52,968 bases of DNA, from assembly GCA_947584375.1 (NCBI GenBank), contig CANPWL010000010.1:1-52968 (forward strand), given 5' to 3'. Made by a program: the position numbers and the translations under genes. This DNA comes from an uncultured Clostridia bacterium. GTDB lineage: Bacteria; Bacillota; Clostridia; Oscillospirales; Ruminococcaceae. The notes beneath the pieces are model-generated. The model was not told the DNA's origin. It was given only the letters and a program-made list of their open reading frames with translations, and did no database searches. Below are positions 1-52,968 of the stretch, in pieces (the first letter of the stretch is position 1; every line of letters begins with the position of its first letter).

Positions 1-177
1 TTTTTTCGTACAACATAATATTCTACGAAAAATAATGATTATATTATGTGCAATTATTTTATTTTTATAGCTTCATTTATAATAATCTAAAGTTATAAAA
101 ACAAATTTATGTATTTAACCTGAAAACTTTGGAAAAATTATAGTAAAGCCAAATCAACTGTTAAAGGAGAGTGAACA

Positions 178-1242
178 ATGAAGATTAAACTTGCAATTTT
201 AGAAAACGATTCAAGTTATTTGAGCAGAATCACTTCAGTATTCATGTCAAAATATTCAGATAAATTAGAAATATACTCTTTTACAGATAAGGATGTGGCA
301 ATCAAATCAATTAATGATGCAAAGATAAATGTATTTCTAGTTAGTGATAAATTTGAAGTAAATACAAATGTTATGCCCAAGTCGTGCGGATTGGCTTATT
401 TAGTTGAATCAAATGATATTGAAATGCTTCATAATCAAAAAACAGTTTTCAAATATCAAAAAGCAGATTTAATTTATAAACAGATATTAAGTTTGTACTC
501 GGAGAATATTTCTGACGATGCAAAGCTTAGATTTAATGATTCAGATACTAAGTTTATTGCATTTGTTTCAGCAAGCGGAGGTGTTGGAAATACAACAATT
601 GCAGTATCATACTCAAAATTTCTTGCAAGAAGAGGTAAAAGCGTTTTATTTTTGGATTTATCATTAACAGGTTATTGCGATAAGTTTTTTAACGGGGAAG
701 GACAATTTGACTTCAGTGATTTGATTTATTCATTAAAAAGCAGAAAGTCTAACGTAGGATTAAAAATAGCAAGTATTATTAAAAATGATGAAACTGGCTT
801 AAATTATATATCTTCTGCAAAATCACCGCTTCATATGAATGAATTATATAAGGAGGACATAGAAAAGCTACTAAACGAAATTAATATATTAGGTGAATAC
901 GAATATGTAATTATTGATTTGGAGCTGAATTTTGAAGAGAAAAATATATATGTGTTAGACAGATGTGATAGGATTGTTTTTGTGTCTGACGGTTCAGAAA
1001 TATCTAATTCAAAATTTGAAAGAATGTACTCAGCTCTAAAAATAATTGAAGATAACCGCAATGTTAATATATTAGACAAATCAGGAATTATATACAATAA
1101 ATTCAGCAATAAGCTGGGAAAAACAGTTTCAGGGCTGAATATCAAAGAATTTGGAGGTGTTCAAAAATTTGAACATGCGTCAACATATCAAATCATTCAA
1201 ACACTTTTGGATAAGACAGTGTTTAACAGAATTCTTGATTAG
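178..1242 (+). CDS. tadZ: TadZ/CpaE-like pilus-localisation ATPase
   Basis: This 354-residue protein has the TadZ/CpaE layout: an N-terminal receiver-like domain (about 1-120) followed by a ParA/MinD-type ATPase domain (about 125-340). The P-loop reads SGGVGNTT (133-140), so the usual GKT lysine is Asn138 and the signature lysine is also absent. That suggests weak or no ATP hydrolysis, with nucleotide binding perhaps kept for dimerisation. TadZ proteins place the Tad secretion machine in the cell and anchor the motor ATPase. The start ATG follows AAAGGAGAG. It is the first gene of the pilus run, 8 bp before the motor ATPase gene. The family call rests on layout and context; other MinD-like ATPases are less likely. 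Confidence 0.8.
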   Translation: MKIKLAILENDSSYLSRITSVFMSKYSDKLEIYSFTDKDVAIKSINDAKINVFLVSDKFEVNTNVMPKSCGLAYLVESNDIEMLHNQKTVFKYQKADLIYKQILSLYSENISDDAKLRFNDSDTKFIAFVSASGGVGNTTIAVSYSKFLARRGKSVLFLDLSLTGYCDKFFNGEGQFDFSDLIYSLKSRKSNVGLKIASIIKNDETGLNYISSAKSPLHMNELYKEDIEKLLNEINILGEYEYVIIDLELNFEEKNIYVLDRCDRIVFVSDGSEISNSKFERMYSALKIIEDNRNVNILDKSGIIYNKFSNKLGKTVSGLNIKEFGGVQKFEHASTYQIIQTLLDKTVFNRILD

Positions 1243-1250
1243 GAGTAGTT

Positions 1251-2489
1251 ATGAATAAAGAGAAACAGCAGGAGATAATTGATCAAATAAAAAAATACAT
1301 TACAGATAACTTACCGCTAAGCCAACTTACCGATGATGAGCTTGAGACTCGTGTTGAAGAAATTACTACTGATTTAACTAAGAATACATATATTTCAATA
1401 GAAGAAAAGATATCAATAGTTGAGCAGGTATACAGTTCTATCAGAGGATTGGGACTTTTAGATTCGATAATTAAAGACGATTCTATAACTGAAGTTATGA
1501 TAAACGGTCATGAGAATATTTTTATTGAAAAAAACGGAAAGCTGGAAAAACTGGATAAGCAATTTGAAAGTCAAAGACGTCTTGAGGACATAATACAGAG
1601 AATAGTTGGCTTTGCCGGAAGGGAAGTTAATCAGGCAAATCCAATATGCGATACAAGACTTCCTGACGGTTCCCGTGTAAATGTTGTACTGCCTCCTATA
1701 GCTTTGTGCGGTCCTACAGTAACTATAAGAAAATTTTCAAAGGAACCTATGACCATTGAAAAGCTGATTTCATACGGTTCTATAACACGAGAAATTGCAG
1801 ATAAACTAAGGATTTTGGTAGAGGCCAAATTCAATATATTTATAAGCGGCGGAACAGGCTCGGGTAAAACGACATTTTTAAACGCATTGTCTAATTTTAT
1901 ACCTAAGGATGAGCGTGTTATCACTATTGAGGACTCAGCCGAACTTCAGATAGTAGGAATAAAAAATCTTGTCAGTCTTGAAACCAGAAATGCCAATACT
2001 TCAGGTGTTGGTCAGATAACAATAAGAGATTTGATTAAGTCATCACTTCGTATGAGACCTGAACGAATTGTTGTAGGTGAGGTTAGAGGAGGAGAAGCTT
2101 TGGATATGCTGCAGGCTATGAACACAGGGCATGACGGTTCATTGTCTACAGGGCATGCCAATTCAACTGAAGATATGTTGAGCCGTCTTGAAACTATGGT
2201 GCTTCAGGGTTCTGCGGGACTTCCGCTCGAGGCAATAAGACAGCAGATAGCTTCGGCGGTTGATATAATCATTCATTTATCAAGACTTCGCGATCATTCA
2301 AGAAAGACAATGGAGATCACAGAGGTTGTGGGTTATGAAAACGGAAAAATTATTCTCAATCCGCTGTATGTTTTCCAAGAGGATGAAAACAGTACACTTG
2401 AAAAGGTATCAGGAAATCTCATAAGAACTGAGAATAAGCTTGTTAATGATTTTAAGTTAAAAATTTCAGGTGTGAAAACAACTATATAG
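1251..2489 (+). CDS. tadA: Tad pilus assembly ATPase (CpaF/TadA, type II/IV secretion family)
   Basis: This 412-residue cytoplasmic motor would power pilin extrusion by ATP hydrolysis. The sequence shows an N-terminal helical domain, the [10 protein letters not shown] segment (about 135-144) typical of CpaF proteins, Walker [10 protein letters not shown] (200-208), an Asp box around [10 protein letters not shown], Walker B in [16 protein letters not shown], and the His box [13 protein letters not shown]. Every expected motif is present and the length is normal for the CpaF family. It sits between the TadZ-like gene and tadB in a closely packed operon, the standard Tad order. A flagellar or competence ATPase is ruled out by the neighbouring TadB/TadC pair. 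Confidence 0.95.
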
Positions 2490-2500
2490 GAGGTGTGAAA

Positions 2501-3346
2501 TTGTCAAGAACTAAAATCAAAGAGCCAAAATATGTTAAATCTGCGATAAATACCGATATGCTTAATTATCGGGTATATGTAATGTCGCCGATAGAAAGAA
2601 TAATATATTTTCTTTTTCTGTTTATTATCGGCGGAATTGTAGGTTACATTTTTTATGGTAATCTTTTTCAAAAAGATGGGGTTTCAACTTTAGCTACATA
2701 TATAAGCAACACAGTTGTTTTTTCTATTTTTGGAATTATTGCAAATAAAGTCTTTATGAAATCGCTTTGCAGCAGCTTATGCGATAAGAGGAAAAAGAAG
2801 CTTAGTATTCAGTTCAGAGACTTTTTATCATCGCTTTCAACATCACTATCGGGAGGAATGAATATTAATGATTCAATAGACAGCACATATAACGATTTGG
2901 TTATGCAATATACGGAAAATTCTTTAATAGTAAAAGAAGTAGGCGAGATGATAAACGCACAGATGAATAATGTTCCGTTTGAACAGTCGATAGAAGATTT
3001 TGGGAAAAGAAGCGGGATAGCTGATATTGAAAACTTTGCTAATGTATTTGCAATTTGTATGAGGACAGGCGGTAATTTCAAAGAAATTGTTAGAAGAACA
3101 AATGATATTATAAGTGAAAAAATGATTATAAATGAAGAAATTCAAACTAAACTCACCTCAAATAAAATGCAACTTAGGGCTATGAATGTAATTCCAATTG
3201 TTATAGTTGGCGTTATGAAGGGTATGAGTTCACAGTTTGCGGAGGGATTTACTACGTTAATAGGAGTAGTTGCAATTACAGTTGCTTTAGGCGTATTTGT
3301 AGCAGCTTATAAAATTGGAAATAAAATTATGGATATCAAGGAGTAA
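2501..3346 (+). CDS. tadB: TadB-like inner-membrane pilus assembly protein (T2SF domain)
   Basis: This is an integral membrane platform protein of the GspF/T2SF superfamily. It has two hydrophobic segments near residues 30-85, a soluble helical region with the T2SF pattern (FRDFLSSLSTSLSGGMN and ADIENFANVFAICMRTGGNF), and two closely spaced C-terminal membrane segments. The start chosen is TTG at 2501, seven bases after AGGAGG (2488-2493), giving 281 residues. An in-frame GTG at 2495 lies too close to that ribosome binding site. It is predicted to pair with the following TadC protein and transmit motor movement to the pilin. Confidence 0.88.
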   Translation: MSRTKIKEPKYVKSAINTDMLNYRVYVMSPIERIIYFLFLFIIGGIVGYIFYGNLFQKDGVSTLATYISNTVVFSIFGIIANKVFMKSLCSSLCDKRKKKLSIQFRDFLSSLSTSLSGGMNINDSIDSTYNDLVMQYTENSLIVKEVGEMINAQMNNVPFEQSIEDFGKRSGIADIENFANVFAICMRTGGNFKEIVRRTNDIISEKMIINEEIQTKLTSNKMQLRAMNVIPIVIVGVMKGMSSQFAEGFTTLIGVVAITVALGVFVAAYKIGNKIMDIKE

Positions 3347-3351
3347 ATAAA

Positions 3352-4215
3352 ATGCAGATAGCGTTTCTTTCGATAGGAACAGTATTAGCAGTTTCATTTT
3401 TAATTTTTCTCTTTAAGGGGAAGGTTTATGAAAGCTATATTGAAAATTTAGACGACAAAGATTATCCAATGAAAGAAATATATACGGTGGGTTATGCTCT
3501 TTCAAATACAAGCATATTTAGATTGAGAGGAAGAATAAGTGAAAAACTGATTTCTCAGACTAAAATATATTTTGAACCGCAATATGCACAATATTATGCG
3601 TCGGTTGCATGGGCTCAGTGCCTGACTTTCGTTTACATATTTCTTGCTGTGAGTTTTCTCTTGTCGGGAATGCTCATAGATAAATGGACGTTGTTTTTAA
3701 CTTTCGGCATTTTTTTGAGCGGAATATCTGCTTATTATTTTCTGACAAAAACAAAATCGGATATTGAAAAGCGAAGACAGGAATGCATTGCCGAGCTTCC
3801 GGAGGTAGTTTCAACGCTTGCTCTTTTGATTAACTCGGGAATGATTTTAAAAGAAGCATGGACAACCATTGCAAACAGCAAAGATGGGGCAATTTACGAT
3901 ATTATGAAAAAGACCTGCTCAGATATGGAAAACGGTGTTTCAGAACATGACGCTATAAACAGATTTGGTCAGATGAGCGACTCTCAGGATGTGAAAAAAT
4001 TTGCTACGGCACTTGTGCAGAGTATGGAAAAGGGCGGAGCAGATCTTAGCGATTTTCTTGCAAAGCAGTCCTCTGAAATATGGGGACTTAAAAGGGAAAT
4101 TATGCTCCAAAAGGGAGAAACTGCGGCATCAAAATTATTGATCCCTACAATGCTTATTTTTGTTGGTATCATGATTATTGTTCTTTCGTCTGCATTGGGC
4201 GGTGCGTTTTTCTAA
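3352..4215 (+). CDS. tadC: TadC-like inner-membrane pilus assembly protein (T2SF domain)
   Basis: This 287-residue membrane protein is the second T2SF platform subunit. It starts with a membrane anchor, has two transmembrane helices around residues 80-125, a cytoplasmic T2SF domain with ELPEVVSTLALLINSGM and KFATALVQSMEKGGADLSD, and a C-terminal helix (LLIPTMLIFVGIMIIVLSS). The gene lies 5 bp after tadB, the usual arrangement in Tad loci, where the two proteins form the platform contacted by the CpaF-type ATPase. Assignment as TadC rather than TadB rests on gene order. Confidence 0.88.
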   Translation: MQIAFLSIGTVLAVSFLIFLFKGKVYESYIENLDDKDYPMKEIYTVGYALSNTSIFRLRGRISEKLISQTKIYFEPQYAQYYASVAWAQCLTFVYIFLAVSFLLSGMLIDKWTLFLTFGIFLSGISAYYFLTKTKSDIEKRRQECIAELPEVVSTLALLINSGMILKEAWTTIANSKDGAIYDIMKKTCSDMENGVSEHDAINRFGQMSDSQDVKKFATALVQSMEKGGADLSDFLAKQSSEIWGLKREIMLQKGETAASKLLIPTMLIFVGIMIIVLSSALGGAFF

Positions 4216-4262
4216 ACGGAATGATAATATATATTTTTTGTTATTGAAGGGAGGTGACAGTT

Positions 4263-4487
4263 ATGAGAAATATGATTAGCAAGGTAAATGAGCTGTCCCT
4301 TAGAGGCTATGTTAAAGCAAAAAGTTTTATTTCATGTGAGCGAGGCGATACAAATTTCATTTCTATTATATTGATATTGCTGTTAGTTTTGGTGATAGCT
4401 GGAATAATTTTTGCGTTTTTAAAAACTGATGTAATAGAGACTATAAAGGTAAAAATAACCGATCAGCTTTCTAGCATATTCCAATAA
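4263..4487 (+). CDS. Flp1-like small pilin (probable major Tad pilin)
   Basis: This 74-residue protein has a charged N-terminal leader of about 30 residues, the segment ERGDTNFISIILILLL and one long hydrophobic helix, then a short polar tail. That resembles the Flp1-like pilins found in clostridial Tad loci. Cleavage is expected near the glycine before the hydrophobic stretch, by the peptidase encoded downstream. The start ATG at 4263 follows GGGAGG with eight bases between; an upstream in-frame GTG at 4254 overlaps that site. It lies just after tadC, where the pilin is expected, and has its own strong ribosome binding site and a downstream stem-loop, which fits high expression. It is a short protein, so the call rests on pattern and position. 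Confidence 0.75.
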   Translation: MRNMISKVNELSLRGYVKAKSFISCERGDTNFISIILILLLVLVIAGIIFAFLKTDVIETIKVKITDQLSSIFQ

Positions 4488-4532
4488 TAATTAATTAAAA
4501 ATGTAAAAGTAAGATTTCTTTGCTTAGATCAC

Positions 4533-4562
4533 AGACCGAATACGTTAATTCGTTTTCGGTCT
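4533..4562 (+). other. Stem-loop after the pilin gene
   Basis: AGACCGAA (4533-4540) pairs with TTCGGTCT (4555-4562), and ACG/CGT extends the stem inward. No run of T follows, so it is not a good intrinsic terminator. It fits an RNA-stabilising or processing hairpin that could raise pilin mRNA above that of the downstream genes. Confidence 0.5.
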
Positions 4563-4596
4563 AGTGATACTGAGCAAAACAAACGGAGATATTAAT

Positions 4597-5286
4597 ATGA
4601 TTATTACAGCAATTCTTTCATGGATATTGTCGGCTTGTGCATCTGTGATTTTCAGTTTTTATTTGGTAAAACGGTTATCAAAAAGAAGGGAAATAGATGT
4701 CAGGATAATTTCAATATTTAACAAGCATATATTAAATAATATTACCGCGGAACAGATTGCAACAGTAACAGGTACAGTAATTGTATCAGCTTTATGCGGA
4801 TATTTTGCATTCAGACAAATAGGGATAGCTGTTTTAAATATAAAATTATTATTGTCTTTCTGTGCGTTGTTAAGTGCATTTATAATTGACTTCAAAACGC
4901 ATTTGATACCGAATATTCTTTCGATAATTCTTATATCTGTTAGATTTGTTTTTATGCTGACAGAGCTTATCAGCGGCGATGAGAATTTTATTTCTATGAT
5001 GATAAGCAGTTTTGCAGCACTTATAATTTGTTTTTTGGTATTAATTATCGTATCAAAAATTATGCACGGTGGAATAGGTTACGGCGATATAAAGCTAATA
5101 AGTTCGCTTGGATTTATGTGCGGAGTTTATGCAGTTATGTACACGCTTTTATTTGGTTTGCTGCTTTCGTTTTTAGTATCAATAATAATGATTGCAGCGA
5201 AGGTCAAGAAAATGAAAGACTATATACCATTCGGACCGTTTATTTTTCTGGGATATATAGTTACTCTAATATTGGGTGTTTATTAA
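4597..5286 (+). CDS. Prepilin peptidase, A24 family (TadV/CpaA-like)
   Basis: This 229-residue polytopic membrane aspartic protease should process the Flp-like pilin and the TadE-like pseudopilins. Two conserved aspartates are visible: Asp98 in DFKTHLIPN and Asp164 in GGIGYGDIK, the GxGD motif of the A24 family. It lacks the N-terminal methylase domain of full-length PilD, as TadV/CpaA proteins do. The ATG at 4597 is preferred because GGAG lies eight bases upstream; the in-frame ATG at 4564 has no ribosome binding site and abuts the stem-loop. About seven hydrophobic segments are visible. Confidence 0.88.
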   Translation: MIITAILSWILSACASVIFSFYLVKRLSKRREIDVRIISIFNKHILNNITAEQIATVTGTVIVSALCGYFAFRQIGIAVLNIKLLLSFCALLSAFIIDFKTHLIPNILSIILISVRFVFMLTELISGDENFISMMISSFAALIICFLVLIIVSKIMHGGIGYGDIKLISSLGFMCGVYAVMYTLLFGLLLSFLVSIIMIAAKVKKMKDYIPFGPFIFLGYIVTLILGVY

Positions 5287-5304
5287 TATGGGAGGAAAAA
5301 CACT

Positions 5305-6651
5305 GTGATTAACAGCAAAGTACTTGTAAGTATAGGATTAACGGCTTTGATTATAATCAGTTGGATGACTTTTGTATTTGCAGACAGGACAAAAGATCAA
5401 AGAAGTTTTGAGCAATCAATAAAAACGGCGGAGGATTACTTTGACAGAGGGCTATATCAATTATCAATAAAAGAATATAAAAACGCTTTGAAGTATAAAA
5501 AAGAGAAGGGAATATACGATGATATGTTCAAAGCATATGATGAGCGTTTAAAAGAGGACGATTCAATTTATGATGATTATGTAAGTGCAGTAGATAAAGC
5601 GTGCAATGCCTTAGAGGGCAATGTTGAATTCACAATCAAGCTGGCTAACCTCTATCTTGAAAAAGAAGATTATAAAAGTGCGTATAATGTTTTAGATAAC
5701 GCTGAAAAAAACAACTTGTCTGATGATGATTTGGATTTGTTATACAAAAAGGTCAAATACTCATATGTAATATCTGATGAAACATATTCAGATGTTTCGC
5801 CATACATAAAAGAAACTTATACAGTAAAAGATAACGGTCTTATAGGGGCAATAGATGCAAACGGTACAGAAACGATAAAAGCCGAATATAAATATTTAAG
5901 TCCTGCCGGAGAAGACGGAATAAGACTTTATGATAACAGTAAGGATATAAGACTTATAGACAGCAACGATGTTGTTCAGGGAATAATAAGAAACAAAAAT
6001 GTACTTTTTTCCGGAATCTATTCTGAAGACAGAATTTCCATATTTTCAGATGGAGTTTACGGATATTGCAACAAGCTTGGCGATTTTATGTTTGGAGGCT
6101 TTGATTATGCAAGTATGTTTATCAATGAGAGGGCAGCAGTTCAGAAAGATGATAAGTGGTATTTCATAAATAAAAAAGGAAAACAAACCGGCAAAAAGGA
6201 ATTCAAAGATATACGAATTAATAATGACGGAAGCTATATTCAGGAAAATATTATAATTGCTGATGACGGAAATGGCTATAGATTTTATGATGAAAACTTA
6301 AAAACTAAAAATGATTTTAAATGTGATAATATTGACGTATATACTAAAGACAATCTAATTGCATTTAGTAAAGATGGGGATTGGGGTTTTACTGATTCGG
6401 ACGGTAATGTAAAAATAAAACCTCAGTATGAAATGGCAAAGAGTTTTTCAAACGGTCTGGCTGCGGTATGCAAAGACGGGAAATGGGGCTTTATTAACAA
6501 TAACAACGAACTGGTAACTGATTATATTTTTGCTGATATTGACTACTTAAATTCTGAGGGAAGTTGTATGGTGAATTTAACAAACTTTTCGGCAGATGAT
6601 TTCTCATCTTGGCAGTTGTTGAAATTCAGAGTATTTAAAGATAGTTTTTAA
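5305..6651 (+). CDS. Membrane-anchored TPR plus WG-repeat protein
   Basis: This 448-residue protein has an N-terminal signal or anchor (VSIGLTALIIISWMTFVF). A TPR-like helical section follows (about 35-150; YFDRGLYQLSIKEYKNALKY, LANLYLEKEDYKSAYNVLDN). From about 165 to the end come repeated WG-type beta units, such as KWYFINKKGK, DWGFTDSDGN and KWGFINNNNE, usually ending in aromatic-rich strands. WG repeats are found on secreted clostridial proteins and have no fixed enzymatic role; both halves are protein-interaction folds. The start is GTG at 5305 after GGGAGG. Its place inside the pilus operon suggests an outward-facing accessory or assembly factor. No specific function is recognised. Confidence 0.7.
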   Translation: MINSKVLVSIGLTALIIISWMTFVFADRTKDQRSFEQSIKTAEDYFDRGLYQLSIKEYKNALKYKKEKGIYDDMFKAYDERLKEDDSIYDDYVSAVDKACNALEGNVEFTIKLANLYLEKEDYKSAYNVLDNAEKNNLSDDDLDLLYKKVKYSYVISDETYSDVSPYIKETYTVKDNGLIGAIDANGTETIKAEYKYLSPAGEDGIRLYDNSKDIRLIDSNDVVQGIIRNKNVLFSGIYSEDRISIFSDGVYGYCNKLGDFMFGGFDYASMFINERAAVQKDDKWYFINKKGKQTGKKEFKDIRINNDGSYIQENIIIADDGNGYRFYDENLKTKNDFKCDNIDVYTKDNLIAFSKDGDWGFTDSDGNVKIKPQYEMAKSFSNGLAAVCKDGKWGFINNNNELVTDYIFADIDYLNSEGSCMVNLTNFSADDFSSWQLLKFRVFKDSF

Positions 6652-6718
6652 TAAATAATTTTTAGTTATGCTTTTAAATCATAGTACAAATTGCATAATC
6701 AACGAGGAGAAATAAGTG

Positions 6719-7375
6719 ATGAATAAAAAAATCAAGGAAGCAGAATCTGGGGAATTAATGATTGAGACAACAATTGTTTTAATAATGACAATCTTTATAA
6801 TGTTATTTATTCTGAGTCTTGGTTTTTATTTTTATCAGTCAACTATATATGGAATTATCGCTAATGAAACAATAACGGAAATCTCTGATACATATAAATT
6901 CAACGGTGCGGTTGAAGCGGATAATATTACCGAAGATGATTTAAAAAATTTGAATTATTTCAGATTGGTGAAAAACTGGATAGGTATAACGACTAACGAT
7001 AAATATAAAAAGACAGCAGAGGATTTGATATCAGATAGAACAAAGGCGTCAAGTCTTTCATTGAAAAAAAATAATGAAATCAAAGATGTTATATTAGATG
7101 TTGAGCCTGATAAATACGGACGTAATCATTTAGTGCTTACAATTGAATCGAAAGCAGAAATATTTTTAGGCGGTGCTTTGGAGTTTTTCGGCTTTGATTC
7201 AGATTTAGACATTACTACGGTTGCAGTAGGGGAGTGTTATGACCTTTCGGCACATATGAACACAATAAGGTATATCAAACTGCTTGATAGTTTAAGTGGT
7301 GACAACAGAGCGTCCGAGTTAATTGGAAAATTCAAAAGTACTATTGATAATATAAAAGGTTTTTTACATTGGTAA
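6719..7375 (+). CDS. TadE-like pseudopilin
   Basis: The protein has a short charged leader, ESGELMIETTIVLIMTIFIM, and one hydrophobic helix followed by a soluble domain of about 170 residues. Gly followed within five residues by Glu at the edge of a hydrophobic helix is the TadE/prepilin processing pattern. TadE-type proteins are minor pilins or pseudopilins cleaved by the TadV-like peptidase. ATG at 6719 is chosen; GTG at 6716, directly before it, is an equally possible start because both lie close behind GAGGAG. It precedes the large TadG-like gene, matching the usual TadE-TadG order. Confidence 0.7.
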   Translation: MNKKIKEAESGELMIETTIVLIMTIFIMLFILSLGFYFYQSTIYGIIANETITEISDTYKFNGAVEADNITEDDLKNLNYFRLVKNWIGITTNDKYKKTAEDLISDRTKASSLSLKKNNEIKDVILDVEPDKYGRNHLVLTIESKAEIFLGGALEFFGFDSDLDITTVAVGECYDLSAHMNTIRYIKLLDSLSGDNRASELIGKFKSTIDNIKGFLHW

Positions 7376-7414
7376 AGTATAGATACTTTACATTTATATT
7401 GGGAAGTGAAATTA

Positions 7415-9793
7415 TTGAGGCTGTTTAGAAAAAGAAAGCATAAATACTTTAATGGAATAAATGGTGTAATTTCTATATTTTTATGTATTTTACTTGCGCC
7501 GTTTATAACTCTTGCCGGAATTTTAGTTGAATCATCACGCTATCAGAGCGTTTACGAAATATTAGAGCAGATTTCCAGCAGTGCTGGTCTTTCTACACTT
7601 GCTGAATATGACAAATATTTGGATGAGCGATTTGCACTTCAGTCTGTATCGCAGGAAAATGGAGATATTAACAATACGTTTAATGAATATCTTAAAGCAA
7701 ATCAAAGTGTAATTGGTAAAAATGCAATAATTAGTAATGAAACCACAGCAGTTGGAAAGTATTCGTTATATAATACAGATATTTTAAAGCAGCAGATAAT
7801 GGATTATGGTGAGACTTCTGTTTTAACAAAATTTGCTGATGAAATATTTGATTTTGATAACGGTATTAACGGCTTTTTGGATAGTATTGGAATTAATACT
7901 GATTTGTGCAATAAGTTAAATGGTTATATGGACAAAGTCAACAATGTTACCAATGCTGCAAATAGCGTAAAAGAACTTGTTAATTCTGTAATTGACTTAA
8001 AAGGTAATCTTGAAGATATAAAAGATAAAATAAAAAAATGTAAAGATGCCTATAATGAAGTACAAAAAGCAATAAAAAAGTTATATGAAAAGTACAAAAA
8101 GGCAGATGACGTTGATAAGATTACCGATGAGGATATTAAAGTTGAATTAGAGTCATTAGAGCAAAAGGCAAAGGATTGTCAGATATTAAATAAATCTCTT
8201 CTTTCAGAAAATGGAAGTAGTGGTCTTATACCTGATTTAATTCAAAATATCCAGGATATACAGAATAATTGTAATAACATAAAGCAAATGATTAACGAAG
8301 AAAATTCTGAAAATACAGAAATAGATTTAAATTTTACAAATGTATTAAATAAAGTACAAAAAAATATTTGCGAAAACCTTTTGGTAACTATTGAAAATAT
8401 TAGTAATGAACTATTTGATAAATTTGATGTTAATCTTAGTTATTATAGTATTGACGAATTTATAGAAATAATAAAAAACTCAATAAAATTATATATACAT
8501 GATGATAAAGAATGGGAATATGATAAAATTCTTTGGTTTGATTTTGACGATTATAAAATTATAGTAAATGATTTAATAAGTGAAATAAGTAATTTTGATA
8601 ATATTGATAGTGTTGACAATGGAAAAAATTTATTTAAAAAAATATCAGAAGTATTCGAGAAATTAAGTCAAATAAAATTTTTTTACGATAAAGAATTAGA
8701 TGCTAATTTAAAAGATAATCTTTTTGTATATGAGAATATTGGCAGCGGACAAACTATATATGTCGCTTTAGACAAGATAGGTGAAGGTATTGATATATTT
8801 AATGATGCAAGTTGGAAAATTATTAATAAGCTAGACGGCATTATCAAAATATTTGAAGGCATCGGTAAATTTATAGTAGGGTTAGTTCAAAAAATAGGAG
8901 ATATTATTAGCGGTATTGCAGGACTGTCTAATATAAAAGAGCTATATAACCGAGCAATAATTGATTCTTATATGTACTACAATTTACCTAATCGATTAAA
9001 TTATAAAACAGAAACAGGATTAGTAGGTTATAAGTATAGTGAAATTAAACATACTGATACTGAAGAAAATAATTTGAATTTCAAAGGGGCCGAGTATGAA
9101 TATATAATAGCAGGAAGCGATAAAGAAATACTCAATCAAACATCTATTTTCTGTGATATATTATTTTTAAGAGTGATTTTAAATTTTGATTCTGTATTTG
9201 TCAAAGATCCTGTAGTCAAAGGAGTATCTGATGCGGTATCTGCTATACCAATGGTAGGTCCGGCATTAGCCATTGCTGTAAAAGTTATAGTGTTATTGTT
9301 AGAATCATATGTTGATTCAGTTTTGCTAGTAAATAGTCAAAAAATTCCTATTATAAAGAAAAACGGATGCTATTTTGGAAAAAATATCACTGAATTAGTA
9401 AATAAATTTATGAATATGACAGATATATCAAAAGATGTTGAAGATGTTATAGCTGCGGTTAATGGTTATAAAGAAGAAGCAAACAAAAATTCTGTTGAGT
9501 CTTCTCCGTCTGAATCATCAAATAATGGATTAGAGTTAGATTATGGCGGTTATACTCTTATAGGTCTTATATTAACAGGTAAATCAAATAATATATTAAA
9601 GCGATTTGCAAATATAGTACAGCTTGAAAGTTCGGAATATTATAAAGCTAAAGGTTCAAGTTTTAATTTAAAAAATGCTTATTCGTATATTTACACCGAT
9701 GTTAGAGCAGAGCTTCAGCCGTTTTTCGGTGGTATAAAGCTGAATGAAAATGGAAAATTTGACGTAAGAGTACAAAGATATAAGGGATATTAG
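7415..9793 (+). CDS. Large coiled-coil TadG-like pilus protein (DUF5702-type N-terminus)
   Basis: This 792-residue protein begins with a basic leader and a hydrophobic helix (GVISIFLCILLAPFITLAGILVESSRYQ), the start of the DUF5702/TadG-like proteins of clostridial Tad loci. Residues from about 165 to 340 are rich in Lys, Glu, Asn and Asp with heptad spacing and are probably coiled coil. A glycine-rich hydrophobic stretch (VSDAVSAIPMVGPALAIAVKVIVLLL) lies near 620-645. TTG at 7415 follows GGGAAG with eight bases between; GTG at 7406 is too close. It stops one base before the next TadE-like gene. It is likely surface-exposed and may act in pilus length or adhesion; this is inference. Confidence 0.6.
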   Translation: MRLFRKRKHKYFNGINGVISIFLCILLAPFITLAGILVESSRYQSVYEILEQISSSAGLSTLAEYDKYLDERFALQSVSQENGDINNTFNEYLKANQSVIGKNAIISNETTAVGKYSLYNTDILKQQIMDYGETSVLTKFADEIFDFDNGINGFLDSIGINTDLCNKLNGYMDKVNNVTNAANSVKELVNSVIDLKGNLEDIKDKIKKCKDAYNEVQKAIKKLYEKYKKADDVDKITDEDIKVELESLEQKAKDCQILNKSLLSENGSSGLIPDLIQNIQDIQNNCNNIKQMINEENSENTEIDLNFTNVLNKVQKNICENLLVTIENISNELFDKFDVNLSYYSIDEFIEIIKNSIKLYIHDDKEWEYDKILWFDFDDYKIIVNDLISEISNFDNIDSVDNGKNLFKKISEVFEKLSQIKFFYDKELDANLKDNLFVYENIGSGQTIYVALDKIGEGIDIFNDASWKIINKLDGIIKIFEGIGKFIVGLVQKIGDIISGIAGLSNIKELYNRAIIDSYMYYNLPNRLNYKTETGLVGYKYSEIKHTDTEENNLNFKGAEYEYIIAGSDKEILNQTSIFCDILFLRVILNFDSVFVKDPVVKGVSDAVSAIPMVGPALAIAVKVIVLLLESYVDSVLLVNSQKIPIIKKNGCYFGKNITELVNKFMNMTDISKDVEDVIAAVNGYKEEANKNSVESSPSESSNNGLELDYGGYTLIGLILTGKSNNILKRFANIVQLESSEYYKAKGSSFNLKNAYSYIYTDVRAELQPFFGGIKLNENGKFDVRVQRYKGY

Positions 9794-9794
9794 T

Positions 9795-10346
9795 ATGAAG
9801 AAGATTTTAAAAAGTGAAGAGACGGGAATAATTTCTCTTGAAGCATGTATAGTTATTCCGATATTTATATTTATAATGCTTTGGTTTTACAGCTTTTTTA
9901 TACTGTTTTATGCACATAACGTAATGTCAAATACATTAGTTCAGACAGCAGAAAGTATGTCATTAGACCCATATTCTTATGAAAAGCTAAATATGTCGGA
10001 GTTCCCTGAAAGTATAGTTCAGGCACTTGTTAAAGGATTTGATGAATTAACGGATAATAATTTTTATGATAATGACTGGTGCAAAAGCGGTTCAGGAAAA
10101 GAAAACACGGCTGCATGCAAAAGATTTTATTCGATTTTAGGCGATGGTAGTGAAAATAAAGCAAAATCAAAGCTTAATGCTATGAAAATTATTCGAAATG
10201 ATACAAATTTTATTAATTGCAGTATTGAAAATGGAGAGATACATATAAAGCTAAAATACAAAATCAAATATTTATTTGACGCATTTGATATGGGAGAAAT
10301 TGAGATGGAACAAGAAGCTTGTTCAAAGCTGTGGATAAATGATTAG
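9795..10346 (+). CDS. Second TadE-like pseudopilin
   Basis: This 183-residue protein has the leader EETGIISLEACIVIPIFIFI followed by a long hydrophobic helix. That is a clearer TadE pattern than the first copy: Gly, then Glu at the helix start, then a proline in the helix. The soluble remainder includes cysteines at CKSG, AACKR and NCSIE that could form disulfides outside the cell. The ATG lies two bases after the preceding stop codon, indicating translational coupling. It should be processed by the operon's prepilin peptidase and act as a minor subunit. Confidence 0.75.
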   Translation: MKKILKSEETGIISLEACIVIPIFIFIMLWFYSFFILFYAHNVMSNTLVQTAESMSLDPYSYEKLNMSEFPESIVQALVKGFDELTDNNFYDNDWCKSGSGKENTAACKRFYSILGDGSENKAKSKLNAMKIIRNDTNFINCSIENGEIHIKLKYKIKYLFDAFDMGEIEMEQEACSKLWIND

Positions 10347-10358
10347 AGGTGAATTGTT

Positions 10359-11792
10359 TTGACTGAATTTAGTTATGAAAATCAAGGAACAAATACATAC
10401 TTGGTTTATGAAATAAAAGAGAGCGAACAAATCGATTCTTTGACTCTAGGGATGATAGTAAACAATAAAATTCCCGGATTTTCAAACACTGTATATACAC
10501 AAATTAATGAGAAAAAATTGCTTAAATACAGTATAACCTCAAAAATTTCTGCAAATGAGTTTTTTTCAGGAACTGTCACTAAAAAAAGGTTACTTGGCGT
10601 TTTTAAAAGTATAGTCAAGGGTTTTATTTCTGCTGAAGATTATATGATAGACGCAAATTCTTTAATTTTAGATGCGAAATATGTATATTGTAATGTGTCA
10701 TCATGCGAAGCGGAATTGATTTGTCTACCTTTAAAGGCACCAGATGATATAAAAACCGATTTAAAAGTTTTTTTTAAAAACATAATGTTTAGGACAAGTT
10801 TTGACCAAAAGGAAAACTGTGATTACATTGCTGTAATTATTAATTATCTTAACAGCAACTCGCCGTTTTCCATATATGAATTTAAAAATGTTCTGGAAAG
10901 CATAGATGATAATGCTGATAAAATTCAAAAGAAAAAGTCTACAATAAAAAACACAACATCAAATAATGTCAACGAAATCAAGGAAGATAAAATTAAGGTA
11001 AAAAAACCTTTGGAAAGCAGACCTGTTGTTCAAAAAAGTCCCACGCCTGCCTATCCCTTAAAAAATGAACCGCCAGTTGTGAATAAAAGTGTTCAAAAAC
11101 CTGTTTCTGTTGTTGAACAGAATACAAATGAGCAGGAAATTTCATTGTTCTATTTACTACAGCATTATAACAAAGATAATGCCACTTTATATAAAGCGCA
11201 AAAGAAAAGAAAAAAGCATAATAATACAGAAAGCAAATCAGTACCTTTAAATACTCAGTTTGCAGTTCCGGGAATAAATAATAATATTAATATTCAGAAA
11301 AAGCCATTGAATAGTTTTAATTCGGGAACTCATTCAAATATACTAAATAGAAATTCTTTGAATAATGATGGAATAAAAAATGATATACAGCAGGAAAATA
11401 TACAACACCTGAATGCAAATTTTGGTGAAACTACTGTATTATCACAGACTAACGATGTTATTGCTGAAACAACAGTTTTAGTTCCTGAAAAACGGCAATC
11501 ACCTTACTTAATAAGAATAAAGAACAGTGAACGCGTGATTATAAACAAACCGGTTTTTAATATAGGTAAAGAAAAAAGTTATGTTGATTATTTTATTGGA
11601 GACAATGCAGCAGTCAGCAGAAGTCATGCAAAAGTTTTAATGCGTGATAATAAGTTTTATGTTGTTGATACAAATTCTACAAATCATACTTATGTGAACG
11701 GTAAACAAATAAACAGCAATATCGAGGTGGAGATTTCTAACGGTGATAAGCTGAGTTTTGCAAACGAAGATTTTGAGTTCAAGCTTTTTTAA
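10359..11792 (+). CDS. FHA-domain protein with DUF6382-like N-terminus and ETTVL motifs
   Basis: In this 477-residue cytoplasmic protein, residues 1-165 resemble the DUF6382 domain that accompanies clostridial FHA proteins. A basic, Asn/Pro-rich linker follows (about 190-355), and a C-terminal FHA domain (384-477) contains Ser420-Arg421-Ser422-His423 and STNHTYVNG, the phosphothreonine-binding core. Directly before the FHA domain are two copies of ETTVL (357-361 and 370-374). In the FHA regulators GarA and OdhI a similar ETTSVF motif is phosphorylated and then bound by the protein's own FHA domain. The start is TTG at 10359 after GAGGTG. The kinase and phosphatase encoded three and two genes downstream are the obvious partners. 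Confidence 0.85.
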   Translation: MTEFSYENQGTNTYLVYEIKESEQIDSLTLGMIVNNKIPGFSNTVYTQINEKKLLKYSITSKISANEFFSGTVTKKRLLGVFKSIVKGFISAEDYMIDANSLILDAKYVYCNVSSCEAELICLPLKAPDDIKTDLKVFFKNIMFRTSFDQKENCDYIAVIINYLNSNSPFSIYEFKNVLESIDDNADKIQKKKSTIKNTTSNNVNEIKEDKIKVKKPLESRPVVQKSPTPAYPLKNEPPVVNKSVQKPVSVVEQNTNEQEISLFYLLQHYNKDNATLYKAQKKRKKHNNTESKSVPLNTQFAVPGINNNINIQKKPLNSFNSGTHSNILNRNSLNNDGIKNDIQQENIQHLNANFGETTVLSQTNDVIAETTVLVPEKRQSPYLIRIKNSERVIINKPVFNIGKEKSYVDYFIGDNAAVSRSHAKVLMRDNKFYVVDTNSTNHTYVNGKQINSNIEVEISNGDKLSFANEDFEFKLF

Positions 11793-11834
11793 AAATTAAC
11801 AGGTAACTTCAAAAAAATTTTAGGAGAAATAATT

Positions 11835-12272
11835 ATGATTATTAATGAAATAAAAGGCGATTTATTTAAAGCCCCAAAGGAATATTACTTAGCTCATTGT
11901 ATATCCGGAGATTTTGTACTCAGATCTGGTGTTGCTAAGAAGTTTAAGAAAGTTTATAATATGCGCGATAAGTTGTTTCAGAAATACCCGCTTGAGAAAA
12001 GAAAAAAGTACGGATATGTAGGAAAAGCGCTTTTAGTAGATAACGTGTTTAATCTTGTTACTAAGGCACGAGGATATCAAAAGCCTACATATGACTCACT
12101 CAAAGAAACTCTTGTTGATATGAGGAAACAGTGTAAAAAAATTAAGATTACTAAGTTAGCAATTCCCAGAATCGGATCGGGTCATGATAAATTGGATTGG
12201 GATAGTGTTAAGGATGTAATAATAGAAGTATTCAGTGATACTGAAATTGAGATTCTAGTTTATGTGTTATAG
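11835..12272 (+). CDS. TARG1-like macrodomain ADP-ribosyl-acylate hydrolase
   Basis: This 145-residue single-domain macro protein has the layout of human TARG1/OARD1, which removes ADP-ribose ester-linked to Glu/Asp. It has GDLF near the N-terminus, AHCISGDFVLRSGVAKKF for the ribose pocket, Lys77 in VTKARGYQKPTY and Asp118 in RIGSGHDKLDW. TARG1 uses Lys84 and Asp125, and the 41-residue spacing is the same here. This supports an active deacylase rather than a plain binding module. It is unexpected in a pilus operon and lies between the FHA and PP2C genes, so it may reverse an ADP-ribosyl mark within this signalling module. The ribosome binding site is AGGAGA. No ADP-ribosyltransferase gene is visible nearby. 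Confidence 0.85.
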   Translation: MIINEIKGDLFKAPKEYYLAHCISGDFVLRSGVAKKFKKVYNMRDKLFQKYPLEKRKKYGYVGKALLVDNVFNLVTKARGYQKPTYDSLKETLVDMRKQCKKIKITKLAIPRIGSGHDKLDWDSVKDVIIEVFSDTEIEILVYVL

Positions 12273-12308
12273 AAAATTCCTATAACAGAAAGGTATGTGG
12301 TAATTAAA

Positions 12309-13076
12309 ATGAAATTTTTAATTTCTGCAAAAACAGATATAGGTAATGTTAAAGAAACTAATCAAGATTGCTTTTTATTAAAACGATTAAGAACTGAATA
12401 CGGTGAGATGGTATTTGCAGTATTGTGCGATGGTATGGGCGGTTTAGCTAAAGGTGAAGTGGCAAGTGCTACAGTTATAAGATCATTTGATGAATGGTTG
12501 TTTAACGACTTTCCCTATATATGTAATTCATTTATTGAGGATTCTGTTATTAAAAGCCAATGGGAAAATATTATAAATATTCAAAATAGAAAAATAAAAA
12601 GCTATGGGGAAAATCTTGGAATAAACCTTGGAACTACAGTTGTTGTGATGCTAATAACACAAAATAGGTATTACATCTTGAATATTGGGGATTCAAGGGT
12701 ATATGAGCTTACAAATGAATTGCATATATTAACAAATGATCAGACTTTTGTTTCCAAACAAGTAGAGCTTGGATATATGACAATAGAGGAGGCAGAAAAC
12801 GATCCAAGAAGAAATGTACTGCTTCAATGTTGTGGTGCTTCAGAAAATGTTTATCCTGATATGTTTTTTGGCGATTTGAAAAGCAATTCAGTTTATATGA
12901 TTTGTTCTGATGGTTTCAGGCATACAATCAGTGCAAACGAAATATTTAAAAACCTAAACAGTAATGTTTTAAACGATGTAAATTCTATGGAGAATAGATT
13001 GGATTATCTAATAGATTTAAACAAACAGCGTCAAGAGAGAGATAATATTACCGCTTTATTGATTAAAGCAATATAG
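12309..13076 (+). CDS. PP2C-family Ser/Thr protein phosphatase (Stp/PrpC-like)
   Basis: This 255-residue metal-dependent phosphatase should remove phosphates placed by the kinase encoded next. PP2C motifs are in order: NVKETNQDCF, FAVLCDGMGGLAKGEVAS, LGTTVVVMLI, LNIGDSRVYEL, MICSDGFRH and ERDNITALLI, with the metal-binding aspartates present. The start is uncertain: ATG at 12309 gives MKFLISAKTDIGNV, the usual family beginning, while GTG at 12297 is nearer the AAAGG element but too close to it. The gene ends 13 bp before the chosen kinase start; phosphatase followed by kinase is the usual Firmicutes order. Confidence 0.92.
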   Translation: MKFLISAKTDIGNVKETNQDCFLLKRLRTEYGEMVFAVLCDGMGGLAKGEVASATVIRSFDEWLFNDFPYICNSFIEDSVIKSQWENIINIQNRKIKSYGENLGINLGTTVVVMLITQNRYYILNIGDSRVYELTNELHILTNDQTFVSKQVELGYMTIEEAENDPRRNVLLQCCGASENVYPDMFFGDLKSNSVYMICSDGFRHTISANEIFKNLNSNVLNDVNSMENRLDYLIDLNKQRQERDNITALLIKAI

Positions 13077-13089
13077 AATGGTGGATGCA

Positions 13090-14754
13090 ATGTTAGAAAT
13101 AGGTTCATTAATTGAAGGGAAATATAAAATATTAAATAAAATTGGGCAAGGTGGAATGAGCGTTGTTTATCTTGCTATGAATGAAAAGGCAAATAAACAA
13201 TGGGCTGTTAAAGAAATTCGCAAGGACGGAATGAAGGATTTTGAAGTAGTTAAGCAGGGATTAGTTGTTGAAACTGATATGCTTAAAAAGCTTAGTCATC
13301 CTAATTTGCCTAGCATTGTTGATATTATTGATGAAGAAGACACATTTTTAATAGTAATGGATTATATACAAGGAAATCCATTAAGTAAATCACTTGATGA
13401 ATTTGGAGCACAGTCGCAGGATAATGTAATTAATTGGGCTAAACAGCTGTGTGATGTCTTAGGATATTTACATACAAGAACTCCCGCTATAATTTATAGA
13501 GATATGAAGCCGGCAAACATAATGCTAAAGCCAAACGGCGATGTTACACTGATAGATTTTGGAACTGCAAGAGAATTTAAAGAAAAGAATATAGCAGATA
13601 CAACTTGTCTTGGAACCATTGGTTATGCTGCTCCTGAACAGTTCGGAGGAATGGGTCAGACTGATGCAAGAACAGATATATACTGTCTAGGTGCAACATT
13701 ATATCATTTAGTTACGGGGTGCAGTCCGTGTGAACCGCCGTATGAAATTAAGCCTATAACACAAATTAATCCTAATCTTTCAAGCGGATTAGAGAAAATA
13801 ATATTAAAATGTACTCAGCGTAATCCGGAGGATAGATATCAATCTGCAGCTGAATTGAAATATGATTTGGAACATATTTCTGAGATTGACGATGTTTACA
13901 TAAAAAAACAAAAAAGAGTAGTAAAACTGTTTTTATCTACTTTGATTTTAACAGTTACATTTGCAATTGCATCTGTATGGGGATATGTTTCGGCAGAATC
14001 GTTAAAAAAAGCGAATTATGACTTTATATTAAAAAACGCTGTAAATTATGAAGATTATTATAAGGCAATATTAACAGATCCTACGGTTATAGAGGCTTAT
14101 ATAAAGCTATCTGAATTTCTGCTTGAGGATGGTGAATTAAGTGCAGAAGACGCATCTGTTATAAACAAAATCAGACTTGGAATTGACCAAAGAGATGAAA
14201 ATGGAAAATCAATAGGAACAGTTAATGTTCTTGAAGAATTGAAAAGTAAAAATGAGAATGGATATATAGAAGTATGTGATAGCTTCGGTAATGCATTCTT
14301 TAATTATATTAAAAACGATAAATATAGAAATTCAGCTGAATGGTTTGAAGACACAAAAGACGACAAACCAATCAATCAAATATATTGTGATATTTCTGAG
14401 TGTCTTAAAGGAATTGACAAATATCAGAATTCAAAAGTATCTCAATCGGGAAAGGAATACGATGAATATAAAAAACTTTGGCAAAAATTGTTATTATTAA
14501 AAGAAAAGATCAATAGTATTGATAGTCAGCATACTGTTGATGTAAAAATAAATGCAGGCACTGTAATTGTTGATGTTATAAATGATAATGCAGTTAAATT
14601 CTTAGAAGTTGCCTCAAATGTTGAAATTAAAGATCTACTTAACAAGGTTGAGTTATCGGTTAAATCTATTAACCAGGCTAATATTGAAAATCGTGTAAAT
14701 AGTTTGGTCAGCAAAATCGCAACAGCAAAGGCAAAAATTGATTCGGTCAAATGA
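13090..14754 (+). CDS. Transmembrane Ser/Thr protein kinase (Hanks type)
   Basis: This 554-residue kinase has an N-terminal catalytic domain (about 10-265): glycine loop GQGGMSVVY, AVKEIRK with the ATP-binding Lys, IIYRDMKPANIM as catalytic loop, IDFGTAREF as DFG, and YAAPEQFG. A single membrane helix lies near 275-295 (LFLSTLILTVTFAIASVWGYV), followed by about 255 residues outside the cell. No PASTA repeats are visible, so it is not the cell-wall-sensing PrkC type; the outer part has TPR-like and helical character. ATG at 13090 is chosen because GGTGG precedes it; ATG at 13078 lacks a ribosome binding site. The likely substrates are the FHA protein and the next membrane protein. Confidence 0.9.
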   Translation: MLEIGSLIEGKYKILNKIGQGGMSVVYLAMNEKANKQWAVKEIRKDGMKDFEVVKQGLVVETDMLKKLSHPNLPSIVDIIDEEDTFLIVMDYIQGNPLSKSLDEFGAQSQDNVINWAKQLCDVLGYLHTRTPAIIYRDMKPANIMLKPNGDVTLIDFGTAREFKEKNIADTTCLGTIGYAAPEQFGGMGQTDARTDIYCLGATLYHLVTGCSPCEPPYEIKPITQINPNLSSGLEKIILKCTQRNPEDRYQSAAELKYDLEHISEIDDVYIKKQKRVVKLFLSTLILTVTFAIASVWGYVSAESLKKANYDFILKNAVNYEDYYKAILTDPTVIEAYIKLSEFLLEDGELSAEDASVINKIRLGIDQRDENGKSIGTVNVLEELKSKNENGYIEVCDSFGNAFFNYIKNDKYRNSAEWFEDTKDDKPINQIYCDISECLKGIDKYQNSKVSQSGKEYDEYKKLWQKLLLLKEKINSIDSQHTVDVKINAGTVIVDVINDNAVKFLEVASNVEIKDLLNKVELSVKSINQANIENRVNSLVSKIATAKAKIDSVK

Positions 14755-15206
14755 TATGGGTGATTAGTGTGACATACGATGCTTATCGAAATTTATTTAT
14801 AATATTCGGAATAATTTCAATTGTAATGTTAATTGTGACAATTTTGATTTTTGTGCTTATGAGGGTGCCAAGAGCAATTGGTATATTATCTGGCTCAACA
14901 GCAAAGAAAGCAATTAAAAGCATTAATGATCAAAGTAAAAATCAAAGAAATAATTCAAACCTGACTGCAGGGTTGAATAAAACGAAAAATCCTTTAGTAA
15001 AAAGTATTGCTAATGAATCTGTTAAAACTATGGTTACAGAACAAATTGATAACAATCCGTTATATGAAAATGAGCAAACTAGCGTTCTTGAATATGAAAA
15101 AGTATTTGATAAAACCGTTCTGCTTGATAAAGAACCGTATAAAAATACAGCTTTTGAAATAGTTGAAAGCTTATATTTTATTAATTCGGATGAAAAAATT
15201 CAATAA
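14751..15206 (+). CDS. Small single-pass membrane protein with TSVL/TVLL motifs
   Basis: This protein of up to 151 residues has one strong N-terminal membrane helix (about 14-37, FIIFGIISIVMLIVTILIFVLM) and a polar cytoplasmic tail. Near the C-terminus are NEQTSVLEYE (107-116) and FDKTVLLDKE (119-128), similar in form to the ETTVL motifs of the FHA protein, with Thr in acidic surroundings followed by hydrophobic residues. The 5' end overlaps the kinase stop codon by four bases. GTG at 14769, after GGGTG, is an alternative start. Position and motifs suggest a phosphorylated membrane partner that recruits the FHA protein. The family is not recognised. Confidence 0.65.
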   Translation: MIWVISVTYDAYRNLFIIFGIISIVMLIVTILIFVLMRVPRAIGILSGSTAKKAIKSINDQSKNQRNNSNLTAGLNKTKNPLVKSIANESVKTMVTEQIDNNPLYENEQTSVLEYEKVFDKTVLLDKEPYKNTAFEIVESLYFINSDEKIQ

Positions 15207-15270
15207 ATATGTTATTTAATTTTTCGTTTTTATAAAAACGTAAATCAGTTTATATAAAGGAGTAAAAAAG

Positions 15271-18200
15271 ATGAAAAATTACAGAACAAAAAAAATCAAT
15301 CGTTTAATATCCGGGGCTTTGGCAATTTTAATGCTCATTAGCTTTCTAATAGTGCAGTTTTCTATGACGTCGACAGCTGATGAAATTGCTTTAGATATTA
15401 ATACTCAATCGTTTACTGTGATAATTTGTGATAGAAACGATAGGTGTTTGGCTAATGCTGAGGTGTTCGCTGATAATAAATTGGGCATTTCTCAGACATC
15501 CGTGACAAACAATATGGGAAAAGCAACTTTTTCTGAAATTACATTGGAGAAAATTGGAGATAATAACACCTTTGAATTTACAGTTAAATCTCCTAAGGAT
15601 GAGGAACAGACTGAAACCTTCGAAGTTACTGTTACCAAAGAAAATTTGGTTGAACCTTACACTTACAAATGTAATCAAATTGAATTTTCGGAAGAAACCT
15701 TTAATGTTACAATTCATAATTATTCCGAAATATCTGAAATGGGAAAAATAACGATTGAAGATTCAGATAAGGATGAAATACAAATTAATGAAGATGGAAG
15801 TGCAGAAGTAAAAGCGGGTAATATATTTATTACTGTTATTCCCAATGAAAATGGTAATGATGGAAAACATTATAGAGTAGAAAGTGTGGATGGTAATACT
15901 ATTAATAAAGATGAAAGTTATAAGGAAGTCACAGTATCAAAGAAAATCACAGAGGATACTAATATTATCATAATTTTTAAAGAATATGCAAAAATCACAG
16001 TAAATAAAAACGAAGGCGGAGATGTCATCCTTAGTGACAATGTATTTACAGATACTGAAGGCGTTAATAAAGTCGACACAAATGAAACTGTTGATATAAC
16101 TGCAATGCCAAAAGAAGATTTAAACGGTAAGCATTACAGAGTAAGCGGTATAACTATTGGTAATAAAATTATTAATATTGATTCCAAAGACAACAAAAGC
16201 TACACAGAGGTTATTGAGAAAAAAGAAATTAAAGAAGACATAAGTATTAGCGCCAGCTTTAGAGAATATGCAAAAATAACGGTAAATAAAAACGAAGGCG
16301 GAGATGTTAGCTTTAGCGATAATGTTTTTACTAATAGTCAAGGCAGTAACAGAGTTGATAGAGTTGATATTGGTGAAAAAATCAGTGTAATTATAAAATC
16401 AAATGAATATGCTAATGATCGAAAAGAAAGAAGCATAATTGATTCTGTATCAATTGATAAAAATAAAGAGAAGGTAGAAGCAAATTCATTTAAATTTGAA
16501 AAAACAGAAATTGAAGTTAAAAATGATTTTAATGTAAGTGTAAATTTTATTAAGCAGTATCTTGCTAAATTTATAGTTGAAAAAAATGGTGAAATTAAGA
16601 AATCTGTTCCCTCATTACAAGGTGATATTACTTATGTAAATAATGACGGTATACTGACTTTTTCAGCTGAACCGGACAAGGACTACAGAGTTTCTAGTCT
16701 TATAGTAAGAAGTAATAATACAGAAACAGTGAATGAACCATACAATCAGAATAACTTAAGAATAAAAGATAGAAGTATTAAAATTGATGCATACACAGAA
16801 ATTGAAGTGGCATTTTCAATAAATCAATATAATGTAAAACTTAATTCTAATGTTATCGCTGGCAACAGCAGTAAAGTGAAGGTAAATAATAAAATTTTAA
16901 CCGCTAATGAAGTTGATGATGAACCATTTAATTACGATTCGAATGCATCAACTGATATAAGTTTTAATATTACAAACGGCTATAAAATTAGATCTGCAAG
17001 CATTTCATTTAATAGTGGTAATATGAATCCAATTAATCTTTCTAATAAAAACATTAGCAATGGAATATTGCAGTACTCAATAGCTCCGTCTGTTATTGAA
17101 AAATTAATTGGTACAGAAATTAGTAAAATTCCTATAATTGATATACATGTTGAATATCAGAAAATTCAATCTGTGAATGTTGAAAATTTATTGGATAATG
17201 ATTACTTTTCTATAGAGTTTAAGGATATTAATGGTGTTAAGATCAATCCTTCACGAACTATTAATAGAGATGAAAAAGGTAACACAGTTTATATTATCCC
17301 GAAAACTGCAAAGGCTGTAATAGTTCCAAAAGCAGCAGAGAATTACAAATACATCAAACAGGTTGACGATCCGGATAGCGTTGCTTCATTAGATCAAACA
17401 GAGGAATCGAAAATTGAGATCACCTCAGAAAATAAGACTATAAAGTATATTCTTTCAAGTAAAGACGGTTACTTATTTGATAACAGCGGAGAAGTTATTG
17501 AATCAAATATAACGATTGCCTTTGATGACTATGCTCCTACATTAGAAATAACAGAGTTAAAGAAGCCTGAAAAAGATATATATAATTATGACGTTGATTT
17601 AAAATTAAGCCTAAACGATAAGAAGGAGGATGATGATTTTTGGTCGGGTCTGGACAAGGTAGTCTATACAATATCTAGAGTAAGCGAAAATTCGGAAAAT
17701 GAGTTTAGACAGGAAATATTATATAAGAATACGGTTGTAGAAAAAGACGATAAAACAATAACTGTTGATGCTGAAACTTGGAATTATAGTGATGTAAAAG
17801 TAACAGTTAGGGCTTATGATAAAGCTGGTAATGTGAGTGAAAATGAAATTACTTTGAACATAGATGTTACCAATCCTACGATTAAGGTTGAGTTTAATAA
17901 TGCTAAGCCAAGCAGTATCGTTGATGGCTGTGGTTATTATAATTCAGACAGAAAAGCTGTAATTACTATTGAAGAAAAGAATTTTGATAGCGATTTAGTT
18001 GAAATTTTCAGAGAAAACGGTAAAAAGTACAGTGTAAAATGGGAAAACTATGAAGGTGATATACATAAAGCAGAGGTTCCGTTCTTTGGTGACATACACT
18101 ACCATTTTAGCGTAAAATGTACTGATATAGCGGGCAACAAGAACGATGCTGTTAATTATTCCAATTCGTATACTCCTCAAAACTTTGTTATTGACAAAAC

Positions 18201-20790
18201 AAAGCCAATTGGAAAAATTACCATAGGAGAACTTGGAGCATGGGAAAAGCTGTTGAGTAAACTTACGTTTGGATTATACAGCAATAATTCTCTTAAGGTA
18301 ACTGCAAGCTATGAGGACATTAAGTACGATAATGAAAATAGTATACCGGATTTAAAAAGCGTCGAGTGGATCAAAGACATATTTGATGGTAATTCAGAAA
18401 AACAGTTAAAAACCTCTGAAGAACTTGACAATATAAATAACTGGAATAATTATAACGGACCTTTTAAAGTCGAAAAGAACGAACGATTTGTTATTTATTT
18501 AAAAATAACAGACCTAGCCGGAAATGTTACTTATATAAGTTCAAACGGAGTAATCGTTGATAAAAAAGCTCCTGTAGCAGAGCTAATTAAACCTGAGATA
18601 ACAGTGAAAATCAATAATAAGACTGTAAACGATATTTATAATACAAATGTTGATGTAGATGTAAAAGTTGTTGATCCTATTATTAATAACACATATTCTG
18701 GATTGAAAAAGGTAACTTATGAGGTTATCAAGGATAACGATAGGCAGAATCCTACTCAATCTGGCACATTGTATAATTTTAACAAGAAGGATCCTACTCA
18801 GAAAGATTTCAAGCAAGTTTTGAATAAAAAATTTACAGTTAAAAAATCACTGAATAACAGTAATAATATTAAAATTCTTGTTTATGCCGAAGATAATTCA
18901 GGAAATCATCATACAGAAAGCACGAAACTCAAAATTGATACGTCAAGACCTGAAATTTCAGTTACATATGATAATAATGATTCAGATACATCAGACGGAA
19001 AAACATATTTTAATAAATCAAGAACAGCTACAATTTCAATTTCCGAAAGAAACTTTAAATCAAAATATGTAGATGTCAAAATAGAAAATTCTGAAGGTTA
19101 TATTCCTCAATTATCAGACTGGAAATCAGTAGAGGGAACGGAACTGCATACTGCCACAGTAATTTATTCAGATGATGGCGATTATAAATTCAACATTTCA
19201 GTTACTGATTCAGCAGGCAATAAGAACAGCGGTGTAAACTATAATGACTCGGTAGCTCCTAATGAATTTACAATTGATAAAATATCGCCTGATATTTCAA
19301 TGACATATGATAATAATTCATCCCAAAATGGATATTATTATAAAGATGTGCGTACAGCAACAATTACAGTTGTTGAACATAATTTTGCACCGGATAGAAT
19401 AAATGTTGACATTTCTGCTGACGGCAATGGAAATATTAATTTGCCGAGCGTTAGTGAATGGAATTCAATAGGAGACACGCATTATGCAACAGTTAACTTT
19501 AATCAGGACGCAAAATATTCTGTAAATGTTTCAGCCGAAGATAAATCAAGAAATAAAACAGAAAATACAATAGAAGATGAATTTTATTTAGATCAAACAA
19601 AGCCTAATGTTGTTATAAATAATATAGTTGATAAATCTGCCAATAATGAAAAAGGTAATATAGGTTTTGAATTGGTTGCTACAGATTCTAATTTTGATTT
19701 ATTTGAACCTGAGCTTGTTTCAGATTTTTATAATTCTAAAACAGGAAGTATAGAAAGAAAATCTGTAGACTTAGGAATAATTAAGCAAATAGAGAACGGA
19801 AAAAAGTATGTAGTTGAAAATTTGGATTCCGATGGTTTTTATTCTCTGAAATGTAAAGTTGTTGATAAAGCCGGTAATGAATATGATTCTGTAATTGGTT
19901 ATGATAAAAATGGCGAGGAAAGTATAAAAAAGTGTTCATCGGAAATCTCGATTGTAGATTTTACAGTCAATAGAAATGGTTCTACATTTAGATTTAACGA
20001 TAATACGAGTATATTAAAAAATGATTATTATGTTCAAGCTGTTTATAATGACATAGTCGTTATTGAAACAAACGTAGATCCTCTTAAATCGTATTCTGTT
20101 ACTGTTAATGGCAACGAGTTACACGAGGGAGACGATTATACTGTTATAAAAAGTAATGATGAAAATTGGAACGAGTATACATATAAAATAAGTAAATCAT
20201 CATTCAAAAACGAAGGAGAATATAAGGTCGTAGTTACTTCTAAGGACAAAGCACAGAATGAAGCATTTAGTGATATGAAAAGCGCAGATCTGAACTTTGT
20301 TGTTGATAAGACTAAACCCGTTGTAGATGTTTCAGGACTTGAAAGCGATGGTAGATATCAAACAGATAAACAGTTAGTGAATATCATGCCAACAGATGAC
20401 GGCGGAAAGCTTAAATCAGTAAAGGTTGAAATATTAAACAGAGACGGAAAGATAACATCTGTTCCGATAGATTTATCAGATGATGCGTTAAATAAAGAGC
20501 TCGAAAAGAATTCCGGCAAGCTTTCATTTGGGATTAAAGAAGGTCTTTATCAACAGGTTAGAATTACCAGTTTTGATTGCTCAGTCAATACAGATAATAA
20601 TACCAATACATATCAGGAAACGTTTACTAATGTTTCTGTATCAACAAGCTTTATAAAAATTTTATGGGCAAACACAGCACTGAAATACACCGCTTTGATA
20701 GTAATTATTTTAATTGCTGCTACTGTGATAGTACTAATTATTTATAAGAACAATCACAGTAATTCTAAAAAACAAAAATATCTTAACTGA
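15271..20790 (+). CDS. Giant secreted surface protein with repeated Ig-like domains
   Basis: This 1839-residue protein has a signal peptide (basic residues, then SGALAILMLISFLIVQF) and a C-terminal membrane anchor (about 1800-1822, YTALIVIILIAATVIVLIIY) with a basic tail; no LPxTG motif is visible. From about residue 850 onward, bacterial Ig-like domains recur, each introduced by a variant of DxTxP: DVTNPTIKV, DKTKPIGKI, DKKAPVAEL, DTSRPEISV, DKISPDISM, DQTKPNVVI and DKTKPVVDV. The N-terminal third has a carboxypeptidase-regulatory-like section and a repeat containing EYAKITVNKNEGGDV. It ends the pilus/signalling gene run and is most simply an adhesin or matrix protein. A 64-bp gap with AAAGGAG precedes it, so it is probably co-transcribed. 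Confidence 0.8.
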   Translation: MKNYRTKKINRLISGALAILMLISFLIVQFSMTSTADEIALDINTQSFTVIICDRNDRCLANAEVFADNKLGISQTSVTNNMGKATFSEITLEKIGDNNTFEFTVKSPKDEEQTETFEVTVTKENLVEPYTYKCNQIEFSEETFNVTIHNYSEISEMGKITIEDSDKDEIQINEDGSAEVKAGNIFITVIPNENGNDGKHYRVESVDGNTINKDESYKEVTVSKKITEDTNIIIIFKEYAKITVNKNEGGDVILSDNVFTDTEGVNKVDTNETVDITAMPKEDLNGKHYRVSGITIGNKIINIDSKDNKSYTEVIEKKEIKEDISISASFREYAKITVNKNEGGDVSFSDNVFTNSQGSNRVDRVDIGEKISVIIKSNEYANDRKERSIIDSVSIDKNKEKVEANSFKFEKTEIEVKNDFNVSVNFIKQYLAKFIVEKNGEIKKSVPSLQGDITYVNNDGILTFSAEPDKDYRVSSLIVRSNNTETVNEPYNQNNLRIKDRSIKIDAYTEIEVAFSINQYNVKLNSNVIAGNSSKVKVNNKILTANEVDDEPFNYDSNASTDISFNITNGYKIRSASISFNSGNMNPINLSNKNISNGILQYSIAPSVIEKLIGTEISKIPIIDIHVEYQKIQSVNVENLLDNDYFSIEFKDINGVKINPSRTINRDEKGNTVYIIPKTAKAVIVPKAAENYKYIKQVDDPDSVASLDQTEESKIEITSENKTIKYILSSKDGYLFDNSGEVIESNITIAFDDYAPTLEITELKKPEKDIYNYDVDLKLSLNDKKEDDDFWSGLDKVVYTISRVSENSENEFRQEILYKNTVVEKDDKTITVDAETWNYSDVKVTVRAYDKAGNVSENEITLNIDVTNPTIKVEFNNAKPSSIVDGCGYYNSDRKAVITIEEKNFDSDLVEIFRENGKKYSVKWENYEGDIHKAEVPFFGDIHYHFSVKCTDIAGNKNDAVNYSNSYTPQNFVIDKTKPIGKITIGELGAWEKLLSKLTFGLYSNNSLKVTASYEDIKYDNENSIPDLKSVEWIKDIFDGNSEKQLKTSEELDNINNWNNYNGPFKVEKNERFVIYLKITDLAGNVTYISSNGVIVDKKAPVAELIKPEITVKINNKTVNDIYNTNVDVDVKVVDPIINNTYSGLKKVTYEVIKDNDRQNPTQSGTLYNFNKKDPTQKDFKQVLNKKFTVKKSLNNSNNIKILVYAEDNSGNHHTESTKLKIDTSRPEISVTYDNNDSDTSDGKTYFNKSRTATISISERNFKSKYVDVKIENSEGYIPQLSDWKSVEGTELHTATVIYSDDGDYKFNISVTDSAGNKNSGVNYNDSVAPNEFTIDKISPDISMTYDNNSSQNGYYYKDVRTATITVVEHNFAPDRINVDISADGNGNINLPSVSEWNSIGDTHYATVNFNQDAKYSVNVSAEDKSRNKTENTIEDEFYLDQTKPNVVINNIVDKSANNEKGNIGFELVATDSNFDLFEPELVSDFYNSKTGSIERKSVDLGIIKQIENGKKYVVENLDSDGFYSLKCKVVDKAGNEYDSVIGYDKNGEESIKKCSSEISIVDFTVNRNGSTFRFNDNTSILKNDYYVQAVYNDIVVIETNVDPLKSYSVTVNGNELHEGDDYTVIKSNDENWNEYTYKISKSSFKNEGEYKVVVTSKDKAQNEAFSDMKSADLNFVVDKTKPVVDVSGLESDGRYQTDKQLVNIMPTDDGGKLKSVKVEILNRDGKITSVPIDLSDDALNKELEKNSGKLSFGIKEGLYQQVRITSFDCSVNTDNNTNTYQETFTNVSVSTSFIKILWANTALKYTALIVIILIAATVIVLIIYKNNHSNSKKQKYLN
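15982..16025 (+). repeat. Intragenic near-identical repeat, copy 1
   Basis: These 44 bp are repeated at 16264-16307 with two mismatches. They encode EYAKITVNKNEGGDV in the surface protein. The 282-bp spacing equals 94 codons, so recombination between copies would add or remove one domain in frame. Confidence 0.85.
16264..16307 (+). repeat. Intragenic near-identical repeat, copy 2
   Basis: This is the second copy of the 44-bp repeat starting at 15982, in the same reading frame of the giant surface protein. Confidence 0.85.
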
Positions 20791-21115
20791 ACTAATAATT
20801 GTATGAGCTAAAATGATATGACCAAATAAAAAGAGAAGTAACTTCAAAATATGTATAATGAAAATAAAAAATGTAAAAATTGAATATTGTAAGTAGATTA
20901 ATAAGGTGAAGAAGATCAAGTTAAAATAAACTCTTTAATAATACTGATACCGTTAATTCATATCAGCTAAAAGAAAGATAAGGTGTACGACCAAATAAAC
21001 TTCAAGGAGTATGAGAACTCGTTTATGGGTCGTAAGTAAAAAGAAACGCAAGTGTCAGACTGACAGGTACCTTCAAGGTGCTGCTAATAAGAGAGGACTT
21101 TGCCCGCATATGAAA
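20791..21115 (+). other. Gene-free stretch with possible structured RNA
   Basis: No gene is supported here. TACGACC with ATAAAC (about 20986-21000) can pair with GTTTAT and GGTCGTA (about 21023-21036), a long stem with a small bulge around an internal segment. Short inverted elements follow at 21055-21085 (GTCAG/CTGAC, CCTT/AAGG). The stretch could be a 3' UTR of the surface-protein mRNA or a small RNA. No known RNA family is recognised. Confidence 0.3.
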
Positions 21116-21140
21116 TACCCCCGGCTACGCCGGGGGATAT
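21116..21140 (-). terminator. Strong bidirectional terminator after cotJC 3' part
   Basis: CCCCCGGC and GCCGGGGG form an eight-pair GC stem with a three-base loop. T-rich sequence follows on both strands (ATATTTATTT on plus, TATTTC on minus). It closes the cotJC 3' part on the minus strand and can also stop readthrough from the pilus operon. Confidence 0.8.
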
Positions 21141-21162
21141 TTATTTGTCAGTTTGTATTCAA

Positions 21163-21576
21163 CTACTTATCAAAGCTGGGGTTAAAAGCATAGAAGTTTT
21201 TAGCGTCAAGACCGTCCTGAACCATGCGGAGACCTTCGCCAAATCTCTGGAAGTGAACTATCTCACGTTCTCTGAGGAATTTGATAGGATCCCTTACGTC
21301 AGGATCATCGGCAAGCCTTAGTATGTTATCATAAGTAAGACGAGCCTTTTGTTCAGCGGCAAGATCCTCTGTTAGGTCAGTAATAGGGTCGCCGGTAGAC
21401 TGGAATGTCGCAGCCGAGAAAGGCATACCCGATGCAGCCTGAGGATAAAGTCCTGTTGTATGGTCTACAAAATATGTGTCAAAACCGCCTTCTTTTATTT
21501 CTTTAATAGAAAGGTTTCTGGTTAGCTGATAAACTATTGCACTTACTATCTCCATATGTCCGAGTTCTTCAGTACC
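21163..21576 (-). CDS. cotJC: Spore coat protein CotJC, C-terminal part (split gene)
   Basis: This open frame encodes GTEE (from the 12-bp repeat), then LGHMEIVSAIVYQLTRN onward for 133 residues, ending NPSFDK and a stop. It matches the C-terminal two thirds of CotJC, a manganese-catalase-like protein of the inner spore coat: GDPITDLTEDLAAEQKAR and FLREREIVHFQRF carry the second set of metal-ligand Glu/His. It has no start codon or ribosome binding site of its own, and an in-frame TAA lies at 21586-21588, just outside the repeat. The missing first 65 codons are at 41005-41199 on the same strand. The frame is undamaged, which argues against a decayed pseudogene and for repair by excision of the DNA between. 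Confidence 0.95.
   Translation of the reverse strand, partial: GTEELGHMEIVSAIVYQLTRNLSIKEIKEGGFDTYFVDHTTGLYPQAASGMPFSAATFQSTGDPITDLTEDLAAEQKARLTYDNILRLADDPDVRDPIKFLREREIVHFQRFGEGLRMVQDGLDAKNFYAFNPSFDK
21565..21576 (-). repeat. 12-bp direct repeat, element end 1 (att core)
   Basis: GGTACTGAAGAA on the minus strand encodes Gly-Thr-Glu-Glu. It is identical to 41005-41016 and in the same orientation. Identity ends sharply on both sides (CTC against TAC after the core, TAT against ATA before it), as expected for recombination sites. Confidence 0.92.
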
Positions 21577-21581
21577 ATAAT

Positions 21582-21596
21582 GTTATAAATTACAAG
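21582..21596 (+). repeat. Inverted att arm, recombinase end
   Basis: GTTATAAATTACAAG lies 5 bp inside the 12-bp core. It is inverted relative to CTACAATTTATAAC at 40978-40991: ten bases match perfectly (GTTATAAATT) and the outer bases partly. In the excised circle the two arms would flank the core, 30 bp apart, as paired recombinase-binding half-sites. Confidence 0.65.
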
Positions 21597-21602
21597 ACCG
21601 TC

Positions 21603-23210
21603 CTATAAAGCGGATAAGTTATGTTCTTTATCAGAATACTTATTAAGCTTTGGATAAATTATTAATTTAAAGTTATCAGGCGATTTTCGTCTTGCTTCTA
21701 TTTCTTTTACATATATAACTTTTTTGATAATTTCCTTAAGCAGATCATTCTTTCCCTGAGCGGTAGGCAGTTCATTGTATACATCAATTATTTTTTTTGC
21801 CTTTGGAATTATATTAGCAATATCTTCATCATCATTTTCAATTTTTAATTCTTGTACAATGGCATTAATAGAATTTTTAGTTTGTTCTATTTTACCTCCG
21901 AGTAAGCTTGAACGTTTTAGGAACGTATCATTGTCATAAATATTTTGTTCAAGTAAATCGTGAGTTTTGTTTAACTGCTTGTTAAGAGTTTCAAGTTCAG
22001 TTTTTAGTTTGTTTAACGCTTTTCGTCTAATTTCTATTTGATAAGAGGCTTTAGATTTATTCGAGTTTGAATTCCATTCAAGCTTGTATTGTCCAAGCCA
22101 GTTTTCAAGGGATTGTAAAATGCGCTGTTCAACTATATTTAAGTTGGAGCTGACATTATTGCAGGAAGTTGAGGGACACATCAGTGTGTCGGGATATGCT
22201 CGGTTGCTATTTGGACGGCGTACCATACAACGACCGCATTTTCCGCATAAAACAATACCTGAAAGCGGATTTTTAACAGTATTATGTTCATTAATAGGAA
22301 GAGGCGGATTTTTATGAAGATACTCTTGTGCAAGATTAAACGTATCTTCAGATATGATCGGAGAATGTAAACCCTTACAGATAATACTATCATTGGAACG
22401 TGGACGTGAAACAGTGACTTTGCCATCTATAATTTTTTTAACATTGTGCCTCCAATTCCAACGTATTTTTCCAATGTAAACAGGATTTGCAATAATATCC
22501 CGAATAGTTGATACGACCCAGTCTCCGCCCGTTTTAGTTGGAACCTTCATACTGTTTAGACGGCGTGCTATCAAACTTGTTCCCAGACGTTTATAAGAAC
22601 CGTCAGATTGTTTTTCTCCGACAGTATACCACTCGAATATCAAACGGATAATTTCAGCCTGTTCTTCAATTATAGATAATGTCCAGCCCTTATCATTCTT
22701 GATACGTACACGCTCATAGCCATAAGGGGACTTATTAGCCGCATACTTGCCTTCTTTCACAGAGGCGATACGCCCGCGTTGCAGCCGACGGTTAATCATT
22801 TTATATTCCCGACGTGACATAAACAAACCAAATTCAAAATATTCTTCGTCAAATTCATTATCAGGATTATATGTTTTTAACGGAGTTATGATTTTTGTAT
22901 TACTGTATTTGAATGTTTGTGATACTATGCCCTGATCGATAGTATCTCCTCTGGCAAGACGTTCAACTTCCATCACCAATACGCCTTCCCATAAACCCTG
23001 TTCTACTTCCTGTAAAAGCTGCTGCATAACCGGACGTGAGGCAATAGTTTCACCGGATACGATTTCACGGTAGATTTGCGTTATATTTAATGTCATACTT
23101 TTTGCAAGCTCAATCAATGTTTTTTCGTGACGCACAAGAGTTTCACCTTCACCGTGTTCTTCTGCTTCAGCGTCTGCACGTGATTTTCGTAAATATATAC
23201 AATATGGCAT
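21603..23210 (-). CDS. Large serine site-specific recombinase (SpoIVCA-like)
   Basis: This 535-residue enzyme has an N-terminal resolvase domain beginning MPYCIYLRKSRADAEAE with catalytic Ser10, VMEVERLARG (the conserved arginine region), a recombinase domain (about 160-270), a zinc-ribbon segment with CGKCGRC and a later CPSTSC, and a coiled coil (about 390-460), the usual large serine integrase layout. ATG at 23210 is chosen because AAGGTG lies six bases upstream; an in-frame GTG at 23219 overlaps that site. The stop codon is 27 bp from the att core of the split cotJC. A sigma-E-like promoter precedes it. It is intact and is the obvious enzyme for excising the element and rebuilding cotJC in the mother cell. 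Confidence 0.93.
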   Translation of the reverse strand: MPYCIYLRKSRADAEAEEHGEGETLVRHEKTLIELAKSMTLNITQIYREIVSGETIASRPVMQQLLQEVEQGLWEGVLVMEVERLARGDTIDQGIVSQTFKYSNTKIITPLKTYNPDNEFDEEYFEFGLFMSRREYKMINRRLQRGRIASVKEGKYAANKSPYGYERVRIKNDKGWTLSIIEEQAEIIRLIFEWYTVGEKQSDGSYKRLGTSLIARRLNSMKVPTKTGGDWVVSTIRDIIANPVYIGKIRWNWRHNVKKIIDGKVTVSRPRSNDSIICKGLHSPIISEDTFNLAQEYLHKNPPLPINEHNTVKNPLSGIVLCGKCGRCMVRRPNSNRAYPDTLMCPSTSCNNVSSNLNIVEQRILQSLENWLGQYKLEWNSNSNKSKASYQIEIRRKALNKLKTELETLNKQLNKTHDLLEQNIYDNDTFLKRSSLLGGKIEQTKNSINAIVQELKIENDDEDIANIIPKAKKIIDVYNELPTAQGKNDLLKEIIKKVIYVKEIEARRKSPDNFKLIIYPKLNKYSDKEHNLSAL

Positions 23211-23239
23211 AGCAATCACCTTGTAATTAAGATATTGTA

Positions 23240-23269
23240 TTTGTATGTAAATATTATATGTATTAGGAC
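23240..23269 (-). promoter_or_regulatory. Candidate sigma-E (mother-cell) promoter for the recombinase
   Basis: On the minus strand GTCCTAAT (23269-23262) and CATACAAA (23247-23240) are 14 bp apart. The Bacillus sigma-E consensus is roughly GTCATATT and CATACAAT with a spacer of about 14, giving 6 of 8 and 7 of 8 matches. The start codon is 30 bp downstream of the -10 box. An overlapping sigma-K-like CATATAATA also occurs. Both point to mother-cell expression. Confidence 0.6.
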
Positions 23270-23308
23270 AATTTATTTTAAGAATATATTAATTTTGGGG
23301 GTGAAATT

Positions 23309-23497
23309 ATGATTGATGGCACAAATGATAACTTTACAGAAGACTTTATGATAGGTAATACAAGAATTAAAATTACAGCGGACTTTTGTGCAGATCAAAC
23401 TTGGGAAGAAAAACGGGAGATACTTGAAAGAATTGCACAAAAGGTGAAACCAATGCTTGTGAATTCTATAATTGTTAAAAGTAAAACTAGATTTTAG
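23309..23497 (+). CDS. Small protein divergent from the recombinase (candidate directionality factor)
   Basis: This 62-residue protein starts at ATG 23309 after GGGGGTG. It has an acidic first part and a helical, charged second half (FCADQTWEEKREILERIAQKV) ending in basic residues. No conserved family is recognised. It is transcribed away from the recombinase, and its start codon is about 100 bp from that of the recombinase. Serine-integrase elements often encode a small recombination directionality factor near the integrase; SP-beta SprB is of similar size. That role is inferred from position and size only. It could instead be a transcriptional regulator of the pair. Confidence 0.5.
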   Translation: MIDGTNDNFTEDFMIGNTRIKITADFCADQTWEEKREILERIAQKVKPMLVNSIIVKSKTRF

Positions 23498-23763
23498 ATT
23501 TGAATAATTTTGTAAAGAAAAATTGATTTAGTTTAGTATACATAATTGTTGTTGTTTTATTTAATAACTTTTGCTAAAAAGTATGTTGAATAATTTGTAA
23601 CTGTATTTTATAAAAGCAGGTACATATTATATCAGACTTTCACTGGACAACAGCTCATTTGGCACATATGATATGAAATATAGATGATAGGATCTTAGAG
23701 GATAAAGAATTTAGCCTGTTGCTACGTATTAATCTGATTTTTCAAAAAAACAACTTGCAAAAA
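23498..23763 (+). other. Gene-free stretch before the amidase gene
   Basis: The stretch is AT-rich with no supported gene. A sigma-K-like -10 element CATATTATA occurs at 23623-23631 without a convincing -35 partner. It ends at the hairpin starting at 23764. Confidence 0.4.
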
Positions 23764-23799
23764 CACCGCTGTAAGCATATAATACAGCGGTGATTTTTT
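23764..23799 (+). terminator. Terminator-like hairpin touching the amidase start codon
   Basis: CACCGCTGT (23764-23772) pairs with ACAGCGGTG (23784-23792), and ATTTTTT runs into the ATG at 23800. It has the form of an intrinsic terminator, and its right arm contains the only possible ribosome binding sequence (GGTG). It could stop upstream transcription or control translation of the next gene. Confidence 0.6.
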
Positions 23800-24285
23800 A
23801 TGTATGTAATTAATTATAATAGACTTGCCGCAGCAGAATATGCTAAGCGGTGGGCATTGGGAAGAAATCCTGTTTACTATGATTTTGAAAATATAGGCGG
23901 AGACTGTACAAATTTTATTTCACAGTGCATTTTTGCAGGCTGCGGAATAATGAATTATACTAAGGATATCGGATGGTACTATAACGGTCTTTCCGACAGA
24001 GCTGCCGCATGGACCAGTGTAGAACAACTGTACAGGTTTCTTATTTCCAATAAGGGAGCAGGACCTTTTGGTGAAATTTCTGATTTGAAACGCTCTCAAG
24101 TAGGGGATATTGTTCAGCTTTCTGACGGAGAAGTTTTTTATCACAGCTGTATTATTACAGGTTATGAATTTGGTTCTCCGTATGTCTGTGCACACACATA
24201 TGATGTCTTGAATAAACCATTGAGAAATTATAACTATAACAGTCTGAGGGTAATTCATATTTTAGGTGCCAACAGCAACAGTTAA
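23800..24285 (+). CDS. Putative amidase-domain protein (Amidase_6 / NlpC-P60-like fold)
   Basis: This 161-residue protein contains NYNRLAAAEYAKRWALGRNP, then DFENIGGDCTNFISQCIFAGCG with the conserved Cys, and a later HSCIITGYE with a His. This is the pattern of the Amidase_6 domain found on clostridial sporulation or wall-associated proteins. No signal peptide is visible, so it may act in the cytoplasm or mother cell. The start is as close as one base to a terminator-like hairpin, an unusual arrangement. A peptidoglycan or peptide amide substrate is inferred from the family. It lies inside the intervening element next to the recombinase end and may be original element cargo. Confidence 0.72.
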   Translation: MYVINYNRLAAAEYAKRWALGRNPVYYDFENIGGDCTNFISQCIFAGCGIMNYTKDIGWYYNGLSDRAAAWTSVEQLYRFLISNKGAGPFGEISDLKRSQVGDIVQLSDGEVFYHSCIITGYEFGSPYVCAHTYDVLNKPLRNYNYNSLRVIHILGANSNS

Positions 24286-24419
24286 TGTTATTATTGGGAA
24301 CGGTTCTTGTTCCGAGATTGCATAAAAACTCTGCCTTGTGCATACTTAACAAAGGCAGTGTGTATATTTAAAAATCATTAATAGGATTTTGATTATTTGT
24401 TTCTGCCGTAATATAAAAA

Positions 24420-24444
24420 CCGCCTTAGGAAAAACCTAAGGCGG
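24420..24444 (-). terminator. Intrinsic terminator after tRNA-Lys
   Basis: On the minus strand CGCCTTAGG and CCTAAGGCG pair around a TTTTT loop, followed by GTTTTTATAT. The hairpin lies 28 bp downstream of the tRNA 3' end. Confidence 0.85.
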
Positions 24445-24471
24445 CAATGTCAACGGCGGTTAGCCGTTGCT
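24441..24471 (-). repeat. Small hairpin repeat, copy 1
   Basis: This is a GC-rich 31-bp unit (GCGGCA, then CAACGGC-GGTTA-GCCGTTG, then CT) sharing 24 of 31 positions with 52853-52883. The outer stem differs by a paired change (CAAC/GTTG here, CACC/GGTG there), so base pairing is kept. It starts directly at the tRNA-Lys 3' end. Confidence 0.55.
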
Positions 24472-24547
24472 TGGTGAGCTATCGGGGATTCGAACCCCGG
24501 ACCCTTTGATTAAAAGTCAAATGCTCTGCCAACTGAGCTAATAACTC
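24472..24547 (-). tRNA. tRNA-Lys (anticodon UUU)
   Basis: This is a 76-nt cloverleaf on the minus strand. Acceptor GAGTTAT pairs with ATAGCTC, the D arm includes AGCTCAGTTGGCAGAGC, the anticodon stem-loop is TTTGA-CTTTTAA-TCAAA giving anticodon TTT, and the T arm has GGGGTTCGAATCCCC. The 3' CCA is encoded. It lies inside the predicted excisable element. If it were the only UUU-reading lysine tRNA, excision in a growing cell would be lethal. Confidence 0.96.
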
Positions 24548-24712
24548 ATATAGTATTTACCTGTTCTAAATTGTAGCTTTATAATTATAACAAATGTAAA
24601 ACAGCTTGTCAATAGTTTTTAGTAAAAAATTTTGATATTGCGATTTTAGTTTTTTATTGATATTTTTTACATATGATCTAATTTTATACTTTACTCATTT
24701 ATTTCAGATTTG

Positions 24713-24741
24713 TTGACAACTAACTGTATTTGTGATACTAT
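24713..24741 (+). promoter_or_regulatory. Sigma-A promoter for nadA
   Basis: TTGACA (24713-24718) and TACTAT (24736-24741) are 17 bp apart, an almost perfect vegetative promoter, about 95 bp upstream of the nadA start codon. Confidence 0.75.
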
Positions 24742-24746
24742 AATTA

Positions 24747-24778
24747 TCAGTCCTACAATAACAGTAGGAATATACTGA
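24747..24778 (+). promoter_or_regulatory. Inverted repeat in the nadA leader
   Basis: TCAGT-CCTAC and GTAGG-...-ACTGA form an interrupted palindrome just downstream of the predicted transcription start. It could be an operator or a leader hairpin. It does not match the NiaR operator pattern I know, so the regulator is unknown. Confidence 0.45.
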
Positions 24779-24836
24779 CTGATATTTGTTGACAAAGCAT
24801 AGTAAGATTTTATTTTACAATGTGCGGAGGATTATT

Positions 24837-25757
24837 ATGGCAAAAACAATTGCAGATGTTCAAAGTGAGATATTGAAGCTTAAAAATGAAAAAGATATAT
24901 GTATATTGGCACATAGCTATCAAGGAAGGGAAATTATTGAAATAGCAGATTTTGTTGGTGATTCCTTTGCGCTTTCTGTAAAGGCGAAAAGCGTTCTGAA
25001 TAAGATTGTTATAATGTGCGGAGTTCGCTTTATGGCTGAAACCGTTAAGCTTTTATCTCCCGATAAGACAGTGATACTATCTAATAAGAACGCCGGGTGT
25101 CCAATGGCTGAACAGTTTGAAAAGGAAGAAATAGAGTACATAAAAAAGAAAAACGGAGATCCTTGCGTTGTATGTTATATTAATACAACGACCGAACTTA
25201 AAACCGTTTGCGATGTTTGTGTTACATCTTCATCTGCTTTGAAGATTGTTAAAAAGCTTGATGCTAAGGATATTCTATTTATACCTGATATTAATTTGGG
25301 TACATATGTTAAGAATAATGTTAAGGATAAAAACATTATGCTTCTTCACGGAGGGTGTCCTGTTCATGCGTGTGTAACAGGGAGTGAGGCGCTAAAGGCA
25401 AAGGAGGAGCACCCGAACGCTTTGCTGTTAGTTCACCCGGAATGTGTTCCTGAAGTGGTTAAGCTTGCTGATTATGTAGGTTCAACATCAGGCATAATGG
25501 AATTTGCAAAGGCATCAGATTCTAAGGAGTTTATCATAGGAACAGAACAGGCAATCGTTGAAACGCTTCAGTTTGAATGTCCTGATAAGTCATTTTATCC
25601 TCTTAGCGTAAATTTAACTTGCAGAAATATGAAAACTACAACACTTGTAGATGTTTTGAATTGCTGCAAGGGTACAGGCGGAGAGGTTATTGAACTTGAA
25701 GAGGAAACTATGAAAAAAGCTAAGAAATGTATCGACAGAATGATTGAACTGGGATAG
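24837..25757 (+). CDS. nadA: Quinolinate synthase
   Basis: NadA (306 residues) condenses iminoaspartate with dihydroxyacetone phosphate to quinolinate in NAD synthesis and needs a [4Fe-4S] cluster. Three cysteines with the family's spacing are visible: Cys88 in NAGCPMAEQ, Cys174 in HGGCPVHACV and Cys262 in TCRNMKTTTL. Early motifs include LAHSYQGREI and CGVRFMAET. ATG at 24837 follows GGAGG (24826-24830) and gives the usual family start and length; upstream in-frame codons lack a ribosome binding site. nadB and nadC are not in this window, so the gene stands apart from the rest of the pathway. Confidence 0.95.
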   Translation: MAKTIADVQSEILKLKNEKDICILAHSYQGREIIEIADFVGDSFALSVKAKSVLNKIVIMCGVRFMAETVKLLSPDKTVILSNKNAGCPMAEQFEKEEIEYIKKKNGDPCVVCYINTTTELKTVCDVCVTSSSALKIVKKLDAKDILFIPDINLGTYVKNNVKDKNIMLLHGGCPVHACVTGSEALKAKEEHPNALLLVHPECVPEVVKLADYVGSTSGIMEFAKASDSKEFIIGTEQAIVETLQFECPDKSFYPLSVNLTCRNMKTTTLVDVLNCCKGTGGEVIELEEETMKKAKKCIDRMIELG

Positions 25758-25766
25758 AATAGTTAA

Positions 25767-25805
25767 AAGCAGTTAAAGGAGGTTTTCCTTTAGCTGCTTC
25801 ATTAT
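25767..25805 (+). terminator. Bidirectional terminator between nadA and dpaB
   Basis: AAGCAGTTAAAGGA pairs with TCCTTTAGCTGCTT around a short loop (25767-25799). T-rich sequence follows on the plus strand (CATTATTTTT), and the stem also serves the convergent dpa operon. Confidence 0.75.
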
Positions 25806-25817
25806 TTTTAAGATAAT

Positions 25818-26417
25818 TTATTTTTTTAATAACGGCTGAATTTGTTTTCCCTCAAGTGCGTATGATATTGCTTCAGGCACAAGCTCAAAGTGGGCAACTA
25901 TTGAATTTGGTTTGTTGATGTAATCATCTTGAGAATACGGTACAAAGTAATAATTTTTGTAATTTTGTAATGTTCCTATATTTTTGGCACTTGCAGAAAG
26001 AGCGTCGTTTGTAGAAATTGCTATAAGTACGGGTCTTGAGTTCCTGAGATGGGATTTACAGGCCATTGTGACGGGGGTATCGGTTATACCCAGACTAAGT
26101 TTTGCAAGTGTATTAGCCGTACAAGGAGCTACTACTATAATATCAAACATCTTTTTCGGACCTATCGGTTCTGCGTCTTCTATTGTGACGATAGCCTTGC
26201 ATTTGCATATTCTTTCAAGCCAGTCTACATTGTCAGAAGCTTTTCCGAATCGTGTATTAATTGATGCTGAATTAAATGACATTATGGGCGTTACCTTGCA
26301 GCCGATCTGTACAAGCTGAGAAGCGCATGAAAATGCTTTTTCAAACGTACAGAAGGATCCGCATACGCAGAATCCTACTCTTAGCCCGTCAAATATGTTG
26401 TCTTGATTTATTGCCAC
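25818..26417 (-). CDS. dpaB: Dipicolinate synthase subunit B (flavoprotein family)
   Basis: DpaB (SpoVFB, 199 residues) works with DpaA to oxidise the lysine-pathway intermediate to dipicolinic acid, the spore-core chelator, in the mother cell. The sequence has the flavoprotein layout: VGFCVCGSFCTFEKA (phosphate-binding start), VIVVAPCTANTLAKLSLGITDTPVTMACK and RPVLIAISTNDALS. Length is normal. It overlaps the end of dpaA by 10 bp. The pair lies inside the predicted intervening element, so after excision it would be expressed from the free circle in the same cell that needs it. Confidence 0.93.
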   Translation of the reverse strand: MAINQDNIFDGLRVGFCVCGSFCTFEKAFSCASQLVQIGCKVTPIMSFNSASINTRFGKASDNVDWLERICKCKAIVTIEDAEPIGPKKMFDIIVVAPCTANTLAKLSLGITDTPVTMACKSHLRNSRPVLIAISTNDALSASAKNIGTLQNYKNYYFVPYSQDDYINKPNSIVAHFELVPEAISYALEGKQIQPLLKK

Positions 26418-27292
26418 GGATCGTCGCCCCTTTCATCGAGTATGTTAAGTATTGTATCTGCAATTATTTTTCCCGATGTTACAGGCGCTACCTTTCCGGG
26501 AAGACTTAGAGCCCAGATTGTTTTAAGTCCAAGCTGTCTTGCATTGTCAAAATCAACTCCTCCGGGCTTTGAAGCAAGGTCGATAACTAAAGTGTTCTTA
26601 TTAATCTTAGACAGCTTTTCTTTGTCTAGAATTTTAGCAGGAACAGTATTTATAATTAAATCAAATTCAGAAAGAGAAATATCGATTTTATCGATATCAA
26701 TTGATTTATAACCGTATAATTCCGCCCATGCAAAAGCATTAAGATTTCTTGCACAGATAGACACGTCGCTTTCTAAAGCCTTAAACAGTTTTGCACAGGC
26801 TTTGCCAACTCTTCCGAAGCCTATTATGAGAATTTTAGATCCTGCAACTGTAATAGGCATTTCTTCAATGGCAATTGATAATGCTCCTTCTGCGGTTGGG
26901 ATACAGTTTTTTATTTTAAGTTCATCACGGATGTAATAATCAACTGAAAAATGCCCATGTTCAAAAAACAGAGTCCTTAGGTTTTTACTCAGATTTCCGC
27001 CGACAACGATACTGTGCGGTTTCATAGCTGAAACAGCTTCGTCCAAGGTGATTTCTCCGTCAAAAAACGGAGCGTTTACAGTTCTGTCATCATTACTAGA
27101 TATTATTGGAAGGACCAAAACATCAATCTGTTCCTTGATGTCATTAAGACTTGATATTTTTTTTAGTTTTGAGTTGTCATAAATATTAAAGCCGAAGCAG
27201 TATACATCATATCCTTTATCATATAATCTCTTTGCTAAAAATGTTTGACGTGAATCACCGCCAAGCACTAAAATTTTTTTATTATTAATCAT
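26408..27292 (-). CDS. dpaA: Dipicolinate synthase subunit A
   Basis: DpaA (SpoVFA, 294 residues) is the dehydrogenase-like subunit. It has an N-terminal KILVLGGDSRQTFLAKRL segment and a central Rossmann fold with ILIIGFGRVGKACAKLFKAL and VIDLASKPGGVDF, ending ALSLPGKVAPVTSGKIIADT. All family landmarks are present. ATG at 27292 is preferred: GGAGGG lies nine bases upstream, whereas the in-frame ATG at 27313 precedes that site. A sigma-K-like promoter lies upstream, agreeing with late mother-cell expression of dpaAB in Bacillus. Confidence 0.94.
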   Translation of the reverse strand: MINNKKILVLGGDSRQTFLAKRLYDKGYDVYCFGFNIYDNSKLKKISSLNDIKEQIDVLVLPIISSNDDRTVNAPFFDGEITLDEAVSAMKPHSIVVGGNLSKNLRTLFFEHGHFSVDYYIRDELKIKNCIPTAEGALSIAIEEMPITVAGSKILIIGFGRVGKACAKLFKALESDVSICARNLNAFAWAELYGYKSIDIDKIDISLSEFDLIINTVPAKILDKEKLSKINKNTLVIDLASKPGGVDFDNARQLGLKTIWALSLPGKVAPVTSGKIIADTILNILDERGDDPWQ

Positions 27293-27348
27293 AAGGGTTA
27301 GCCCTCCAAGCATAAGAATTTTTATAATGAGAAAAATAAGGGATAGTT

Positions 27349-27375
27349 CATTATATGTGTTATTTTCTTTTGTGT
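27349..27375 (-). promoter_or_regulatory. Candidate sigma-K promoter for dpaAB
   Basis: On the minus strand AC (27375-27374), 16 bp, then CATATAATG (27357-27349) agrees with the sigma-K pattern AC-N16-CATANNNTA except at the last base. It lies about 57 bp upstream of the dpaA start codon. Confidence 0.5.
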
Positions 27376-27485
27376 TAATATTGAAAATGAATAGACATAA
27401 TGCTATAATGAAAATAAACAGTTATCAGTTTTATAACTAAAACGGATTTGTTTTGACAAAGTTTCAATAAGAAACGGAGATAAGT

Positions 27486-28403
27486 ATGAATAAGATTTCA
27501 GTCGATAAGATCAATTTAAACTTGCGTACCGACAGAAAGAATTTTATTAATGAATGTGAAAGAATTTATGACTCACAGCTTTATGAGGTTGCAAACGCTA
27601 TAAGCGACCGTTCATTTCAAAGACCGATTATTCTGCTGTCGGGACCATCCGCATCTGGTAAAACTACAACTGCTATGAGGCTTGAAAATCTGCTTGAAAA
27701 TTTAGGGCATCCTTCAAAAACACTGTCGCTTGACGATTATTTTTTTCCGCTTGATAAAAGTTGTGAGAATATCGACTTTGAGGCTCCTGAAAGAATAGAT
27801 ATTCCTTTATTAAAAAAACAACTTGAGGATATTGCTTGCTGTAAAGAGGTTATTTTACCGGACTTTAATTTCAAAACTCAGAAGAGAATGGTAAAAGAAA
27901 GATATAAAAGACAAAAGGATGAAATAGTTGTAATTGAGGGTATTCATGCTTTAAATCCTGATGTAACAGGGGATAACGATGATTTTTCAAATAATATATA
28001 TATAAGTGTAAGAACAAGAATAATTGACAAAGACGGCATTTCATTCCATCCTTCAAAAATAAGGCTTATAAGGCGTATATTTCGTGATACACAGTTTCGT
28101 GCAAGGAGTATCGAAACTGTTCTAAATCAGTTTAAAAGCGTAGAGCGAGGGGAAAATCTTTATATTATGCCGTTTAAAGAGCGCTCTCATTTTGAAATCG
28201 ATACGTTTATGGGATATGAACTTTCTGTGTATAAAGATTGTCTGATAAAAATGCTTGTGAATATAAAAGATACATTTGCTGATTATCATAAATTTGAGTC
28301 TTTGGAAAAAATGCTTAAACAGCTTGACTCTTTGGATTCTTCTCTTGTTAAAAAGAATTCAGTCGTGCGGGAATTTTACGGAGGAAGTGAGTTTGAATAT
28401 TAA
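27486..28403 (+). CDS. Uridine kinase-like nucleoside kinase
   Basis: This 305-residue P-loop kinase of the uridine kinase/phosphoribulokinase family would phosphorylate a nucleoside or small metabolite with ATP/GTP. The motif LLSGPSASGKTT (about 52-63) is the P-loop, TLSLDDYFFPLD follows, and IVVIEGIHALNPDV is the family's second strand. The N-terminal 45 residues (LNLRTDRKNFINECERIY) are an extension seen in clostridial members. ATG follows CGGAG. The rpe gene follows 31 bp downstream, so the two are probably one operon in pentose/nucleotide metabolism. The true substrate is uncertain. Confidence 0.82.
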   Translation: MNKISVDKINLNLRTDRKNFINECERIYDSQLYEVANAISDRSFQRPIILLSGPSASGKTTTAMRLENLLENLGHPSKTLSLDDYFFPLDKSCENIDFEAPERIDIPLLKKQLEDIACCKEVILPDFNFKTQKRMVKERYKRQKDEIVVIEGIHALNPDVTGDNDDFSNNIYISVRTRIIDKDGISFHPSKIRLIRRIFRDTQFRARSIETVLNQFKSVERGENLYIMPFKERSHFEIDTFMGYELSVYKDCLIKMLVNIKDTFADYHKFESLEKMLKQLDSLDSSLVKKNSVVREFYGGSEFEY

Positions 28404-28434
28404 GGCTTGTAATTTGAAAGGAAGTGACATAGCT

Positions 28435-29088
28435 ATGATTAATGATAAAATCAAGATTTCAGCTTCAATTTTAGGCTGTGATCTGGCGAATTTGGAGAGT
28501 GAATTAAGACGTGTTGAAAAAGCAAAGGCGGATTATGTTCATTTTGATGTGATGGACGGTGTTTTTGTTGATAATATAAGCTTTGGACTTCCTGTATTAA
28601 AGGCTGCAAAAGCAAAGACTTATCTGCCGTTTGATGTGCATTTGATGATAACCGATCCTGAAAATTATATAGCTGAGTTTGCACGATGCGGAGCAGATAT
28701 TATAACATTTCATTCGGAAGCGACAAGCGATATTAAAGGCTGTATAGATTTATGTAAGAAGAACGGATGCAAAGCAGGTCTTTCAATAAAACCCAGCACC
28801 CCTGCATCAGAGGTATTTCAATACCTTGAACAGCTTGATATGGTACTTGTTATGACTGTTGAACCAGGCTTTGGCGGTCAGGGATTTTTGCCATATACAT
28901 CAAAAAAGATAAAGGAAATACGTCAAAAGTCAGATGAACTGGGACTTAGCCTTGACATTCAGGTGGACGGAGGAATTTCGGACAAAACCTGTAATGAGGT
29001 TAAAGAAAACGGTGCGAATATACTGGTAGCAGGAACGTATTTGTTCAAAGCTGATGATATGTCAAGAGCAGTTGAGTCACTTAAATAA
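28435..29088 (+). CDS. rpe: Ribulose-phosphate 3-epimerase
   Basis: This 217-residue TIM-barrel enzyme interconverts ribulose-5-phosphate and xylulose-5-phosphate. The motifs ISASILGCDLANLE, DYVHFDVMDGVFV (metal ligands His and Asp), FDVHLMI, TFHSEA, VLVMTVEPGFGGQGF and LDIQVDGGIS are all present. ATG at 28435 is chosen: AGGAAG lies ten bases upstream and the resulting length is standard. It probably shares a transcript with the uridine kinase-like gene. Confidence 0.96.
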   Translation: MINDKIKISASILGCDLANLESELRRVEKAKADYVHFDVMDGVFVDNISFGLPVLKAAKAKTYLPFDVHLMITDPENYIAEFARCGADIITFHSEATSDIKGCIDLCKKNGCKAGLSIKPSTPASEVFQYLEQLDMVLVMTVEPGFGGQGFLPYTSKKIKEIRQKSDELGLSLDIQVDGGISDKTCNEVKENGANILVAGTYLFKADDMSRAVESLK

Positions 29089-29090
29089 CG

Positions 29091-29660
29091 CTATCCGTAT
29101 AATTCAGAAATTTTATTCAGAGCATTACTGTTTATCAATAAATCGTAATGCTCTTTTGTTTGTTCAATAATAAGTCTGTCGTTTGAACTGCGGCATTTTA
29201 CTTTTTTCAATGCCCTTGCCGCTTGCTTTATATGCGTTTTTGAAAATGATATTATCAGTCTGTATATGTTATCGGAATAATAAAGTATACTGGACTTAAT
29301 AATTATACCCATCGAGTTTTTAAGTCTTGAGCTGAGATTTATAAGTTCTTTTACACTGTCAGTCTGAAACATTATTTCAAACAAAAATTCGGAATTATTG
29401 ATATCTGTTTTTTTACAGCTTTCTTTTTTGGTTATATAAACGATGCATCCGCCGGTAAACTCTTCAAAAATTTCAACGTAAATTTTATTGCCAATGTCAT
29501 AAAAGCCGCTTCGCTTAAGCAAACTGATAAGAATATCGACCAGTCTTTTGGCTTCCGGAGAATTCCTGTCGCATTTTGAAAAATCTATATCAAGCATTGT
29601 TAAATCATTTTGTGTTAGAGCTATTTTTATCGTGTTATCCGATATACGAATAATTCTCAA
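29091..29660 (-). CDS. mecA: MecA-like adaptor protein
   Basis: This 189-residue protein begins, from TTG at 29660, with LRIIRISDNTIKIALTQNDL, the usual opening of MecA adaptors. An N-terminal substrate-binding domain is followed by an alpha/beta domain (about 85-175) of the type that binds ClpC. GGGGTG lies six bases before the TTG; the in-frame ATG at 29681 precedes this site and is unlikely. MecA-type proteins deliver substrates to ClpCP. The sequence is more divergent than Bacillus MecA, so the ClpC role is inferred from the family. It converges on rpe with two bases between the stop codons. Confidence 0.7.
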   Translation of the reverse strand: MRIIRISDNTIKIALTQNDLTMLDIDFSKCDRNSPEAKRLVDILISLLKRSGFYDIGNKIYVEIFEEFTGGCIVYITKKESCKKTDINNSEFLFEIMFQTDSVKELINLSSRLKNSMGIIIKSSILYYSDNIYRLIISFSKTHIKQAARALKKVKCRSSNDRLIIEQTKEHYDLLINSNALNKISELYG

Positions 29661-29789
29661 GTTGTTCACCCCGCTGATCATAAAAATGAATCCTTACTTC
29701 GCAATCACAGAAGATAACCGTTATGTTATAGTATTCTTTATTGCTTATTTCTGTGAAAACAGATAATATGTATTTGCTGTCAAATAAAT

Positions 29790-29822
29790 AAGGCATACAA
29801 ACTTATGCTTGTATGCCTTTAC
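29790..29822 (-). terminator. Terminator after the GDSL hydrolase gene
   Basis: AAGGCATACAA and TTGTATGCCTT form an eleven-pair stem (29790-29819), followed on the minus strand by ATTTATTTG and on the plus strand by TACTT. It closes the minus-strand GDSL gene. Confidence 0.7.
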
Positions 29823-29858
29823 TTGATGTCAATTTTAAGTTTTGATGTATCGATAAGA

Positions 29859-30923
29859 TCAGTACCGCTTAATGATGTATTTTTTCCTTTTTTTAAGTAC
29901 AATAATTAGAGCCGCAGCTGCTATTATTAATACCAAGCTAATCATAATAATTATCGGAGCGAAAAGCGGGGATCGTTTAGCTTTTGACAAAGTTTTGCTT
30001 TTTGGTACGTCCTCGTTAACCGTTATACTTGCATAGAAGGTTTTTTCTACGACAATGGCGTCTATACATTCGCTTATTTTCTCGTGCCCCTTTGAGTTGG
30101 GATGAATATCAACGCTGCTGATATTTGTAAGTTCCGCTGATTTACCTGTGAAACTGGTGTATACGTCAGCGACATTGTATCTTTGTTTGTTGTCATCGGT
30201 TGACGCATTCATATTTATTATTCGGTTGACCTCGTCAATCCTTGATATGAAAACATCGGTAAGCAGGCTTGGAATTTCAAACTTTAAGCCGTCTAAAGGA
30301 TTATATACAGTTTGAAAAATAATCTCTGTGTTTGGATTGATCTCATATATTTCATCGGTTATCCCTATTATATTTCCTTTTAGCTTTGTAATATTGTTGC
30401 TTATGGTTTGAACCATTTTATTTAAGTCGTTTAAAACATCGGGATCGGTAAAATCAAAATTGACCTCTGTTTCCTGATTGGTAAAGTTTTCTCCCACAGT
30501 ATCTTGTATGAATTTCAAAAGTGCACTTAGAAGGTCGTTTCCTCCAATTGAAATTAATACAAGATCTGATTTCTTAATATCTTCATCATAATTTCCCGAT
30601 TTAACCCTGGAATAAAGCTCTAAAGAAGTCTGACCGTCGATTGCATAGTTATAATAGTCGTTGTTTTGAGAAAGCTTATATTTTTTTGCAAGAATATTAG
30701 CGTAAGATTCGGTATTATAGTTGTTTCCCTTTTTATAATTGGCAAGACCGCAGCCGGTTGATATTGAATCTCCCAGTACCAGCATACATTGCGGGGTTGA
30801 AACTTTAACCTGCTTTGTTTTTTGTTCAGCAAGAGCTGAAACACAATTGTATGAAAAAATTGTAATGCAAATAATAAATGTGTATATGAATAAAAAGAAT
30901 TTGTTTTTTATTTTGATCACCAT
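29859..30923 (-). CDS. Membrane-anchored SGNH/GDSL-family hydrolase
   Basis: This 354-residue protein has a signal peptide (KNKFFLFIYTFIICITIFS), then MLVLGDSISTGCGL with the block-I Ser, LVLISIGGNDLL as block III, and VDIHPNSKGHEK with the catalytic Asp-x-x-His. A C-terminal membrane helix (FAPIIIMISLVLIIAAAALIIVL) and a KKRKK tail anchor it outside the cell. SGNH esterases remove acyl groups from lipids or cell-surface glycans; the substrate cannot be told. The start is ATG 30923 or GTG 30920, both close behind AAGGA. It is monocistronic, with a terminator downstream. Confidence 0.85.
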   Translation of the reverse strand: MVIKIKNKFFLFIYTFIICITIFSYNCVSALAEQKTKQVKVSTPQCMLVLGDSISTGCGLANYKKGNNYNTESYANILAKKYKLSQNNDYYNYAIDGQTSLELYSRVKSGNYDEDIKKSDLVLISIGGNDLLSALLKFIQDTVGENFTNQETEVNFDFTDPDVLNDLNKMVQTISNNITKLKGNIIGITDEIYEINPNTEIIFQTVYNPLDGLKFEIPSLLTDVFISRIDEVNRIINMNASTDDNKQRYNVADVYTSFTGKSAELTNISSVDIHPNSKGHEKISECIDAIVVEKTFYASITVNEDVPKSKTLSKAKRSPLFAPIIIMISLVLIIAAAALIIVLKKRKKYIIKRY

Positions 30924-31118
30924 TCCTTATTTTTGTAAAAAGAAAGCGTAAAAACCTATTATCGAGCTTGAATATGGCAATGAAGACAAGCGTTAAATAT
31001 ATTATATATGAAAAAAATTAATAAGGCAACTTTATATTGATATTTTTCCCAAAGTGTATTATTATATTAGTTATGAATAAAGAGAAATACTTTGAAAAAT
31101 GGTGCATGGAGAAATTTT

Positions 31119-33047
31119 ATGCTGGTTAATTGTGAAAATTTATATAAATACTTTGGCGGCGAGCTGCTTCTTTCAGATATAAACTTTACTGTCGAGGACA
31201 GAGATGTTATAGGATTGGTCGGTAAAAATGGATGCGGAAAATCCACTCTTTTAAAAATAATTATGGGTTATGAGGGATTTGATAAAACTTCTGACGGAAA
31301 GGGAACTCTTGTAATTGCAAGCAAGGTAAATATAGGTTTTTTGGCACAGAACAGCGGACTTACCAGTAAAAACACCATAAAAGATGAGATGAAAAGACCG
31401 TTTAAGAAGCTGCTTAACGCATATGGCAGAATGAAAGAGCTTGAAAAGAGTATGGGCAGTTCTGATGATAATAATACAAAAAAGAAACTGTCAGATGAAT
31501 ACGCTGGACTGTCAAGCTACTTTGAATCTAATGACGGTTACAGAATAGACGTGAAAATCTCTTCCGTTTTGAACGGAATGGGCTTTAAAGATTTTGACTT
31601 AGAAATGGTGATAGATAACCTTTCAGGCGGTGAAAAAACACGGCTTGCTATGGCAAAGCTTCTTTTAGAAGAGCCTGATCTGCTTATTCTGGACGAACCG
31701 ACAAACCATCTTGACCTTGATACGCTTTCGTGGCTTGAGGATTATTTAAAAGGCTATAAGGGAGCAATAATAATAGTATCGCACGACAGATATTTTCTTG
31801 ACAGGCTTTGCAACAGGATATTTGAAATAGAAAACAAGCGTCTGACCGCTTACAAGGGAAATTATTCTTCTTATGTAGTTCAGCGTGAAATGAAACTTGA
31901 AAGAGAAAAAAAAGAGTATGAAATTCAAAAAAAGGAAATTGCAAAGCTTAAGGATTATATTGCGAAGAATAAGGTGCGTGCGTCTACTTCCAATATGGCG
32001 AAAAGCAGACAGCGTACGCTTGACAAAATTGAACGTATTGAAAAGCCCGTAAATTATATAAGACCGCCTAAAATAAAGCTTGAATACGATTACGAACCGA
32101 CAAAGGATATTCTTAAAGTTGACGGCTGCGACCTGACGGTCGGTAAGGGTGAAAACAAAAGAACTCTGATTGATAGCATCAGCTTTGATGTAAAAAGAGG
32201 TGAAAAGGTATCTATTATCGGAAAAAACGGGGTCGGAAAGACTTCCATATTAAAACTTATACAGGGAATTATCGAACACAGCAAAGGAAATATTGAATGG
32301 GCTAATAATGTCAAAAAAGCTTACTTTGAACAGGAAAACACAACGCTTGACAGGTATAATACTGTTATTGACGAGGTCCATAAGCGTTTCCCCGCAATGA
32401 CTGACGAACAAATAAGAAAGATTTTGGGAAGCGTACTTCTTACAGGTGATGATGTTTTCAAGCGTGTTGGTGTACTTTCAGGAGGAGAACGGGCAAAGCT
32501 TTGTTTTGCTGTTCTTACGCTTCAAAGGGGAAATGTTTTGATTCTAGACGAGCCTACCAATCATTTGGATCTGATAACAAAAGAGGTTTTAGAGCAAGCG
32601 TTGGCAGAATATCAAGGTACGATAATTCTTGTATCTCACGATAGATATTTGCTGAACAAGCTGTCTACAAGGATAATTGAAGTCAGTGAAAACGGGGTTG
32701 TGTCATATAATGGGAACTATGACGAATATCGTGAACAAAAGTTAAGAGAGATTTCTAAAAAAACAGAAAGCGATAATAATCAGAAGGAAAAATCTAAACA
32801 GGATCCGAAGAAGAAGCAATACAGAACCAAAGAACATCGAGCGGCAGACGTTAAAAGAAAGCAGTTAATAAAAGAACTCGAGTCGGAAATTGAGTTGCTT
32901 GAACAGGAAATATCAGAGCTTGAAACAGATATTTCTACTCCTGAGATCGCGTCAGATTATGAATTATGTGTACGCAAGTGCAAAGAGCTGGAGGAGAAAA
33001 AGAAATCCCTTGATGCCAAACTTGAGGAATGGGCGGAGTTAGAGTGA
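31119..33047 (+). CDS. ABC-F family ATPase (ribosome-associated, Uup/YdiF-like)
   Basis: This 642-residue protein has two ABC domains and no membrane segments. Domain 1 has VGKNGCGKSTLL, NLSGGEKTRLAMAK and LLILDEPTNHLDL; domain 2 has IGKNGVGKTSIL, VLSGGERAKLC and VLILDEPTNHLDL. A charged interdomain linker with KVRASTSNMAKSRQ is typical of ABC-F translation factors, and a C-terminal coiled coil (about 560-640) resembles that of Uup/YdiF. It may rescue stalled ribosomes or protect against antibiotics; a housekeeping role is more likely without resistance genes nearby. ATG at 31119 follows GGAG by seven bases. Confidence 0.9.
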   Translation: MLVNCENLYKYFGGELLLSDINFTVEDRDVIGLVGKNGCGKSTLLKIIMGYEGFDKTSDGKGTLVIASKVNIGFLAQNSGLTSKNTIKDEMKRPFKKLLNAYGRMKELEKSMGSSDDNNTKKKLSDEYAGLSSYFESNDGYRIDVKISSVLNGMGFKDFDLEMVIDNLSGGEKTRLAMAKLLLEEPDLLILDEPTNHLDLDTLSWLEDYLKGYKGAIIIVSHDRYFLDRLCNRIFEIENKRLTAYKGNYSSYVVQREMKLEREKKEYEIQKKEIAKLKDYIAKNKVRASTSNMAKSRQRTLDKIERIEKPVNYIRPPKIKLEYDYEPTKDILKVDGCDLTVGKGENKRTLIDSISFDVKRGEKVSIIGKNGVGKTSILKLIQGIIEHSKGNIEWANNVKKAYFEQENTTLDRYNTVIDEVHKRFPAMTDEQIRKILGSVLLTGDDVFKRVGVLSGGERAKLCFAVLTLQRGNVLILDEPTNHLDLITKEVLEQALAEYQGTIILVSHDRYLLNKLSTRIIEVSENGVVSYNGNYDEYREQKLREISKKTESDNNQKEKSKQDPKKKQYRTKEHRAADVKRKQLIKELESEIELLEQEISELETDISTPEIASDYELCVRKCKELEEKKKSLDAKLEEWAELE

Positions 33048-33081
33048 GCCGGTTTGTACTTTTTTGAATTAATTATATGTA

Positions 33082-33106
33082 AGAGCGGTTTTTACCGCTC
33101 TTTTTA
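33082..33106 (+). terminator. Intrinsic terminator after the ABC-F gene
   Basis: AGAGCGGT and ACCGCTCT pair around a short T-rich loop, followed by TTTTTATT. Confidence 0.85.
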
Positions 33107-33133
33107 TTGATCAGATAAGCGGATTGAAATAAA

Positions 33134-33310
33134 TTAAAACATTGTTCCGAAGTCCTCAAAGACTTCACCGATAGCTTTTATTGCTTTACCTGTATTTGAT
33201 TTAAGCATTCTTTTATCCTTTTTAGTGGCATTTGATAAAGCGTAAGTTGCAGCGCCGACAGCCATTCCTATTGTAATTCCCTTAGCGAGCGAACTGATGT
33301 TGATTTTCAT
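33134..33310 (-). CDS. Small hydrophobic-start protein, unknown function
   Basis: This 58-residue gene begins at ATG 33310 after a strong AAAAAAGGAGG. The protein starts MKINISSLAKGITIGMAVGAA, with a short glycine/alanine-rich hydrophobic segment, then a lysine-rich part (NATKKDKRMLKSN) and an acidic, aromatic end (VFEDFGTMF). The form recalls YtxH-type small membrane proteins, but no family is firmly recognised. The strong ribosome binding site and clean codon pattern support a real gene. Its stop faces the ABC-F terminator. Confidence 0.7.
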   Translation of the reverse strand: MKINISSLAKGITIGMAVGAATYALSNATKKDKRMLKSNTGKAIKAIGEVFEDFGTMF

Positions 33311-33392
33311 AATATATCCTCCTTTTTTATTTGTAATAGTAATTTTCCCGAAAAAACAATTGTATATTCAGAGATTTTTTTGTAATATAAGG

Positions 33393-33421
33393 TTGTTAGA
33401 TATTCAAAAATGTGATATACT
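33393..33421 (+). promoter_or_regulatory. Sigma-A promoter for the pyridoxal kinase gene
   Basis: TTGTTA (33393-33398) and TATACT (33416-33421) are separated by 17 bp, about 40 bp upstream of the start codon. Confidence 0.6.
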
Positions 33422-33460
33422 ATTTTAGAAATTAAATGTAATTTTTTTAGGAGAAATTTT

Positions 33461-34318
33461 ATGTTTGAGTGTAAAAAGGTTGCTGCTGTCAATGATATTT
33501 CCGGAATCGGACGCTGCTCAATGACGGTTATTATTCCTTCTTTGTCTGCAATGGGTATTCAGGTTTGTCCTGTTCCTACGGCTGTTTTGTCTGCACATAC
33601 CGGATTTGACGAGTATGTTTTTCGCGATTTAACTGATTATATTAAGCCTGCACTTGGGCATTATAAAAAAATTAAATATAAATTTGACTGTATTTACACA
33701 GGATTTCTCAGTTCTGAGGAGCAGGTAGATTATTGTCTTGAGTTTTTTGATAGTTTTAAAGTCTCATTGAAAGTATGCGACCCTGTTATGGGCGATGGAG
33801 GAAAGACTTATCCAACTTATACCAAAAAGATGTGTGAAAGAATGATTGAGCTTGTAAGAAAAGCAGATGTTATTACTCCTAATTTAACCGAAGCGGCAAT
33901 ACTCTTAGGCGAGGAATATCAGCCGGTGGCAATGACTTCTTCAGAGATCAAGTCGTGGCTTGTAAGACTTTCAGAAATTGGACCGAATGTAGTAGTCATC
34001 ACCAGTGTTTCGTTAGCAGGCTCCGGGCTTTGCAATGTCGGTTATGACAAGGAACATTCAACATTCTGGAAGGTTGTGTGCGATTATGTTCCTGCACATT
34101 ATTCCGGCTGCGGCGATATGTTTGCAAGCGTTTTGGTCGGAGGACTTCTCAAAGGCGACAGTTTGCCTATTGCAATCAACAGAGCAACTGCATTTACCGA
34201 GCTTGCAATTAAAACCACATTCAGTTATTCTGCTGAACCGAGTGACGGAATTATGCTTGAAAGCTGTTTGAACTGGCTTATCAATACACAGATTTTTAAA
34301 GACTACGAAACTCTGTAA
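33461..34318 (+). CDS. pdxK: Pyridoxal/pyridoxamine kinase (PfkB/ribokinase superfamily)
   Basis: This 285-residue protein would phosphorylate B6 vitamers with ATP. It has VAAVNDISGIGRCSMT at the N-terminus, PVPTAVLSAHTGFDEYVFRDL (substrate region), VCDPVMGDGGKTY, VITPNLTEAAILLGEEY and the C-terminal anion-hole motif YSGCGDMFASVLVGG with the catalytic Asp. The GxGD signature and the PTAVLS motif favour pyridoxal kinase over ThiD. ATG follows AGGAGA. The pyrK gene begins 29 bp downstream, so a shared transcript is possible. Confidence 0.85.
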   Translation: MFECKKVAAVNDISGIGRCSMTVIIPSLSAMGIQVCPVPTAVLSAHTGFDEYVFRDLTDYIKPALGHYKKIKYKFDCIYTGFLSSEEQVDYCLEFFDSFKVSLKVCDPVMGDGGKTYPTYTKKMCERMIELVRKADVITPNLTEAAILLGEEYQPVAMTSSEIKSWLVRLSEIGPNVVVITSVSLAGSGLCNVGYDKEHSTFWKVVCDYVPAHYSGCGDMFASVLVGGLLKGDSLPIAINRATAFTELAIKTTFSYSAEPSDGIMLESCLNWLINTQIFKDYETL

Positions 34319-34347
34319 ACAGAAATGATACGGGAAAGGAAGTTATT

Positions 34348-35115
34348 ATGTATACCCAGGGATTATATGAAATTATCAAGAAGGAACAAATTGCTAAAGA
34401 TACGTTTGACCTTACAATATCGTGTGGTAAATTAAGCGAGCTTGCAAAAGCAGGACAGTTTGTCCATATAAGTGTTCCTGGATTTTTCTTAAGACGTCCT
34501 ATTTCAATATGCAATATTGATAAGGAAAACGGAACAATCCGAATAGTTTTTCAGATCAAAGGAAAGGGAACAGATGTGCTTTCAAAATTTGAAACAGGTG
34601 AGAAGCTTGATTTGTTAGGTCCGTTGGGTAATGGATTCAAGCTGCTGGATCCTGATAAAAAGGTAATAACGATCGGCGGAGGTATAGGTACTCCTCCCAT
34701 GCTTGAAGTTGCTAAATATTATGGGGAAAATGCGACGGAAATTTCGGGGTTCAGAACAAAGGAACTTGTTATTCTTCAGGATGATTTTAAGGCTCAGGGT
34801 AATAAAACTATATTATGTACAGACGACGGAACTGCCGGTGAAAAGGGATTTGTAACAGATGCATTGTCTGTAAGTATTGAGAAAGAAAAGCCCGATTTCA
34901 TTTATGCCTGCGGACCGACTGTTATGCTGAAAGCAGTGTCAGAAATCGCAATGAATAATAAAATACGCTGTCAGATATCACTTGAAGAAAGAATGGCTTG
35001 CGGTGTGGGAGCTTGCTTGGGCTGTGCTGTAAAAATGAAAGTACTTGGAAATGAGTTTTATGGACACGTTTGCAAAAACGGACCTGTATTCTATTCAGAG
35101 GAGGTTATACTATAA
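34348..35115 (+). CDS. pyrK: Dihydroorotate dehydrogenase electron-transfer subunit
   Basis: PyrK (255 residues) passes electrons from PyrD to NAD+ in class IB dihydroorotate dehydrogenase. It carries FAD at the N-terminal domain (FFLRRPISICNID), an NAD-binding domain with VITIGGGIGTPPMLEV, and a C-terminal [2Fe-2S] site with ERMACGVGACLGCAVKM plus the later Cys in HVCKNGPVF. ATG follows AAAGGAAG. The stop codon overlaps the pyrD start (TAATG), showing translational coupling. The other pyrimidine genes are not in the window. Confidence 0.95.
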   Translation: MYTQGLYEIIKKEQIAKDTFDLTISCGKLSELAKAGQFVHISVPGFFLRRPISICNIDKENGTIRIVFQIKGKGTDVLSKFETGEKLDLLGPLGNGFKLLDPDKKVITIGGGIGTPPMLEVAKYYGENATEISGFRTKELVILQDDFKAQGNKTILCTDDGTAGEKGFVTDALSVSIEKEKPDFIYACGPTVMLKAVSEIAMNNKIRCQISLEERMACGVGACLGCAVKMKVLGNEFYGHVCKNGPVFYSEEVIL

Positions 35116-36026
35116 TGTCGGATCTGTCAGTAAATTTCTGTGGAGTTGATATGAAAAATCCTTTGATCACAGCCAGCGGAGCTTACGGTTACGGACGTGA
35201 ATATGTTGATCTTTACCCGATTTCAGCTATCGGAGGGATATCTACAAAGGGTACAACGCTAAACGTAAAAGACGGCAATCCTCCTCCGAGAATTGCGGAA
35301 ACTCCGAGCGGAATGTTAAACTCTGTCGGATTGCAAAACGGCGGACTTGAAAGGTTTATAAGTGTTGAACTGCCTAATCTTGAAAAACAGGATATAGCTA
35401 TAATTGCAAATATTGCCGGAGGTACAATTGAGGAGTGTGTAGAGCTTGTTTCAAAGCTGGAAGGAACAAGCGTGGATATGATAGAGCTTAATATATCCTG
35501 TCCGAATGTTAAACAGGGCGGAGCGGCATTTGGAACAAACAGAGATTGTGCCGCTGAAATTACAAGTGCGGTAAAGCGTGCAACTTCCAAACCTCTTATG
35601 GTTAAGCTTTCGCCAAATGTAACCAGTATATCAGATATCGCAAAAGCAGTTGAGGCTGCCGGAGCTGACGCACTGTCTTTGATAAATACTTTGCTCGGTA
35701 TGAGAATAGATATAATGTCAAGGCGTCCGATTCTTAAGAACAATGTAGGCGGACTTTCAGGACCGGCTGTATTTCCCATAGCTGTAAGAATGGTATGGCA
35801 GGTTGCAAATGCAGTTGATATTCCTGTGTGCGGAATGGGCGGAATATCCTGTGCTGAGGACGCTATTGAAATAATGATGGCAGGTGCCAACTGTTTTCAG
35901 ATCGGTGCTGTTATGTTTAACGATCCTTATGCCCCTGTGAAAATTATTGACGGGCTTAATGAATGGTGCGAAAAAAACGGAGTAAAGAATATAAGTGAAA
36001 TTGTAGGAACGGTCAAGCCGTGGTAA
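35115..36026 (+). CDS. pyrD: Dihydroorotate dehydrogenase, class IB catalytic subunit
   Basis: PyrD (303 residues) oxidises dihydroorotate to orotate with FMN. Landmarks are ITASGAYGYGREY, GISTKGTTL, LNSVGLQNGG, ELNISCPNVKQGG with the catalytic Cys of class I enzymes, MVKLSPNV, LINTLLGMRIDI, GGLSGPAVFPIAVRMV and VCGMGGISCAEDA. ATG at 35115 overlaps the pyrK stop by one base and gives the standard family start, with GAGGAGG upstream. Catalytic Cys and PyrK partner together define class IB. Confidence 0.96.
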   Translation: MSDLSVNFCGVDMKNPLITASGAYGYGREYVDLYPISAIGGISTKGTTLNVKDGNPPPRIAETPSGMLNSVGLQNGGLERFISVELPNLEKQDIAIIANIAGGTIEECVELVSKLEGTSVDMIELNISCPNVKQGGAAFGTNRDCAAEITSAVKRATSKPLMVKLSPNVTSISDIAKAVEAAGADALSLINTLLGMRIDIMSRRPILKNNVGGLSGPAVFPIAVRMVWQVANAVDIPVCGMGGISCAEDAIEIMMAGANCFQIGAVMFNDPYAPVKIIDGLNEWCEKNGVKNISEIVGTVKPW

Positions 36027-36050
36027 TATATAGGTTGTATAAGTATGTCA

Positions 36051-36078
36051 AAAGAGGGACTTTTGTCCCTCTTTTTAG
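36051..36078 (+). terminator. Intrinsic terminator after pyrD
   Basis: AAAGAGGGAC and GTCCCTCTTT pair around TTTT, followed by a short T run. Confidence 0.85.
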
Positions 36079-36416
36079 TTTATTTTTTTATAGCTGTGAA
36101 AAGTAACAAAGTTTGTAACAATTGACTATGATTTATTTCAATATTGTAATCAATTTGTAATTATTAACGATTTCTCGACAATAAATTGCACAAATATGTG
36201 ACTTAAGATAACATAAGATTATATAAAATAAACAAAACTTACATATTAAAAAGGTTACAAAACATTTGACTTTTGTAACCTTTTACTTTAGAATATCAAA
36301 AAGCACTTTGAGTTAGACAGACGGTTACTGTTTTTTGTGCTGATGTAAAACATATAAAACGTGTAATTATTTATGAGAGAACAGAGTGAAAATTCACTCG
36401 TGATTGGAGGAGCGAA
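36079..36416 (+). other. Gene-free stretch with an orphan hairpin
   Basis: No gene is seen. AAAAGGTTACAAAA (36249-36262) pairs with TTTTGTAACCTTTT (36271-36284) in a long AT-rich stem with T-rich ends on both strands, like a bidirectional terminator, yet no gene ends beside it. Just before the transglutaminase ribosome binding site, GAGTG and CACTC (36386-36400) form a small stem that could shape translation. Confidence 0.5.
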
Positions 36417-37373
36417 ATGAAAATTTTATTTTATTTCAAGATGATTTTTATAAAACATCTTGAAAAGGTCATAGCCTGTGCCGCCACAGGGCTGTTTGCA
36501 GTGTCCATGATACAAAATATAAGTACTATTAGCTTTGATGATAAATCAGACAAAGATAATACATCAAACTCTTTGAGTATTTATGAATTTATGGCAGAGC
36601 CAAACAGCAGAGAAATTGAAAAGATCACATCTTTGCCAAAAACAGAGGCTTTAATTATTAAAAAGGATGATAAAGAAAATAATAACGAAGTTACAAAAAA
36701 AACGTCAGTAACTTTAAACAATGACGCCGAAGAGACAAAAGCTTCAAATGTTTACTGTAAAAAAACAAAAACCGAATCAAATAAAAAAGTGAATATGAAA
36801 AAAACGGACAGCAAAAAAAACGAAGAAAGGGAATCAAGTTCAGGTAATAAAAAGAAGTCTATTATAAAAAAGAAATCACATAAATATAAGAAAACAGGAA
36901 ACATAATTAAGGACAGATTAAATTCTGTTGAGCTGAAGCCAAATAAATTTCTCAAGGGAAGAGAAGAAAAAATTCTCATAAAGCATTTAGATAAAATAAT
37001 TGATGATGATATGTCAAACTATGAAAAAGCAAAGGCGTGTTATGATTATATAATAAACAACACTTATTATTCATACGGTGGATGGGGAAATGCAATTGAA
37101 TCTGTTCTTGAAAACGGTTTTGGCACTTGTACCGAATACTCATATGTATATATGGCAATGATGAGGTATCTCGGATTTAACGCAAAGACGGTTGACGGAA
37201 GTACCGCAATGGCTGCCGGAGGATACGGTTATCATATGTGGACTGAAGTTAAGCTTAACGGAACTACATATGTTTTTGATCCTCAGGTTGAAGATGATAT
37301 GTCAAACGGGAAGATAAATTATTATAGATTTTGTAAGACCTATTCGGAGGTTTCCGGCTCGTATATAAAATAA
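36417..37373 (+). CDS. Secreted transglutaminase-like protein
   Basis: This 318-residue protein has an N-terminal membrane segment (VIACAATGLFAVSMI, about 18-32), a long Lys/Glu/Asn/Ser-rich linker (about 60-165), and a C-terminal transglutaminase-like domain with GFGTCTEYSYVYMAMMRYLG (Cys238), GYGYHMWTEV (His273) and YVFDPQ (Asp288). The full Cys-His-Asp triad is present, so it should be an active cysteine protease or transglutaminase outside the membrane. The highly charged linker would bind wall polymers. ATG follows TGGAGGAG. Confidence 0.85.
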   Translation: MKILFYFKMIFIKHLEKVIACAATGLFAVSMIQNISTISFDDKSDKDNTSNSLSIYEFMAEPNSREIEKITSLPKTEALIIKKDDKENNNEVTKKTSVTLNNDAEETKASNVYCKKTKTESNKKVNMKKTDSKKNEERESSSGNKKKSIIKKKSHKYKKTGNIIKDRLNSVELKPNKFLKGREEKILIKHLDKIIDDDMSNYEKAKACYDYIINNTYYSYGGWGNAIESVLENGFGTCTEYSYVYMAMMRYLGFNAKTVDGSTAMAAGGYGYHMWTEVKLNGTTYVFDPQVEDDMSNGKINYYRFCKTYSEVSGSYIK

Positions 37374-37489
37374 TATATTCATAATCGGCGGACTTATCTT
37401 AAAAAAGATTTGTACGTCTTTTATGTTTATTGAATAAATATGAAAAGTATGCCAATAATCTATTTAGAAAAAGAAAGTGAGGCATACAT

Positions 37490-37780
37490 ATGCAGACAAA
37501 TCTATATGAAAACAATAAGCAACTATTTAAAAGAGAAAGAATCAAGGCTGCAATTATAATAGGCTTTATGGCAGCAGTTTTTATGTCATTTACTTTTGGA
37601 GAAGAGTTAAAGGAACTGTCATTTTTATTCCCTGAGTTCAGCATTTCTCCGTCAGTAAGATTGGATGAAGAAAATAAAAACAAAGCAAAAAGCTCGGATG
37701 ATTTAGTAGTTGAGGTTGAGGAGGATGAAAAGCCGGATGTAAGATTTTTTATTATCGACTTTTTTAAATCACTGTTATAG
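37490..37780 (+). CDS. Small single-pass membrane protein, unknown
   Basis: This 96-residue protein has a basic start, one hydrophobic segment (AAIIIGFMAAVFMSFTFG, about 20-37), then a segment that turns acidic (LVVEVEEDEKPD) and a hydrophobic end (VRFFIIDFFKSLL). The start ATG is preceded by GAAAGTGAGG with a short spacer. No family is recognised. It follows the transglutaminase gene by 116 bp in the same direction. Confidence 0.6.
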   Translation: MQTNLYENNKQLFKRERIKAAIIIGFMAAVFMSFTFGEELKELSFLFPEFSISPSVRLDEENKNKAKSSDDLVVEVEEDEKPDVRFFIIDFFKSLL

Positions 37781-37888
37781 GTAAGATTTTAGAATCAGCA
37801 GTAATATTGTATAGACTGCCGTTTCTTAAAAGTTTTATGTATCTTAAATATGATTAACGGCTGGCTGAGAAAATATCATATAAAACAC

Positions 37889-37922
37889 AAAAGTGTTCAG
37901 GAATGACCTGAACACTTTTCTT
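37889..37922 (+). terminator. Intrinsic terminator
   Basis: AAAAGTGTTCAGG and CCTGAACACTTTT form a thirteen-pair stem around AATGA. It lies about 110 bp after the small membrane protein gene and upstream of the lysA-like promoter, separating the two units. It is near symmetric, so it can act on both strands. Confidence 0.8.
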
Positions 37923-38008
37923 GTATCTTGTTTCCGACTTCTTGTCCTTTCTTCTGATTGATAAATATGTACTATTTATTAAAATATTCTTCTTTATCAT
38001 ATAAGACC

Positions 38009-38038
38009 TTGACAAAAACGGTCAAAAAATGTTATTCT
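38009..38038 (+). promoter_or_regulatory. Sigma-A promoter for the lysA-like gene
   Basis: TTGACA (38009-38014) and TATTCT (38033-38038) are 18 bp apart, roughly 97 bp before the start codon. The 354-bp stretch 37781-38134 otherwise holds only this and the terminator at 37889. Confidence 0.6.
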
Positions 38039-38134
38039 GTCTATATGTTTTATTCTGATAAAGTGATGAAATAAGCAGTAGACGTCAAATCATTTTAGGA
38101 GAAAGTAATTATAGTATTAATAAGAGGTGCACAG

Positions 38135-39394
38135 ATGAAAAAACCGTTTGTTACTAGGGAAATAATTGAGAAGATAACTAAAACTTATCCTACCCCTTTT
38201 CATATATACGACGAAAAAGGAATTCGTGAAAATGCAAGAAGGCTCAACAAGGCATTTTCGTGGAATAAGGGATTCAAAGAGTACTTTGCAGTAAAGGCTA
38301 CCCCTACTCCCGGTATATTAAAAATATTAAAGGAAGAGGGCTGCGGAGTAGATTGTTCTTCGCTCACTGAGCTTATGATGAGCGAGGCTTGCGGATTTAC
38401 AGGCTCGGATATAATGTTTTCGTCGAATGCAACGCCCGATGAAGACTTTCTTTTGGCAAAAAAATTGGGTGCTAATATTAATCTTGATGATTTTTCGCAT
38501 ATTGAAGTATTGGACAAACTTTGTTCAATCCCAAAAACAATATGCTGCCGTTACAATCCGGGCGGGAATTTTGAGATTGCAAATAAGATAATGGATAATC
38601 CCGGTGACGCTAAGTACGGAATGACAAAAGAACAGATTATTGAGGCATACAAAATACTTATGAAAAAGGGTTCAGAAGAATTTGGGATTCATTCGTTCTT
38701 AGCTTCTAATACAATTTCAAATGAGTATTATCCTGAGCTTGCAAGAACTCTGTTTGAACTGGCGGTTGAACTTCATGAGAAAACAGGGGCAAAAATCAAG
38801 TTTATCAATTTATCAGGAGGCATCGGTATACCTTACCGTCCTGACGAACCTGCAAATGATATTGAGATCATAGGAGAGGGAGTTAGAAAAGCCTTTGAAG
38901 AAATATTGGTTCCTGCCGGAATGGGTGATGTGGAAATTTATACAGAGCTTGGCAGATTTATGTTAGCGCCATACGGACATCTTATTGCAAAGGCTGTTCG
39001 TGAGAAGAATATTTATAAGAATTATATTGGTCTTGACGCTTGTGCCGCTAATCTTATGCGTCCGGCAATATACGGAGCATATCATCACATTACAGTGTTA
39101 GGAAAGGAAAACGAACCTTGCGAATATAAATATGATATTACAGGCGGACTTTGCGAGAACAATGATAAATTTGCCATTGACAGGATGCTTCCAAAGATTG
39201 ATATAGGCGATTATATTTGTATTCACGATACAGGAGCTCATGGATTTTCTATGGGATATAATTATAACGGAAAACTTCGTTCTGCGGAGATACTTCTCAA
39301 AGAGGACGGAAATACAGAGCTTTTGCGCCGTGCCGAAACACCAAGCGACTATTTTGCTACCTTTGATTTTACGCATCTTTTTGATAATATATAA
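38135..39394 (+). CDS. lysA: Diaminopimelate decarboxylase-like PLP enzyme
   Basis: This 419-residue fold-III PLP enzyme has the PLP-binding Lys in EYFAVKATPTPG, the barrel motifs VDCSSLTELMMSEACG and FINLSGGIGIPYRP, a phosphate-binding region near YTELGRFMLAPYG, and the C-terminal active-site segments GGLCENNDKFAIDR and DTGAHGFSMGYNYNG. LysA makes lysine from meso-diaminopimelate. The protein is a divergent clostridial type, so another amino-acid or polyamine decarboxylase cannot be excluded, but the CENNDKF and GAHGFSM motifs favour LysA. GAGGTG precedes the ATG. It is inside the predicted intervening element. Confidence 0.8.
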   Translation: MKKPFVTREIIEKITKTYPTPFHIYDEKGIRENARRLNKAFSWNKGFKEYFAVKATPTPGILKILKEEGCGVDCSSLTELMMSEACGFTGSDIMFSSNATPDEDFLLAKKLGANINLDDFSHIEVLDKLCSIPKTICCRYNPGGNFEIANKIMDNPGDAKYGMTKEQIIEAYKILMKKGSEEFGIHSFLASNTISNEYYPELARTLFELAVELHEKTGAKIKFINLSGGIGIPYRPDEPANDIEIIGEGVRKAFEEILVPAGMGDVEIYTELGRFMLAPYGHLIAKAVREKNIYKNYIGLDACAANLMRPAIYGAYHHITVLGKENEPCEYKYDITGGLCENNDKFAIDRMLPKIDIGDYICIHDTGAHGFSMGYNYNGKLRSAEILLKEDGNTELLRRAETPSDYFATFDFTHLFDNI

Positions 39395-39407
39395 AAAGCT
39401 GTTTATG

Positions 39408-39435
39408 AGAGTACTTATAAAAGTACTCTTTTTTA
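39408..39435 (+). terminator. Intrinsic terminator after the lysA-like gene
   Basis: AGAGTACTT and AAGTACTCT pair around ATAA, followed by TTTTTTAAT. Confidence 0.85.
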
Positions 39436-39592
39436 ATATCTGACATTATGTTTTAACAGACATTGCTATATTAAATATATTGAAAAATGACGTTTTTTAT
39501 TGTATAATTACTGATGGATTTATATGAAAGTTTGAATTTAAAGAAAAATTATATGTATCTAATAAGATATGGTATTATTTACGGAGGTTTTG

Positions 39593-40861
39593 ATGTACGC
39601 AATAAAGAGATTTGCAATTTTTATAATAGCTTTTGCGGCAATTATGTGTGTATCTTTTCTTTTATCAGACAGCTCGGACGCCAATTTTGTTTTGGCTTAT
39701 GACAGTCATGCTTCTGAAACTGAAAGCTCTGTTCCTTCGACGAGCGTTAGTACTGATATTAATACAACCGAATCTGCAACACAAGCTGACGTAACGCAAA
39801 CAGCTACTGTACCGGCAACGGCAGCAACTCTATCGAACACAACGACCACTAAATCAGAATATAAGCGTAAAAGCGTAAAAATAAAAAGTGTAAAGGTTAA
39901 AAAGCTTAATGCTAAGGTGAGTTGGCATAATCTTGAGAATGCAGAAAAATATGAAGTATTTATCTTCAAGAAAAATAAGTGGAAGAAAATCAAATCAACA
40001 CATTTGAATTATTATACAATAAAGGATCTTGAAAATTACAGTACATATTCAGTACGTGTCAGGGCTGTGGTTAGCACACCTTACGGAAGAGATTACAGTT
40101 ATTTTTCTGAGAGCAGGGACTTTGAAATAAACGAAACTAAGCTTTACGATCTAAGAAGCGCAAATCTTCTAAGCAGAAAAAAGAAAGTTAAAAAACGAAA
40201 TGTTTCAGGATATTATACAGGATATGCAAGCGGAAAATATAAGGGCTACATATTGATAGATTACAATTACGGTACATACCTTGTAAAGCGTTCAAAGGTC
40301 AAAATTGTTAAGGGAGCAAAAGTGCTTTCCACGTCAGCTGTTTCTCAAATAAACGGAAAATACAGAGGCTGGTCTGCATGCGGACCGGCTACTGCGACAA
40401 TTCTGCTTAACTCTGAAAAGAAAGCTGATCTTCGCAAAGATGATTTAATCAGGGTTTCTAAAATAAAACATCTTGAGGATCAAGGTTCGGTAACTAAAAC
40501 CGGAGGAGGAATAACTTCGCCTAAACTTATAAAGCTTATTAAGCATTTTGGATATAACGCTAAGAACCTTTATAAAAACTCTATAAAGCCGTCCAAGATA
40601 ATCAAAAAGCAGATCGACTCGGGTAAGAGATGCTTAGTGCTTGTTAAGTACAGCGGAGGTATAATGCCGAACAGCGGGGCAGCGCATTTTGTTGTAATAT
40701 GCGGTTATAAAAAAATAGGCGGAAGGCTTTATTTTTATTATGCTGATCCGTATTACAGTTCAGCCGGCGGAAGAAGCCTACTTTCAGTTTCATCTAGTTT
40801 GATAAACAGGTCTGTCAGCAGAAAATTTTCAGAACCTAATACAGTTTTAGTTTTAGAATAA
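39593..40861 (+). CDS. Secreted FnIII plus C39-like cysteine peptidase
   Basis: This 422-residue secreted protein has a signal peptide (FAIFIIAFAAIMCVSFLL), a Thr/Ser-rich linker (about 40-90), one FnIII-like domain (about 93-178; KLNAKVSWHNLENAEKYEV), and a C-terminal C39_2 peptidase-like domain with WSACGPATATILL (Cys263), GAAHFVVICGY (His365) and YYADPYY (Asp385). The triad is intact, so peptidase or transpeptidase activity outside the cell is likely. ATG at 39593 follows GGAGG by five bases; an earlier in-frame ATG at 39569 lacks a site. It is the last gene inside the intervening element before its right end. Confidence 0.85.
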   Translation: MYAIKRFAIFIIAFAAIMCVSFLLSDSSDANFVLAYDSHASETESSVPSTSVSTDINTTESATQADVTQTATVPATAATLSNTTTTKSEYKRKSVKIKSVKVKKLNAKVSWHNLENAEKYEVFIFKKNKWKKIKSTHLNYYTIKDLENYSTYSVRVRAVVSTPYGRDYSYFSESRDFEINETKLYDLRSANLLSRKKKVKKRNVSGYYTGYASGKYKGYILIDYNYGTYLVKRSKVKIVKGAKVLSTSAVSQINGKYRGWSACGPATATILLNSEKKADLRKDDLIRVSKIKHLEDQGSVTKTGGGITSPKLIKLIKHFGYNAKNLYKNSIKPSKIIKKQIDSGKRCLVLVKYSGGIMPNSGAAHFVVICGYKKIGGRLYFYYADPYYSSAGGRSLLSVSSSLINRSVSRKFSEPNTVLVLE

Positions 40862-40867
40862 TTAAAT

Positions 40868-40908
40868 CCGCTTGTGTTTATCGTTATGATAATACAGGTG
40901 GCTTTTTA
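40868..40908 (+). terminator. Intrinsic terminator after the C39 peptidase gene
   Basis: CCGCTTGTGTTTATC pairs with GATAATACAGGTGG, including G-T pairs and one bulge, then CTTTTTAAT follows. It lies about 70 bp before the element arm at 40978. Confidence 0.65.
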
Positions 40909-40977
40909 ATTGCTAAAATATCGTTTTTTAATAGTTATATTTAATCCTACTACTTGTTTACAGGGAGTATATCAAAA

Positions 40978-40991
40978 CTACAATTTATAAC
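40978..40991 (+). repeat. Inverted att arm, cotJC N-terminal end
   Basis: CTACAATTTATAAC lies 13 bp inside the core repeat at 41005. It is the inverted partner of GTTATAAATTACAAG at 21582-21596. Its sequence also supplies the spurious last codons and stop of the truncated CotJC. Confidence 0.65.
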
Positions 40992-41199
40992 TTTGAGGAA
41001 CGTATTCTTCAGTACCTATATCTGAAAGTATTGCCTTTACTTCATTGCAAGGTGCGGTATATCTTTGTGACAAATAACGCATTGCAGCTCCTAATTCACC
41101 ATCCGGACCGCCGAACTGTGTTATAATTACCTTTGCCAGAGCAGGGTTAGGATTTTTTATGTTTACAGGATATTCAAGTTTCTTTTTATATTGCCACAT
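40978..41199 (-). CDS. cotJC: Spore coat protein CotJC, N-terminal part (split gene)
   Basis: This frame starts with ATG at 41199, overlapping the cotJB stop (TAATG), and encodes MWQYKKKLEYPVNIKN to SDIGTEE (65 residues). It then runs into element DNA for eight foreign codons (YVPQSYKL) and a stop at 40978. The true part matches the CotJC start, including GGPDGELGAAMRYLSQRYT with the first metal-ligand Glu. It stops inside the EExxH metal motif, which the C-terminal part at 21163-21576 completes (GTEE-LGH). Before excision only this 73-residue fragment can be made; after excision 198 residues result. Confidence 0.95.
   Translation of the reverse strand: MWQYKKKLEYPVNIKNPNPALAKVIITQFGGPDGELGAAMRYLSQRYTAPCNEVKAILSDIGTEEYVPQSYKL
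41005..41016 (-). repeat. 12-bp direct repeat, element end 2 (att core)
   Basis: This copy of GGTACTGAAGAA is identical to 21565-21576 and in the same orientation and reading phase. Recombination between the two copies leaves one copy and an unbroken cotJC frame. Confidence 0.92.
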
Positions 41200-41456
41200 T
41201 AGTTCTCACTCCTTTCCCATGGCCAAGGTTTTGTAGCCCATGTCCATTCATCGGTACTGTCAACTCCGCTTACTGTTATAGGAGCATACTTTTCTTCATA
41301 TTTTTCAACGGCTTCTTCGTATTCTTTTTGGTGCTTTCTGAAATATTCAAGCGCCTCTTTGCAGGTTGGGTGGCTGTCAAGGTATAGCTGAGCCTCAACA
41401 ACTGCGAAACCGTGCATTCTTACCGACTTCAATAGTTTACTTCTTTCTGCATCCAT
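41199..41456 (-). CDS. cotJB: Spore coat protein CotJB
   Basis: CotJB (85 residues) is a small coat-associated protein that works with CotJA and CotJC in inner coat assembly. The sequence shows the family pattern GFAVVEAQLYLDSHPTCKEALEYFRK and the tryptophan-rich end DEWTWATKPWPWE. The start at 41456 overlaps the end of cotJA by 20 bp, and its stop overlaps the cotJC start. It is intact and correctly placed, so only the third gene of the operon is interrupted. Confidence 0.95.
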   Translation of the reverse strand: MDAERSKLLKSVRMHGFAVVEAQLYLDSHPTCKEALEYFRKHQKEYEEAVEKYEEKYAPITVSGVDSTDEWTWATKPWPWERSEN

Positions 41457-41676
41457 TTGAAACAGCCTCCTCTCCTATAAATGGCTTGTCGAGAGATGGG
41501 AATATTGTTCCCCGGCATAGAGCAATGTTAACATCGTATGTTTTTTCCCATTTCTGAAAAGGAACGTATGCCATGCCTATTGGTGTACTTTCAGGAAATT
41601 TTCCTTCAGGCTGCGGACAGCCTTCACAAAAGCCGTCTGCACATATGTCAGATGATTTAGGTGTACAAATCTCCAT
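41437..41676 (-). CDS. cotJA: Spore coat protein CotJA
   Basis: CotJA (79 residues) is the first gene of the cotJ operon. It contains PIGMAYVPFQKWEKTYDVNIALCRGTIFPSLDKPF (quoted in parts: PIGMAYVPFQKW, YDVNIALCRGTIFP, LDKPF), the conserved CotJA core, after a cysteine-rich start (CADGFCEGCPQPEG). AAGGAG lies upstream of the ATG at 41676. In Bacillus subtilis the operon is transcribed by sigma-E; I could not find a convincing sigma-E promoter here. Its transcript would cross the element boundary and stop early unless excision has occurred. Confidence 0.95.
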   Translation of the reverse strand: MEICTPKSSDICADGFCEGCPQPEGKFPESTPIGMAYVPFQKWEKTYDVNIALCRGTIFPSLDKPFIGEEAVSNGCRKK

Positions 41677-42096
41677 GTTAATTCTCCTTAATATTATTTG
41701 TGATAATATGTCCCGTGTTCTATAAAGTTAAGTATAATTATATAAATATTTGAGGACATAAATATGTAATAACTCGGCTGAGTTGTTACATCACAATTTA
41801 TTATATGCAAACATGAATTTTTTGTTATTATATCGAAACTTGTCGCTTTGAAGGAATGAATATTAATAACCGCAGATATGATTTTCTGCGGTTATTTTCG
41901 TAAAAATTATATTTAAGATTTTATTGTTATATCGCTACGCTTTCTTTTTGAATAAAACAGTAAAGGTGCGGTATGTTTATGATTATATTTTATATATAAA
42001 AAGTAAAGTAATATTTACTTGAAATGTATCACATATTGGTATATAATTAATTTGTATTTGTTAAAATACTATATTATCATAAAAAGGAGTACTGCT
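41677..42096 (+). other. Divergent intergenic region with a hairpin
   Basis: This holds the cotJ upstream region and the leader of the next plus-strand gene. AATAACCGCAGA (41865-41876) pairs with TCTGCGGTTATT (41885-41896), followed by TTCG. The twelve-pair stem resembles a terminator but no gene end is adjacent. Nothing else is seen. Confidence 0.5.
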
Positions 42097-42468
42097 ATGA
42101 AAATGTTTAAGGTGTTCAGCAATTATAAGCCGCAAAAGATTAGCAGAATCGCTTTGTTTTCTTTCGCTGTAAGCCTGTTTTTCAAGGGCAGGAAAAAAGA
42201 TGGAAAGCATAAAAATATATTTATTAGGTTTGTAAGAAACTTTACAAGAGTTTCTTCTTTTGCAGGCATTGCCTCAATATTTGGAGCTAAAAATACAGTG
42301 AAAAATAAAGACATTGGCATTAGCTTTGAGGAAGCCGCAGAGTTGTACAATAAATCTGTCGGTGAAACAGTTATAGATATTGAATATGATAAAAAAGGAA
42401 ACGCAAAGGGTACAGGCAAACGTACTAAAACTTATTATGATTTAGATGAAATGACTTCAAAGTCTTGA
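42097..42468 (+). CDS. Small membrane-associated protein, unknown
   Basis: This 123-residue protein starts at ATG 42097, six bases after AAAGGAGT with a short spacer. It is basic, with a weakly hydrophobic segment (ISRIALFSFAVSLFF), a second near VSSFAGIASIFGA, and a soluble C-terminal half (GISFEEAAELYNKSVGETV). No family is recognised. It lies 30 bp upstream of the phospholipase C-like gene and is probably co-transcribed with it; it may be an immunity or export partner, but this is only positional. Confidence 0.6.
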   Translation: MKMFKVFSNYKPQKISRIALFSFAVSLFFKGRKKDGKHKNIFIRFVRNFTRVSSFAGIASIFGAKNTVKNKDIGISFEEAAELYNKSVGETVIDIEYDKKGNAKGTGKRTKTYYDLDEMTSKS

Positions 42469-42498
42469 TTTGCCGTTTTTTAGAAAGGTGAGAATTCT

Positions 42499-43674
42499 AT
42501 GAAAATTAATAAGAAATTTTTTGTTTCTTTAGGTCTGGGTACGACAGCGGCAGTGATGTTTTGCAGAAATAAAGCAGACGCTTGGTTCTCTGATACCCAC
42601 TCGGCTATATTTGAATCTGCTCTTGAGATTTTGAAAAATGATAATAAAAATGAAGCATATAATTTTTTTGAGGAGCATAAGGACCGTATTTCATACGGAG
42701 TTATTGTTCCTGATTTTAAGGGAGACAGAAATAAAGGCAGCGGAATGCACTATTACTCTTCATGCGATAAAAACGGAAATGCTATTCAGCCGACTTATAC
42801 AGGGTTTTATGCAAACAGGCTCGGCAGGTTTGCTCCATCGGCAAGGACAATGCTTGAAGAGAATTATACTATGAGTTTTATCCAGTTTGCAAACAATATG
42901 AATGATATGGCACTTGATTCTTTGGGAAGATGTATTCATTTTATTTCGGATATAGGCTGTACGGTTCATACGACTAACCTTATATCTTTGCCTACAAAAA
43001 ACAATCCGCATCATTGTTATGAAAAATACGCACTTGCAAATATGGAGCGTTTTCATACCAATAGCTGCGATGATAGTCTGTACGAGGCTTATCTAAATAA
43101 AAGCATAGGTGAAATGCTGAATATTCTATCCATAGAATCATCAAAATACTATGCTGATGTAAAGTCTGTTGAAAATACTACTTTTGAATACGCACTTATG
43201 AATATGCTTCCGCTAACCGAAAAGCACATTGCAGCATTTATGAATGCGTATTATGAAAGACTTTCGGAAAATGTGAAAAAGGCTTTGAAAGTTAAAAATA
43301 ACATTAGGATAAAATCTGTATGCGACAGCTCTTATCTTACTATATATGAAAACGGAAGGGCAGGGCTTTCTAAGCTGAAGGATAATTTGAATCAGACCTT
43401 TAATATAAGGCTTAATCTTGACGGAAGCGTTAGGATAGTTAATAAAGAGGGCAATTTGGTCTGCGACGGTATGTTTGGTTTTAAATGCGGAAAGGCAATT
43501 AAGAACAACGGATTCAGGCTGACCGAAACCAATGGATTTTATAAGATAACAACTGAGTATTCACGATTTACAAAACTATTGACAAATACTAAAAGGCATA
43601 TAAAATACCGTCTTTTTCAAAAGGACTTTGATCCGCTTGATGACAGTCAGATATGGCTTGTTGAAAAAGTATAA
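42499..43674 (+). CDS. Zinc-dependent phospholipase C-like secreted protein with C-terminal beta-trefoil-like domain
   Basis: This 391-residue protein has a short signal-like start, then AWFSDTHSAIF, matching the mature zinc phospholipase C opening (Trp then His). Further metal-ligand candidates are PDFKGD, GSGMHYYS, RCIHFISDIGCTVHTTN and HHCYEKYA, in the order seen in alpha-toxin-type enzymes. Residues about 265-391 are different from the C2-like domain of alpha-toxin; they look like repeated beta units ending SQIWLVEKV, as in ricin-type lectin domains. It could hydrolyse host or bacterial phospholipids. GAAAGGTGAG precedes the ATG. Confidence 0.75.
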   Translation: MKINKKFFVSLGLGTTAAVMFCRNKADAWFSDTHSAIFESALEILKNDNKNEAYNFFEEHKDRISYGVIVPDFKGDRNKGSGMHYYSSCDKNGNAIQPTYTGFYANRLGRFAPSARTMLEENYTMSFIQFANNMNDMALDSLGRCIHFISDIGCTVHTTNLISLPTKNNPHHCYEKYALANMERFHTNSCDDSLYEAYLNKSIGEMLNILSIESSKYYADVKSVENTTFEYALMNMLPLTEKHIAAFMNAYYERLSENVKKALKVKNNIRIKSVCDSSYLTIYENGRAGLSKLKDNLNQTFNIRLNLDGSVRIVNKEGNLVCDGMFGFKCGKAIKNNGFRLTETNGFYKITTEYSRFTKLLTNTKRHIKYRLFQKDFDPLDDSQIWLVEKV

Positions 43675-43767
43675 ACCTTAAAAGATTGCAGACATATAAT
43701 ATTAGTAATTTGAATATTTTAGTTTTTATATGAATTTGGAATTATTTACAGAAAGGAATGTATTTTA

Positions 43768-44976
43768 ATGAAAACACTTGTACTTTTATGCGACGGAATG
43801 GCGGACTACCCTGTAAAGGAATTAGGGAATAAAACTCCTATGGGTGCGTCTGTTACTCCTAATATGGATAAATTAGCTAAGAAAAGCTATTTGGGACTTG
43901 TAAAGACAGTTGCTGATAATATGAAACCCGGAAGCGATGTTGCAAATCTTGCAGTGCTGGGGTATGATCCGCAGGTTTATTATTCGGGTCGTTCTCCTCT
44001 TGAGGCAGGTTCTATCGGTATTGATATGAAGCCTACTGATGTTTCGTTCAGGTGTAATTTAGTTACTTTGTCTGACGATGCTGATTATTCTGACAAAACC
44101 ATTTTGGATTATTGTGCTGATGATATCTCAACGGATGAGGCAAGAGAAATAGTGAAAACCTTAGCCGAGCATTTCAACAATGAGGAATTTCAGCTTTATT
44201 CAGGAGTTTCATACCGCCATTGTCTTATCTGGAACAATGGTACAACTGATGTCGGAACGCTTACTCCGCCTCATGATATAACAGGAAAGCCGATAAAGAA
44301 TTACATACCTTTACACCCTAACGCAAAAAAGCTTTATGATATGATGGTTGAAAGCTATGATATACTTAAAGATCATCCGGTGAATAAAGCAAGAGAAGCA
44401 AAAGGCTTAAGACCTGCAAATTCTATGTGGTTCTGGGGCGAGGGAACAAGAAAGGCTCTTATGCCGTTTGAGGAAAAATACGGACTTAAAGGCTCAATAA
44501 TTTCTGCTGTTGATCTTTTGAAAGGAATAGGAAAGTTCAGTGGTATGAATGTTGTGAATGTTGAGGGAGCAACGGGATATATTGACACAAACTTTGAGGG
44601 AAAAGCCAATGCTGCTATTCAGGAGTTTAAAAACGGTCAGGACTTTGTGTATATTCATGTTGAGGCTCCTGACGAGTGCGGTCACAGACATGAAATAGAG
44701 AATAAGAAAAAGTCAATTGAGCTTATAGATGAAAAGATATTAGGACCTGTTTTGAACTCGTTGGAGGAATATGAAGATTATAAGGTTTTGATTATGCCTG
44801 ACCACGCAACACCTCTTGAGTTAAGAACACATACAAACGACCCTATTCCTTTTTTGATGTATCATAAAAAAGATGAGGTTGAGGGAAAAGACGAATTTAC
44901 AGAAAAGACTTGTGAAGAAACGGGTGTTTATATTGAGGACGGTCATAAAATTTTGAGTATATTCCTGGAAAGATAG
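43768..44976 (+). CDS. apgM: ApgM-family phosphoglycerate mutase-like enzyme (possible homoserine kinase role)
   Basis: This 402-residue alkaline-phosphatase-superfamily protein is of the archaeal cofactor-independent phosphoglycerate mutase type. It has LVLLCDGMADYP with a metal-ligand Asp, MKPGSDVANLAVLGYDP with the catalytic Ser, GRSPLEAGSIGI, VHVEAPDECGH and IMPDHATPLELRTHT. The length fits the family. In several bacteria relatives act as homoserine kinase instead. Aspartokinase, the first enzyme of that pathway, is the next gene on the same strand, which favours the threonine role. Sequence alone does not decide. Confidence 0.8.
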   Translation: MKTLVLLCDGMADYPVKELGNKTPMGASVTPNMDKLAKKSYLGLVKTVADNMKPGSDVANLAVLGYDPQVYYSGRSPLEAGSIGIDMKPTDVSFRCNLVTLSDDADYSDKTILDYCADDISTDEAREIVKTLAEHFNNEEFQLYSGVSYRHCLIWNNGTTDVGTLTPPHDITGKPIKNYIPLHPNAKKLYDMMVESYDILKDHPVNKAREAKGLRPANSMWFWGEGTRKALMPFEEKYGLKGSIISAVDLLKGIGKFSGMNVVNVEGATGYIDTNFEGKANAAIQEFKNGQDFVYIHVEAPDECGHRHEIENKKKSIELIDEKILGPVLNSLEEYEDYKVLIMPDHATPLELRTHTNDPIPFLMYHKKDEVEGKDEFTEKTCEETGVYIEDGHKILSIFLER

Positions 44977-45054
44977 AACTGTTTTTGATATAAGTACAGT
45001 TGTATTTGAACAAAAAACTATGAATTATCATCAGTTATTTGTATTGATTGTCAA

Positions 45055-45083
45055 TTGACTTGTTTTCAAAATAAAATTATAAT
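45055..45083 (+). promoter_or_regulatory. Sigma-A promoter for aspartokinase
   Basis: TTGACT (45055-45060) and TATAAT (45078-45083) are 17 bp apart, 56 bp upstream of the start codon. The following leader contains GCTCCTTAAGGAGC (45115-45128), a short palindrome that includes the ribosome binding sequence AAGGAG. Confidence 0.7.
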
Positions 45084-45139
45084 TGAAATAATGTCAATAT
45101 TTGAGAGGGGGATCGCTCCTTAAGGAGCATTAAGATAAA

Positions 45140-46459
45140 ATGATTAAAGTTGTAAAGTTCGGCGGAAGCTCGCTTGCAGACGCTAAACAGTTCAAAAAGG
45201 TCGCTGACATTATAAAAAGCGACAGCTCCAGGAGATTTGTTGTTCCGTCAGCACCGGGAAAAAGGTTTGATGATGATGTGAAAATAACAGATATGCTGTA
45301 CTCATGTTATTCAAAAGCCGCAAGAGGACAGGATTTTGAAAAGGAGTTTGAGGAGATAAAAGCGAGATATAACGGAATTATTGATGAGTTGTCCCTTGAT
45401 ATTTCTTTAGAGGAAGAGTTCAATAATATAAAGGCTTGTTTTACTCAAAAGGCAGGAAGAGATTATGCTGCTTCAAGAGGCGAGTATTTAAACGGAATAC
45501 TGCTTGCTAAATATTTGGATTTTGAGTTTATTGACGCTGCTGACGTTATATTCTTCAACGATAAAGGGGCTTATGACGGTAATAAGACAGCTTTTGTTAT
45601 GGGAGAGCGTCTTAATGGCGTAGAGCATGCTGTAATACCCGGATTTTACGGCTCGATGCCTAATGATACAATAAAGACTTTCTCACGAGGCGGTTCTGAT
45701 ATAACGGGATCAATAGTAGCATCTGTTGTTACTGCTGATGTTTATGAAAACTGGACTGATGTTTCGGGATTCTTAATTGCCGATCCTAGGATAATAGATA
45801 ATCCTATGACAATAACATCAATTACTTATAAGGAGCTTCGTGAGCTTTCATATATGGGTGCGACAGTACTTCATGACGAAGCTATTTTTCCTGTAAGAAA
45901 AGCAGGGATTCCTATTAACATAAAGAATACAAATAAACCTGACGATATTGGAACAATGATTGTTGAGTCTACATCTCAGAAGTCTGAATACACCATAACC
46001 GGCATCGCAGGAAAAAAGGGCTTTGTTGTTGTCAATATTGAAAAGGATATGATGAATTCTGAGCTTGGTTTCGGCAGGCGCGTTTTAGAGGTTTTTGAAA
46101 AGAATGGTGTTTCCTTTGAGCATATGCCGTCAGGTATTGACACCATGAGCGTTATCGTCAATCTTGATGAGTTTGCTGAAAAAGAACAGGAGATACTTGC
46201 CGGACTTCACAGAAATGTTCAGCCGGATTCAATAGAAATTGAAACTGATTTGGCTTTGGTTGCAGTAGTGGGACGGGGAATGAAATCTAACAGAGGAACT
46301 GCGGGAAGAATTTTTTCATCACTTGCACACAGCCATGTTAATGTCAAGATGATTGATCAGGGTTCCAGCGAGCTTAATATAATAATCGGTGTTGAGGAAG
46401 CTGATTTTAAAACGGCTATCAAAGCAATTTATGACATTTTTGTATTGCAGAGACTCTAA
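45140..46459 (+). CDS. lysC: Aspartate kinase
   Basis: This 439-residue enzyme makes aspartyl-phosphate for lysine, diaminopimelate, threonine and methionine. The catalytic domain has VVKFGGSSLADAKQF, FSRGGSDITGSIVA and ENWTDVSGFLIADPR; two ACT domains follow (about 290-439; VVNIEKDMMNSELG and LVAVVGRGMKSNRGTAGRIF) for feedback control. ATG follows AAGGAG within a palindromic leader. It has its own promoter, so it is at most partly linked with the ApgM-type gene. Which amino acid inhibits it cannot be read from the sequence. Confidence 0.95.
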   Translation: MIKVVKFGGSSLADAKQFKKVADIIKSDSSRRFVVPSAPGKRFDDDVKITDMLYSCYSKAARGQDFEKEFEEIKARYNGIIDELSLDISLEEEFNNIKACFTQKAGRDYAASRGEYLNGILLAKYLDFEFIDAADVIFFNDKGAYDGNKTAFVMGERLNGVEHAVIPGFYGSMPNDTIKTFSRGGSDITGSIVASVVTADVYENWTDVSGFLIADPRIIDNPMTITSITYKELRELSYMGATVLHDEAIFPVRKAGIPINIKNTNKPDDIGTMIVESTSQKSEYTITGIAGKKGFVVVNIEKDMMNSELGFGRRVLEVFEKNGVSFEHMPSGIDTMSVIVNLDEFAEKEQEILAGLHRNVQPDSIEIETDLALVAVVGRGMKSNRGTAGRIFSSLAHSHVNVKMIDQGSSELNIIIGVEEADFKTAIKAIYDIFVLQRL

Positions 46460-46538
46460 TTTTTGAATTGCGGTCATTATATGCTTTTATTGGGCTTGAC
46501 GAGTACAATTTTGCAGAAAAAACATTATTGAATAAATG

Positions 46539-46575
46539 AACTGTCTTGTTTTATTAGCAAGGCAGTTTTTGTTTA
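46539..46575 (+). terminator. Intrinsic terminator after aspartokinase
   Basis: AACTGTCTTG and CAAGGCAGTT pair around a T-rich loop, with one G-T pair, followed by TTTGTTT. Confidence 0.75.
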
Positions 46576-46675
46576 TTATGCTTGACATAAGTGTTATAAT
46601 GTTATTAAGAATATGGATTATGGGCTTTTCGTTTAATTATATTTATATGATTTATATATATGAATGGAGATTAAG

Positions 46676-47875
46676 ATGACAAAATTTAATGGAATAGTAA
46701 AAAGTGCTTTGTCGCTTGCTGTATTCAGAGGCGTTTTAAAAAATCATGTGATTGAAAAGTTATTAAAGCTTCTTAATGATATTAGTGACAATACAGCAGG
46801 GCAAAATATTTTAATAAATGAATATTCGGAATTTGCAAGTGAGCTTTACAAGTACGGTGACAACTTGACAGAATATTTGCTGAAAATTGTTTTGGAAGAT
46901 GAGAATATATATATGCTCAAAAAGGGTTGCGGAGAGGAAATCAGCGATATTTTGGAGGATTGTCTGGCAAATGAGCTTTTGACGCTTCAAAGTCTTTCAC
47001 AGATTAGCCCTGACGATATAATTAAATATATAGGTTACAGCGGATTTATGCCTAAGTGGAAAACCGAAGATAGTGATTTTAGAAAAATATATTCGGAAAG
47101 AATACAAAATATAAACAAGTTTGGGTATGGTATTTATTCCAATAACCATATTTTTATTATCAGGGACGGAAAAATAAAACCTGTCAGTTATCCCGATAAT
47201 ACAAGACTTTCACAGCTTTCTGGTTATGAGATGCAAAGGCAGACGGTTATTGATAACACTATTGCTCTCATTAACGGAAAGCCTGCAAACAATGTGCTTC
47301 TTTACGGTGACTGCGGAACCGGTAAATCTTCTACTGTAAAGGCTATTGCCAATGAGTACAAGGACAGGGGTTTGAGGCTTATTGAACTGAAAAAGAAACA
47401 ACTTCATGAAATTCCTTTAATTGTAGAAACGGTTAGCAGAAATCCTTTGAAGTTTATTTTGTTTATTGACGATTTATCTTTTACCGAGAATGATGATGAT
47501 TTTGCTGCTCTTAAAGCTATTTTAGAGGGAAGTGTTTCTTCTTCCGCAGAAAATCTTGTTATTTACGCAACATCAAACCGCCGTCATTTGATAAAAGAAT
47601 CTTTTTCAACCAGAGCGGGTGACGACATACATTTTAACGATACTATGCAGGAACTTTTATCCTTGTCAGATAGGTTTGGGATCAGAGTCGTATTTGAGAA
47701 ACCTGATAAAAAGCTTTATTTAAGTGTTGTCGAAGATTTGGCTAGACTTTATAAAATTGATATGCCAATTGAAACTGTAAAGAGCAAGGCTGAGGTTTTT
47801 GCTCTGGAGAGGGGAGGAAGATCCCCTAGGGTGGCAAAGCAGTTTATTGAAATGTTGAAAGGAATTGAGGAGTAA
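46676..47875 (+). CDS. AAA-type ATP-binding protein (DUF815 family)
   Basis: This 399-residue protein has an N-terminal helical region and an AAA ATPase domain (about 170-395) with NNVLLYGDCGTGKSSTVKAI as Walker A, KFILFIDDLSF as Walker B, and VIYATSNRRHLI as sensor 1. That is the DUF815 family, of unknown substrate. ATG at 46676 follows GGAG by six bases; the ATG at 46664 overlaps that site. The stop overlaps the start of the acetyltransferase gene (TAATG), so the two are translated together. Possible roles include remodelling or loading of a protein complex. Confidence 0.8.
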   Translation: MTKFNGIVKSALSLAVFRGVLKNHVIEKLLKLLNDISDNTAGQNILINEYSEFASELYKYGDNLTEYLLKIVLEDENIYMLKKGCGEEISDILEDCLANELLTLQSLSQISPDDIIKYIGYSGFMPKWKTEDSDFRKIYSERIQNINKFGYGIYSNNHIFIIRDGKIKPVSYPDNTRLSQLSGYEMQRQTVIDNTIALINGKPANNVLLYGDCGTGKSSTVKAIANEYKDRGLRLIELKKKQLHEIPLIVETVSRNPLKFILFIDDLSFTENDDDFAALKAILEGSVSSSAENLVIYATSNRRHLIKESFSTRAGDDIHFNDTMQELLSLSDRFGIRVVFEKPDKKLYLSVVEDLARLYKIDMPIETVKSKAEVFALERGGRSPRVAKQFIEMLKGIEE

Positions 47876-48369
47876 TGGAACTTAGAAAAGTCAGAACAAA
47901 AAAGCAAATAGAAGAAACTGCCAGGCTAGCTAATGAGATATGGCATGAGCATTATATTAGTATTATTTCAGAGGAACAGATAGACTATATGGTAGATAAA
48001 TTTCAATCTGCCGAGGTTATTAACAAGCAAATCAAAAAACAGAACTATGAGTATTACAATTTCGTTGAGAATGGTAAAAGCGTAGGCTATTTCGGATTTG
48101 TTGAGCAGGAGGACGGTGTGATGTTTCTTTCAAAAATCTACCTGCTGAAATCTGAAAGAGGTAAAGGATTTTCAAGGCAGGCATTTGAGTTTTTGAAAAA
48201 GGAAGCGAAGAGCAGAGGGCTTTCAAAAATCTGGCTTACAGTTAATAGGGGAAATAAACATTCGATAGAAATTTATAAGAAGTTCGGAATGTACATAGAG
48301 AAAACTCAGATAGCTGATATCGGCGATGATTTTGTGATGGACGACTTTGTTTTTGTCTACGATGTTTAA
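47875..48369 (+). CDS. GNAT-family N-acetyltransferase
   Basis: This 164-residue GNAT protein would transfer an acetyl group from acetyl-CoA to an amine. The pattern KIYLLKSERGKGFSRQAFEFLKK (shown in parts: YLLKSERGKG, FSRQAFEFL) contains the RGKGxSR acetyl-CoA loop, followed by KIWLTVNRGNKHSIEIYKKFG, the usual last motif. Its start overlaps the DUF815 ATPase stop by one base, indicating tight coupling. The substrate is unknown; close GNAT relatives act on small molecules or on ribosomal and other proteins. Confidence 0.85.
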   Translation: MELRKVRTKKQIEETARLANEIWHEHYISIISEEQIDYMVDKFQSAEVINKQIKKQNYEYYNFVENGKSVGYFGFVEQEDGVMFLSKIYLLKSERGKGFSRQAFEFLKKEAKSRGLSKIWLTVNRGNKHSIEIYKKFGMYIEKTQIADIGDDFVMDDFVFVYDV

Positions 48370-48441
48370 GAAGTGAGCCAAAGTTTAAACCAGTCTTTCT
48401 TATGTACCTTGCTATTAATGTGTAAAATTTATAAAAAATGG

Positions 48442-48470
48442 TTGACAAAAACGTAATAATAGTGTATTTT
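48442..48470 (+). promoter_or_regulatory. Sigma-A promoter for the YD-repeat gene
   Basis: TTGACA (48442-48447) and TATTTT (48465-48470) are separated by 17 bp, about 107 bp upstream of the start codon. Confidence 0.6.
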
Positions 48471-48576
48471 TTTATTATGTTAAAAAATGATACAGCAATG
48501 AAATAATCGATTAATTATACTGTATGTATTGGCTTAGATTTTAATAAAACGGACATAAGGAAAGGAAAGAAAAAGT

Positions 48577-49722
48577 ATGGAAAAAAGAATTTTATCGATG
48601 ATTACAGCATTTATTCTGACAATTAGTTTTGCAGTTGGTACAACTGTGGAAGCCATTAATATTCAATTGATAGCAAATATGTCAGTAGCTGCTGATGGAT
48701 ATGTTTGTACATATTGTGAGGACAGCGATGGTTACTGGGTGAAGTATACTCATGATGAAAAGGGTAATATAACATTCAGTGAAGAAAAAAATGGATACAC
48801 TGAAACTTATACTTATGATGACAAGGGCAATGTAACAACTTATGAAGACAGCGACGGATATCGCATTTTTTATACTTATGATGAAAATGGAAAGCTTACT
48901 CGTGAAAAGGACAATTCAGGATACTGGACAAATTATAAATATGATGAAAGAGGCAATGAAATACTTGTTGAAACCGAGTATATGTCAATAACTATTGATT
49001 ATACATATGATGAAAATGGATATATAACAACTGCGGTAATGGATTACGGAGATGGATTAGGCACTTTTACAATTTCCTATGAATACGACAGTAATGGAAA
49101 TATTACATATGAATCTAGTAATGATGGTGATTGGACAAGATACACCTATGATGAAAACAGCAAGCTTATTCAGACAGAAGACTCATATGGAAGCGTGGTA
49201 AAATATCAATATGATAAAAACGGCAATTTGATACGTTATGAGGATAGCGACGGTTATTGGATTGAATTAAAATATGAAAAGATCAAAAATGAGCCTGAGA
49301 AAACATCAAATAATGAGTCACCAAATACTTCATCGAATGTAAAGTCTACAACTGCAACAACCACAAGAAGCTCAGAACAAGTAGCAAAAGATAAAAAGAA
49401 AGCAGTAAAGGAAATGAAACAGGCAAAAATCAAAAAGATGAATGTCAATAGCAAGGGCAAGAAGATAATTGTATCCTGGAAAAAGGTAAAGAAAGCGAAA
49501 GGCTATCAGGTACAGGTATCGACAAAGAAGAACTTCAAGAAGATAATATCTGATAAGAATACGAAAAAGAATAAGATTACTATAAAGAACAAAAAAATAA
49601 AGAGTAAAAAGACTTACTATGTAAGAGTAAGAGCGTATACAACATACAAGGACAAGAACGGTGTATCTCAGAAAGTGTATAGTAAGTGGGTTAAGAAGGC
49701 AAAGAAAGTAAAAGTTAAATAG
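48577..49722 (+). CDS. Secreted YD-repeat protein with FnIII-like C-terminus
   Basis: This 381-residue protein has a signal peptide (SMITAFILTISFAVGTTVEA). About eight tandem YD/RHS-like repeats follow (about 42-232), each near YTYDDKGNVTTYEDSDG, then a Ser/Thr/Asn linker (about 235-270). A basic C-terminal FnIII-like domain (about 285-381; KIIVSWKKVKKAKGYQVQV to YSKWVKKAKKVKVK) completes it. YD repeats build beta-rich shells that bind carbohydrate or enclose toxins, but this protein is short and has no toxin tip. The very basic end may hold it on the wall. GGAAAGGAAAG precedes the ATG. Confidence 0.8.
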   Translation: MEKRILSMITAFILTISFAVGTTVEAINIQLIANMSVAADGYVCTYCEDSDGYWVKYTHDEKGNITFSEEKNGYTETYTYDDKGNVTTYEDSDGYRIFYTYDENGKLTREKDNSGYWTNYKYDERGNEILVETEYMSITIDYTYDENGYITTAVMDYGDGLGTFTISYEYDSNGNITYESSNDGDWTRYTYDENSKLIQTEDSYGSVVKYQYDKNGNLIRYEDSDGYWIELKYEKIKNEPEKTSNNESPNTSSNVKSTTATTTRSSEQVAKDKKKAVKEMKQAKIKKMNVNSKGKKIIVSWKKVKKAKGYQVQVSTKKNFKKIISDKNTKKNKITIKNKKIKSKKTYYVRVRAYTTYKDKNGVSQKVYSKWVKKAKKVKVK

Positions 49723-49738
49723 AATTTCAGTATTATAA

Positions 49739-49775
49739 AAAACCGCTCAGGCTAAATACTTGAGCGGTTTTGTTC
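49739..49775 (+). terminator. Intrinsic terminator after the YD-repeat gene
   Basis: AAAACCGCTCA and TGAGCGGTTTT pair around an eleven-base loop, followed by GTTCTTG. Confidence 0.85.
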
Positions 49776-49873
49776 TTGTGCTGAATCCAAACGATTATTA
49801 AAGTATATAGTAATAAAACATTTAAAAGATTGACTGCATCATGGGATGCTTTTAATAATGTATTGGTGCAGAG

Positions 49874-50638
49874 TTACTGCTGTATTTTATAGTTGTTTTT
49901 GATAAATTCATTTAAACCGCAGAATATAGTTAGTGCAACCTTTTTTTGATAGTCTTTTGTCAAAAGCAAATCAGCATCTTGTTTATTAGATAAAAATCCG
50001 CATTCAACCATAACCGATGGGCATTTGGAGTAGTAGAGCAGATACAAATCCTTTCCGGCATTTTTTATTTCCCTGTTATTATTTTTTTGTAATTTATTTT
50101 TGAAGGTTGTTTGAAGAGTTTGGGCAAGCGTTTGGCTTAGGGGATTTGTTTCTGAATAGAACATTTGCGCACCATTATATTGAGGGTCAGTAAACTTATT
50201 CTGGTGAATAGATACTGCAACAGAATTTTCATATTTATTAAATAGATTAAGACGGTTGGTCATATCTGATTTTTTCTGTTTAGAAATTCCCACTATTCCC
50301 GGATCAAATATCGAAGTATCAGTGGAGCGTGTAACTTCCACAGAATATCCGAATGACTCCAGCATAGCTTTTAATGAAAGCTCGATGCTGAGGTTAACGT
50401 CTTTTTCCAAAGCTCCGTTATAAGCAGAACAGCCTCCGTCAACACCGCCGTGACCAGCGTCCAAAATTATAATGGGCATTGCATCTTCTGACTTTGTGGA
50501 AACGCTTACAATTTCATTTTCATGAGTTTTGAAGTTGTTGGGAACGTCTGCACTTATACCGTGTAAAAAAACATAAATTGCTATGTAGGAGAAGATAATG
50601 CCTAAGGCTGCATATATTTTTTTTGAGCTTTTAACCAA
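49874..50638 (-). CDS. cwlD: N-acetylmuramoyl-L-alanine amidase (Amidase_3, CwlD-like)
   Basis: This 254-residue protein has an N-terminal membrane segment (IYAALGIIFSYIAIYVFL) and an Amidase_3 domain with IILDAGHGGVDGG (zinc His), a Glu in ALEKDVNLSIEL, VAVSIHQNKF (zinc His) and MVECGFLSN (catalytic Glu). CwlD of similar size removes peptide side chains from muramic acid so that the muramic-delta-lactam of the spore cortex can be made. The spore-former context supports that role, though a vegetative amidase is possible. The ATG has TTTTGG and AAGGAGCG upstream in the minus strand. Confidence 0.82.
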   Translation of the reverse strand: MVKSSKKIYAALGIIFSYIAIYVFLHGISADVPNNFKTHENEIVSVSTKSEDAMPIIILDAGHGGVDGGCSAYNGALEKDVNLSIELSLKAMLESFGYSVEVTRSTDTSIFDPGIVGISKQKKSDMTNRLNLFNKYENSVAVSIHQNKFTDPQYNGAQMFYSETNPLSQTLAQTLQTTFKNKLQKNNNREIKNAGKDLYLLYYSKCPSVMVECGFLSNKQDADLLLTKDYQKKVALTIFCGLNEFIKNNYKIQQ

Positions 50639-50718
50639 AATAAATCGCTCCTTTTTGTAAAATGAAATTAATACATTTTATGAAAAAGAGCGATTTAATA
50701 TGAATATCTGAGAGAAGA

Positions 50719-51312
50719 TTAAATATTATTTTTATTATTGTTTTTATAAAACAGCTTAGCTTTAATGTCTATGTTGTTGTAACCAATGCAGTAACCTATT
50801 TGACATCCAATAGGCATAACAAGCGGCAGAATTATAAGAATAATAAATGAATACATTGGGATTGACGATAAAACCAGTATGCTTTGCTCGTTAATAGTTT
50901 CGTATTTCGCACCGGTCAAAAACAAATCAAATATAGGATAAAAATAAATGTTTAATACAGCATACAGCCAAAGCGGAGCTTTAACAAGCTGAATTTTAGC
51001 AAGGAATAAAGCTATCACTCCGATATAACTGGGAACAGCACCGACAAGACCTATTTTTATACCCAGTCTTTTGTTATCCTCAGCGCCGTGAAACTTCACT
51101 TGATTTTTTATTGTTTCACTGATTTTGAGCCCGTAATCTCCAAAAATCATTCCCACAATCAAAATAAAACAAAGACCAAATACAAGGTCGTTTAAAATTC
51201 TTGTCTTATCATGAAGAACTACCCAGAAGATCATTAAAACTAAACAAAAAAAAGACGCAAGTAAAAATCTAAGAAGACCTTTCAGTATTATTATATTTTG
51301 CATTTTTTTCAT
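50719..51312 (-). CDS. Polytopic membrane protein, unknown
   Basis: This 197-residue protein has about five or six hydrophobic segments (LLRFLLASFFCLVLMIFWVV, LVFGLCFILIVGMIFG, VGAVPSYIGVIALFLAKI, LYAVLNIYFYPIFDLF, MYSFIILIILPLVMPIG). The C-terminal tail is Asn/Lys-rich. No transporter motif or known family is recognised. Weak ribosome binding sequence AAAGGACGGG precedes the ATG. It lies 80 bp upstream of the CwlD-like gene in the same direction and could share its transcript. Confidence 0.65.
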   Translation of the reverse strand: MKKMQNIIILKGLLRFLLASFFCLVLMIFWVVLHDKTRILNDLVFGLCFILIVGMIFGDYGLKISETIKNQVKFHGAEDNKRLGIKIGLVGAVPSYIGVIALFLAKIQLVKAPLWLYAVLNIYFYPIFDLFLTGAKYETINEQSILVLSSIPMYSFIILIILPLVMPIGCQIGYCIGYNNIDIKAKLFYKNNNKNNI

Positions 51313-51505
51313 ATAAATACCCGTCCTTTTATCTAAACATAAAAATTTTAGATTCTTGAAATATTTGTTTTTAATATTTCAATTATTTTAAGATACAAGA
51401 ACATTATACACTTTTTTTCAGTTAAAAACAATATAATTACAAAAATATTTATAACATATCAATTCATTAAATGCAGATAATATTATTGAGAAAGGATTTG
51501 ATAAT

Positions 51506-51706
51506 ATGTTTGAAAAATTAAAAAAGGACACTATGGTGATAAAGTCAGTTGACGGAACAAAGATTTATCGTCCAAAGATTCTTAATCCTATGTATGAAAC
51601 TTATGTTGTTACTGACAATTACACTGATGAACAGGGTAATGTTTATAATAAAAGTGAAGATAATATAATACTTTCAAAAAACTTTGTTGATCAAAACCAC
51701 AAATAA
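51506..51706 (+). CDS. Small soluble protein, unknown
   Basis: This 66-residue protein starts at ATG 51506 after GAAAGGA. It is charged, with no membrane segment (KLKKDTMVIKSVDGTKIYRP, VVTDNYTDEQGNVYNK). The beta-rich pattern with DGTKI and EQGN turns suggests a small beta domain. No family is recognised. It stands alone between a divergent membrane-protein gene and the reductase gene. Confidence 0.55.
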   Translation: MFEKLKKDTMVIKSVDGTKIYRPKILNPMYETYVVTDNYTDEQGNVYNKSEDNIILSKNFVDQNHK

Positions 51707-51865
51707 TAATTTGTTAGATTATATTATCGTAGTATAATAACATAACCTCATGGGGACAAAATCAACAGAAAGAGTGTTAATTAACTCAACCACTTACAGA
51801 CTTCACAACGGTCTGAATTTATGATATAATTTAATTAAGACAGTTAAATGTTAGGAGTGAAGTCT

Positions 51866-52600
51866 GTGAGTAAGGTTGCATTAATAACTGGTGCTTCAAG
51901 AGGGATTGGAAGAAGTATTGCATTGGAACTTGCAAAGTCGGGGATCAGCATAGCTATAAATTACAATTCGTCTGAGAAGCAAGCTAAAGAAGTACTTGAT
52001 CAAATTAAAGGCTTAAATCAAAATGCAAATATATATAAAGCAGATGTTTCAAACGAGGTTGAGGTATCTGAAATGATACATAAAATCGAGTCGGATTTTG
52101 GAAGAATTGATATAGCAGTTAATAATGCAGGAATTTCTCAAATAGGACTTTTCACCGATATGACTACAAAAGATCGTGACCGAATGATAGGTGTAAATCT
52201 TATAGGAGCTATGAACATATCTAAAGCTGTTTTACCTGGAATGATTCACATTAAACACGGAAATATAATTAACATTTCATCGATGTGGGGAGAAGCGGGA
52301 GCGTCATGTGAAGTTGTATACTCTGCAGCAAAAGCAGGACTTATAGGTTTTACAAAAGCACTTGCAAAGGAGGTCGGACCGAGCGGAATAAGAGTAAATT
52401 GTGTTTCTCCGGGAGTAATTGATACAGATATGAATTCTGAATTGTCAAAAGCGGATATGAAAGAGTTATTAGATGAAATTCCATTAGACAGAATTGGAAC
52501 TCCTAAAGACATAGCAAAGGCTGTAAAGTTTTTAGTATCGGACCGTGCATCGTACATTACTGGTCAAGTGTTAAGTGTAAACGGGGGAATTATAATATAG
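51866..52600 (+). CDS. SDR-family 3-oxoacyl-ACP reductase-like protein (FabG-like)
   Basis: This 244-residue short-chain dehydrogenase would reduce a keto group with NAD(P)H. It has VALITGASRGIGRSIALEL (cofactor loop), VNNAGISQIG (NNAG), INISSMWGEAGAS and VYSAAKAGLIGFTKAL (Ser-Tyr-Lys triad), and VNCVSPGVIDTDM. Length and the C-terminal YITGQVLSVNGG match FabG. GTG at 51866 follows GGAG by eight bases; the in-frame ATG at 51848 overlaps that region and would add six unusual residues. There are no other fatty-acid genes nearby, so a true FabG role is unproven. Confidence 0.88.
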   Translation: MSKVALITGASRGIGRSIALELAKSGISIAINYNSSEKQAKEVLDQIKGLNQNANIYKADVSNEVEVSEMIHKIESDFGRIDIAVNNAGISQIGLFTDMTTKDRDRMIGVNLIGAMNISKAVLPGMIHIKHGNIINISSMWGEAGASCEVVYSAAKAGLIGFTKALAKEVGPSGIRVNCVSPGVIDTDMNSELSKADMKELLDEIPLDRIGTPKDIAKAVKFLVSDRASYITGQVLSVNGGIII

Positions 52601-52613
52601 CAGACTAAAAATT

Positions 52614-52646
52614 ATCCTGAGAATTGAGTTTCTTAGGATTTTTTTA
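52614..52646 (+). terminator. Intrinsic terminator after the SDR gene
   Basis: ATCCTGAGAA and TTTCTTAGGAT pair around a short loop with one mismatch, followed by a run of seven T. Confidence 0.8.
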
Positions 52647-52654
52647 ATAAAGCA

Positions 52655-52690
52655 AAAACACCTGAACAGGTATTGTTCAAGTGTTTTGCT
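52655..52690 (-). terminator. Second hairpin, likely bidirectional terminator
   Basis: AACACCTGAAC and GTTCAAGTGTT pair with one mismatch. T-rich sequence follows on both strands (TTTGC on plus, TTTTTGCTTT on minus). It could back up the SDR terminator or stop the minus-strand gene entering from the window edge. Confidence 0.55.
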
Positions 52691-52852
52691 GTTTTGGGAT
52701 ATATTTAGGAATATTTAGATGAAAGCTTTTTAGTGTTGCCTTTGAAAAATTTTAATAAAAATTTTATTAACGTCGGACTATACTTTGAATTATTTTAGCA
52801 TTCTTAAGTCCATCGTTTAGCACATTATAATAATTAAACTATCTTTCCAAAG

Positions 52853-52883
52853 GCGGCAGAGCCACCAGCGGTTCGCCGGTGCT
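52853..52883 (-). repeat. Small hairpin repeat, copy 2
   Basis: This unit resembles 24441-24471 at 24 of 31 positions: GCGGCA, then CACCAGC-GGTTC-GCCGGTG. It touches the stop codon of the minus-strand gene at the window end, as copy 1 touches the end of a minus-strand tRNA. Confidence 0.55.
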
Positions 52884-52968
52884 ATTTTACCTTTACTTTT
52901 CTAATCTTTTTGACCCACTTGCTATATACTTTTTGAGGTTTGCCGTACTTATCTTCATAAGTTGCATA
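52882..52968 (-). CDS. C-terminal end of an FnIII-like secreted protein (partial)
   Basis: The last 28 codons of a minus-strand gene cut by the window edge encode YATYEDKYGKPQKVYSKWVK and a basic end (KIRKVKVK). This matches the final strand of the FnIII-like domain of the YD-repeat protein at 48577-49722 (TTYKDKNGVSQKVYSKWVKK). A second secreted protein with the same basic anchor domain therefore begins beyond the window. Nothing can be said of its N-terminus. Confidence 0.8.
   Translation of the reverse strand, partial: YATYEDKYGKPQKVYSKWVKKIRKVKVK

Follow-up and report, generated by a model that had tools for sequence, protein, structure and literature searches.

The sporulation gene cotJC, a member of the cotJABC operon, is interrupted at codon 65 in the genome of this uncultured Clostridia bacterium, and its two halves lie in the same orientation, 19,440 bp apart, in the window (the whole stretch of 52,968 nucleotides that we analysed). 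Rejoining of cotJC by a recombinase is predicted, and this prediction is well supported because the ends of the interval resemble att sites, the recombinase gene is intact, the pieces are constrained and relatives carry cuts at four positions of the gene. We think it likely that cotJC is kept in halves in the vegetative chromosome and that the recombinase joins them and releases a circle, plausibly in the sporulating mother cell.

All parts of the operon are on the reverse strand. An intact ORF that we take to be cotJA (41437-41676) is followed by an intact cotJB (41199-41456), which is immediately upstream of the cotJC 5' part. This 5' part (41005-41199) consists of 65 codons with a short repeat at its end and covers positions 1-66 of the PF05067 profile (CotJC / Mn-catalase), while the 3' part (21163-21564) has 133 codons and a stop and covers positions 61-196. 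Both parts score above the profile cut-off and contain no stop or frameshift. When the halves are joined at the 12-bp repeat, all 198 codons are open in a single frame, 197/197 profile positions are matched and the EExxH stretch is present. The preliminary description had already proposed 65 codons behind intact cotJA and cotJB, an undamaged 133-codon part on the same strand, an unbroken 198-residue CotJC with the EExxH motif and an intact large serine recombinase at one boundary, and our ORF coordinates and profile matches bear this out. In the loci scanned, a cotJB match is found directly upstream of 42 of the 44 N-terminal pieces or intact cotJC copies, and ORFs resembling cotJA precede cotJB in several relatives. 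The PF05067 search found no joined cotJC in the genome, its sole full-length match being a paralogue. Another sporulation gene, spoIVA, is whole in this genome.

The repeat, TTCTTCAGTACC, is present at 21565-21576 and 41005-41016. On the reverse strand, repeat comparison and the frame join define these as the attR and the attL copy of a 12-bp core (GGTACTGAAGAA), and the segment between them (21577-41004) would be expected to leave as a circle of 19,440 bp including one core copy. Inside the segment, ending 26 nt from the core, a 538-aa recombinase, RecB, is encoded on the reverse strand (21603-23219). Its matches to PF00239, PF07508 and PF13408 (Resolvase, Recombinase, Zn_ribbon_recom) correspond to the architecture of a large serine recombinase. 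Among its relatives are the recombinases of the B site in G012 (76%) and G005 (57%) and the integrase of Paenibacillus phage phiIBB_P123, which is 53% identical. Divergent from RecB lies a 62-aa ORF on the forward strand (23309-23497), a candidate recombination directionality factor. It had no match in the Pfam search, and a similar ORF stands beside a B recombinase at two other loci, L007 and, found through it, L074.

The attL-like junction (40970-41040, reverse strand) has the arm GTTATAAATT toward the element, and the attR-like junction (21540-21602, reverse strand), between the recombinase and the cotJC 3' part, has the arm AATTTATAAC. Paired as a circle junction, the two ends are palindromic at 14/20 positions. 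Across 33 scored junctions the mean was 13.45/20, compared with 9.80 +/- 0.28 in 500 re-pairings (maximum 10.67); 38 had been tried, of which four were dropped for want of a length-consistent core and one for a short flank. A recombinase ORF lies at most 400 nt from 34/39 junctions. On these two grounds we rejected the possibility of a chance repeat. Some open join exists at 38/39 junctions, in several cases only with 4-bp cores or the wrong length. The exact core has a median length of 7 bp against 5 in re-paired same-site partners, and 39% of the re-pairings reach at least 6 bp, so core length argues only weakly by itself, and more weight rests on the palindrome test.

The attP of phiIBB_P123 lies beside its integrase and contains GGTACAGAAGAG. 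In an alignment with the window's circle junction, it agrees at 15/18 positions around the core. Unlike the window, phiIBB_P123 is a complete phage, its core is reversed relative to the integrase, and its host attB was not seen. The attP regions of THSA-485A, the Dorea phage, MT835739 and Bajarodcaudo virus 3 contain no cotJC-like core. In MT836754 there are a short A-like match and a D-like match, at least 317 nt past the integrase stop. The assembly does not contain the circle junction of the window, the 15 genomes of the genus contain no C-type circle junction, and the viral collection yielded none of the three other att patterns.

The split is common among relatives. Within the genus, cotJC is split in 10/15 genomes, at up to three sites. 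Of the matching genomes in the family sample, 58/184 lack a near full-length cotJC match (best E-values worse than 1e-44, a count that may include cases at contig ends), whereas the control gene spoIVA appears broken in 3/227. Re-examination of 57 genomes without a near full-length match found abutting cotJC pieces in 48 (G184, G199 and G215 being loose fits) and none in the other nine. Among relatives, cuts occur at four positions of cotJC and leave up to four pieces. Some pieces were not found, namely the A-to-B piece of G005, the B-to-C piece of G003 and the tails of G009 and G013.

Purifying selection on the pieces is strong, with a median pairwise dN/dS of 0.011 in the 10 split genomes, a rough value as synonymous differences are near saturation (median pS 0.59). 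Between G000 and G004, dS is 1.29 and dN 0.007. Codons beside the cuts were masked in this alignment, and the tail row of G003 includes some residues that are not from cotJC, which raises its dN. This constraint led us to reject an inactive relic as the main reading. That a fragment of 65 codons is so conserved makes its joining likely.

An integrase might also excise at low frequency in any cell, independently of development, in which case the split would be the scar of an ordinary prophage or island and full coats would form only in cells that happen to carry a joined cotJC. Several observations fit this, such as a conjugation gene in one intervening segment, a full phage gene set in another, and cotJC pieces in 60 viral contigs (near-duplicates included). 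The phage genes, which also fit the reading that we prefer, lie between the pieces of the cotJC of a genome matching Ruminococcus sp. Marseille-P6503, which is cut at site B with 39.6 kb between the pieces. No relative of the C-site integrase was confirmed in viral contigs. Sigma-E-like promoters, at the chosen score, precede 5/39 recombinases and 42/771 other genes, which is not a clear enrichment, and the circle of the yin element of yabG is reported at all time points tested (PMC10747680). We nevertheless regard such a scar as unlikely, given a dN/dS near 0.01 over long times in genomes whose cotJC carries two or three cuts simultaneously, since the chance joining of several cuts in one cell would be rare.

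The preliminary description spoke of a skin-type element. The split, the repeat and the recombinase agree with that name, but the 19.4-kb interval is for the most part conserved host chromosome rather than a typical mobile element. A block at 23800-37780, defined by gene order in relatives, holds an amidase gene, nadA, dpaB, dpaA and a small ORF (the members covered by the Pfam search), together with genes that we take from their sequence to be udk, rpe, a mecA-like gene, GDSL, ABC-F, pdxK, pyrK, pyrD and a transglutaminase-like gene. Its order is kept elsewhere in G004, G005, G009, G010, G011 and G012, some of which lack a few of the members, and the DNA at 23760-37804 matches a chromosomal block sited elsewhere in these six relatives. 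Both dpaA and rpe are single copy. At the recombinase end, a match to the B element of G012 spans 21235-23460. A PLP-dependent decarboxylase gene (38135-39394, forward strand, Pfam) is also a host gene of the genus, from a different place than the block, with one match in each of the 15/15 genus genomes (80-93% identical outside G000). Between the host genes and attL lies a C39-like peptidase gene (39569-40861, forward strand, Pfam), which has no relative in the fetched regions. Gene order is broken at both ends of the block, and the host genes of the interval come from at least two places. Beyond the 3' part, 20962-21146 has a 91% match in G009, in the sequence that follows the cotJC piece there, and resembles an IS200/605-type end. 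Skin-type elements are usually prophages or other foreign DNA, which is not strictly required, but in this genome the word "element" in the sense of inserted DNA is a poor fit.

These broken gene orders raise the question whether, in this genome only, a recent rearrangement has left the gene dead, with the recombinase and the 3' part displaced and a paralogue doing the work. A full-length Mn-catalase paralogue is indeed found at C6:44065-44682, and the surrounding 3.6 kb contain neither cotJA nor cotJB. The last ~25 codons of cotJC also occur a second time, at C11:51198-51226, in a 3' context common to relatives. This second tail has a decayed C-type att half, and the remaining 560 bp of the contig contain no recombinase. 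We consider a dead rearrangement quite unlikely, because the 62-aa ORF, the recombinase gene and cotJC with its 198 codons are all open, the two ends continue to form one attP when paired, and paralogues of the same kind occur in G007 and G008, where cotJC is intact. A second intact cotJC elsewhere had been proposed as the mark of a relic. A full-length paralogue is present, but the constraint on the pieces argues that the split cotJC is not a relic despite this second Mn-catalase gene. Misassembly with another element as the true interval is highly improbable: the draft has 38 contigs, the same 31-bp sequence ends two of them and gene order breaks several times, but the split stands independently of what the interval contains, and eight other stretches (L058-L064, L067) carry both sides of the B cut on one contig with differing contents.

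Gene-intervening elements are known gene by gene, chiefly in Bacillus and a small number of clostridia. Within these skin-type systems, cotJC would be new as the split gene. As reported for the skin of sigK in Bacillus subtilis and Clostridioides difficile, a serine recombinase lies at one end and there is a short direct repeat. For skin, excision in the mother cell is reported to rejoin the gene, while for cotJC excision is a prediction; the target, the host chromosome in the interval and the up to three interruptions per gene in relatives also differ. The window likewise resembles SP-beta / spsM, gin / gerE, vfbin / spoVFB and yin / yabG, in which a large serine recombinase goes with a split sporulation gene and the att sites combine direct and inverted repeats, but unlike these cases cotJC has several integrase families and four sites in one gene. 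The gin element is reported to show that an intervening element need not be a phage (PMC5595907). In Clostridioides difficile, the prophage phi027 is reported adjacent to a CotJC-like gene and not splitting it, unlike the window (PMC11222575, PMC12122855). The preliminary description knew of no characterised element in cotJC, and among the matches listed in our literature search none is described in titles or abstract starts.

To return to the reading that we prefer, the vegetative chromosome would store cotJC as two halves, and the phage-derived RecB, probably with the 62-aa candidate directionality factor, would recombine attL (41005) with attR (21576). This would join cotJC at GTEE and free the 19.4-kb segment as a circle. 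We infer that excision occurs, that it is confined to the mother cell and what the 62-aa protein does; the sporulating mother cell is the most plausible place, as its chromosome is not inherited. The interval has come to hold conserved host genes, including dpaA and dpaB for dipicolinate synthesis. Therefore, a growing cell that lost the circle should be harmed, which would lock the split into the germ line.

More tentatively, cotJC might be a general docking hub for unrelated phages, conjugative elements and bare recombinases, with four sites that each lie near a metal-ligand motif. Host chromosome might have been taken up into some of the interruptions. In that case, sporulation would break the chromosome of the mother cell into circles, with core genes on both of them. 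A circle with dpaA and dpaB would measure 19.4 kb here, and the circles of G112, a genome on one contig, would measure about 0.67 and 2.0 Mb. We see this as possible rather than probable. Host genes in the interval raise the new question of what happens to a mother cell when the excised circle carries core genes that are still needed. A split cotJC would also account for the many genome bins in which the gene seems to be absent or truncated. If our interpretation is true, programmed DNA rearrangement would be routine in the sporulation of one gut-type clostridial family, as a small coat gene is cut in a large share of the family, with four cut sites and up to four pieces.

In the window, cotJA, cotJB and the first 65 codons of cotJC, a spore-coat gene of the Mn-catalase family (PF05067), are read as open frames from 41676 to 41005 on the minus strand, and the remaining 133 codons lie on the same strand at 21564-21163, 19,440 bp away. 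The two cut ends share GGTACTGAAGAA, and joining the halves at this repeat gives a profile match with an open frame over 197 of 197 matched positions, so the split but joinable gene of the preliminary description stands. Its recombinase at one boundary was also recovered: RecB (21603-23219, minus strand), a large serine recombinase of 538 aa with Pfam Resolvase, Recombinase and Zn_ribbon_recom domains, is encoded between the halves and is separated by 26 nt from the repeat of the 3' part. A 62-aa ORF is divergent from RecB, and has a counterpart in the same place beside the recombinase of this cut (site B) in the relative G012 and, linked through the G012 ORF, in G111. The circle junction of the window was not found in the assembly of its own genome, G000.

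Uninterrupted relatives exist, as the proposed comparison had anticipated. cotJC is intact (198 codons) in five of the 15 genus genomes (G001, G002, G007, G008 and G014) and split in the other ten, while the control gene dpaA gives one near full-length match in all 15. The genus cuts fall at three sites, A near codon 32, B near 65 and C near 175. In G012 all three cuts are present and cotJC is found as four pieces; G005 has the ends of all three cuts, the piece between A and B not being found. G014 has, about 2.4 kb from its intact gene, a second, frameshifted cotJC fragment that spans roughly sites B to C (fetched stretch L022, 1834-2195). One contig of G004 starts exactly at a cotJC cut (L004, position 1) and one of G013 stops 16 bp beyond a cut (L021 end); such breaks could reflect joined and split molecules coexisting in the sample.

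Across the family, the profile survey matched PF05067 in 184 of 248 genomes. The best match was worse than 1e-44 in 58 of these, a number that may include some contig-end truncations and that is not an upper bound, because an intact paralogue (a separate full-length Mn-catalase gene) hides G000, G004 and G005, which were also sampled. We re-examined 57 of the 58 (G013 was omitted, and G029 and G030 were added outside the count). Counted from the result rows, 48 of the 57 have pieces abutting at A, at B or at a fourth site not seen in the genus, D (near codon 136), with G184, G199 and G215 as loose fits. The spoIVA ATPase domain, the control in the same survey, was matched in 227 of 248 genomes, and among the matches listed three of the 227 (G129, G181, G189) were far weaker than the others. 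G156 (L061) and G193 (L067) have a further recombinase just beyond the C-site end of a cotJC piece, and therefore probably also have a cut at C, G156 in addition to B and G193 in addition to A and B.

Ordinary one-contig spacings range from about 2 kb in G160, whose pieces have no ORF of at least 80 aa between them other than the recombinase, to about 42 kb in G111, with order and strand conserved throughout. Three layouts are odd. The halves of G112 (L070/L071) are 674 kb apart on one contig of 2.69 Mb, and their direction means that, if the contig is a circle, the intervening DNA is the arc of 2.0 Mb. Those of G123 (L072) are in swapped order, with no recombinase within the fetched 19.5 kb. 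Those of G087 (L073) occupy opposite strands, a layout in which recombination would still join cotJC while inverting the DNA between the halves. All three have cotJB directly upstream of the 5' piece, and their att pairing is 16/20, 14/20 and 16/20, respectively. Over 33 rebuilt circle junctions the mean pairing is 13.45 of 20 positions, compared with 9.80 +/- 0.28 (maximum 10.67 of 20) for ends re-paired in 500 rounds; core length by itself is a poor discriminator of true junctions. Of 39 junctions, 34 have a recombinase of 300 aa or more no further than 400 nt from a cut.

The A-site and B-site integrases have viral relatives. IMG/VR holds a cotJC relative in 60 contigs, some of them near-duplicates; counting from the rows, 50 have a match beginning at residue 25-31 or 59-65, corresponding to sites A and B, and 41 have a recombinase match at most 200 nt upstream. 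A cotJC piece is carried by six of 31 viral relatives of the A-site integrase and one of 10 of the B-site integrase, and no relative in viral contigs was confirmed for the C-site integrase. The integrase of Paenibacillus phage phiIBB_P123 is 53% identical to RecB over 528 residues, and next to it GGTACAGAAGAG lies within a palindrome in which 15 of 18 positions, left and right of the core, agree with the window circle junction. A cotJC-like core is absent from four of five other phage records, and the fifth has short matches away from the integrase end. PF05067/cotJC matches occur in 12 phage records, covering at least 80% of the gene in five. Human gut phage records (L285, L286, L287, L288) contain cotJC pieces starting or ending at B or D. 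The cotJC interval of G187 encodes an integrase, primase, terminase, portal, capsid, tail and endolysin, and in G006 a gene for a conjugation coupling protein lies about 4.5 kb away from the cotJC 5' piece.

The C-site segment of G005 (about 26.7 kb; L047 8177-19901, L048, L010) encodes an AMP-binding enzyme, a surface-type protein of 2135 aa and a group of ABC transporter proteins that resembles pst and includes a PBP-like protein. We regard these contents as metabolic cargo, and no phage genes were seen among the genes tested. In G011 (L023 756-8014) a sulfite reductase-like gene (Pfam) adjoins the C-site cut, beside genes that we take to be hemC-like and thioredoxin reductase-like; these are possibly cargo or captured host genes.

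The preliminary description placed a 19.4-kb skin-type element between the halves. The recombinase and matching ends agree with this, but the interior is mostly host chromosome. Positions 23760-37804 match a block that six relatives keep elsewhere in one order. Each of the 15 genus genomes has a single match to the decarboxylase gene at 38135-39394, which in genomes other than G000 lies away from the host block as far as contigs show. Homology to the G012 B element ends at 23460 of the window. Thus RecB, its small neighbour ORF and the cotJC 3' part adjoin host genes from at least two places. Both dpaA and rpe are single copy in G000.

The G000 assembly comprises 1.72 Mb in 38 contigs, and the named matches closest to a neighbouring gene come from rabbit ('Lapin') metagenome bins of uncultured Clostridia. 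Contig C6 has a full-length Mn-catalase paralogue, with neither cotJA nor cotJB within the surrounding 3.6 kb. G007 and G008, both with intact cotJC, have such paralogues as well. Contig C11 has a second copy of the last ~25 cotJC codons, within the 3' context common to relatives and behind an att half of C type, so G000 probably once carried the C interruption too; no recombinase is present in the 560 bp left on the contig. The same 31-bp imperfect palindrome, TTTTTTCGTACAACATAATATTCTACGAAAA, closes the window (1-31) and C11 (L054); it may be a site of recombination, or the assembly may have broken there at a repeat. At 178-10346 of the window a Tad-type pilus cluster lies near a gene for a 1839-aa Ig-like surface protein.

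The cotJC amino acids are almost fixed among split genomes. The 45 pairs of the ten split genus genomes have a median pS of 0.59, pN of 0.011 and dN/dS of 0.011 (maximum 0.089), and the 10 pairs of intact genomes a median dN/dS of 0.005, ratios that are rough because synonymous sites are close to saturated. A piece of about 32 to 65 codons is unlikely to be an active Mn-catalase by itself, and therefore selection likely acts on the joined gene.

An intact CotJC was aligned to solved Mn-catalases, in an alignment that does not label ligands. Sites A, B, D and C lie at or within about six codons of E35, E65/H68, E136 and H169, respectively, which we take to be the metal ligands of Mn-catalase. 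Integrases may have chosen the most conserved codons, as a hypothesis. Intervening elements are described in sigK, spsM, spoVFB, gerE and yabG (PMC10747680, PMC5595907), and C. difficile phi027 is reported to lie next to a CotJC-like gene (PMC11222575, PMC12122855). In line with the preliminary description, no element in cotJC is described among the open-access papers listed for cotJC with an intervening element, serine recombinase or prophage. The principle is shared with the known elements, but the gene is new, and this case further differs in its several integrase families, in having four cut sites and as many as four pieces, and, in the window, in the host genes between the halves. The excision of the interval, its timing and its control are a proposal. 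Excision would transfer the host genes of the interval to the circle; this may be harmless for a while in the mother cell, whereas a growing cell that lost the circle should be harmed.
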